From the IMG/VR virus record IMGVR_UViG_3300046524_000590, positions 1 through 31,171 of that record: a stretch of 31,171 bases of DNA; one strand, 5' to 3'. The notes beneath the pieces are model-generated. The model was not told the DNA's origin. It searched no databases and saw only the letters and a list, made by a program, of their open reading frames with translations. Origin of the DNA: a virus. The position numbers were made by a program, and so were the translations under genes. The first letter of the stretch is position 1, and the number at the start of each line of letters is the position of its first letter. This document shows, in pieces, positions 1 through 31,171 of the stretch.

Positions 1-471
1 CTAACCTTTCACCGCGGCCACGCGACTGAGGCTATTGCTCCACAACACCGCCACGGCCGGCGCTTCCTCTTCGAGCGCTTGCAATCGATCGTACCACGGC
101 CCGATGTCCTGCGCGGCGGGCGAAAACCCTTCAAACTGCAAGCGCGCGGCGATCCAGCGCGCGCGCAAGCTTTCCAGCTCGGTCCAGATCATCCCGACGA
201 CTCCGCTGGCCCGCGGTTCTCGCTGACAGACGTTGATCCGTCCCGTTTCGATCGTTTCCCAAACGAGCGCTCCGATTTCGTCGGCGATCAGCCGGTCGAT
301 CGAGGGACACCGGGTACACCAGTCACGCAACCTCTCGCCGATCGGGATCAGGGCGTGCGCGGCATCGATCAACACGCCGACCGCCGGGTCACGCGTCCAG
401 CAGTCGACCGCGAGCAGACGTGCGCTTTCGGGATGGAGGTCGGGCGAGGGCTGAACAGCGGCAGGCGGCAA
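1..471 (-). CDS. Hypothetical protein, first gene of the leftward repressor-controlled transcript
   Basis: I do not recognise this protein of about 156 residues. It is soluble-looking, with no signal peptide or membrane segment, and is rich in Trp, Ala, Arg and Glu with helical stretches such as LIDAAHALIPIGERLRDW. The frame stays open upstream to a TTG at 534, but that TTG is part of the -35 box of a likely promoter with an operator downstream. I therefore place the start at the TTG at 471, which has GGGAG six bases upstream. The stop is at the very left edge of the window. Its divergent position opposite the rightward early genes, under the same operator type, suggests an early or lysogeny-linked phage function, but that is inference. 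The start is the least certain part. Confidence 0.6.
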   Translation of the reverse strand: MPPAAVQPSPDLHPESARLLAVDCWTRDPAVGVLIDAAHALIPIGERLRDWCTRCPSIDRLIADEIGALVWETIETGRINVCQREPRASGVVGMIWTELESLRARWIAARLQFEGFSPAAQDIGPWYDRLQALEEEAPAVAVLWSNSLSRVAAVKG

Positions 472-505
472 TGATTGCTCCCACGCCGGAAAGCGGCGAA
501 AAGCA

Positions 506-534
506 AATATGGGACTAATTGTCCAACTATTCAA
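506..534 (-). promoter_or_regulatory. Leftward promoter with repressor operator in the spacer
   Basis: Read on the minus strand, TTGAAT (534-529) and CATATT (511-506) are separated by 17 bases. The spacer holds the imperfect inverted repeat TTGGACAATTAGTCCCA (526-510), which matches the operator at 989-1005 at 14 of 17 positions. A repressor bound there would occlude RNA polymerase. The promoter call is by consensus only. The repeated architecture at the rightward promoter makes it more credible. Confidence 0.55.
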
Positions 535-595
535 CGTCGCTGATGGCAGCCAGCGCGTTCCGGAATATAGCCTTTAGTGGGACGATCTGGCCAAG

Positions 596-931
596 TCAGC
601 CGCCTTTTCGCAAAGGCTTGCCGTCATTGGCGAACTGAGCAGCGCGCCATTTTTCGATCATGTGCGGACCGGGCACGTCAGGATAGGGTCCCTTCCCTGC
701 CACGCGTCGTCCGGTGAGAAGAAATTCGACCGACACGCCCGTGATCAAGGCAAATTGCTCCATCAACGCATGCGGCATCGGCGTGCGTGATTCGTATTTG
801 CGATAACGTTCGGCCGGTACGCCGAGCAGGGTCGACATCTGTCCGGCCGTCATCCCCCTAAGCTGGCGAAGCGCCTTCACCCTGGCGATATAAAGAGCGT
901 CGAATTCCTCTGGCGTGATCGGATCGGTCAT
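596..931 (-). CDS. XRE-family phage repressor (CI-like), short form
   Basis: This is a DNA-binding protein of about 111 residues with an XRE/Cro-type helix-turn-helix over residues 17-68 (RGMTAGQMSTLLGVPAERYR, then LLTGRR at the end of the domain). It most likely controls the lysogeny decision, since two matching operators flank it at 510-526 and 989-1005. The frame extends upstream to 973, but I chose the ATG at 931 because the HTH is then placed normally near the N-terminus. No Shine-Dalgarno is visible there, and a TTGTTA-16-TACAAT promoter ends six bases before the ATG, so a leaderless mRNA is likely. There is no C-terminal LexA/CI-type peptidase domain, so RecA-stimulated self-cleavage is not expected. 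The tail (PYPDVPGPHMIEKWRAAQF) is of unknown function. A host-type XRE regulator is the alternative. Confidence 0.8.
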   Translation of the reverse strand: MTDPITPEEFDALYIARVKALRQLRGMTAGQMSTLLGVPAERYRKYESRTPMPHALMEQFALITGVSVEFLLTGRRVAGKGPYPDVPGPHMIEKWRAAQFANDGKPLRKGG

Positions 932-937
932 GGACGA

Positions 938-965
938 ATTGTACCATGACCTCGGCTCATAACAA
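938..965 (-). promoter_or_regulatory. Putative leaderless promoter of the repressor gene
   Basis: On the minus strand TTGTTA (965-960) and TACAAT (943-938) are spaced by 16 bases. The repressor ATG at 931 lies six bases after the -10 box, so transcription would begin at or next to the start codon. The strong operator at 989-1005 sits upstream of this -35, a position compatible with self-regulation. This is consensus matching only. Confidence 0.45.
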
Positions 966-980
966 AGCGTCAAGTGACGG

Positions 981-1011
981 TTGATATGTTGGACAATATG
1001 TCCAATTTATT
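981..1011 (+). promoter_or_regulatory. Rightward promoter region with the best operator
   Basis: TTGATA at 981-986 is followed two bases later by the operator TTGGACAATATGTCCAA (989-1005). This is a 7-base inverted repeat (TTGGACA/TGTCCAA) around a 3-base centre. An AT-rich stretch (AATTTATT, 1004-1011) then stands where a -10 box would be, though it is a weak match. The arrangement copies the leftward promoter: TTGAAT or TTGATA, two bases, then the operator. The dyad is certain; the promoter is inferred. Confidence 0.55.
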
Positions 1012-1015
1012 GCCA

Positions 1016-1192
1016 ATGACCAACGCCGCTAGCTCCGAACGCGCCAACGGATCGCCAAAGGACGGACCGCGAACGAGGTGCGCAGCATGCGGACGGGCGC
1101 TCTGCGATCATCCCGATCCGATCTATGGCGGCATTGTGCCCGCATCCCTTCGCCCGCGCCAGCGGCCGAAACGCGAACCGGATAGGCCATAG
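1016..1192 (+). CDS. Small cysteine-rich (zinc-ribbon-like) protein
   Basis: This is a basic protein of about 58 residues with the motif CAACGRALCDH, that is CxxC-x4-CxH, which could bind zinc. The rest is Pro/Arg-rich and probably disordered (RPRQRPKREPDRP at the end). The frame is open further upstream (GTG at 974, ATG at 998), but those starts overlap the operator and promoter. The ATG at 1016 would be at or near a leaderless transcription start. It is first in the rightward transcript, where many phages encode Cro, but it has no HTH, so I do not call it Cro. Function is unknown, and it could be a non-coding stretch. Confidence 0.45.
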   Translation: MTNAASSERANGSPKDGPRTRCAACGRALCDHPDPIYGGIVPASLRPRQRPKREPDRP

Positions 1193-1234
1193 CGCCGGTC
1201 AAATCAGACACCGAATTTATCAGGAGAAAAGACG

Positions 1235-1969
1235 TTGGCGGATAGCAATCCGAACATCCGGCGGGCGAGCGCGCGCGCTGAGAGTGGCGCGGAAGACCGG
1301 CTCGCGATGATCCGCGCCAGTGCCGCACGGCGTTTGGCTGCGCTCCCACAACGCGAGCAGCAGTTCGACCCCGTCGATCGTCTGGCCGCCGCGCTGCACC
1401 GGCGCGAGGAGTCGGAACGGCGGCACGAGGCAATGATCGCCCGATGGCGGCACAAGAATGAAGGCACGCCGGAGACGCACGAAAAGGCCAACGCGCTGCC
1501 CGAGCGGCGGCGGCAATCGCCGCTCCACCGGATGGAACGACTGGGCAAGATCAGCGCGGACGAGCGCGCCGCGGCCGAAGAGATCGCCGACGTGGCGGAG
1601 CGAATCCGGCGCGCCGGGTCGATACGGTCGGTGTCACTGGAAACGCGCGTCGATTTCGCCAATTCGGGGCGGGACCAATTGGTCGAGTCACTGAAACGTG
1701 TGCGGCTGGAGGTCGCCTATCGCGCATGGTGCGAGGCGATCCCTCGGCCGAGAGCCATGGTGCTCGACATGGTGTTGAGCGACCGATCGTTCGTGCAACT
1801 GGCACACGCGCATGGGATGCAATGGCGAACGGCGCGCAAGCGGCTGATTACCGCGTTGCGGATGTGGCCCGAAATGGCGGCGACAGCGCGACGGGATGTG
1901 GATCGCGAGGATGTCGAGGCGGTGTACGCGCGGCTGGGCGCGGGAGAACTGCTGGGGTCGCAACAATAG
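1235..1969 (+). CDS. Putative DNA-binding early regulator
   Basis: The protein has 244 residues. The TTG start is supported by AGGAG at 1222-1226, eight bases upstream. The N-terminal 100 residues are highly charged and Arg/Glu/Ala-rich, likely helical or coiled. The C-terminal part has a probable helix-turn-helix (SDRSFVQLAHAHGMQWRTAR, roughly residues 188-207), reminiscent of sigma-region-4 or phage late-regulator folds and preceded by RMERLGKISADERAAAEEIA. It lies in the rightward early transcript under the operator at 989-1005, so an activator of later genes is plausible. I cannot assign a named family with confidence. Nothing in it suggests an enzyme. Confidence 0.65.
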   Translation: MADSNPNIRRASARAESGAEDRLAMIRASAARRLAALPQREQQFDPVDRLAAALHRREESERRHEAMIARWRHKNEGTPETHEKANALPERRRQSPLHRMERLGKISADERAAAEEIADVAERIRRAGSIRSVSLETRVDFANSGRDQLVESLKRVRLEVAYRAWCEAIPRPRAMVLDMVLSDRSFVQLAHAHGMQWRTARKRLITALRMWPEMAATARRDVDREDVEAVYARLGAGELLGSQQ

Positions 1970-2066
1970 CCGGCCAACACGGACCGAAGCGAAACGAACA
2001 ACTACCGAGTTTTTGGGAGTGCGCGGCGGACATATCTCCCCCGCACTTTCGAGATATAGTTCGCAA

Positions 2067-2085
2067 GGGTCTTGCTTCAAGACCC
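2067..2085 (+). other. Perfect hairpin between regulator and hydroxylase gene
   Basis: GGGTCTTG and CAAGACCC form an 8-base stem with a CTT loop. It lies about 100 bases after the regulator stop and 50 bases before the hydroxylase start. It lacks the T-run of an intrinsic terminator (GCCCTTTG follows), so it may be a weak terminator, a processing site or an mRNA-leader structure. Confidence 0.5.
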
Positions 2086-2134
2086 GCCCTTTGCCGTAAA
2101 GCCCCTGCCCCATCGATTCGCAGGGAGAGGCGAT

Positions 2135-3652
2135 ATGCGGGCAGTATCATCTACTTATGACGTGCGCGAAGGCGCCGATACGAAGGCGAGCGACCACGCG
2201 ATCGTGATTTGCGGCGGCGGGCCGACCGGACTGATGCTGGCCGGCGAACTGGCGCTGGCGGGGGCCGATGTCGCGATCGTCGAGCGGCGGCCGAACCAGG
2301 AGTTGGCGGGGTCGCGCGCAGGCGGATTGCATGCTCGGTCGATCGAATTGCTCGATCAACGCGGCATTGCCGACCGGTTCCTGGCCGCTGGAGAAGCGAT
2401 GCAGGTCACGGGCTTCGCGCTCACCAGGCTCGACATCAGCGACTTTCCCACCCGGCACAATTACGGGCTGGCTTTGTGGCAGAACCATATCGAGCGCATC
2501 CTGGCCGAATGGGTCGCCGAGCTGGGAGTGCCGACCTATCGCGCGCGCAACGTGATCGGGTTCGTCGAGGATGAAACGGGCGTCGATATAGCACTGTCCG
2601 ACAGGAGTTCGCTGCGGACCGACTATCTGGTCGGATGCGATGGCGGGCGCAGCCTGATCCGCAAGGCGGCGGGGATCGACTTTCCCGGTTGGGATCCCAC
2701 TATCAGCAATCTGATCGCTGAGGTCGAGCTGGAGGAGGAGCCCGACTGGGGCATCCGTCGCGACGCGACCGGGCTGCATGGGCTGAGCCAGATGGACGAC
2801 GGCAAGACGGTGCGCGTCATGATCACCGAGCAGCGGGCGGGGCGTGCCGGCGATCCGGGGCTCAGCGACCTGAGCGAGGGGCTGATCGCGGTTTATGGCA
2901 CCGATTTCGGGGTGCATAATCCGAGCTGGATCTCGCGCTTCAGCGACATGACGAGGCAGGCAGCGACGTATCGCAAGGGCCGGATCTTGCTGGCCGGCGA
3001 TGCCGCGCATGTCCATTCGCCTGATGGGGGCCAAGGCCTCAACATCGGCTTGCACGATGCGGTGAACCTGGGATGGAAATTGGCGCGCGTCGCCGCGGGG
3101 ACGGCGCCCGACAGCCTGCTCGACAGCTATCATGCCGAGCGTCATCCCGTCGCCGCGCGGGTACTGCGCAATACGATGGCGCAAGTCGCCCTGCGGCGCG
3201 CGGACGAGCGCTCCGGCGCGCTGCGCGAGATCGTCGCCGAACTGCTGGGCATGGACGAACCGCGCCGACGAGTGGCGGGGATGATGTCGGGGCTGGATGT
3301 GCAGTACGACCTTGGCGAGGGGCACGCGCTGCTCGGGCGGCGGACGCCCGACCTCAACCTGGTCACCGCCGACGGCCCGGTGCGGGTGTTCTCATTGCTC
3401 CACGATGCGCGACCGGTGCTGATCAATCTGGGCGAGCCGGGCGTAATGGACATCTCGCCCTGGGCGGATTGGGTGACGTTGCTGGATGCCCGTTATGAAG
3501 GGGTCTGGGAGCTGCCGGTGATCGGCGCGGTGCCCTCCCCGACCGCGGTGCTGGTCCGGCCCGACGGTCATGTCTGCTGGGTAGGAGACGGCGATGACGA
3601 CGGGCTGGCCAAAGCGCTAACGACTTGGTTCGGGCCAGCGGCGATAGCGTAG
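2135..3652 (+). CDS. FAD-dependent aromatic hydroxylase (PheA/TfdB or Rox-like monooxygenase)
   Basis: This 505-residue flavoprotein monooxygenase is predicted to use NAD(P)H and O2 to hydroxylate an aromatic or polyketide-like substrate in the cytoplasm. All three group A motifs are visible: the Rossmann GGGPTG (residues 27-32, with acidic E50 ending the second strand), the DG motif (LVGCDGGRSLIRKAAG, about 163-180) and the GD motif (ILLAGDAAHVHSPDGGQG, about 284-301). The last 100 residues match the thioredoxin-like tail of phenol hydroxylase-type enzymes. The ATG at 2135 follows a strong AGGGAGAGG. An earlier ATG at 2072 lies in a hairpin and lacks a ribosome site. It sits between phage regulators and the terminase, so it is either cargo or a host gene captured at a module boundary. 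The substrate cannot be told from sequence; related enzymes include rifampicin monooxygenase. Confidence 0.9.
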   Translation: MRAVSSTYDVREGADTKASDHAIVICGGGPTGLMLAGELALAGADVAIVERRPNQELAGSRAGGLHARSIELLDQRGIADRFLAAGEAMQVTGFALTRLDISDFPTRHNYGLALWQNHIERILAEWVAELGVPTYRARNVIGFVEDETGVDIALSDRSSLRTDYLVGCDGGRSLIRKAAGIDFPGWDPTISNLIAEVELEEEPDWGIRRDATGLHGLSQMDDGKTVRVMITEQRAGRAGDPGLSDLSEGLIAVYGTDFGVHNPSWISRFSDMTRQAATYRKGRILLAGDAAHVHSPDGGQGLNIGLHDAVNLGWKLARVAAGTAPDSLLDSYHAERHPVAARVLRNTMAQVALRRADERSGALREIVAELLGMDEPRRRVAGMMSGLDVQYDLGEGHALLGRRTPDLNLVTADGPVRVFSLLHDARPVLINLGEPGVMDISPWADWVTLLDARYEGVWELPVIGAVPSPTAVLVRPDGHVCWVGDGDDDGLAKALTTWFGPAAIA

Positions 3653-3705
3653 CCCATCGGACGAAGGGGCGGCGTTGACCGCTCCTCCACCCGTTCGGAA
3701 AATAA

Positions 3706-3720
3706 GAACAAAACGTGAAA
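3706..3720 (+). promoter_or_regulatory. LexA-like SOS box
   Basis: GAAC-N7-GAAA (spacer AAAACGT) matches the alphaproteobacterial LexA consensus GAACN7GAAC at seven of eight fixed bases. It ends five bases before a -35 box. If LexA binds here, DNA damage would directly release the late-operon promoter. Confidence 0.4.
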
Positions 3721-3725
3721 ACTTC

Positions 3726-3753
3726 TTGACTGCCACGAAAAAACGTGTATGTA
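3726..3753 (+). promoter_or_regulatory. Putative late-operon promoter
   Basis: TTGACT (3726-3731) and TATGTA (3748-3753) are spaced by 16 bases, in an unusually AT-rich stretch of this GC-rich window. It is the best sigma-70-like promoter seen upstream of the terminase genes and is preceded by the LexA-like box. A leader of about 150 bases would contain the inverted-repeat cluster at 3836-3873. Confidence 0.5.
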
Positions 3754-3835
3754 GCAATCATCCAAATTTGCGTTCGACCGAAACGGCGTCGCGCAGTTTT
3801 CTCGCAGAAAATCCACCGGTTCTGGGACACTCATC

Positions 3836-3873
3836 CGGCAACGTTCGCACGTTGCCGCAACGGGTTGTTGCGG
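3836..3873. repeat. Overlapping inverted repeats upstream of the terminase genes
   Basis: CGGCAACGT-TCGC-ACGTTGCCG (3836-3857) is a perfect 9-base stem with a 4-base loop. CCGCAAC-GGGTT-GTTGCGG (3855-3873) is a perfect 7-base stem with a 5-base loop. They share the three bases 3855-3857. The core GCAAC/GTTGC therefore occurs four times in alternating orientation, 32 bases before terS. Candidate roles are a terminase recognition site (cos/pac region), an operator or an attenuator. No cleavage site can be read from sequence alone. Confidence 0.55.
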
Positions 3874-3904
3874 ACCCTGGTGGATAGCGATCGGTGGAGT
3901 TCGG

Positions 3905-4381
3905 ATGGCGGAACGGAGGCGTGCGGGGCCGGGAACATCGGCCAGGGCCGCTGATAATGCCATCGGCCCCGCCTCCCCCGCCGCAGCGCACGCTCCCAAT
4001 GGTGCGCATAAGGCTGCGCGGGTAACGATCGAAATTACCGATGCAATGCGCGCTGACGTGCGTCGCTTCGCCGAGATCGGGACGCCCTATGCGATCATCG
4101 CGCGGATCATGGGAATGAGCGCGACCACGTTGAAACGCCGGTGCCGCGCCGAGCTCGATGCGGGTGTCGAAGTGGCCAATGCGCGGATCGCGCTGACCTT
4201 GTTCGAGACCGCGATGAACGGGAACACCACGGCGATGCTGTGGTGGGAAAAGACGCGTGCGGGGCGGCGCGAGGGTTCGGCGCCCGACCCGCTTGGGATC
4301 GGCACGCGCGCCGTCGAGGCGATCACGCCCGACATGTCGGCGCGCGAGGCGGCGGAACGCTATCGCGAAGAACTGGGGTGA
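3905..4381 (+). CDS. terS: Terminase small subunit
   Basis: The protein has 158 residues and would recognise phage DNA and load the large terminase during packaging. The first 40 residues are low-complexity Ala/Arg/Pro. Residues about 58-80 form a helix-turn-helix (YAIIARIMGMSATTLKRRCR), and the following helices end in the family-typical ALTLFETAMNGNTTAMLWWE and KTRAGRR. The ATG at 3905 has GGTGGAG a few bases upstream. It overlaps terL by four bases (GTGA), implying translational coupling. The adjacent inverted repeats could be its binding site. The assignment rests on this motif pattern plus position next to terL. Confidence 0.85.
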   Translation: MAERRRAGPGTSARAADNAIGPASPAAAHAPNGAHKAARVTIEITDAMRADVRRFAEIGTPYAIIARIMGMSATTLKRRCRAELDAGVEVANARIALTLFETAMNGNTTAMLWWEKTRAGRREGSAPDPLGIGTRAVEAITPDMSAREAAERYREELG

Positions 4382-6096
4382 CGGTGGGTTCTGCGCCGGC
4401 CCTCCCGGCCTGGCCGCCCGACTATGTCGCCGAGCTGATAGCGCGACAGCATCGATTGCGGCGGTTGAAGGCGGATGCCGGGCTGCGCGCTGGGCTTGCC
4501 GAGCGATATCGCGAGGATCCCGCCGGGTGGATCGCGCATTGGGCCGTGACGTACGATCCTAGAAAGGCGGCGAGCGACGCGCCGACAGTGATGCCGTTCG
4601 TACCCTTTCCCCGCCAGGTCGAGATGATCGCGTTCCTGCACGCCAACGTCGATGCGCAGCAGAGCGGGTTGATCGAAAAAGCGCGAGACATGGGTGCGAC
4701 ATGGCTCGCTTGCGCCTTCTCGGTTTGGCTGTGGTTGTACCGGCCAGGCGCCGCGATCGGATGGGGCAGCCGCAAGGAGCAATTGGTCGACAAGATCGGC
4801 GATCCCGACAGTATTTTCGAGAAGATGCGGATCATCATTCGCCATTTGCCCCGGCTGATGCTGCCCGCCGGGTTCGATCCTCGCGACGACATGCCGAGCA
4901 TGAAGATCGTCAACCGCGCGACCGGTGCGACGATCACCGGCGAGTCGGGCGACAATATCGGACGTGGCGGGCGCAAGCTGATCTATTTCAAGGACGAGAG
5001 TGCACATTACGAGCGGCCCGAGAAGATCGAGGCGGCGTTGGCCGACACGACCAATGTCCAGATCGACATGAGCTCGGTCAACGGGCCGGGCAATGTGTTC
5101 CATCGCCGGCGCGAAAGCGGGATCGAATGGGCGCCGGGCGCTACGCTCGCCACCGATCGGGTCAACGTGTTCGTGATGGACTGGCGCGACCATCCAGCCA
5201 AGGATGCCGCCTGGTATGCCGGGCGGCGGGCCAAGGCGGCGGCGGACGGGCTGCTCCATGTCTTCGCGCAGGAAGTTGACCGTAATTACACCGCCGCGGT
5301 CGAGGGGATCATCATCCCGGGTGACTGGGTGGCGAGCGCGATCGACGCGCATCTGGTGCTGGGCTTCGACGATGAAGGCGCGTGGCGCGCGGGGCTGGAC
5401 CCGGCCGACGAGGGCCGCGACCGGCATGCGCTGGCCATCGCCAAGGGATCGGTCGTGCATTCGGTCGACGATTGGGGTGAAGGCGATGTCGGCAAGGCAA
5501 CGCGGCTGGCAGTCGACCGACTGCGCGGGCGGACAGTCGCGCTGCAATACGACAGCATCGGCGTCGGCGCGGGTGTGAAGGCGGAAGCCAATCGGCTGCG
5601 CGATGAGGTGGACGCGGACGGGCGCGCGTTGCTGCCCGCCGGGATCACGTTCCGGCCCTGGAATGCCGGCGCATCGCCGCTGCGGCCGCGCGAGCATGTC
5701 GTGCCGGGAGACCGCGAGACGCCGACGAATGGCGATTTCTACGCGAACCTTAAGGCGCAGGCGTGGTGGCAATTGCGGCTGCGGTTCGAGCGCACGCACA
5801 AGGCGGTGACGGCGGGCGAGGTTTACGACCCCGCCGACTTGATCAGCCTGCCGCGCGATATGCCGGGGCTGGCGTCGTTGCGGAAGGAATTGAGCCAGCC
5901 GACGCGCGCGGTGAACGGCGCGCTGAAGCTGGTGGTCGACAAGAAGCCCGACGGCACGAGATCGCCCAACAAGGCCGACGCGCTGGTGATGGCGTTCTGG
6001 CCGGCGGAGGATGAGGTGGCGTCGGTTGGGTTCCTGGACCTGGTGCGCGCGGCGAATGCGGTGACGGCAAACGGAAGCGATCAGGGTTCGGGATAG
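4378..6096 (+). CDS. terL: Terminase large subunit (packaging ATPase-nuclease)
   Basis: This 572-residue motor pumps DNA into the prohead and cuts it. The N-terminal ATPase shows the atypical Walker A of this family (EKARDMGATWLA), a Walker B-like strand with catalytic Glu (LIYFKDESAHYE), and GESGDNIGRGG between them. The C-terminal RNase H-like nuclease shows GLDPADEGRDRHA, ALQYDSIGVGAG and a final SPNKADALVMAF, supplying the acidic metal ligands. I chose the GTG at 4378, which overlaps the terS stop; a second GTG follows at 4384. The reading frame is open further upstream only as an overlap with terS. The 3' end overlaps the converging minus-strand gene by 16 bases. Confidence 0.95.
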   Translation: MTVGSAPALPAWPPDYVAELIARQHRLRRLKADAGLRAGLAERYREDPAGWIAHWAVTYDPRKAASDAPTVMPFVPFPRQVEMIAFLHANVDAQQSGLIEKARDMGATWLACAFSVWLWLYRPGAAIGWGSRKEQLVDKIGDPDSIFEKMRIIIRHLPRLMLPAGFDPRDDMPSMKIVNRATGATITGESGDNIGRGGRKLIYFKDESAHYERPEKIEAALADTTNVQIDMSSVNGPGNVFHRRRESGIEWAPGATLATDRVNVFVMDWRDHPAKDAAWYAGRRAKAAADGLLHVFAQEVDRNYTAAVEGIIIPGDWVASAIDAHLVLGFDDEGAWRAGLDPADEGRDRHALAIAKGSVVHSVDDWGEGDVGKATRLAVDRLRGRTVALQYDSIGVGAGVKAEANRLRDEVDADGRALLPAGITFRPWNAGASPLRPREHVVPGDRETPTNGDFYANLKAQAWWQLRLRFERTHKAVTAGEVYDPADLISLPRDMPGLASLRKELSQPTRAVNGALKLVVDKKPDGTRSPNKADALVMAFWPAEDEVASVGFLDLVRAANAVTANGSDQGSG

Positions 6097-6365
6097 GGTC
6101 CGACATCGGTATTGATCTCGACCGACCGGGCACCTTCGATAGTCTCCATCTCGCCGAGTACAATTCGCAGCGCCGCTGCGGCATCGTCACGGGTTCGATA
6201 GAGCCCGGATGGTGGATAGTCGTTGTTCCAGTAAGGCAGAAACTCCTCGGTTTCTTCGGTCAGATACTCCGTGACGAACACCCACAGGCCATCGGCGCGG
6301 GAGCAAACGCGTCCGCGACTTTTGCCTGACCGGGCAAGGAATGTTTCGATCGCGGTGACGAACAC
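6081..6365 (-). CDS. Hypothetical small acidic cargo protein
   Basis: This is a protein of about 94 residues, last of three minus-strand genes between terL and the portal gene. It is soluble, acidic and aromatic-rich, with LWVFVTEYLTEETEEFLPYW then YPPSGLYRTRDDAAAALRI. This gives the look of a compact alpha/beta domain, but I do not recognise it. The GTG at 6365 is the most plausible start, lying nine bases after the upstream gene's stop; the frame is open further back without a supported start. Genes of this size beside a lipoprotein on the non-late strand are typical phage cargo. Immunity or host-modulation is possible but unproven. Confidence 0.6.
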   Translation of the reverse strand: MFVTAIETFLARSGKSRGRVCSRADGLWVFVTEYLTEETEEFLPYWNNDYPPSGLYRTRDDAAAALRIVLGEMETIEGARSVEINTDVGPYPEP

Positions 6366-6373
6366 GGCGGCGG

Positions 6374-6625
6374 TCAGGCTCGATCGTCGCCGACGACCCG
6401 CAGGCGATCGTCGTCGATCTGGATCAGGGCATTGACCCCCGCTTCCCTGATATGGCGAAGCGCCATACGGCGGCACCGGTCGTCGGTGTTGATCTGGTGT
6501 TCGACCCAGCGACGCCATTTGGTGTCGGCCAGCGCGATGCGTTGGGCGTCCGACAGGCCAGTATCGTGTTCGGCTCGAAGGTGCTTGATGTGGTGAATCC
6601 AGCGATTGCGATCACTCTCTTTCAC
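6374..6625 (-). CDS. Hypothetical small basic cargo protein
   Basis: The protein has 83 residues. Its GTG start at 6625 overlaps the stop of the upstream lipoprotein gene (GTGA), so the two are probably translated together. It is mostly helical and His/Arg/Trp-rich (NRWIHHIKHLRAEHDTGLSD, then TKWRRWVEHQINTDDRCRRM), and ends with a short strand-like IQIDDDRLRVVGDD. There is no signal peptide or membrane segment. I do not recognise a family. The overlapping arrangement supports it as a real gene. Confidence 0.6.
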   Translation of the reverse strand: MKESDRNRWIHHIKHLRAEHDTGLSDAQRIALADTKWRRWVEHQINTDDRCRRMALRHIREAGVNALIQIDDDRLRVVGDDRA

Positions 6626-6906
6626 TGACCAACGCCGACCGTATCGACCTTGCCCGTAGCACGCTCGACCCATGCAACACCTCCGCCGCCGAAAGCTTCG
6701 GATGCCGGATCCCAGAAATGCACGACCCAATACTTGCCCCGGGCTTCGATCCGATGACGAACGACGTGCCGCGGGTCGGCGAACGTGCTGCCAAAACGGT
6801 CGCGGAGAACCGCCTCCGCGCGCCGTGCCGCTTCAGCTTGATCGACCGGGCCGGTCGTCGCGCAAGCGGCTGGCAGGAACAATAGCCAGGCAAAAGCGAA
6901 CTTCAT
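6622..6906 (-). CDS. Putative small lipoprotein, NTF2-fold immunity-like
   Basis: The protein has 94 residues, with a clear export signal: a Lys, then a hydrophobic core (MKFAFAWLLFLPAAC) ending at Cys15, which may be lipidated. The lipobox is imperfect, with Pro at -3. The mature part has a helix (AEAARRAEAVLRDRFG) followed by beta-like strands (KYWVVHFWDP, GGGVAWVERATGKVDTVG), the pattern of NTF2-fold immunity-type proteins. This fold suggestion is by eye. It is the first of three overlapping minus-strand genes inside the late operon. Phage lipoproteins of this size often block superinfection at the envelope, which is a reasonable guess here. The ATG at 6906 was chosen because it begins the signal peptide; an ATG at 6933 would add nine residues. 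Confidence 0.7.
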   Translation of the reverse strand: MKFAFAWLLFLPAACATTGPVDQAEAARRAEAVLRDRFGSTFADPRHVVRHRIEARGKYWVVHFWDPASEAFGGGGVAWVERATGKVDTVGVGQ

Positions 6907-6915
6907 CGCTTCACT

Positions 6916-6940
6916 GTGCCGGAAGAGCGGCACTTCTTCC
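6916..6940 (-). other. Competing hairpins in the lipoprotein mRNA leader
   Basis: GTGCCG-GAAGAG-CGGCAC (6916-6933) and GGAAGA-N8-TCTTCC (6921-6940) are two 6-base stems that cannot both form. They lie just upstream of the lipoprotein start at 6906 on the minus strand. They could control its translation, or they may be chance pairing in GC-rich DNA. Confidence 0.3.
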
Positions 6941-7002
6941 AGTAATGAGCCAGTTCGACCACATTTCGGGCGTCAAAGAGCGTTCCGGTAAAGGAGAATC
7001 AC

Positions 7003-8328
7003 ATGCCCAAGGGCGGCGTGCAAACCAATATCACCTATAGCTGGGGCAATAGCAGCAAAGAGAATGCCTGGGGCCCGTTTTCGCCCGGCTTCCCGCTCAT
7101 GCCGGTCGTGCAGCAACCGGTCCGCGGCTACGACTTCAAGCCCAATATCAACGCGACGTTGCAGCCCCGCGCCTACGAGCAGACCGGGTTTCCAGCACTG
7201 CGCGCGTTCGCCAATGTCGAACTGGTGCGGCTGGCGATCGAGACACGCAAGGACCAGGTCGAGCGGCTCGACTGGCAGATCAAGCCGGTCGATGGCGCCG
7301 CCAAGATCGCAGACGATCCGCGCATCGTCGAGCTGACGCGGTTCTGGCGCAAGCCCGACGGAGTGACGCCATTCGCGACCTTCATGCGGTCGAGCCTGGA
7401 GGATTTGCTGACGCTCGACGCACCGGCATTCGAGAAAAGGCGCAATCGTGGCGGCAAGCTGATCGCGTTGGAGATCGTGCCTGGGGATACCATTCACCCG
7501 ATGGTCGACGATACCGGGCGCCGTCCGCGCGGGCCGAGCGACGTCGCCTATCAGCAGGTGATCAAGGGCGTGGTGTGGGCAAACCTGACCAATGCCGGCC
7601 TGCTCTACGCGCCGCGGAACGTGCGGCCGCATCATCTCTATGGCTTCGGGCCAGTCGAGCAGATTATCGTCACGATCAATACCATCCTGCGGCGGCAGGC
7701 GGCGCAGCTGAGCTATTTCACCGAGGGCAACGTGCCGGCGGGGCTGCTCAACGCGCCCGAGGGCTGGGACGCGGCGAAGATCCAGGAATTGCAGCAATGG
7801 TTCGATGATCGCATCGCCGGCAATGCCGCCGAGCAGAACAAGCTGATCTGGGGACCGCACGGATCGCAATTCACCGCTTTCAAGGCGGCACCGATCAAGG
7901 ACGAGTTCGACGAATGGCTGGCGCGGATCGTCGCCTTCGCCTTCTCGCTGCCCCCTACCCCGTTCGTGCGCCAGATGAACCGGTCGACGGCGATGGAGGA
8001 CCAGGAGCGCTCGCTCGAGGAGGGGCTCGAGCCGCTTCAACTGTGGATGAAGCGCTGGATCGACGACGTGATCCAGATCGAGTTCGGTTATTCCGACCTG
8101 GAATTCTCCTTCGTCAAGTCGACGAGCATCGACCCCCAGGTGCAGTCGGAGATCGACGATCGCGACTTGCGCAACGGGTCGAAGGTAATCGACGAGGTGC
8201 GGCATGCGCGCGGTGACGATCCGTTGCCTGATGGGCTGGGGGCGCGGCCGCTGTTGTATACCGGCGCTGGAGCGGTGTTGTTGGAGGATGCGGTGGCAGA
8301 GGCGACGGCCGAACCAACGGACGGCTGA
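7003..8328 (+). CDS. Portal protein
   Basis: This 441-residue protein would form the dodecameric ring at the capsid vertex through which DNA enters and leaves. Family features include VELVRLAIETRKDQVERLDW early, LSYFTEGNVPAGLLNAPEGW in the middle, and AFAFSLPPTPFVRQMNRSTA followed by AMEDQERSLEEGLEPLQLWM, the conserved crown/wing region of HK97-type portals. AGGAGA at 6992-6997 precedes the ATG. It is separated from terL by three minus-strand cargo genes, unusual because these two genes are normally adjacent. The acidic Ala/Glu C-terminus (about 20 residues) is likely flexible. Confidence 0.92.
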   Translation: MPKGGVQTNITYSWGNSSKENAWGPFSPGFPLMPVVQQPVRGYDFKPNINATLQPRAYEQTGFPALRAFANVELVRLAIETRKDQVERLDWQIKPVDGAAKIADDPRIVELTRFWRKPDGVTPFATFMRSSLEDLLTLDAPAFEKRRNRGGKLIALEIVPGDTIHPMVDDTGRRPRGPSDVAYQQVIKGVVWANLTNAGLLYAPRNVRPHHLYGFGPVEQIIVTINTILRRQAAQLSYFTEGNVPAGLLNAPEGWDAAKIQELQQWFDDRIAGNAAEQNKLIWGPHGSQFTAFKAAPIKDEFDEWLARIVAFAFSLPPTPFVRQMNRSTAMEDQERSLEEGLEPLQLWMKRWIDDVIQIEFGYSDLEFSFVKSTSIDPQVQSEIDDRDLRNGSKVIDEVRHARGDDPLPDGLGARPLLYTGAGAVLLEDAVAEATAEPTDG

Positions 8329-8367
8329 ATGGTGCTCGAACTACCAGTCGTGGTGACGCCGGCTCCG

Positions 8368-8583
8368 TTAGCCGCGCCTGCCACGGAAGATCGTCCAGCC
8401 GGCGAAGACGAACGACGCCAGCGCACCGAGCATCAGGACAAGCGCCGCAATATGATATTTGGCACGTTCGGGTGAGACACCGTTCGCCCCGAACGGCGCG
8501 GCATCGCCCTGTGCCTCCAGCGAGCGACCGACGAAATAGAGTCCCGTGGCGACCGCCAGGAAGATGAGCGGCTTGAATTTCAT
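8368..8583 (-). CDS. Small two-helix membrane protein (cargo)
   Basis: The protein has 71 residues and two predicted membrane helices: PLIFLAVATGLYFVGRSL (about 5-22) and IAALVLMLGALASFVFAGWT (about 45-64). These are joined by a short polar loop, and the C-terminus is basic (FRGRRG), probably cytoplasmic. It lies alone on the minus strand between portal and protease genes. The ribosome site is weak (GGGGGCAAG before the ATG). I do not recognise it. Small inner-membrane cargo proteins of temperate phages often act in superinfection exclusion, but nothing specific shows that here. Confidence 0.6.
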   Translation of the reverse strand: MKFKPLIFLAVATGLYFVGRSLEAQGDAAPFGANGVSPERAKYHIAALVLMLGALASFVFAGWTIFRGRRG

Positions 8584-8711
8584 GTCTTGCCCCCGTGCCG
8601 ACGTTCCGACCGCCCCGCGATCCGGCCAAAGCGAGACTAACGCGACTGTGCGCGGAAGCCAAACAACAGCCGTAACGAGACCCCCTCACATCCTGAAAGG
8701 ACAGCCATCGC

Positions 8712-10214
8712 ATGACGCGGTTTCGCCAGTTCGGCGCGATCACCAAGGTCGAGGATCAGGAAGACGGCACGATCAAGGTCTGGGGCGTCGCCTCATCCGA
8801 GACGCGCGACCAGCAGGGCGAGACGATCACCGCCCAGGCGATGAAGGCGGCTTTGCCCGACTATGGCCGCTTCCCCGCGCTGCGCGAGATGCACGAGCCG
8901 AGTGCCGCCGGGCGCGTGGTCGAGGCCGAGGTCGACGATCACGGCATCACCCAGATCTGCGCGCATGTCGTCGACCCGCTGGCGATCACCAAGGTGCGTG
9001 CGGGCGTCTATGCCGGCTTCTCGATCGGGGGAAAGGTGCTGAAGCGCGACACCGCCGACCGCAGCGTAATCACCGCGCTGAAGCTGGTCGAGATCAGCCT
9101 GGTCGACAGCCCCTGCAACCCCGACGCCGTCATCAACATGTGGAAGGCCGATATGGATTATGTTCCGAGTGGCGACGAGGTGGTCGCGAAGGCCCGCGAA
9201 CTGGCCGAGGATGCGGGATCGCGGCGATACAAGGACTTCCTGTTCAAGGCGCGCGAACGGCTGATCGCCGCGGCGCTGGCGAGCGACCTGGGCAACGATG
9301 ATGACGACGACCAGGACGAGGATCGCGAACCGGATGCGGGGGCCGCCCAAGCCGACGGTGACGGAGGTGCTCCTGCGGTGGATCCGGACGGCGGTAAGCC
9401 GGAAGACCAGGACAAGCAGCCGCCCTCCAAGCCGGCGGCCGGCGAGCAGCCCCCTGCCCGGCCCAAGCCTGGTGAGCAGCCCGCCGCCAAGCCGCAACCG
9501 AAGCCCAAATCGCCCGATCCGCAAGCCGATGCCGACGAAGACGATGCCGACGCGTCGCGCGATGGCGAAGCTGACGACGACGCACCGCCGCCCAAGCCCA
9601 AGCTGGCGTCGGATAGCAAGGATCAGGTGAAGCGTGTCGCGACCAGCGCCGATGCCGGCAACGACGCTGGTGATGCCGACACCGACGATGCCGGGGCCGC
9701 CCAAGCCGATGCCGATCGCATCCAGGCGGCACACGACCACCTCGTCGCGCTGGGCGCGCAATGCTGCGAGGACAATTGCGGCGACGCGGACCAGCCGCCG
9801 GCTAACGCTGCCGGCCGTCCTCGCCCGCAGGCTGCGCCGCCTGCTTCCGATCCCGGGGAGGAAACCGAGAAGCTTCGGCGCGGCGGCGCGCTGGGCGACG
9901 CCGTGATGGCCGACCTCGCCAAACGCTTCGGCGACACGATCACGATGCTGAACGCGACGATCGGCGATCTGACCAAGCGCCTGGAGCAAGTCGAGGCCGA
10001 GCCGGCGGCGCCGAGGACCGCAGTCGGGCCGTTGCGCGCGGTGAGCAAGGCCGAAGACGCCTCCCCCAATTCCGCCAACGGCGCGTCGGCGATCAGTGCC
10101 GATGAGCTGAAGAAAGTGATCGACACCCTACCCGAGCAGGAGCGCGGCCAGTTCCTGCTGCGCATCGCTCTGTCCAACCCGACTCTGGTTCACGCGGCCC
10201 GCGCAGCCGCCTGA
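8712..10214 (+). CDS. Head maturation protease with long disordered tail (protease-scaffold fusion)
   Basis: The protein has 500 residues. The first 150 match the prohead protease fold of XkdF/HK97 type, with candidate catalytic His61 (REMHEPSAAGR), Ser104 (YAGFSIGGKV) and the strand KLVEISLVDSPCNPDAV. Residues about 195-330 are a low-complexity acidic and Pro/Lys-rich region (runs of Asp, repeated KPKP/EQPP). A cysteine cluster follows (QCCEDNC), then a helical segment (LAKRFGDTITMLNATIGDLT) like a scaffold core. The C-terminus (LPEQERGQFLLRIALSNPTL) probably binds capsid subunits. No separate scaffold gene is present, so the fusion likely guides assembly and then digests itself. AAGGA precedes the ATG. 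It lies immediately before the capsid gene. Confidence 0.85.
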   Translation: MTRFRQFGAITKVEDQEDGTIKVWGVASSETRDQQGETITAQAMKAALPDYGRFPALREMHEPSAAGRVVEAEVDDHGITQICAHVVDPLAITKVRAGVYAGFSIGGKVLKRDTADRSVITALKLVEISLVDSPCNPDAVINMWKADMDYVPSGDEVVAKARELAEDAGSRRYKDFLFKARERLIAAALASDLGNDDDDDQDEDREPDAGAAQADGDGGAPAVDPDGGKPEDQDKQPPSKPAAGEQPPARPKPGEQPAAKPQPKPKSPDPQADADEDDADASRDGEADDDAPPPKPKLASDSKDQVKRVATSADAGNDAGDADTDDAGAAQADADRIQAAHDHLVALGAQCCEDNCGDADQPPANAAGRPRPQAAPPASDPGEETEKLRRGGALGDAVMADLAKRFGDTITMLNATIGDLTKRLEQVEAEPAAPRTAVGPLRAVSKAEDASPNSANGASAISADELKKVIDTLPEQERGQFLLRIALSNPTLVHAARAAA

Positions 10215-10256
10215 CCCTATCGCCCGCGCCATCGCGCCCGGGCCTCGTTCCTGCGC

Positions 10257-10275
10257 CTATCCAAAGGACGGATAG
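10257..10275 (+). promoter_or_regulatory. Capsid gene ribosome site held in a hairpin loop
   Basis: CTATCC (10257-10262) pairs perfectly with GGATAG (10270-10275), and the 7-base loop AAAGGAC contains the Shine-Dalgarno AAAGGA, nine bases before the capsid ATG at 10278. Display of the site in a loop could favour strong translation of the most abundant virion protein, or allow control by a bound protein. Confidence 0.5.
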
Positions 10276-10277
10276 CA

Positions 10278-11807
10278 ATGACCAATCTCACTCCCGACGA
10301 GATCAAGAAGTCGCTCGTCTCCAGCCTATCGAACCCCGACGAAAATATTTCGCGCGCGATCATGCTGATGGCGGGCGGGCGCCCCGACATGGTCGAAAAG
10401 GCGATATCGACCGGCACCGGGCTGGTCGCCTATGACCTGCAAGCGCCGGCCAAGAACCTGTATCCGGTCAATACGCCGATCATCAAATCGCTGCCGCGCG
10501 TCGGGGGTGGCGGCGGCACCGCGACTAACTGGAAGTCGGTCACCGCGTTGACCGGTTCGGGCTTCGACAACACCCCCTGGGTGCCCGAGGGCCAGCGCGC
10601 CGGTCAGATGGCCTACACCACCGCCGACCGCGCGGCGCCGTATCGTACGCTGGGCGAGGAAGACCAGGCGACGTTCGAAGCGATCTCCGCCGGCCGCACG
10701 TTCGAGGACATCAAGGCGTCGATGACGCAGCGCCTGCTGCAGAAGACGATGCTGAAGGAAGAAGCCGGCGTGATCTTCGGCAATGCCTCGCTGGCGCTGG
10801 GCACGCCGACCGCGCCGACGCTGAGCGCGGGCGGTACGGGATCGACCTTGCCGGGATCGGTGACCTATTCGGTGATCGTCGTCGCGCTGACGATGGAAGG
10901 CATGCGCAACAGCACGTTGTCGAACGGCGTTGCGACCTCGAAATCGGTGACCGGCGCCGACGGCAAGAGCTTCTCGATCAATGGCGGCTCGTCGATGAAG
11001 TCGTCGGCTGCGAGCCAGGCGACAACCGCCGGTCAGGCGCTGTCGTGCAGCGTGCCGGCGATCCAGGGCGCGGCAGGCTATGCCTGGTTCATCGGCACCG
11101 CGGGAAGCGAGAAGCTCGAGGCGATCAGCTCGACCAACAGCGTCATGTTTGCCAAACCGCTTGCTGGTACGGGGCAGGCGGCGAGCGCGGTCAGCGCGGA
11201 TTGCTCGACCAACTCGACCGCGTTCGACGGTTTGCTGACCACCGCGCTGAAGCCGGGGTCGGGCGCATACGTCAATTATCTCGCCACCGGCACGCCGGGC
11301 GCGGGCACGACCCTCACCTCTTCGGGCCAAGGGTCGGTGACCGAGATCGACGTGATGATGCAGTCGATGTGGGACAATTATCAATGCTCGGTCGACGTGC
11401 TCTACGTGAACAGCCAGGAGCAGCGGAACATCACCAAGAAGGTGCTCGCGTCGGGCACCGCGTCGCTGCTCAATTACTTCCAGGATCCGAAGGCGGGCGA
11501 AGTCGCGCTGACCGCCGGCGGCGTGGTCGAATATTATTACAACCCGTACCTCAACAAGAAGATTCCGATCCGCCTGCACCCCAATGTGTCGGCGGGGACG
11601 ATCCTGGGCTGGGCGGGCGACCTGCCGGTCCAGTATCAATCGAGCGAGGTGCCCAATGTCGCTGAGATGAAGGTGCGCCGCGATTACTACCAGATCGACT
11701 GGCCAATAACGACGCGCGCCGAGATGTCGGGCGTGTATGTCGAGGAGACGCTGGCGGTCTACGCGCCGTTCGCGATGGGCGTGATCGCCAACATCGCCAA
11801 CGGCTAA
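10278..11807 (+). CDS. Major capsid protein with inserted domain
   Basis: This 509-residue protein would form the icosahedral shell. The HK97-like parts are split. Residues 1-173 include the N-arm and E-loop-like region (NWKSVTALTGSGFDNTPWVP, YRTLGEEDQATFEAISAG). Residues from about 315 to the end include VTEIDVMMQSMWDNYQCSVD, RNITKKVLASGT and the terminal RAEMSGVYVEETLAVYAPFA. Between them, about 175-310 is a Ser/Thr/Gly-rich beta-type segment (TPTAPTLSAGG, VTYSVIVVALTMEGMRNSTL, AAGYAWFIGTAG) resembling an Ig/fibronectin-III-like insertion, likely exposed on the capsid surface. It follows the protease gene and is followed by a strong terminator, as expected for a highly expressed gene. Confidence 0.9.
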   Translation: MTNLTPDEIKKSLVSSLSNPDENISRAIMLMAGGRPDMVEKAISTGTGLVAYDLQAPAKNLYPVNTPIIKSLPRVGGGGGTATNWKSVTALTGSGFDNTPWVPEGQRAGQMAYTTADRAAPYRTLGEEDQATFEAISAGRTFEDIKASMTQRLLQKTMLKEEAGVIFGNASLALGTPTAPTLSAGGTGSTLPGSVTYSVIVVALTMEGMRNSTLSNGVATSKSVTGADGKSFSINGGSSMKSSAASQATTAGQALSCSVPAIQGAAGYAWFIGTAGSEKLEAISSTNSVMFAKPLAGTGQAASAVSADCSTNSTAFDGLLTTALKPGSGAYVNYLATGTPGAGTTLTSSGQGSVTEIDVMMQSMWDNYQCSVDVLYVNSQEQRNITKKVLASGTASLLNYFQDPKAGEVALTAGGVVEYYYNPYLNKKIPIRLHPNVSAGTILGWAGDLPVQYQSSEVPNVAEMKVRRDYYQIDWPITTRAEMSGVYVEETLAVYAPFAMGVIANIANG

Positions 11808-11852
11808 TCCTTCTCCCCTCCCGGGCGCCCACCCCTTGCCCCGGGCCTTCCT

Positions 11853-11883
11853 GGCCCCGCCGCGATGACCGGCGGGGCCTTTT
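11853..11883 (+). terminator. Intrinsic terminator after the capsid gene
   Basis: GGCCCCGCC and GGCGGGGCC make a perfect 9-base GC stem with a 9-base loop, followed directly by TTTT and a further T-rich CATTTTG. It lies 46 bases after the capsid stop and just before the next gene's ribosome site. Downstream genes therefore need read-through, antitermination or their own promoter. Confidence 0.85.
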
Positions 11884-11903
11884 CATTTTGAGAGGAGTGC
11901 CGC

Positions 11904-12098
11904 GTGGCCGACAATCCTTCCCAGCGCCGTGCGCCCAAAGCGGCGGCCGCCGACACCGTCGCGATGCTCCATGAGGACGGCGCCGGATGCAGCTGGCGCG
12001 GGCAATCCTTCGCGGCCGATGCCAAGGGTGTCGTGATCGTACCGGTCGCGGCGGCGGCCGAGCTGCTCACGCACGGCTTCAGCTTCGTGGGCCGATGA
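11904..12098 (+). CDS. Small hypothetical head protein
   Basis: The protein has 64 residues and starts at GTG 11904, with AGAGGAG seven bases upstream. The sequence has a compact beta-like core (DTVAMLHEDGAGCSW, GVVIVPVAAAAELLTHGFSF). Small proteins of this appearance often follow the capsid gene in alphaproteobacterial siphophages. They may be decoration or head-completion factors, but no function is established from the sequence. It begins right after the terminator and is followed four bases later by the head-tail connector gene. Confidence 0.65.
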   Translation: MADNPSQRRAPKAAAADTVAMLHEDGAGCSWRGQSFAADAKGVVIVPVAAAAELLTHGFSFVGR

Positions 12099-12102
12099 CG
12101 TC

Positions 12103-12663
12103 ATGGCAGCGGGCGACCTCACCAATCTGTCGGCGGTCAAACGCTGGCTCAACATTTCAAGCGACAATGACGACGCGTTGCTGACCGACTTGGTCACCCA
12201 GGTGTCGGCGTTCGTCGAAAACACCCTCCAGCGTAATGTCCTAACGGCGACGCATGTCGAGACTTATCGCGGGACCGGCGGATCTCGGTTCCTGTTGAGG
12301 AACTGGCCGGTCCAATCGGTGACGTCGGTCGAATGGGGCGAGACGCGGATCGACACTGTGGTCGATGCGATCGGCAACGCTTCGGGGGTCGCCACCGATG
12401 GGCGCAGCGTGATCCTGGTCGGATCGCGAACGCCGTACGATCGGCCGGTGCGAGTGACGTATGTCGCGGGATATGATTCCGTCCCGGCCGATCTAATGCT
12501 GGCGGTGACTGAACTGGTCGGCGAAGCCTATTCGGCCCGCACGCATATCGGCGAGACCAGCCATGCGAGTTCGGGCACGACCACCGTCGCGTTCAGCCGC
12601 GAGGCGATGCACCAGGCGGTGCTGGCACGGCTCAACAATTACATGTTGGCGGCGCCGCTATGA
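12103..12663 (+). CDS. Head-tail connector (gp6/gp8-like adaptor)
   Basis: This 186-residue protein would bind beneath the portal and start the head-tail neck. The N-terminal helices (LSAVKRWLNISSDNDDALLT, QVSAFVENTLQRN) are typical of the phage gp6-like connector family. The central part is beta-rich (RFLLRNWPVQSVTSVEW, RPVRVTYVAGYDSVPADLML), and the C-terminal helix ends the fold (AVLARLNNYMLAAPL). The stop overlaps the next start (ATGA). Its position between capsid and gp10-like genes agrees. Confidence 0.88.
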   Translation: MAAGDLTNLSAVKRWLNISSDNDDALLTDLVTQVSAFVENTLQRNVLTATHVETYRGTGGSRFLLRNWPVQSVTSVEWGETRIDTVVDAIGNASGVATDGRSVILVGSRTPYDRPVRVTYVAGYDSVPADLMLAVTELVGEAYSARTHIGETSHASSGTTTVAFSREAMHQAVLARLNNYMLAAPL

Positions 12664-13148
12664 GCGTGACGCTGGATGCGGAAGCGCTGAGCGCCGGGCT
12701 CGATCGCCTGTCGTCGCAAGTGTCGGCGGCGGTCGAGGCCAAGGTGACGGCGGCGACCGCCGAACTGCAACGGCATGTGATCGACGACAAGCTTCACGGC
12801 CAGATGCTGAACGCGCGTACCGGTCGGCTGGCGAGCGCGGTCGAGCGCACGGTCGAGGTCAAGGACGACAATATAGTCGGTCAAGTATTCGTGAATAATA
12901 ACGTGCCTTATGCTGCGATCCTAGCATACGGTGGCAGTACGTCGCCGCATGACATCGTGCCCGACAAGGCCAAGGCGCTCGCCTTCGCGGCAGGCGGCAA
13001 GCACGTATTCGCGCGGTTGATCCACCATCCCGGATCGCACTTTCCGGCGCGGCCCTATCTGGCAAGCGCACTAAGCGATGAGGCCGACGAGATCGCCGCT
13101 GCGCTGAAATTGGCGGCGATCACCGCCGCGCAGGAGGCGATCGGATGA
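12660..13148 (+). CDS. HK97 gp10-like neck / tail-completion protein
   Basis: The protein has 162 residues. The pattern LQRHVIDDKLHG, then NARTGRLASAVERTVEV, then VPYAAILAYGGSTSPHDIVP and the late FPARPYLASALSD, is the hallmark of HK97-gp10-type proteins, which complete the head-tail joint. It overlaps the genes on both sides by four bases, so the connector, this protein and the tail terminator are probably made in coupled amounts. The N-terminal helix (LDRLSSQVSAAVEAKVTAAT) is longer than some relatives. Confidence 0.88.
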   Translation: MSVTLDAEALSAGLDRLSSQVSAAVEAKVTAATAELQRHVIDDKLHGQMLNARTGRLASAVERTVEVKDDNIVGQVFVNNNVPYAAILAYGGSTSPHDIVPDKAKALAFAAGGKHVFARLIHHPGSHFPARPYLASALSDEADEIAAALKLAAITAAQEAIG

Positions 13149-13576
13149 CCAGTCGCAACCAGGTGTTCGACACATTGCTGGCGCTGGGCGACGTGCGTTG
13201 GGGCAATGACGAAGGCTTTGTCGAGCGCTCGCGCCGGCTCAAGATGTGGGACAAGGCACCGGTCCCCGCACTATACCAGATCGAGGGCACCGAGACGGTT
13301 GCCTCGCTCGACGGGCAGCTCGACAAGCACAGCCTGCGCGCGAGCTGGATCATCTATCATCGCGGCGGCAAGGACCAGGCGGCGACCCCCGCCGAAACCA
13401 GTAACGCAATCCTCGACGCGATCGAGGCGGCGTTTCGCCCCGCGCTTCCCGGCGCGCGGCAGACGCTCGGCGGGCTCGCCTATCGCGCGTTCATCGACGG
13501 CACGATCCACAAGGACAATGGCGACCTGGACGGTCAGGCCATGCTGATCGTGCCGATCACCATCATCCTTCCCTGA
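13145..13576 (+). CDS. Tail terminator / completion protein
   Basis: The 143-residue protein fits the minor-tail U / gp17-like tail terminator by size, fold pattern and position just before the tail-tube gene. An N-terminal helix (NQVFDTLLALGDVRWG) precedes a beta strand with PALYQIEGTETVASL, then LRASWIIYHRGGKD, a helix (NAILDAIEAAFRP) and a late strand (GQAMLIVPITIIL). It would cap the growing tail tube and join it to the head. It overlaps the preceding gene by four bases. Confidence 0.82.
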   Translation: MTSRNQVFDTLLALGDVRWGNDEGFVERSRRLKMWDKAPVPALYQIEGTETVASLDGQLDKHSLRASWIIYHRGGKDQAATPAETSNAILDAIEAAFRPALPGARQTLGGLAYRAFIDGTIHKDNGDLDGQAMLIVPITIILP

Positions 13577-13593
13577 TCGCAATGGAGAAACTA

Positions 13594-13845
13594 ATGGCAC
13601 GATCGCGATCCGCCGCGGCCGACACCGATCCCCCGACGCCGAAGGCGGACGGCGATACGGCCACCGCCCCTGCCCCAACAACGTCGCCTTTGCCGCCGCG
13701 CTTCACAGCGCCCGACCATGTCAGCGCGATTATCCTGTCGACCGGGCGCGAGATCGGCGTGGAAAATGGCGTGCTCACTGCGCCCACCGATCTGAGCGAC
13801 GACGAACACCGCCAGATCGTACGCGCGGGCTGCGCTCCCGTCTAA
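13594..13845 (+). CDS. Small hypothetical tail-region protein
   Basis: The protein has 83 residues. I chose the ATG at 13594 because GGAGA lies five bases upstream; another ATG at 13582 would add four residues. The first 40 residues are Ala/Pro/Thr-rich and probably disordered. The rest is a small domain (HVSAIILSTGREIGVENGVL, then LSDDEHRQIVRAGCAPV) resembling the short proteins found beside tail-tube genes in other phages. Its function is unknown. A terminator follows it. Confidence 0.6.
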   Translation: MARSRSAAADTDPPTPKADGDTATAPAPTTSPLPPRFTAPDHVSAIILSTGREIGVENGVLTAPTDLSDDEHRQIVRAGCAPV

Positions 13846-13877
13846 GCTGCCAATTACTTTCAACTACGAACGCCAAT

Positions 13878-13900
13878 GCCCGCTTCCTGCGGGCTTTTTT
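13878..13900 (+). terminator. Intrinsic terminator before the tail-tube gene
   Basis: GCCCGC-TTCCT-GCGGGC forms a perfect 6-base GC stem with a 5-base loop, and six consecutive T follow (13895-13900). The tail-tube ribosome site starts only a few bases later. It separates the head-joining block from the tail block, so it may set the ratio of the two. Confidence 0.8.
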
Positions 13901-13914
13901 ATTGGAGAAATGGC

Positions 13915-14676
13915 ATGGCCATGTACAATTTCGGTGCCGGGGTGCTGTGGGGCACGCCGACTTTCGACGCGACGGGAGCGGCGATCGCCAATCCCACGCC
14001 GCTGATGCTGGCGGTGACGCAGGAAGTCTCGATCGACATTCAGGGCGACATCAAGGAGCTATACGGTTCCAACCAGTTCCCGGTCGCGGTCGGCCGCGGC
14101 AAGATGAAGATCACCGGCAAGGCCAAATATGGCCAGTTCAACGGCGCGGTGATGAATAGCCTGTTCTTCGGCCAGACGGTGACGTCGAGCCTCTACAGCA
14201 TCGTCAACGACGTGACCGGCGCGACGATTCCATCGACGCCGTTCACGATCACCCCAACCGTACCGGCCAGCGGCACCTGGGCGGGCGACCTGGGCGTGCG
14301 CGACTCCGCTGGCAATCCAATGACGCGCGTCGCCTCAGCTCCGACCGCGGGGCAATATAGCGTCACCGCCGGCGCATATCTGTTCGCAGCAGCCGATACC
14401 GGCAAGCTGGTCTTCATTAACTACAGCTACACCGCGACTTCTACGGTCGCGAAGACCTCGGTCGTACAGAACATCCAGATGGGTCAGGCACCCACCTTCC
14501 GCGCCGATTTCTTCAACCAGCTTGGCGGCAACGGCTTGGCGCTGACCTTGTTCGCCTGCGTCTCGAACAAGCTAGCGCTGCAGACCAAGGTCGATGACTT
14601 CATGATCCCGGAACTCGATTTTTCGGCATTCGCCGATCCGTCGGGTAACGTACTGAAATGGGGGTCGGCGCAGTAA
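13915..14676 (+). CDS. Major tail (tube) protein
   Basis: The 253-residue protein would polymerise into the non-contractile tail tube. The ATG at 13915 has GGAG eight bases upstream. The N-terminal domain (QEVSIDIQGDIKELYGSNQF then GRGKMKITGKAKYGQF) is the conserved tube fold. The C-terminal part (QMGQAPTFRADFFNQLGGNG, then MIPELDFSAFADPSG) closes it. A central segment (about 95-185, ITPTVPASGTWAGDLGVRDS onward) looks like a beta-rich insertion exposed on the tube. The position between tail terminator and tail chaperone genes agrees. Confidence 0.88.
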   Translation: MAMYNFGAGVLWGTPTFDATGAAIANPTPLMLAVTQEVSIDIQGDIKELYGSNQFPVAVGRGKMKITGKAKYGQFNGAVMNSLFFGQTVTSSLYSIVNDVTGATIPSTPFTITPTVPASGTWAGDLGVRDSAGNPMTRVASAPTAGQYSVTAGAYLFAAADTGKLVFINYSYTATSTVAKTSVVQNIQMGQAPTFRADFFNQLGGNGLALTLFACVSNKLALQTKVDDFMIPELDFSAFADPSGNVLKWGSAQ

Positions 14677-14677
14677 T

Positions 14678-15052
14678 ATGGCCAAGATCCATATTCTTGG
14701 GCGCGATTTCGCGATCGCGCCCTACAAGCTCGGCGAACTGCGCCGGGCCGCGCCGTTCATCGACAACATCCAACGCAAGACCGACGGCAGCGGATCGCTG
14801 TCCGATTTGATGGATTCCGCTGTCGACCTGCTCAACGTGCTATCGATCGGGCTGGTCAAGATCGATCCGGTGCTGACCGCCGACTATCTTGAGGCGAACG
14901 TGTCGATGGACGAGTTTGTCGGGCTGCAAGCCGCTTTCCTGGACCTGAGCGAGGAATCGGGACTCAAACGCAAGGGGGAAGCGATGGCTCCCACGGAAGC
15001 GGCGCCGGCGGGAGCCTCGAGCACGGACTTGCCGAGCTCGTCCACGATCTGA
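14678..15052 (+). CDS. Tail assembly chaperone, short form (G-type)
   Basis: The 124-residue protein starts two bases after the tail-tube stop. The helical N-terminal domain (ILGRDFAIAPYKLGELRRAA, then VNMDEFVGLQ-like NVSMDEFVGLQAAFL) is the G-type chaperone that coats the tape measure during tail assembly. In the last 25 residues the composition becomes low-complexity Ala/Pro/Ser (EAAPAGASSTDLPSSSTI), because here the DNA also codes the GT extension in the -1 frame. It is expected to be the major product, with GT made by a minority of ribosomes. Confidence 0.85.
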   Translation: MAKIHILGRDFAIAPYKLGELRRAAPFIDNIQRKTDGSGSLSDLMDSAVDLLNVLSIGLVKIDPVLTADYLEANVSMDEFVGLQAAFLDLSEESGLKRKGEAMAPTEAAPAGASSTDLPSSSTI

Positions 15053-15363
15053 TCACCGCTGGAATCGAGGGCGGGTCGAAGGCCGCGATCGAACGCGATT
15101 GGGGCCTGACCGATGTCGATGCCCAATATCAGAGCTGGCGACGTACCGGCCCGCCACTCAACATTGCTGCAGTCGCGATTGCGCGAGCGTTGGGAGTCGA
15201 TCTGATTCCCAGCAAGGACCGTAGCTCGGCCGAGACGCGGGAACTCTCGCCGACGCAGCCGACGCTCTCACGGCTTTCCGCCGAGGTCGCGATGCCCGTC
15301 GCCGGCGGCGACACCGCGGCGGCATCACGCGCGATACTCCAGAGACTGAAGGACATGTCATGA
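14678..15363 (+). CDS. Tail assembly chaperone, frameshifted long form (GT-type)
   Basis: From the G-run at 14974-14978 the -1 frame is open to TGA at 15361-15363 and reads as a normal protein domain (LEHGLAELVHDLITAGIEGG, KAAIERDWGLTDVDAQYQSW, PPLNIAAVAIARALGV). This part has no ATG or GTG start of its own until near the end. The ribosome must therefore slip back one base, giving about 228 residues: 100 from G, then 128. The zero-frame codons at the slip are AAG GGG GAA, where the Gly tRNA can re-pair on GGG. G/GT pairs made this way are a conserved feature of long-tailed phages. The stop overlaps the tape-measure start (ATGA). Confidence 0.82.
14974..14978 (+). other. Programmed -1 ribosomal frameshift site
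   Basis: Five consecutive G in CAAGGGGGAAG are read in the zero frame as AAG GGG GAA and in the -1 frame as CAA GGG GGA. The exact slip codon is inferred. It differs from the lambda heptamer GGGAAAG, so single-tRNA (P-site) slippage on the G-run is the likely mechanism. Confidence 0.65.
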
Positions 15364-18300
15364 GCGATACCGTCTCCATCCGGATCACGGCCGACACATC
15401 CGGAGTGGAGGCGGGCATCCAACAGGTCCGTGGCGATCTGGGCGAGTTGAAGAGCACAGTCCAGGCCGCCGCGGACAGCATGAGCGGAGGCTTCGCCGGG
15501 ATGCGCGGCGCGGTAGAACGCAGTGCTCAGTCGATGGATGCGCTGACCGCCAGCATGCACGGATTGAGGCCGCAGGAAATCGTCAGCGGCCTGAACGAAG
15601 TGACCGCCGCGCTGAGGCACAACAGCGCGGCGCTGCAGGAAATGGCCACCAAGTCCGGCGAGGGCAAAAGCGGTTTCGGCAAGCTGGTCGAAGGGATCAA
15701 GGGCGCGGCGGGCGTTGCCGGCGAACTGTATGAAGCAGGCAAGCAAGCCGCCCAGGCCATCGTGGCGATGGGGGAATCGTCCGAGAAGGTCAGCGTGCTG
15801 TCGAAGCAACTCGGAATGTCGACGCACCAAGTTCAACAATTGCAGGCAATGGCGCAGGCGACCGGAACCGACTTCACCAAATTGTCGCAGAGCACGGCCG
15901 CGCTGGACAAGAATTTCAGCAAGAGCCCCGACACGTTCAAGAAACTCGGCATCGATATCAAGGCGGGGTCGGATCAGATGACGATCCTGACCACCGTGGC
16001 CGACAAGTTCGCCAAGACCACCGATGGTCCGCAAAAAACCGCGATGGCAATCAAGCTGATGGGCCAGGCTGGCGCCGAAGCGATCCCGTTCCTGAACCAG
16101 GGCGGCGCGGCGATCAGCACGCTTGCGCAGAAGACCGATGCCTATGGGGCCGCTAACGACGGTGCGGTCGCCAGCGGTACGAAATTGGGAGAGTCGGTCA
16201 ACGAGGCGCAGATCGCCTGGACCGGCGTCACCCAAACCTTGACCGCGGCACTCGCGCCGGTGGCGACCGAGATCGTCCACCGCTTCAACGAGCTCGCTAA
16301 GGCTTTCACGCAGAGCTATGCCAGCGGCGGCCTGGTCAAAACGATTTTCGACCTGTTGAGCGGTGCGATCGAGGGCGTCGGCGAGATCATCAACACGCTC
16401 GGCACAGCCTTTGCGGACCTTTGGCAGATCAGCGGCGCCGGTGGGCTGAACTGGTCTGAAATCCAGCATAATGTGATGAACGTCGTGATCACCGCGATCA
16501 AGACAGTGGTCGCCGCGGTCGTCGCGCTCGCGATCGGTTTCAAGATCGAGTTCGACCTGATCGCCGGCTATGCGCTCGACTGGTGGGGCAAGTTGAAGGA
16601 GGCGTTCGACTTCGCCGGGTTGGGCATCGAGGCCATCAAGAAGACGTTCCAGCTGTTCGGCCAGGTGGCCTATGATGCACTGACGCTGCACTGGAACTCG
16701 ATCGCCTCCGACTGGGACAAGGGGCTTGCGGACATCGACGCCACCGTCCGCCGCCGCGGCGCCCAGATCGTCGGCGATGCCAAGAAAACGAGCGAACAGG
16801 CGCAAGGCTATCTCCGTGCGGCCAATGATCTGCAGAATAACGCGCCCGGAATGCTCGCCGGCGTTCTAAACAAGACACCGCCACCGCCGCCGAGCGGCGT
16901 GACCAAGCCGACTCCTTCTCCAACGCCGTCACCGACGCCGGCGCCCAGTCCGGGTCACGGCAATGCCGGTGGCGGCGCAGCGAAGCCGCAAAGCCGGATG
17001 AATGAATGGCAAGCGGTGCTCGACGAAAAGAAGCTGGCCATCCAGGCCGAAGCCGATGCCGAGCGCAAGTTCCGCCAGATGTCGCTTCAGGACGAGAATG
17101 CCTATTGGGTGAACATCCTCGCCACCGTGAAGATGTCGAAAGACGAGGAGGTCGCAGTCAAGCGCAAGGCGACTGAAACCGGCATCGCCATGCATGAGGA
17201 GGAATTTCAATCCGAGGTCGATAAGCTTCGAAATAAGCTCGATCTCGCGCATGGCAACCTTGCCGAAGAGACGAAAATAGGCAAAGCGATCGTCGACGCG
17301 ACCAAGGAACATTATGGCGAGGAATCGAAGCAGGCTAAGGATACCGAACGACAGATCACCGAGTATCTGCGCCGCGAAGCCGATGAACGCCGACGCATTC
17401 AAGATGACTATTTCAAGCACATTGCCGACATGCGGCTTAGCGATATCGACGACGCTCAGGCCCAAGCCGAATATCTCAACCAGATGGGCGCGCTGAGCGA
17501 CGCTCAGCTCCTTCAGCAACAGAAGAAGTTCGAAAACGATCGGTTCCAGATCGACAGCGACGAACTGATCCGTAAACTCAACCAGCTCAAAGCCGACCCG
17601 ACGAATCCCGATGCGATCAAGGCCCAGGATGCCAAGATCGAACAGCTCGCGAAGCAGCATCAATTGCGCCTTAACGACATCAGCCGAAAGGCCAGTCTCC
17701 AGCGCAGTCAGATCGAACGCCAAGCTATCAATCAGATCGCGTCCGGCTGGAGCCAGAACATCGCAAAGATGCTCACGCTGCAGCAGGGGTTCGCCGCAAC
17801 GGTTAAGGGCCTTTGGCAGACAGTGCAGCAGGCGATTGGCGACGCCATCGCAAAGATCATTGAGCAATGGCTTGCCAAGGAGCTGACGGCACTCGCGATC
17901 AAGCTCGGCATCCTGAAAACCGACGGCCAAAGCACGATCACTACCGAGGCCGCGAAGGCCGGTGCAGGCGGCACGGCGTCGATGGCGGCCGCGCCATTCC
18001 CATGGAATTTGAGCGCGCCGGGGTTCGGTGCGGCTATGTCTGCCGCAGCGGCATCGTACGGGACGATGGCCGGGTTCGATGTTGGCGCCTACGACCTGAG
18101 CAGGGACGGCATCGGCATGCTGCACAAGGGAGAAACGATCATCCCCGCCGATCAGGCCGGCGGATGGCGGAATGTCATGGGGCTATTCGCGTCGATGCCG
18201 ACTTTCGGTGTCCCGTCAGTCGGATTCGCGGCCGGCGCGAACAGCAATGCCCCTTTTGCCGCGAACGACCAAGCCGGTGCGTCAGGTGGCTATCATTACC

Positions 18301-18419
18301 ACGACCACACCGCGAGCGGCCTGTCCGAAGCGCAGATCATCGCCAACCGAAACGCCTTCGCCAAGGCCATGAAGATGGCTCACCGCGAAGGCAAGCTGGG
18401 TTTCTCGCTGCAGCGCTAG
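15360..18419 (+). CDS. Tape measure protein
   Basis: At 1019 residues this is the largest protein in the window, as expected for the ruler that sets tail length and later aids DNA passage. The N-terminus (SIRITADTSGVEAGIQQVRG) and long coiled-coil helices (about 15-130 and 540-800) are typical. A hydrophobic stretch (TVVAAVVALAIGF, near residues 380-395) may insert in the host membrane. A Pro/Thr/Ser linker lies around 503-535. The C-terminus carries GMLHKGETIIPADQAGG, a motif common at tape-measure ends. It overlaps the GT stop by four bases, and its TAG interlocks with the stop of the converging minus-strand gene inside GCTAGC. Confidence 0.93.
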   Translation: MSDTVSIRITADTSGVEAGIQQVRGDLGELKSTVQAAADSMSGGFAGMRGAVERSAQSMDALTASMHGLRPQEIVSGLNEVTAALRHNSAALQEMATKSGEGKSGFGKLVEGIKGAAGVAGELYEAGKQAAQAIVAMGESSEKVSVLSKQLGMSTHQVQQLQAMAQATGTDFTKLSQSTAALDKNFSKSPDTFKKLGIDIKAGSDQMTILTTVADKFAKTTDGPQKTAMAIKLMGQAGAEAIPFLNQGGAAISTLAQKTDAYGAANDGAVASGTKLGESVNEAQIAWTGVTQTLTAALAPVATEIVHRFNELAKAFTQSYASGGLVKTIFDLLSGAIEGVGEIINTLGTAFADLWQISGAGGLNWSEIQHNVMNVVITAIKTVVAAVVALAIGFKIEFDLIAGYALDWWGKLKEAFDFAGLGIEAIKKTFQLFGQVAYDALTLHWNSIASDWDKGLADIDATVRRRGAQIVGDAKKTSEQAQGYLRAANDLQNNAPGMLAGVLNKTPPPPPSGVTKPTPSPTPSPTPAPSPGHGNAGGGAAKPQSRMNEWQAVLDEKKLAIQAEADAERKFRQMSLQDENAYWVNILATVKMSKDEEVAVKRKATETGIAMHEEEFQSEVDKLRNKLDLAHGNLAEETKIGKAIVDATKEHYGEESKQAKDTERQITEYLRREADERRRIQDDYFKHIADMRLSDIDDAQAQAEYLNQMGALSDAQLLQQQKKFENDRFQIDSDELIRKLNQLKADPTNPDAIKAQDAKIEQLAKQHQLRLNDISRKASLQRSQIERQAINQIASGWSQNIAKMLTLQQGFAATVKGLWQTVQQAIGDAIAKIIEQWLAKELTALAIKLGILKTDGQSTITTEAAKAGAGGTASMAAAPFPWNLSAPGFGAAMSAAAASYGTMAGFDVGAYDLSRDGIGMLHKGETIIPADQAGGWRNVMGLFASMPTFGVPSVGFAAGANSNAPFAANDQAGASGGYHYHDHTASGLSEAQIIANRNAFAKAMKMAHREGKLGFSLQR

Positions 18420-19153
18420 CGCGGCTTGTCGGGCATTCGGAACGTGATTGACGAGCCCCCGTACGAACCGATGCCTGCAGCCATGCCGGCGACCGACCCC
18501 GCCACCACACTGACGCCGCACATTTCAGTATCGCCGAACATACCGGATGAGATGCTCGGGCCCGAAGGCATTTCCATGTACTGGTCCCGGCTTGCCCATT
18601 GTTTCTGCATCGCATCATATCGGCGGTAAAAGGCCAGACGATCAGTTCCAACGCACTCGGGTCCAAGAACCGCGGTGGCGAGCTCGAAAATGTGCGTGTT
18701 ATCCCAATCCTCCTGGGTGCGAGCCAGTAACGGGGCATGTTTCAGGAAGAATTTCACGTCGGTGACGTGTTCGCCATCATACAAATCCATCTGCGCGTGC
18801 AAGACATTCTGTCCAAAGATGTCCTTGTCGCGCGATCCGAACGTGACCAGGAACTCCACCAATTGCGAGATGGGACGTCCGTCGATATCGTGCTGGACCG
18901 GCTTCGGAAGCTTGTAACCGCCTCCCATCCAGAGCGGCTCGGTCATGAGCGTCACGCCGAAGCTCAAGGTCGCAAGGCAAGTCACGGCGTCCACGCCGAG
19001 GCACTTTCTTGCCGCCGGATCTTGGCGGAGCTGCTCGGCCCGAGCCTTGATCGCCGCCACGGCCGCCGCATTTTCTTTTTTGTCCTTGTTGTCGGCGGCA
19101 GCTGGCGTCGCGACCATGGCCAACGCGATCGGCCCGATCATCCATCTTAACAT
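18416..19153 (-). CDS. Exported protein of unknown function (cargo)
   Basis: The protein has 245 residues with a Sec signal peptide (MLRWMIGPIALAMVATPAAA, cleavage likely after Ala-Ala-Ala about residue 20) and a strong ribosome site (GGGAGGAG). The mature protein starts with a charged helix, then has cysteines in KCLGVDAVTC, PECVG and EMCGV, enough for two disulphides in the periplasm. A glycine-rich hydrophobic segment near the C-terminus (VVAGSVAGMAAGIGSYGG) could contact the membrane. I do not recognise the family. It lies antisense between tape measure and baseplate genes, so it is probably expressed in the lysogen and alters the envelope, but that is inference. Confidence 0.82.
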   Translation of the reverse strand: MLRWMIGPIALAMVATPAAADNKDKKENAAAVAAIKARAEQLRQDPAARKCLGVDAVTCLATLSFGVTLMTEPLWMGGGYKLPKPVQHDIDGRPISQLVEFLVTFGSRDKDIFGQNVLHAQMDLYDGEHVTDVKFFLKHAPLLARTQEDWDNTHIFELATAVLGPECVGTDRLAFYRRYDAMQKQWASRDQYMEMPSGPSISSGMFGDTEMCGVSVVAGSVAGMAAGIGSYGGSSITFRMPDKPR

Positions 19154-19266
19154 TCGGTTCTCCTCCCGTTGATCTGGCTGCGCGCAACGACGGGGCTAGC
19201 ATCGAGCCGAGCTTGAACTGCAGCAATCGCGTCCACGACCCTGTTGTGAAGGGACGACGCTATCAT
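19147..19266 (-). CDS. Possible small ORF coupled to the exported protein
   Basis: A 39-residue reading frame (MIASSLHNRVVDAIAAVQAR at its start) has an AGGAG ribosome site about nine bases upstream. Its stop overlaps the start of the exported-protein gene, in the pattern GAATGTTAA. Composition is protein-like rather than shadow-like. An upstream ATG at 19368 in the same frame would make it 73 residues. It may be a leader peptide, a small protein or a gene remnant. Confidence 0.35.
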   Translation of the reverse strand: MIASSLHNRVVDAIAAVQARLDASPVVARSQINGRRTEC

Positions 19267-19515
19267 TCGGCAGGCTCCTCGCAATAGGGACTGCGTGCCG
19301 ATAGATCGAAAACGGAGCAAAAACCTTCGAGCGTCATGCGACGATTTCGGAGCTGACTCCGTTGCCATGATCGCCCCGCCCGCGATCTGTCCGAAGCGCC
19401 GAAATATCGAACCGGAACGGGTTGCGCACATCGCGTCCGCGTCGCTGCGGCGGCGACAGCGCCGTGCCCAAGCGCCCTGCGGCGATCCGCGCAGCCCATT
19501 CGATTGGAGACGAGA
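19267..19515. other. Intergenic region between divergent cargo and baseplate genes
   Basis: About 250 bases hold no gene I can support. It should contain the minus-strand promoter for the exported-protein unit, but I see no convincing -35/-10 pair. One short dyad, CGGAG-CTGA-CTCCG, lies near 19350. The block interrupts an otherwise tightly packed tail operon and looks like the edge of an insertion. Confidence 0.4.
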
Positions 19516-20172
19516 TTGCCCACGCTCTATCTGCCGACCCGCTGGCTCGTCACCGCCGATCCGTCGATCGACGATGCCGACATGTTCCCGACGTTGATCG
19601 GGCAATCGTTCCTGATGGTGAAGAAGCCTATGTGGGCGACGAAAATCGCAACAGCCTCTTCCGGACGCGAGCGGCGGCGCAAGACCTGGTCGTATCCGCG
19701 CTGGCAATTCAAGGTCGCTTACGAGGTGCTGCGCGACCTGCCGTCGGCGCCGGACCTCGATCGGCTGGCAACGTTCTTCCTGCTGCATGGCGGGCAATAT
19801 CAGGAATTCTTCTTCTTCGACCCAGGCGACAACACCGTGGCCGCACAACGGTTCGGGATCGGTGACGGGGTAACCACCAAGTTCCAGCTTATTCGGAGTA
19901 TGGCGTTCGGTAACGCGACCTTTTCCGAGCCGGTCGGCGGCGTGCTCGGAACGCCGACCGTGTTTGCCGACACGACGCCGGTCGCGAGCTTCATGATCGG
20001 TCCGCGCGGATCGATCACCTTCGCCAGCGCGCCTGCAGCCGGAAAAGTGCTGACCTGGACCGGGCGCTTCATGTTCGTTTGTCGCTTCGACGACGACGCG
20101 CTTGAGCTCAACCAGATGATGCAGAGCCTGTGGTCGCAGGACGGGCTCTCCTTCACCACGACCAAGGGCTGA
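19516..20172 (+). CDS. DUF2460 baseplate / distal tail protein
   Basis: The 218-residue protein belongs to the TIGR02217/DUF2460 family, equivalent to gp12 of the Rhodobacter gene transfer agent. It forms the ring that joins the tail tube to the hub. Signatures are RRRKTWSYPRWQFKVAYEVL, then LATFFLLHGGQYQEFFFFDP and the late GRFMFVCRFDDDALELNQMM. The start is TTG at 19516, with GGAG seven bases upstream; relatives begin with a similar short strand. It begins the DUF2460-DUF2163-NlpC-hub block. Confidence 0.9.
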   Translation: MPTLYLPTRWLVTADPSIDDADMFPTLIGQSFLMVKKPMWATKIATASSGRERRRKTWSYPRWQFKVAYEVLRDLPSAPDLDRLATFFLLHGGQYQEFFFFDPGDNTVAAQRFGIGDGVTTKFQLIRSMAFGNATFSEPVGGVLGTPTVFADTTPVASFMIGPRGSITFASAPAAGKVLTWTGRFMFVCRFDDDALELNQMMQSLWSQDGLSFTTTKG

Positions 20173-20174
20173 CC

Positions 20175-21041
20175 ATGAAAGCTGCATCGCCTGCGCTGAT
20201 CACCTTGCTCAACAGCGGCGCGGATTTTCAGATGGTCGACCTGTGGACAATTACGCTGGTCGGCGGCGCCGTCATCAGATGGTCGGGCGGTGACGTTCCG
20301 ATCGTGTCGGGCGGTCACCTCTACGCGCTTGGCCCGATGATCGAGCGGCAGGATATCAGCGAGAAGATCGGACTCGACGTCACGACCGTCGACATGGCGA
20401 TCACCGCGAACCCAGACGATCTGATCAACGGCGTGCCGATCATCCCGTTCATCCGGGGGCATGGGTTCGATGGCGCGAATGTCCGGCTGGACCGTGCGTT
20501 CCTGACCGATTGGAACCTGCCGGTAGTCGGCACGGTGCTGAGGTTTTCGGGGCGCGTCACCGCGATCAGCGCGATCACCGGCGATGGCGCCACGATCACG
20601 GTGTCATCCTGGACCGTGCTGCTCAACGCCAACATGCCAGCCAACCTCTATCAAGCGGCCTGCTTGCACGCGGTCTATGACGCCGGCTGCGCGCTCAATC
20701 CGGCGGCCTTCGCGGCGACCGGCATTGTCGGCGCGGCGCCGGCCCCAACACTCACGGTGTTCGACACCAGCCTAACGCCACCGGCCAACGATTTCGCGCA
20801 AGGGCGGATCGTGTTCACGTCGGGACCGAATACCGGCATCTCGGCGACTGTCATGGCTAACGATGGGACGGGCCTGTTCCAGCTCGTCGCGCCCCTCCCC
20901 GCGCTGCCGGTCGCGGGCAACACCTTCACCGCCTATCCGGGGTGCGATCTGACGCAGAGCCGGTGTTCGGTCCGCTTCAACAATCTGGGGCGGTTCAAGG
21001 CAACGCCGTACGTCCCAGTGCCGGAGACCGCGTTCGGATGA
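20175..21041 (+). CDS. DUF2163 tail hub protein
   Basis: The 288-residue protein is of the TIGR02218/DUF2163 (BR0599) family, gp13 of gene transfer agents. It forms the hub ring that links the distal tail ring and the fibre-bearing tip. Signatures are LWTITLVGGAVIRWSGGDVP, then ISEKIGLDVTTVDMAI, a cysteine in YQAACLHAVYDAGC and the C-terminal GCDLTQSRCSVRFNNLGRFK, where paired cysteines may bind metal or a cluster in relatives. The ATG at 20175 follows AAGG and lies two bases after the previous stop. It overlaps the NlpC gene by four bases. Confidence 0.9.
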   Translation: MKAASPALITLLNSGADFQMVDLWTITLVGGAVIRWSGGDVPIVSGGHLYALGPMIERQDISEKIGLDVTTVDMAITANPDDLINGVPIIPFIRGHGFDGANVRLDRAFLTDWNLPVVGTVLRFSGRVTAISAITGDGATITVSSWTVLLNANMPANLYQAACLHAVYDAGCALNPAAFAATGIVGAAPAPTLTVFDTSLTPPANDFAQGRIVFTSGPNTGISATVMANDGTGLFQLVAPLPALPVAGNTFTAYPGCDLTQSRCSVRFNNLGRFKATPYVPVPETAFG

Positions 21042-21481
21042 CGCGCGAGGATGTGGTGCGCGAGGATGTGGTGCGCGAGGCACTCGGCTGGGAAGGAACG
21101 CCGTACCATCACCGGGCACGCTTGCGCGGCGCCGGCGTCGACTGCGCGATGCTGCCGGCGGCGGTGTATGAAGCGGTGGGACTGATTCCGCGGGTCGAGC
21201 CCGATTACTCGCCGCAATGGATGCTGCATCGCGACGAAGAGCAGTTCCTGGGCTGGGTCACGCGGTTCGCGCGCGAGATTCCGCGCGAAGCGGCCGGGCC
21301 CGGCGACCTCGCGATCTGGAAATACGGCCGCTGCTATTCGCATGCCGCGATCGTCATCGCTCTGCCCGAAGTGCTGCACGCCGTGATCCGCGGCGGCGGC
21401 GTGGTCCGCGGCAATGCCGACCGCGACGAGGAGCTGCGCTCCCGGCCGGTCAAGTTCTTCACCCTGTTCGAGGATCAATGA
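21038..21481 (+). CDS. NlpC/P60 tail peptidase
   Basis: The 147-residue cysteine peptidase is of the TIGR02219 family, gp14 in gene transfer agents, thought to cut peptidoglycan peptides so the tail tip can reach the membrane. The catalytic Cys lies in GAGVDCAMLPAAVY, and the His in CYSHAAIVIA, with PGDLAIWKYGR between them. Relatives have DCIGL or DCSGL after the Cys, while here it is DCAML. The N-terminus holds a tandem copy of EDVVR. It overlaps both neighbours (ATGA at each end), so it is translated together with the hub and tip proteins. Confidence 0.88.
   Translation: MTREDVVREDVVREALGWEGTPYHHRARLRGAGVDCAMLPAAVYEAVGLIPRVEPDYSPQWMLHRDEEQFLGWVTRFAREIPREAAGPGDLAIWKYGRCYSHAAIVIALPEVLHAVIRGGGVVRGNADRDEELRSRPVKFFTLFEDQ
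21045..21080 (+). repeat. 15-base tandem repeat at the NlpC gene start
   Basis: The unit GCGAGGATGTGGTGC occurs twice in full (21045-21059 and 21060-21074), with six further bases of a third copy. It is in frame and encodes EDVVR twice. The unit length is a multiple of three, so gain or loss of a copy would keep the reading frame. Confidence 0.85.
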
Positions 21482-24474
21482 TGGGCGGCAAGTCAACCTC
21501 GACCACGTCGCCGAAGCTCAACGGGCTGCAGGTCCAATCGTCTACCCTAGGCCTGCCCATCTCCCTAGGTTGGGGCCGCGGCCGGATGAAGTGCAATCTG
21601 ATGTGGTACGGCGCCTTCACGGCGATTGCGCACACCACCAAAACCGGCGGCAAGGGTCTAGGCGGCGGGTCGAAGAACACGACCTACACCTACACCGCGT
21701 CGATCATGATGGGCATTTGCGAGGGCGGCGCCGGCGGTATTCGGGGCATTCGCACGATCTACAAGGACACCGCCGTGCTGACGTCGCTGTCGGTTGCCGG
21801 GTTGAGCCTGGCGACGGGCAGCCCGACGCAACCGGTGTGGAGTTACCTGACTTCCAAAGTGCCGGCGCAGGCGATCCCCTATAGCGGCATCGCTTACGTC
21901 TATGCCCAGGATTACGACCTGGCCGACAGTGCGACGCTGTCGAACCACAGTTTCGAAATCGACTTCGGCGTGCAGCTGAGCGGTGTCGCGAACGGCGACG
22001 CCGACCCGAAGGATATCATCACCGATTTCCTGACCAATCCCGCTTACGGCGTGCCGATGTGGGGATCGGGACTGATCGGGGATTTATCGGACTATTCGCT
22101 CTATTGCCGTGCCAACAACCTCCTCTTGTCGCCCGTGCTCGAATCGCAGTCGGGCGCGGCGTCGATCCTGGAGGAATGGCTGACCGCGACGAACTCGGCC
22201 GCCTTCTGGTCCGAGGGCATGCTCAAGATCCGGCCCTATGGCGATGCACCGGCATCCGGCAACAGCGCCACCTGGAATCCGAACCTCACACCCGCTTATG
22301 ACCTGACCGAGGACGACCTGATCGTCGACGACAGCGGCAATGCCGTGTCGATCGAGATCGTCGACCAGTCCGACGCCTATAACATCGTTCAGTTCGAGTT
22401 CCTCGACCGCAGCCAGCAATATAATGTCGGCATCGCGACCGCCCAGGACCTGGACAACATCGTCACGTTCGGGCGGCGCAAGCAGGATCCGACGACGGTC
22501 CATTGCATCTGCGACGCCGGCATCGCGCGCAAGGCGGTGCAGCTCTATGCTCAGCGCGTTCTCTACACGCGCGAGAAATATGCGTTCAAGCTGCCATGGA
22601 ACTTCGCGCTGCTCGAGCCAACCGATCTCGTCACGCTGACGACGGCGACCGATTCACTGCAGCTCGATCGCGTGCTGGTGCGGATCATCGAGATTGGCGA
22701 GGACGCCGACGGGTTGCTGGCGATCACGGCGGAAGGCGTCCCCATCGGCATTGCCTCGGCGGCGCTTTATGCCTCCCACTCCGGCTCGGACGGATACAAG
22801 GCGAACACCGATATCGCGCCCGGATCGGTATCGGCACCTTGGCTGTTCATTGCGCCGCCGAACCTCGCCGGGCTGGATGCCGAAATGTGGGTGGCCGCCG
22901 CGTCGACATCGCCGACCTGGGGCGGCTGTCAGGTCTGGATCAGCACCGACGGCGCCAATTATTCGATGATCGGGACGATCAATGGGCCGGCGCGCTATGG
23001 CACGCTCACCTCTGCGCTGGCGACGGGTGCCGATCCGGATACGACGAACACGCTGGCGGTCGATCTGTCGAACAGCCTGGGACAGCTCGACAGCGTCAGC
23101 ACGTCGGATCGCGACGCTGGGGTTACGTTGTGCATGGTCGGCGACGAGGTGGCGTCTTATCGGACGGCAACCCTGACGGCAGCCAACCGCTATAACCTGA
23201 CCCAGCTCCGTCGCGGCCAGCGCGGTACGATTTCTGGCGCGCATGCCAGTGGGACCAACTTCGCGCGGATCGACGATGCGATCTTCAGGTTCGGCTATGA
23301 CGCCAGCAATGTCGGCGACACGATCTACGTCAAGCTTCCCTCGTTCAACATCTACGGCCGTGGGCTCGAGGATCTTGCCACGGCCACCGCTTATTCCATC
23401 GCGATCAGCTCGGCGCCAGCGCGCGCCGGCTATCGCGACATCAAGTTCATGCGTTCCTATGCGCAACCGCCGACCCCCAGCGGGGATAATCCGTCGGGTT
23501 GGTATGACGGCATACCGGCCGGCACAGCGACGATCTGGTCCAGCACGGCGCTCAAGACGGCGAACGGAACTTTGTTGGGCATCTGGACCGCGCCGCAATC
23601 GCTGTCCGGCCTGACTCCCCGCGGCGATTATAGCAGCGGAGCGACCTATTTCCTGAATAACAGCGTCGCCTATGGCGGCGGCAGCTACGTCGCGACCCAG
23701 GACAATTTCAGCGGCCATGCGCCGACCGGCACCGGCCAGGCCAATGCATATTGGGACGTGCTGGCCGCACCGGGGAGCGCCGGCGCGCCGGCCGTGCCGC
23801 CAGGGACATTCACCGCAACGATCAGCGTTCCATCGGGATCGGCGGTCAATCTGCGGTCTTTGGCCGACGCCGCCGGCTATACCGGCAATTCGGACGCGAC
23901 GGTGACCTTCAACGTCCCCAATGGCGTCAATGTCACCGGGCTTGCGAGCGGCGGCATCGGCATCGACACCGGCAGCTGGCCGACCACATCCCATGCGATC
24001 GCGCTGACATTGGTCGTCCAGAACGGCGGTTCGGTTAGCGGCGGCGGCGGTGACGGCGGGAGCAGCGGCAGTGCCGGCATGGCTGGCGGCGATGCCATCT
24101 ATGTCCGAGTACCGATGTCGGGCGGGATTACGATCAACGCCGGCGGCGCGGTGCGCGGCGGCGGCGGTGGCGGCGGATCGAACGCGATGGCTTCCCCCTA
24201 CAAGATCGGCACCGGCGGCGGCGGTGGCGGTGCGCCGAACGGCCAAGGCGGCGCCGGTAGCGAGGGTTACCTGACGACCGGCAATGACGGCCAGGACTGG
24301 TCGGCGGGCGGTGCCGGCGGCTCGCCGGGCGGCGGCGCCGGCGGCAGCTATGCGACCGCGGGCAGCACGTCGGGCGGAGGAACGCCCGGCGGCGGTGCCG
24401 GCTTCGCCGTCCGCAAGAACGGCAACGCCGTCACCGTCACCAATAACGGCACGATGACCGGATCCGCCGCGTAA
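21478..24474 (+). CDS. Large tail tip / central fibre protein with glycine-rich adhesin end
   Basis: The protein has 998 residues. The N-terminal 500 match the gp15/'megatron' tail tip family (LPISLGWGRGRMKCNLMWYG, YSGIAYVYAQDYDLADSATL, then ILEEWLTATNSAAFWSEGML), which seals the hub and carries host contacts. The region 715-763 (SSGATYFLNNSVAYGGGSYV, then an aromatic YWDV) resembles a small carbohydrate-binding module. The last 150 residues are extreme glycine runs broken by polar turns (GGAVRGGGGGGGSNAM, AVTVTNNGTMTGSAA), like polyglycine-sandwich adhesin tips. The start is ATG 21478, overlapping the NlpC stop; a second ATG follows directly. The final part probably determines which host surface is bound. 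Confidence 0.88.
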   Translation: MMGGKSTSTTSPKLNGLQVQSSTLGLPISLGWGRGRMKCNLMWYGAFTAIAHTTKTGGKGLGGGSKNTTYTYTASIMMGICEGGAGGIRGIRTIYKDTAVLTSLSVAGLSLATGSPTQPVWSYLTSKVPAQAIPYSGIAYVYAQDYDLADSATLSNHSFEIDFGVQLSGVANGDADPKDIITDFLTNPAYGVPMWGSGLIGDLSDYSLYCRANNLLLSPVLESQSGAASILEEWLTATNSAAFWSEGMLKIRPYGDAPASGNSATWNPNLTPAYDLTEDDLIVDDSGNAVSIEIVDQSDAYNIVQFEFLDRSQQYNVGIATAQDLDNIVTFGRRKQDPTTVHCICDAGIARKAVQLYAQRVLYTREKYAFKLPWNFALLEPTDLVTLTTATDSLQLDRVLVRIIEIGEDADGLLAITAEGVPIGIASAALYASHSGSDGYKANTDIAPGSVSAPWLFIAPPNLAGLDAEMWVAAASTSPTWGGCQVWISTDGANYSMIGTINGPARYGTLTSALATGADPDTTNTLAVDLSNSLGQLDSVSTSDRDAGVTLCMVGDEVASYRTATLTAANRYNLTQLRRGQRGTISGAHASGTNFARIDDAIFRFGYDASNVGDTIYVKLPSFNIYGRGLEDLATATAYSIAISSAPARAGYRDIKFMRSYAQPPTPSGDNPSGWYDGIPAGTATIWSSTALKTANGTLLGIWTAPQSLSGLTPRGDYSSGATYFLNNSVAYGGGSYVATQDNFSGHAPTGTGQANAYWDVLAAPGSAGAPAVPPGTFTATISVPSGSAVNLRSLADAAGYTGNSDATVTFNVPNGVNVTGLASGGIGIDTGSWPTTSHAIALTLVVQNGGSVSGGGGDGGSSGSAGMAGGDAIYVRVPMSGGITINAGGAVRGGGGGGGSNAMASPYKIGTGGGGGGAPNGQGGAGSEGYLTTGNDGQDWSAGGAGGSPGGGAGGSYATAGSTSGGGTPGGGAGFAVRKNGNAVTVTNNGTMTGSAA

Positions 24475-24508
24475 CCACACCACGCCTTCCCAAAGGACTG
24501 GCCTCAAT

Positions 24509-26635
24509 ATGCAATATTACGAGTTCATCGCCTCCCGTGGCGACACGGGGGCCGTGTTGCCGTTCGCCAAGGTCACCGTGTTTCTGGCGGGTACGACGAC
24601 GCTGGCAACGATCTTCGACAGTGCCAATGCCGGCCTGGCGAATCCAACGACGGCCGCGACGTCCGGGCTGGTGGGGTTTGCCGCCGCCAACGGTGCCTAT
24701 GACGTTCAGATCGCGTCGGCGGACGGATCGTATCTCGCGCCGATGGTCCATGACCTTCAGCTGTACGACCTGACGCAGTTGGATGCGCAGGTGGCGTCGG
24801 TCGCGGCGGCCACGACCGCTCCGGGGTTTCTTGCAGTCGTTGCCGACTTGGCGCTCGGCGCTGCGAGCAAGATCGGGACGGTGGCCGCGGATCTGTTAAG
24901 CGGAGCCAGCAATATAGCGGTGGTTGCGGCTGATCTGGCTTTGGGCGGTGCTTCGCTGATCAGGCAGGCGATTTCGAGTGCGGCGGCAGCGGCGTCTTCT
25001 GCCGCGGCGGCGGCAGCGAGTGCTGCCTCTATCTCGTGGTTTTTTCGCGGGCCTGCCGGTTTCGCTCTGACTGATACAGCGGGCTATCGCTGGCTCAACG
25101 TCACGCTTACAGATATCAAGCACGCCACCATCGACCTGATCAAATCGCGACTGGCGGCGCTAGAAGCCTATGCTGCCAAGCTGCCGTTGATCAGCGCGCC
25201 CGGCGCCGCAACCTTTTCGCTAGTCGACAGCAACGGCTACAACTGGTTGAAGGCAACGCCGACCACCTTGCAGCACAAGGTCATCGAGGCGATGTCGAAC
25301 CGAATCGTGGCAGCCCTTCGTGGACCAGCCGATCCGTCGATTGCCAATATGCGCATCATTGCGGAACGCATCGGCCTGCACATGTCCGGCGAATCGCTAT
25401 CGCTAGGGCATGGCTCGCCGGTCATAACCGTGGGCACAAGCACAACCTCGGATATGTTCGGCAATGCCGGGCTTACAAAAGCTAGTATCGTCCCGGATGA
25501 CATCAGCGACATATCGAGCGCGTCAGATCCCGACCTAATTTCGAACCGCGCCGCGCTCACACCGGCCATTGAAATCAGCTACAGCGCCGACGCCGATGAT
25601 TGGACCAGCCACGGTGAAACGCCGCTCACCGGCTGCGCGCAGATGATCGTGCAGCTCCTGAGGGACGAAGACGGCATCGACTTCCTCGTGGCTGGGATGC
25701 GCTTCTTGCTTTCCGATGACGGTCGCAACGGCGGCAGTATAACAACCGAAGATGAAACGCTCACCGGCCTAACAGCGCAGCGTGTCTATGCCAGCTTTGG
25801 GCAGGCCCAGGCACTCTATGGGGCGCTCGGCAAGTCTTATGCGCCGGCGGCGCAGATGATCGTCACTGGGACGAACGATAATGCCTCCGACAGCACAAAT
25901 TACCCGAGCGGGGCGGATACGAAATGGTTCTACACTCGGGCTCAGACCGTGCAGATGCAGCGCCAAGCTAAGGCGGTCACCCTCAAGCTCATTAGTCCGA
26001 ACGCACGACTTCCGCTGCTGATCGGCCAAACGGCGACGCATACCAATCCAGCCTTCAACGCGCCGATTCCGCACGTTGCGCTCGATCAGCTCCAACTCGC
26101 AATCGATCACCCAGAGTTCATCCTGGCTTGCATCCAGTACGGGGTGCAGAACGGCGTCAACGACGTCCACATGACCGGCGCTGGCAGCAAGCAAATGGGT
26201 GCCTATTTCGGCTGGCACCTTAAGCGCCTGATGTTCGATGGCCTGCGTATCGGACCGATGGTGCCGACCTTCACGGCGCAGAACTCGCAGATCGTCGCGA
26301 CCTTCCCCGTCCGTGCGGGCCACACGATTTCTGGCGGCCTGACAGTTGCCGACACCACCGTTCTCTCGAACTGGGGCGTTGCGGCTGTCGACGCGAGCGG
26401 CGTCGCGAAGACACTCAGTAACCCTCGCATGGTCGCGCGCGATCGCATCGTATGGGACGCGCCAGCTGCTCCCGCAAACACCTGGAAGTTCCGCTGCGGT
26501 TACACCGGCAACACCACCAAGGGGTGGACCAACATCGCCGAAACCCGCGCCGATTCCACGCTGATCTTCGATCCCTATGGCCTGCGCCTGCCGATGTATC
26601 GCTGGCTGCCTATCTGTGAGGTGCCCCTGACATGA
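24509..26635 (+). CDS. Tail fibre/tailspike with SGNH-hydrolase-like domain
   Basis: The protein has 708 residues. The N-terminus (residues 1-95, YYEFIASRGDTGAVLPFAKV) is the attachment domain. An Ala-rich helical neck (about 155-175) and a repeated motif, SWFFRGPAGFALTDTAGYRW then FSLVDSNGYNWLKATPTT, follow. From residue 290 SGNH blocks appear: block I G294-E-S296-L-S, block III G454-T-N456-D457, and a late D552-V-H554 (NDVHMTGAGSKQMG). Such domains remove acetyl or other ester groups from surface glycans. The last block is DxH rather than the usual DxxH, with Asn where Asp is expected, so activity is likely but not assured. AAAGGA precedes the ATG. It sits next to an acyltransferase gene, a telling pairing. 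Confidence 0.8.
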   Translation: MQYYEFIASRGDTGAVLPFAKVTVFLAGTTTLATIFDSANAGLANPTTAATSGLVGFAAANGAYDVQIASADGSYLAPMVHDLQLYDLTQLDAQVASVAAATTAPGFLAVVADLALGAASKIGTVAADLLSGASNIAVVAADLALGGASLIRQAISSAAAAASSAAAAAASAASISWFFRGPAGFALTDTAGYRWLNVTLTDIKHATIDLIKSRLAALEAYAAKLPLISAPGAATFSLVDSNGYNWLKATPTTLQHKVIEAMSNRIVAALRGPADPSIANMRIIAERIGLHMSGESLSLGHGSPVITVGTSTTSDMFGNAGLTKASIVPDDISDISSASDPDLISNRAALTPAIEISYSADADDWTSHGETPLTGCAQMIVQLLRDEDGIDFLVAGMRFLLSDDGRNGGSITTEDETLTGLTAQRVYASFGQAQALYGALGKSYAPAAQMIVTGTNDNASDSTNYPSGADTKWFYTRAQTVQMQRQAKAVTLKLISPNARLPLLIGQTATHTNPAFNAPIPHVALDQLQLAIDHPEFILACIQYGVQNGVNDVHMTGAGSKQMGAYFGWHLKRLMFDGLRIGPMVPTFTAQNSQIVATFPVRAGHTISGGLTVADTTVLSNWGVAAVDASGVAKTLSNPRMVARDRIVWDAPAAPANTWKFRCGYTGNTTKGWTNIAETRADSTLIFDPYGLRLPMYRWLPICEVPLT

Positions 26636-27579
26636 GAGTTGCTATTCCCTTCGCCGGCGTCGATGCGTCTGCGCTTGGCTATGGCCGCACGCGGTCCTGT
26701 CCGAACTTCGGCGCCGGCTATGCTGCCTACATGTTCGGCACCTCGCTCAACGACTCGCCAACGGTCAACCTATTCACTGGCGCCAACGATGGACGGCTGA
26801 TCGGTACGCCAGCGGCTGTCGGCTTGGTCGGCGGTCCGATGGCTACCACCTTCAGCGGGGCGATCACGGGCGGCAACCTGCTGACGGTCACCGGCTCCGT
26901 GACCGGCGACCCCCTCGCGGTCGGCCAAACGATTGAGTTGACCACTGGCGTGGGCGGAAGTCTGGGCGTCATCTCGTCGCTTGCGACCGGAACCGGCGGC
27001 GCTGGCACGTATAATCTCACTGGCGGCGTCAACACCTCGTCACAATCGATGCGCGCCTTCACCCGCTTTTTCGAGTTGCCGGGATTCGCGCGCGACATCT
27101 TCAACCTTGGCAGCGCACTTACCTTGCTCGCCGTCTACAAATCCGCGATCAATCAAGGCATCCTGTCGGACGACATCAATGGCGGCTCATTGGGCATGCT
27201 GGTGCCCGGCTTGTTTGAGGTCCAAACCTTCGGTCGCGACAGCGTTGGCACGGTGGTCAACGTCTCCACCAGTTCAGGTTTCGCCAATGGCGCCACGACC
27301 TGGAGCATGGGCGTATCGGAGTATAACACAACCACCGCCCAAGGTTTCTTCCAACGGTCTGGATCGGCCCGTAGTGCTTCGGTATTCGCGACCACACGAA
27401 CCGCCAACCCGATGGGCAGCACCACGCGCAAGCTACGGACGCACCTCTATACCACTACAACACCCGGCGCGACGATTGCAGGGATCGCGATCTATACCAA
27501 GATGCTGTCGAGCGCGGAGTTGGACGACGCATTTAGTTACTGGCGCGACATTCTGTCCGATGCTGGCGAGGTGTTGTAG
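26632..27579 (+). CDS. Fibre-associated protein, LamG-like fold
   Basis: The 315-residue protein starts at an ATG overlapping the tailspike stop, so the two are co-translated and perhaps form one receptor-binding complex. The ends fit a concanavalin/LamG-like beta sandwich, closing with AGIAIYTKMLSSAELDDAFS, a pattern frequent in phage fibres. Residues about 80-140 (TFSGAITGGNLLTVTGSVTG, then GTGGAGTYNLTG) match a short module that recurs as an insert in many phage virion proteins. It overlaps the converging methyltransferase gene by 43 bases, suggesting that cargo was inserted right against its end. Confidence 0.78.
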   Translation: MRVAIPFAGVDASALGYGRTRSCPNFGAGYAAYMFGTSLNDSPTVNLFTGANDGRLIGTPAAVGLVGGPMATTFSGAITGGNLLTVTGSVTGDPLAVGQTIELTTGVGGSLGVISSLATGTGGAGTYNLTGGVNTSSQSMRAFTRFFELPGFARDIFNLGSALTLLAVYKSAINQGILSDDINGGSLGMLVPGLFEVQTFGRDSVGTVVNVSTSSGFANGATTWSMGVSEYNTTTAQGFFQRSGSARSASVFATTRTANPMGSTTRKLRTHLYTTTTPGATIAGIAIYTKMLSSAELDDAFSYWRDILSDAGEVL

Positions 27580-28394
27580 CCCTCGGGGATGACAAGGTAA
27601 TCCCCGACCGGCAAGCGCTCGGATTTGTGTTCGACAAGGACCGTCCGATTGAAGAGCGCGCCCTTTTTGCTCGTATACAGCATCAATCGAAATGGGACCG
27701 GAATCAGTTCCGCAAGCGCGGAGGTGGTCGGCGTGTGAAGAGTGGTCTCGCTGATCTCGACCCAAATTAGAGGACGGTTAGCGATGATCGTCTCACGAAG
27801 TCCGCGGAGCACGTTCGGCTCGAACCCCTGGACGTCGATCTTGATTGCGTCGATGGCTACGCCGCGCAATTCTTCATCGCCGACAGCAATGTGCGCGCTG
27901 AGGCCATGAGCGTTGTCCAATTCTCCATCGAGAAAGGTAGACAGGCCGTGGTTGTCATTGACGAAGATTGGTAAGTCGGCAACCGCGTCCCCCAATCCGA
28001 CCTTGCGCAATTCAACCTTCGCCCAAGGGTTGATCGCGATATTCTGCTCGACCCGCGGCCAGACCTGTGGATTTGGCTCGAACGAGATCACGCTATTGAA
28101 GTGGCGGGCGAACGCTAGCGCGTGGTTCCCGATGTTTGCGCCGACGTCAGCGATCGTCCCGCGCCGGCTCGCCCGGGCGAGAAAGGGTGCGATTTTGTGC
28201 CAGTCGTATGAACCGTAGAGATAGGCCTCGCGGTCGATCAACGACTTCAGATTGCCTGCGAAGCGGACCTCACCCCGCCGACATTCGAACTCGGCGTCAT
28301 GCTTCGCAAGTCTAGTGGCGATCGCTGGCCAGCCACGAACGTGGCGCATGAAACTGAGGGATTTGGCGAGCTTGGCAGAAAGCGGCACTGTCAT
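27537..28394 (-). CDS. FkbM-family methyltransferase
   Basis: The protein has 285 residues with the SAM-binding motif DVGANIGNHALAFARHF (about 100-116), the acidic ribose ligand in FEPNPQVWPRVEQN, and the FkbM signature IDAIKIDVQGFEPNVLRGL. This family methylates hydroxyl groups, often on sugars of surface polysaccharides. No clear ribosome site precedes the ATG at 28394; the gene lies 50 bases after the acyltransferase in the same direction, so one mRNA is likely. It is antisense to the late operon. Together with the acyltransferase it suggests surface modification of the lysogen. The exact substrate cannot be read from sequence. Confidence 0.88.
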   Translation of the reverse strand: MTVPLSAKLAKSLSFMRHVRGWPAIATRLAKHDAEFECRRGEVRFAGNLKSLIDREAYLYGSYDWHKIAPFLARASRRGTIADVGANIGNHALAFARHFNSVISFEPNPQVWPRVEQNIAINPWAKVELRKVGLGDAVADLPIFVNDNHGLSTFLDGELDNAHGLSAHIAVGDEELRGVAIDAIKIDVQGFEPNVLRGLRETIIANRPLIWVEISETTLHTPTTSALAELIPVPFRLMLYTSKKGALFNRTVLVEHKSERLPVGDYLVIPEGYNTSPASDRMSRQ

Positions 28395-28444
28395 GGCGCG
28401 GTGGTCTATCAGCGCTGCCGCTATTCGGCCAACGAGAATTGCGA

Positions 28445-29572
28445 TCAGAGTGGGCGATCAGCGACTTCCTCGATAACAGATGGCTTCATACGTACACGTG
28501 ATCGGATCCATTCGCGCGCTGGCTCTTCGATGTAGAGGAAGACCACGACGGAACCTCCGACGACTACCAAATACTGTAACGGCACGAGCCATTTACTCTC
28601 GCCCAACAGCCAAGTCATGTAAAAGTGCGCCGGCTGGTGGAGCAGATATAGCGAATAGCTCGCCGCGCCAAGCAGCACGAGCCAACGTTGTTGGAGAACT
28701 CTAGCAACGATCGAGCCATAATCGCCCGCAATGGCCAAGATAAGCAGCGCCGCCAACACCGTCACGGCAGACGCTACCCATGGCTCGTGCGATATGCATA
28801 GCATCAACAAAAGCACGGCGATCGGCACCCACGACGGCACGGGAAAACGCTTCCCATCACGCCTGAAATGCAACTCGCCGACCAGCACCCCGATCACGAA
28901 TTCAGGCAACCGGATGATCGGCGTCGGTACCCATCGGAGCCATTCGAAATATGCCGGATGCAGCGAGAAGAACGCCGAACTGCCGGTTGTGAAGTCCAGA
29001 ACCGCTAGGGCCAGAAGGGCTATATAGATCGACCGCGTTGACAGCTTAGTCGCGACGGTCGTGAGCCAGGGAAACCAAAAGTAGAAAAACGCCTCTACCG
29101 AGATCGTCCACGACGGCCCGTTCCAGATGGCGAGAAGCGGCCATGGCGCTGTGATCCACCAATGCAAAAGCAAGAATTGCGGCACATCGCGCCAGTCGTA
29201 GTTCACGCCTGCAAACGGGAACATCACGATCACAGTGATTAGGTATACCGGGTAAATGCGAGCAAACCGAGCAACGGCGAATCGTTTGATATTTTCCCGG
29301 TCGACTAGCTTGCAGCGGTAGGTGTGGTGCAGAATGAAGCCGGACAGTACGAAGAAAAACGTGACGCCGGTGTAGCCGTTCAACAGCACTGACTTAATAA
29401 TGCCGGGAATATGCGGCTGTGCGGTGATGAACCCGGAGCCCGAATGATACATCACAACGAAAATTGCTGCGAAGAACCGGATACTGGTTAGTGGCTTGAT
29501 GAGATTGGCGCTAGCGGCGTCCGCTTTCGTTTGACCAGTACACCGTGCCGCTCGATTCGCGCTTTCTGACAT
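28445..29572 (-). CDS. Acyltransferase 3 family membrane protein (OafA-like O-acetylase)
   Basis: This integral membrane protein has about 375 residues and around ten helices. Family marks are LTSIRFFAAIFVVMYHSGSG with the catalytic-type His, TGVTFFFVLSGFILHHTY, the basic RFAVARFARIYPVYLIT, NGPSWTISVEAFFYFWFPWL, and the late ASYSLYLLHQPAHFY. OafA-type enzymes add acetyl groups to O-antigen or capsule, and phage copies cause serotype conversion. I chose the ATG at 29572 (MSESANRAARC); the frame runs upstream to 29614. The stretch is noticeably richer in A and T than the late genes, which fits recent acquisition. The lysis cassette starts on the other strand about 110 bases away. Confidence 0.88.
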   Translation of the reverse strand: MSESANRAARCTGQTKADAASANLIKPLTSIRFFAAIFVVMYHSGSGFITAQPHIPGIIKSVLLNGYTGVTFFFVLSGFILHHTYRCKLVDRENIKRFAVARFARIYPVYLITVIVMFPFAGVNYDWRDVPQFLLLHWWITAPWPLLAIWNGPSWTISVEAFFYFWFPWLTTVATKLSTRSIYIALLALAVLDFTTGSSAFFSLHPAYFEWLRWVPTPIIRLPEFVIGVLVGELHFRRDGKRFPVPSWVPIAVLLLMLCISHEPWVASAVTVLAALLILAIAGDYGSIVARVLQQRWLVLLGAASYSLYLLHQPAHFYMTWLLGESKWLVPLQYLVVVGGSVVVFLYIEEPAREWIRSRVRMKPSVIEEVADRPL

Positions 29573-29684
29573 GTCGACGCGGTATCCGCTTCGACAGCCG
29601 GGGGAAAGCACCACCCGACAATGCCGAGCTCACTTAGATTGACCTCAAACACCTCCACGCCCCTTCCCAATGAGAGTACCCCCA

Positions 29685-29951
29685 ATGACCAGGCCCGCCA
29701 AAGCCCCGCCAACCTGGCTGGCGTGGCTTCCCGTCATCACGACGATCTTCCTGATCGCGGGCTTCCTATGGGCGGGCGGCGGCAAGATGAACGAACTGGC
29801 TGAGCACGAACGCCGCCTCACCGCGCTGGAAACCCGTCGCGAATCCGACGCCGACAAGCTCGACAAGATCAATGAGCGCACCGCGCGGATCGAGGCAAAG
29901 CTCGAGGTGCTCGTCCCCTCATCCGGCCAAACCAGGACAGGACAACCGTGA
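29685..29951 (+). CDS. Small membrane protein with coiled coil (lysis accessory candidate)
   Basis: The protein has 88 residues, with one N-terminal membrane helix (WLAWLPVITTIFLIAGFLWA) followed by a long heptad-like coiled coil (LAEHERRLTALETRRESDAD, KINERTARIEAKLEVLV). This resembles XhlA-type or inner-membrane-spanin-type lysis helpers, though neither is certain. The start is ATG 29685; an ATG at 29670 in the same frame would add five residues. It opens the lysis block and overlaps the next gene at its stop. Confidence 0.65.
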   Translation: MTRPAKAPPTWLAWLPVITTIFLIAGFLWAGGGKMNELAEHERRLTALETRRESDADKLDKINERTARIEAKLEVLVPSSGQTRTGQP

Positions 29952-30154
29952 TGTTCGATCCGGGCTCGATGCTCATCCTCTTCGCTCTGGCGCTGATGAT
30001 GGTGCCGCCGATCCATATGACTATCACGCGGCCACGGATCAGCATCACTCAGGTCGCGCCGATGTTGCGTGAATCATTCCCGCCGCCGGCACTCGAGCCC
30101 GACCTCAACGAGCCGGAGCGGCTCGCCGACGAACACTCGCCAACGACCCGCTGA
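29951..30154 (+). CDS. Small one-helix membrane protein of the lysis block, possibly frameshifted
   Basis: The protein has 67 residues: a membrane helix (SMLILFALALMMVPPIHM) then a Pro/Glu-rich polar tail. A GTG at 29948 is an alternative start. In the -1 frame the sequence continues past the stop as ANDPLIRATAAIAETYDQA to a TGA at 30196-30198. That reads like a natural C-terminus, so the gene may have suffered a one-base change, or a frameshift product may exist. Function is unknown; spanin or holin partner is a guess from position. Confidence 0.55.
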   Translation: MFDPGSMLILFALALMMVPPIHMTITRPRISITQVAPMLRESFPPPALEPDLNEPERLADEHSPTTR

Positions 30155-30228
30155 TCCGCGCGACCGCCGCGATCGCGGAGACCTACGACCAAGCCTGACC
30201 CGCGGCGCTGCCGCAAGTGGAGGAAACC

Positions 30229-30513
30229 ATGAACCTGCTACGCAAATGGTGGGCGCTTGTCCGCGCCCGCCTGATCGATGACGCGCGCTTGTGGTGGCGT
30301 TTCTGGACCATGCGCCTGGCGGCGTTCGGGGCCATCGTCACCGCGTTGGCACAGTGGTTCCCCGACGCGCTCTCGGCGGCGTGGAACGCCATGCCGTACG
30401 ACATGCGGGCATATCTTCCCGCACCGTTGCTCCACTCGATCCCCGTAATCCTGTTCGTCGCCATCATGGTGGCGCGGATCGTGGCGCAGAAGAAGGCGGC
30501 GCCCAATGGCTGA
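30229..30513 (+). CDS. Holin-like protein
   Basis: The protein has 94 residues with two membrane segments: RLAAFGAIVTALAQWF (about 29-44) and SIPVILFVAIMVARIVA (about 71-87). A positively charged N-terminus and C-terminus (AQKKAAPNG) suggest both ends are cytoplasmic. It fits holin-like proteins common beside GH108 endolysins in alphaproteobacterial phages (RLIDDARLWWRFWTMRLAA, WNAMPYDMRAYLP). The ATG at 30229 follows a strong GGAGG; a GTG at 30217 is unlikely. It overlaps the endolysin start, so membrane permeabiliser and enzyme are made together. Confidence 0.75.
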   Translation: MNLLRKWWALVRARLIDDARLWWRFWTMRLAAFGAIVTALAQWFPDALSAAWNAMPYDMRAYLPAPLLHSIPVILFVAIMVARIVAQKKAAPNG

Positions 30514-31171
30514 AGGGGTCGACAGCTTCGTTGAGAGCGACGCGGCGGCGCGTGCCGGCTGGGCCAGCACGGGCGCCATCGCCGCGGCCGTCGCGGTCAT
30601 CCTTGCCGGCGTCTATGCCGTCGAGGGCGGCTATGTGAACGACGCCCGCGATCCGGGCGGCGCAACGAGCTACGGCGTCACCGAACAAGTCGCTCGCGAC
30701 TATGGGTATCGCGGTGACATGCGCCGGTTCCCGCAGCATTGCGACGGCCCCGCGACCATTTGCGCCGATGCCGTCTATGTGCGGAGCTATATCGCCGCGC
30801 CTGGCTATATGCCGCTGGTCGAGATCGACCCCGCCGTTGCCGGCGAGTTGATCGACACCGCGGTCAATATGGGGCCGCGGCGACCCAATCGCTGGTACCG
30901 GCTGACGATGAACGCGCTGGGTCACGCGCGCCTGCCGGACAGTGCGGCGTCGTTGGGGCCCGTCGACGTCGCGGCATATCGGATGCTCCAGACAAAGCTC
31001 GGCGTCATCCCTGCTTGCGCCGCGACACTCGACGCGCTCGATGCCCGGCAAGCTGCGGAATATCGTCGGCTTGCCGCCGCCAACCCAAAGCTCCGCGCCT
31101 TTCTCAAGGGGTGGCTGCGGAACCGGATCGGCAATGTCGATCGCCGATCCTGCGGCAAGGGAGAGAGCTGA
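30506..31171 (+). CDS. Endolysin, GH108-type muramidase with N-terminal membrane segment
   Basis: The 221-residue enzyme should cleave the glycan strand of peptidoglycan at the end of infection. The GH108 signature EGGYVNDARDPGGATSYGVT carries the catalytic Glu40. Further family parts are VAGELIDTAVNMGPRRPNRW and the C-terminal peptidoglycan-binding-like LRAFLKGWLRNRI. The segment GAIAAAVAVILAGVYAV (23-39) directly before Glu40 is hydrophobic and weakly so (Ala/Gly-rich), as in signal-arrest-release endolysins. Five cysteines (for example CDGPATIC) may form disulphides after export. AAGAAGG precedes the ATG inside the holin gene. The TGA is the last codon of the window. Confidence 0.9.
   Translation: MAEGVDSFVESDAAARAGWASTGAIAAAVAVILAGVYAVEGGYVNDARDPGGATSYGVTEQVARDYGYRGDMRRFPQHCDGPATICADAVYVRSYIAAPGYMPLVEIDPAVAGELIDTAVNMGPRRPNRWYRLTMNALGHARLPDSAASLGPVDVAAYRMLQTKLGVIPACAATLDALDARQAAEYRRLAAANPKLRAFLKGWLRNRIGNVDRRSCGKGES

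Follow-up and report, generated by a model that had tools for sequence, protein, structure and literature searches.

The window analysed here, an entire IMG/VR virus record of 31,171 bases, carries siphophage-type head, tail and lysis genes, with a control region at its left end in which a short leftward repressor gene is surrounded by palindromic sites and outward promoters (Table 1). Close relatives of this repressor locus were found in 13 viral contigs and four Sphingomonas genomes (a pasture MAG, S. pruni, S. asaccharolytica and S. mali), and these 17 relatives together with the window make up the 18 aligned close loci used below. The structural model of the repressor (mean pLDDT 86) best matched XRE/cI-type DNA-binding domains such as those of SinR, 434 and P22 c2, with no Foldseek E-value below 0.001, and the protein narrowly missed Pfam HTH_3 (22.6 vs the cut-off of 23 bits). 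Its best family match was PHROG 2328, transcriptional repressors (E 2e-7; only 68 residues matched), which is also the best family match of the repressor relative at locus L017. Comparison of codons 1-90 with those of 10 of the 17 relatives gave dN/dS values of 0 to 0.05, indicating strong constraint, and the ERYRKYE residues, invariant in alignment A3 (15 rows), fall within the helix-turn-helix (HTH) of the model.

Table 1. Features of the control region and of the promoter before terS in the window; conservation refers to the 18 aligned close loci
Feature	Coordinates	Strand	Description	Conservation
Leftward gene	1..471	-	156 aa, corrected start TTG 471-469; no family match	
PL, leftward promoter	506..534	-	TTGAAT-17-CATATT, with OD in the spacer	TTGAA in 18/18 rows
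OD	510..526	-	dyad in leftward promoter spacer	15/17 columns invariant
OC	578..594		imperfect dyad just behind repressor stop codon	11/17 columns invariant
Repressor gene	596..931	-	111 aa, HTH of cI/Cro (XRE) type, without S24 domain	
OB	930..946		imperfect dyad over repressor -10 box and start codon	14/17 columns invariant
Repressor promoter	938..965	-	TTGTTA-16-TACAAT, TG before -10; -10 inside OB	
PR -35-like box	981..986	+	TTGATA	TTG kept in 17/18 rows
OA	989..1005	+	perfect dyad, rightward promoter	identical in 18/18 loci, 17/17 columns invariant
First rightward frame	1016..1192	+	58 aa with CxxC	
244-aa protein gene	1235..1969	+	similarity to sigma region 4 at about residues 153-220; candidate activator of late genes	
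Candidate late promoter before terS	3726..3753	+	TTGACT-GCCACGAAAAAACGTG-TATGTA	pattern in 18/18 loci, at most one mismatch

The preliminary description of this DNA had reported twin dyads around the repressor gene, and these were confirmed in every particular: TTGGACAATATGTCCAA (OA) and, on the minus strand from 526 to 510, TTGGACAATTAGTCCCA (OD) agree at 14 of 17 bases, and each follows, after a gap of two bases, a -35-like box (TTGATA for OA; TTGAAT, 534-529 on the minus strand, for OD). Both of the palindromes described there are real, but the count was incomplete, since OB and OC are also conserved in the 18 loci. OB shares two of its bases with the repressor start codon, and OC is degenerate in L015. 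The four sites appear in the alignment as conserved islands, all far above the background of the same 18 loci (where 1 of the 41 fourfold-degenerate positions of the repressor gene is invariant, as are 16 of the 131 remaining non-coding columns), although these loci share kinship, so that columns are not independent and the counts are to be read as contrasts rather than as probabilities. Within the window, the pattern TTGGAC-N5-GTCCAA at 11 or more of 12 matches was found twice against 0.03 expected from 30 dinucleotide shuffles; a looser pattern (up to two mismatches) gave 13 matches against 6.0 expected, and loose matches alone are therefore little proof. At the level of sequence, conservation across loci is the stronger evidence for the sites than match counts in the window, and OA, OB, OC and OD are likely docking sites, at least four in all, of a small phage repressor around its own gene. 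Inverted repeats of this kind might instead act as RNA hairpins or terminators, a reading that we consider highly improbable because OA and OD occupy the spacers between -35 and -10 boxes and hence fall mostly upstream of the expected starts, because both variable columns of OD lie near its centre while the arms are kept, and because no Rfam match was obtained.

These observations were further strengthened by more distant repressor relatives, which are 37-49% identical over the alignment (six rows), with best segments reaching 59%, and whose genes are flanked by the same TTGGAC-N5-GTCCAA sites; two of them belong to genomes titled Betaproteobacteria and Methylocystis. Across 11 non-redundant distant loci (L019 was left out as a near copy of L018), 25 sites with at least 10 of 12 matches lay near the repressor, in the interval from -320 to +620 relative to the ERYRKYE codons, vs 0.245 expected, and 3 such sites were found in the 53.5 kb elsewhere in these loci. 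An upstream site is present in 9 of the 11 and stands 191-196 bases before the ERYRKYE codons in 7 of the 11, the corresponding distance for OA in the window being 194. Of the 9 loci with an upstream site, 8 have a TTGACA-like box (5 or 6 of 6 bases) 1-3 bases ahead of it, and for the downstream site such a box is present in 5 of 7; the chance of such a box at that spacing is 0.013 per site. Downstream sites occur as pairs 23-24 bases apart in six distant loci, and the operators of the window are more widely spaced (59 bases between OA and OB, 68 between OC and OD). In two of the 11 loci, L020 and L087, the surroundings of the repressor contain no site, and in L018 a second set lies about 1.7 kb downstream. 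Opposite the repressor, L016, L017, L018, L025 and L026 carry a small HTH-like frame whose family matches are weak (L017 matched P22_Cro below the cut-off, and L025 matched nothing). Weak repressor relatives in other genomes matched in 3 of 298 cases (two already in the set) and in 9 of 295 (four already in the set). L061 and L064-L068 were rejected as family members and stand outside the 11 loci, having neither an exact TTGGAC-N5-GTCCAA dyad nor ERYRKYE with up to two changes.

The preliminary description had also proposed looking for a third copy of the dyad, and this search, carried through the relatives and the host genomes, recovered exact OA and OD sites in each of the four Sphingomonas genomes and three further places in total, spread over two of them. 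Such outside copies would be expected if the dyads served a host regulator exploited by the prophage, with the neighbouring HTH protein binding elsewhere. We regard this as improbable, given that the sites travel with the repressor family through Betaproteobacteria-, Methylocystis- and Sphingomonas-titled loci and viral contigs, that the upstream site mostly keeps a fixed distance from the repressor gene, and that further copies are nearly absent from the four hosts. One of the three outside sites, a perfect TTGGACAATTCGTCCAA dyad, is at position 3033 of L091 (G004:C18; C18:32532), within a short frame.

The promoters and gene starts were examined alongside the sites. Only two sites passed a consensus scan of positions 400-2200, one of them being the repressor promoter, and the repressor mRNA is probably leaderless because the ATG begins 7 nt after the -10 box. 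PR has a weak -10 (around 1004-1010) and fails the scan, and ATG 1016 sits where its transcript would begin. The rightward frame (GTG 974) also opens upstream of its promoter, a point that the preliminary description missed, and ATG 1016 is the likelier start. The 58-residue product of this frame gave no match in Pfam or PHROGs and no HTH match, and the frame was not found in L006, L013 and L015. On the left, the proposal that the longest frame starts inside a promoter and needs shortening was borne out, position 534 being the first base of the -35 box. TTG 471, with a GGAG box ahead of it, has as its aligned counterparts an ATG in L015 and a GTG in L014, and the comparison supports TTG 471, rather than 534, as the start of the leftward gene.

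The reading of the 244-residue protein as sigma-region-4-like comes from a Z-scored fold comparison and the BFVD match list. The fold match is modest (best Z 7.9 over 68 residues), with the first twelve rows all being sigma factors or their complexes; a Foldseek search of the PDB with the model returned nothing below E 0.001, and the best viral match in BFVD was a DUF6456 protein at a weak E of 0.18. Homology to DUF6456/GafA was considered and dropped, as PF20057 gave no sequence match against the window or against 12 aligned 244-residue proteins. Between this gene and the terminase gene terS, at 2135-3652, lies a FAD monooxygenase gene (NCBIfam PRK06834, over cut-off), present in 14 of the 17 close loci and absent from L014, L015 and L022.

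The candidate late promoter before terS holds a second kind of dyad, CACG-N6-CGTG (3734-3747), in its spacer. Scanning a viral collection for the terS promoter pattern gave 17 stretches, of which eight were inspected here, the other nine being contigs already among the known relatives. The pattern stands ahead of terS in seven of the eight (L123, L125, L131, L134, L135, L137 and L138). The eighth, L128, matched the pattern and none of the element's proteins; it is probably an unrelated chance match. In the Caulobacter gene transfer agent, as described in PMC11150451, the GafZ element lies between the -10 and -35 of the promoter. By analogy, the CACG-N6-CGTG dyad may be a candidate target of the 244-residue protein, a suggestion we make more tentatively than that of the repressor sites.

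The lambda immunity region consists of cI, OR, OL and cro. The control region of the window resembles it in that the repressor gene is read leftward, with predicted operators at a rightward promoter upstream and a leftward promoter downstream, in having a site over the repressor's own promoter, and in the HTH fold of the cI/434/P22 group. It departs from lambda in that the repressor has 111 residues and lacks a cleavage domain, in that no Cro-like gene was found opposite the repressor, where the 58- and 244-residue proteins are encoded instead, and in that a PF00589 search recognised no integrase in the element; the conserved promoter ahead of terS, with its own spacer dyad, is a further departure. 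The comparative data favour the earlier suggestion that the repressor may shut both outward promoters through operators in their spacers, to which self-control through OB is probably to be added. We therefore read the region as a probable lambda-type immunity region of a Sphingomonas prophage, in which the 111-residue repressor, acting at four sites, would shut PR, PL and, at high level, itself; our confidence in this reading as a whole is roughly 0.8.

In this model the sites, their positions, their conservation and their co-occurrence with the repressor family are observed, and binding, the order of filling and repression are inferred. The repressor, made from its own leftward promoter, would bind the TTGGAC-N5-GTCCAA dyads. 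Occupation of OA would shut PR and keep the genes of the 58-residue and the sigma-region-4-like 244-residue proteins off, while occupation of OD, perhaps helped by OC, would shut PL and the gene for the 156-residue protein. OB, being less perfect, would be filled last and so cap repressor synthesis in an autoregulatory manner. Upon loss of repression, and here the model is more tentative, the 244-residue protein might act at the conserved terS promoter and so activate the genes for head, tail and lysis.

The closest functional parallel that we considered is the RogA-GafYZ system of the Caulobacter gene transfer agent. The two systems share a phage-type repressor ahead of a gene for a sigma-like HTH protein (PMC9632790, PMC11150451) and a dyad in the spacer of a particle-gene promoter (PMC11150451). 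They differ in that RogA is a 213-residue protein with an S24-like domain and GGAA-N4-TTCC repeats in its promoter region (PMC9632790, PMC11150451), and in that the 244-residue protein has no DUF6456 sequence match and only a weak fold match.

The distribution of the element in its hosts fits an old resident prophage. A PF00589 search matched no integrase anywhere in the record or next to the element in host genomes G001 to G004. The element appears to occupy a single host locus in several species: the right-hand host neighbours are shared by G001, G002 and G004, and a tRNA-Ala(CGC) adjoins the element on the left in G002, G003, G004, L003 and L008; at the left of the element in L013, L014 and L021 (G001), no tRNA was found. 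Identity between loci is similar for the element (82-90%) and the flank (83-93%), so that the two have diverged alike. The copies in G002 and G004 are deletion remnants in which the repressor, all four sites, the 244-residue gene and the leftward gene survive, and contig L131, which likewise retains the control region, has also lost the segment lying between terS and the tape measure gene. No empty integration site was seen among 61 relatives sampled, a sample that left out the other carrier species. Past the lysis gene, L055, L057 (from G004) and L058 (from G002), representing three genomes, carry additional short genes, one of which looks spanin-like by eye; because these extra genes lie past the match to position 31171 of the window, the record probably ends slightly short of the element's right end. 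An FkbM methyltransferase gene and a membrane acyltransferase-like gene (by eye) occupy 27540-29614 on the opposite strand, vary between copies and are possible surface-modifying cargo.

A bolder interpretation, which we hold only tentatively and think on balance unlikely, is that the element is a domesticated, host-retained prophage with neither integrase nor Cro, in which a lambda-type switch has been rewired to a single output. The repressor would hold back a sigma-region-4-like activator that fires the packaging and head operon through the spacer dyad, an arrangement reached independently of RogA-GafYZ but working alike. Against domestication, though not against the operator model, stands the reading of the element as a normal, active temperate phage with an integrase that escaped detection or comes from elsewhere, to which we give about an even chance. 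The genes for head, tail and lysis are free of stop codons in G001 and mostly so in G003, the set of cargo genes changes from copy to copy, and the tape measure protein (15360-18416) is 35-65% identical between copies, as under exchange between phages, other structural proteins being mostly 80-99% identical. The lack of a PF00589 match within the record or next to the element, the shared right-hand neighbours and left-hand tRNA, and the parallel divergence of element and flank speak for residence instead, as does the repressor itself, which had no match among 50,697 isolate phage records.

No description of this Sphingomonas element, or of such a switch in the genus, was found in literature searched by title or abstract opening. 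For the repressor family as a whole, the predicted operator consensus is common to loci of several proteobacterial groups, and in the window the repressor, its four sites and the three promoters are open to joint testing. Should the activator step prove true, the element would provide a second case of a prophage switch converted to control particle genes in one direction only.

Follow-up and report, generated by a model that had tools for sequence, protein, structure and literature searches.

Four variable cargo junctions in the late gene cluster of a probably immobile, GTA-like element of Sphingomonas

The window described here is the whole 31,171-nucleotide stretch of an IMG/VR virus record, and its gene map was checked with ORFs, Pfam and PHROGs over positions 1–31,171. 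Its plus-strand late cluster is split by seven minus-strand genes, which lie in four blocks (6081–6906, 8368–8583, 18416–19153 and 27537–29572). An earlier sequence-only reading had placed these breaks between terL and portal, portal and protease, tape measure protein (TMP) and DUF2460, and fibre and lysis genes, and ORFs, Pfam and PHROGs bear this out. The features of the window are as follows.

1–534, minus: gA, a protein without known function, encoded furthest to the left in the element; bases 1–3 of the record are its stop codon
596–934, minus: HTH repressor-like regulator (PHROG 2328, HTH_3)
1235–1969, plus: g1235, conserved, a possible regulator; a homologue in the G209 prophage, 57% identical, lies upstream of the terminase
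2138–3652, plus: FAD monooxygenase of the PRK06834 subfamily, in all copies that reach this gene
3715–3830, plus: non-coding block upstream of terS, candidate late promoter (alignment of 11 copies)
3905–4381, plus: terS, terminase small subunit (weak PHROG 309 match, position)
4378–6096, plus: terL, terminase large subunit (PHROG 2)
6081–6365, minus: island 1, m1, 94-aa protein with homologues in relatives, overlapping terL by 16 bp at its 3′ end
6374–6625, minus: island 1, m1b, 83-aa protein with homologues in relatives
6622–6906, minus: island 1, m2, 94-aa lipoprotein-like exported protein with homologues in relatives
7003–8328, plus: portal protein (PF04860, E=6.4e-17)
8368–8583, minus: island 2, m3, membrane protein of 71 aa with two helices, carried by about half of the copies
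8712–10214, plus: prohead protease S78 (PF04586)
10278–11807, plus: major capsid protein, MCP (phrog_13692)
15360–18419, plus: TMP (position, homology)
18416–19141 or 19153, minus: island 3, m4, putative exported protein and sole gene of this island; overlaps the TMP stop codon by 4 bp
19516–21481, plus: tail-tip module of DUF2460 (about 19516–20172), DUF2163 and NlpC peptidase (PF09343; PHROG 778, 329)
21478–24474, plus: tail tip/host-specificity protein (position, homology)
24509–27579, plus: type A fibre, comprising a 708-aa fibre and a 315-aa protein (phrog_4201)
27537–28394, minus: island 4, m5, FkbM methyltransferase (PF05050, E=6.9e-12)
28445–29572, minus: island 4, m6, acyltransferase family 3/O-acetyltransferase (PF01757, E=1.8e-33; phrog_3333)
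29670–31171, plus: lysis genes h1, h2 and h3 (holin-like) and endolysin (phrog_315, phrog_1026)

Every copy that extends to gA has its left end there, and gA adjoins host genes in four genomes. At the other end, the lysis genes are followed in host genomes by an Rz-like gene and then by the host flank. The non-coding block at 3715–3830 is nearly invariant across the 11 aligned copies, and it contains a promoter-like TTGACT-N16-TATGTA and a LexA-like box with one mismatch. The type A fibre carries GESLSLG and NDVHM motifs which, by eye, are reminiscent of SGNH esterases. Pfam and PDB profile searches gave no match to an SGNH fold, and because the structure model failed (mean pLDDT 31), the assignment remains a by-eye motif.

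Judging from homologues in many relatives and low omega, the seven minus-strand ORFs are genes and not chance reading frames. Omega is 0.12 for m1 and m3, 0.04–0.07 for m4, 0.08–0.20 for m5, 0.11–0.16 for m6 and 0.29 for m2, while m1b gives 0.71 in one close pair and 0.19 in a more distant pair. The suggestion that their products are of envelope type holds for five of the seven (the lipoprotein, two-helix membrane protein, exported protein, acyltransferase and possibly the FkbM methyltransferase) and fails for m1 and m1b. Only m5 and m6 fall in named families, and NCBIfam gives no match for m1, m1b, m2, m3, m4 or m6. The m4 protein has a signal-peptide-like N-terminus and, as read from the alignment, four invariant cysteines; its fold model (mean pLDDT 69) has no PDB match below E 1e-2. 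In a phage database there was neither a DNA match to the late cluster nor an m4 homologue. Homologues of m1b, 57–62% identical, occur in ordinary chromosomal settings of other Sphingomonas. A likeness of m1b to an 83-aa gene beside a SRAP gene was rejected, as pairwise BLASTP gave no alignment and the genome scan was weak (E=6e-7). The island blocks are preceded by 96–374 bp of upstream sequence, and scans for promoter-like and terminator-like sites at the islands gave counts not above chance.

Relatives were drawn from IMG/VR and GTDB, and those with an MCP at least 94% identical are termed close copies. Among these, the terL-portal junction (slot 1) ranges from 356 to 2178 bp and the portal-protease junction (slot 2) from 81 to 963 bp, while protease-MCP and g14678-TMP stay at 62–64 bp and 305–307 bp in the same copies. 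Slot 2 is nearly empty in L007, L015 and L029. In L038, a temperate-phage relative (MCP 83%), slots 1 and 2 are closed, at 11 and 12 bp, and in L037 the terL-portal junction is closed with the stop codon abutting the Shine-Dalgarno sequence. In both slots, cargo is bounded on one side by the stop codon or final codons of a structural gene and on the other by the invariant Shine-Dalgarno block of the gene that follows. Slots 3 and 4 of close copies always hold minus-strand genes, except slot 4 of the single copy with a type C fibre, and island 4 consists of the acyltransferase with or without the FkbM methyltransferase.

The islands are thus not the same in all relatives, and since content differs among close relatives at each of the four junctions, the proposal that genes were repeatedly acquired or exchanged at these boundaries stands. 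As with morons, genes are present or absent between genes that adjoin each other in relatives, most clearly at islands 1 and 2. Opposite orientation is not the rule that it had seemed to be, as the cargo of slots 1 and 2 is on the plus strand in some copies (a DUF1835/DUF3658 protein and a 151-aa membrane protein). The four junctions of the head-tail-lysis cluster very probably act as cargo slots.

In Sphingomonas asaccharolytica, where its locus measures 32 kb, and in a Sphingomonas MAG, the element is bordered by the same host genes, and two sister species (G106 and G134) have remnants at the same site with different internal deletions; the FAD monooxygenase gene is unbroken in the G106 remnant. 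The four genomes agree in their host flanks, with the citrate synthase/PRC-domain gene at the left and azoreductase/HxlR at the right. The grouping of S. asaccharolytica with G106 and of the MAG with G134 is favoured by informative sites in the left flank (99 vs 58 vs 58), the right flank (42 vs 2 vs 4), the left end of the element (68 vs 11 vs 8) and the Rz gene (14 vs 7 vs 3). Between S. asaccharolytica and the MAG, dS is similar in the two parts, about 0.22–0.65 in the core and 0.33–0.66 in the flanks. Complete copies are found in 2 of 295 genomes of the genus. The window and the other metagenomic copies, which are trimmed records, can by inference be placed at this locus from their identical gene order.

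No tyrosine integrase (PF00589) occurs in the window or its relatives (23 records), and the stretch bounded by host genes in G001 and G002 has neither an integrase nor a replication gene. The element also lacks the DnaB, RecT and RuvC-like genes of L038. The element borders in S. asaccharolytica share no att-like direct repeat of 10 bp or more, and outgroups offered no clean empty site because synteny of the flanks is lost beyond the four genomes. The shared locus, the host-tree signal and the lack of integrase and replication genes make it very probable that the element is fixed in the chromosome and vertically inherited. The lysogen of a temperate prophage, which the sequence-only reading had assumed as the setting, is therefore probably to be replaced by an integrase-less chromosomal element.

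The core genes are under purifying selection, with omega of 0.02–0.2, similar to host flank genes. Between S. asaccharolytica and the MAG, omega is 0.024 for MCP, 0.046 for portal and 0.074 for terL; ranges are 0.05–0.08 for portal and 0.07–0.09 for terL. The two complete genomes and the window have unbroken core genes, and the Shine-Dalgarno blocks at the slot edges are preserved. As two of four host lineages have lost the structural half, selection to keep it does not act in every lineage. A particle function has probably been retained.

Islands 3 and 4 co-vary with neighbouring tail genes. Identity of island 3 tracks that of the TMP C-terminus (Spearman 0.82; r=0.82 and p=0.0005 in a partial Mantel test that accounts for DUF2460) and does not track DUF2460 (−0.11), and the TMP C-terminus is swapped jointly with island 3. 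Strict functional matching of TMP and m4 is weakened by the copies L030 and L031, in which m4 is 97% identical and the TMP C-termini only 56%. The type A fibre goes with acyltransferase clade A in 8 of 8 copies, and the 1010-aa type B fibre with clade B, about 24% identical, in three copies, two of them nearly identical; the type C fibre has no acyltransferase. Physical linkage alone can explain both associations. If any islands have a function in the envelope that matches an adjacent tail gene, islands 3 and 4 are the strongest candidates.

Three other explanations bear on these observations. Under the first, the window is an ordinary temperate sphingomonad prophage whose morons form a superinfection-exclusion or lysogenic-conversion set, with the missing genes outside a record that is trimmed at gene ends. 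Exported proteins, lipoproteins, membrane proteins and acyltransferases are typical morons, and L038 demonstrates that a related phage with replication and recombination genes exists. The complete element, however, lies directly between conserved host genes in two genomes without a recombinase or replication gene, and the host-tree signal, the sister-species remnants and the want of integrase in related records all count against such a prophage. The MAG does have a serine recombinase, but as part of a defence-gene insertion missing from the other three genomes. An ordinary prophage is therefore unlikely. The minus-strand ORFs might instead be antisense frames or the islands chimeric joins of assembly, and one listed ORF (19147–20187, minus), rejected as a second gene of island 3, is indeed merely the antisense of DUF2460. 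In two genomes and many independent metagenome contigs, however, these genes turn up again at the same junctions, and their omega is well below 1, which already refutes this artefact for 7 of the 8 minus-strand ORFs and leaves it scarcely any probability.

The remaining explanation is a cryptic prophage that decays slowly and in which islands are neutral insertions, accumulating since there is no longer a need to transcribe the structural genes as a unit. It would fit the large internal deletions that occurred twice, independently, among four host lineages, as well as a temperate relative without islands 1 and 2 and the homology of m1b to genes of ordinary host chromosomes. Against it stand the unbroken core with omega like that of host flank genes, the near-invariance of the block upstream of terS and the preserved slot-edge Shine-Dalgarno blocks. 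Slow decay is rather improbable, if slightly less so than an ordinary prophage. The window is best explained, with a probability of roughly 0.6, as an immobile, vertically inherited, phage-derived GTA-like particle element of the S. asaccharolytica clade with four cargo slots.

In such an element, homologous recombination via the conserved flanking structural genes would swap a slot along with the 3′ portion of the upstream gene, and transcription of the minus-strand genes may take place when the late operon is off. Slot 3 (a putative exported protein, TMP-linked) and slot 4 (glycan acyl or methyl transfer, fibre-linked) could then alter the envelope of the carrier and cause it to admit or, most likely, refuse particles that have the same tail. 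A role of islands 3 and 4 in exclusion or self-recognition is possible, if somewhat doubtful. The idea of a common superinfection-exclusion programme finds no support as it was put. No island protein convincingly matches a defence family; in PADLOC there is only a weak partial mad2 match for the FkbM methyltransferase. In a different and unlikely reading, the element would be a GTA lineage whose head genes are independent of RcGTA, with a swappable recipient-recognition (kin-marking) code based on receptor provision, not exclusion. The slot-4 acyltransferase would make or mark a polysaccharide recognised by the co-inherited fibre, and the slot-3 product would be the exported partner of the co-inherited TMP. 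Were this reading true, a GTA lineage would exist in soil Sphingomonas that lack the RcGTA-type DUF2460.

The likeness of GTAs to defective prophages makes them difficult to detect (PMC11841831). The present element, which IMG/VR lists as a virus, follows the host tree, with a core under purifying selection and four standing cargo slots. A caution follows for soil data, in which tight, recurrent “viral” contigs may represent chromosomal elements. If particles are made, it would be a second sphingomonad GTA-like lineage, present in a cultured type strain. It would then offer naturally occurring variants that exchange tape measure, fibre and envelope cargo jointly, and recipient choice or exclusion by immobile particle elements would become directly testable.

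The known GTAs (RcGTA, CcGTA, DsGTA; BaGTA) are likewise chromosomal and vertically inherited, without integrase or replication genes, and the element shares with them a complete head-tail and packaging cluster under purifying selection. Its tail-tip order of TMP-DUF2460-DUF2163-NlpC-tip is that of RcGTA, a module common to many phages, and its DUF2163 matches the RcGTA particle protein 6tba (E=1.1e-10). Its head genes, in contrast, are not of RcGTA type, and the MCP profile had no PDB match at E<=1 among solved structures, RcGTA included. The RcGTA-type DUF2460 present in other Sphingomonas is missing from the S. asaccharolytica clade. The published low-carbon signature of GTAs is not consistent, with carbon lower than in phage homologues in 6 of 10 proteins and higher in 4. 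Unlike GTAs, the element keeps an HTH regulator of its own at a single locus with lysis and fibre genes and with the cargo slots.

Among morons, escape from HK97 gp15 and TP-J34 Ltp maps to the tail tube or TMP (PMC10883804), and Glo of V. cholerae K139 is a soluble periplasmic exclusion protein (PMC3952083). Like the island genes, these are independent phage- or prophage-borne genes, some exported and some linked to TMP or injection, but no sequence relation to the island genes was found. TP-J34 ltp sits in the lysogeny module, whereas island genes sit in structural gene junctions, as alternative cargo in several fixed slots of an element seemingly unable to move itself. Serotype-converting prophage acyltransferases and SGNH-type fibre esterases (Shigella Oac; Klebsiella prophages, PMC13123978) compare with the element in that an acyltransferase family 3 gene neighbours the receptor-binding fibre; here, unlike in those systems, the acyltransferase clade changes with the fibre type within an immobile element. 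Domesticated prophages (PMC8987985) have similarly lost autonomy and are inherited vertically under purifying selection, while this element keeps the full set of head, tail, packaging and lysis genes and swaps its cargo.

The window, a virus record of 31,171 bp, carries an element that probably occupies a fixed chromosomal locus and descends vertically; its particle genes are under purifying selection, and its cargo can be exchanged at four junctions. ORF calling and family searches resolve a plus-strand late cluster of siphovirus type, running from terS (3905) through to the endolysin (31171). The sequence-only reading held that opposite-strand islands break this cluster, and the same searches bear this out, with seven minus-strand genes in four blocks.

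Minus-strand islands and an upstream plus-strand gene
2138-3652, plus strand, upstream of terS: FAD monooxygenase, PRK06834 subfamily
Island 1, terL/portal, minus strand: three genes (m1, m1b, m2), of 94 aa, 83 aa and a 94-aa lipoprotein-like product
Island 2, portal/protease, minus strand: a single 71-aa two-helix membrane protein (m3)
Island 3, tape measure protein (TMP)/DUF2460, minus strand: a single exported protein (m4)
Island 4, fibre/lysis genes, minus strand: FkbM methyltransferase (m5; PF05050, 6.9e-12) and acyltransferase (m6; PF01757, 1.8e-33)

A second long minus-strand ORF at island 3 was rejected as a gene, being the antisense of DUF2460. The FAD monooxygenase is related to rifampin monooxygenases but falls under their cut-off. 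It is found in all close copies that reach its position and is still intact in the G106 remnant described below, as though it served a separate function.

Searching IMG/VR with the capsid protein yielded 80 relatives, whose identity runs from 99% down to 59%. The window proteins were mapped onto these relatives and junction lengths were measured, with a capsid identity of at least 94% defining close copies. Across close copies, terL-portal ranges from 356 to 2178 bp and portal-protease from 81 to 963 bp, while two other junctions are near-constant (protease-major capsid protein (MCP), 62-64 bp; g14678-TMP, 305-307 bp). The latter gap (15053-15359) probably encodes the frameshift extension of a tail assembly chaperone. 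Gene content at the islands also varies among close copies, and they are therefore real variable slots. Slot 1 contains m1, m1b and m2, only m1 and m1b, a plus-strand DUF1835/DUF3658 protein, or other small genes; slot 2 contains m3, a 65-aa gene or a 151-aa membrane protein, or is almost empty (L007, L015, L029). Homologues of m1b (6374-6625), 57-62% identical, sit singly at ordinary chromosomal positions in about 10 other Sphingomonas genomes (L223-L230).

Slots 1 and 2 are each bordered by an invariant Shine-Dalgarno block that belongs to the downstream gene. In relatives L037 and L038 the stop codon abuts this block at terL-portal (11 bp), as it does at portal-protease in L038 (12 bp). The ancestral cluster was therefore probably contiguous at both slots, with cargo sitting between stop codon and Shine-Dalgarno.

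Slot 3 is occupied by m4 or by an exported protein unrelated to it, and is older and wider than slots 1 and 2. The m4 gene, whose product begins like a signal peptide and has four cysteines that are invariant in the alignment, is present in 20 IMG/VR loci, all of this lineage, including the more distant L030, L031 (capsid identity about 84-85%) and L202; it was not found in 294/295 genus genomes, nor in sequenced phages. In a G079 prophage with a capsid only 50% identical, another exported gene occupies the same place on the minus strand (TMP ends at 7832, gene at 7833-8234), and a G209 prophage carries an opposite-strand P22_AR_N antirepressor-type gene there (L183:10802-11371). In phages further removed (L032, L034, L036), this position is taken by a plus-strand structural gene.

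Cargo also follows neighbouring tail genes. Island 3 identity tracks the TMP C-terminus (Spearman 0.82; partial Mantel r 0.82, p 0.0005; 22 loci) but not DUF2460 on its other side (-0.11). Copies with a type A fibre (window, L002, L004, L007, L021, L028, S. asaccharolytica NBRC 15499 ("asac") and a Sphingomonas MAG) have a clade A acyltransferase, in some cases alongside FkbM, those with type B (L011, L012, L016; the last two near-identical in this region) carry a different acyltransferase, and the type C copy (L015) has none. TMP and fibre types vary independently. These patterns suggest that cargo and adjacent tail gene form matched pairs. Physical linkage accounts for the association equally well: slots 1 and 2 likewise co-travel with the last codons of the upstream gene, and L030 and L031 break the TMP-m4 match.

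Among GTDB genomes, asac (split over two contigs) and the MAG hold close copies with common host flanks: an oxidoreductase, two citrate synthases and a PRC-domain gene on the left, and an azoreductase, an HxlR regulator and a SET-domain gene on the right. Between these flanks neither copy has a recombinase or replication gene, apart from a serine recombinase found only in the MAG; together with DISARM-like helicase and methylase genes, it sits exactly between left flank and gA (L142, L122). A gene for a 1142-aa autotransporter-like serine protease adjoins the right end in the MAG (L120) and G134 (L165) and is absent in asac and G106; the MAG right flank also has an acyltransferase gene. Two genomes of the S. 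asaccharolytica clade retain remnants with the same site and borders. In G106, gA-HTH-g974-g1235-FAD-terL(1-220) is joined to the lysis genes; in G134, gA-HTH-g974-g1235-terS-terL(1-96) is joined to the endolysin end. The two deletions are not alike, and these genomes fall in different pairs of the host tree; the losses are therefore independent. The window runs exactly from gA stop codon to endolysin stop codon, as in a trimmed provirus, and its own copy presumably lay at this locus.

The quartet (asac,G106)(MAG,G134) is favoured by informative sites in each of four regions: left flank, 99:58:58; right flank, 42:2:4; left element end, 68:11:8; Rz gene, 14:7:3. Between asac and MAG, dS is 0.22-0.65 for core element genes, a range overlapping that of the flank genes (0.33-0.66). 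Omega values of the core genes are low (MCP 0.024, portal 0.046, MTP 0.058, terL 0.074). The TMP (dN 0.55) and m6 (dS 2.2) lie far above the core: they were replaced rather than gradually changed. Integrase PF00589 was detected neither in the window nor in 22 related records, and the element lacks the DnaB, RecT-like and RuvC-like genes that adjoin the terminase in the temperate relative L038. The element is thus probably not a mobile phage. Of the earlier proposal of lysogen-expressed prophage cargo, acquisition at junctions stands, whereas the prophage setting probably gives way to the shared host locus, vertical descent and lack of integrase. The capsid family (10278-11807) extends, at 45-48% identity, to prophage-like Chloroflexota loci (Bellilinea, Thermanaerothrix), which would be an unusually wide host range for a capsid type.

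About 100 bp upstream of terS (3715-3830) is near-invariant in 11 copies. It contains a promoter-like TTGACT-N16-TATGTA together with a LexA-like box that departs from GAAC-N7-GAAC at one position; the exact box precedes an SRAP gene in the same genome. This block is a possible SOS-linked late promoter.

In a GTA-like (gene transfer agent) working, the element would make particles in some cells, minus-strand cargo would be expressed while the late operon is off, and cargo would be swapped when copies recombine via their conserved structural genes. Islands 3 and 4 may adjust the envelope so as to refuse particles bearing the same tail; less probably, the change would let such particles be recognised. 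On the exclusion side, HK97 gp15, TP-J34 Ltp and K139 Glo are known analogues (PMC10883804, PMC3952083), and SGNH fibres occur together with prophage acetyltransferases in Klebsiella (PMC13123978).

The element is a candidate GTA whose DNA packaging is putative; the GTA amino-acid cost signature was not seen in it. RcGTA-type DUF2460 was not found in the four genomes of the S. asaccharolytica clade (G001, G002, G106, G134) and is present in the other Sphingomonas genomes tested (G209, G079, G202), and one particle element may possibly have replaced another in this clade. The element is not an RcGTA, since no solved structure matches its capsid profile, although its DUF2163 matches RcGTA 6tba.
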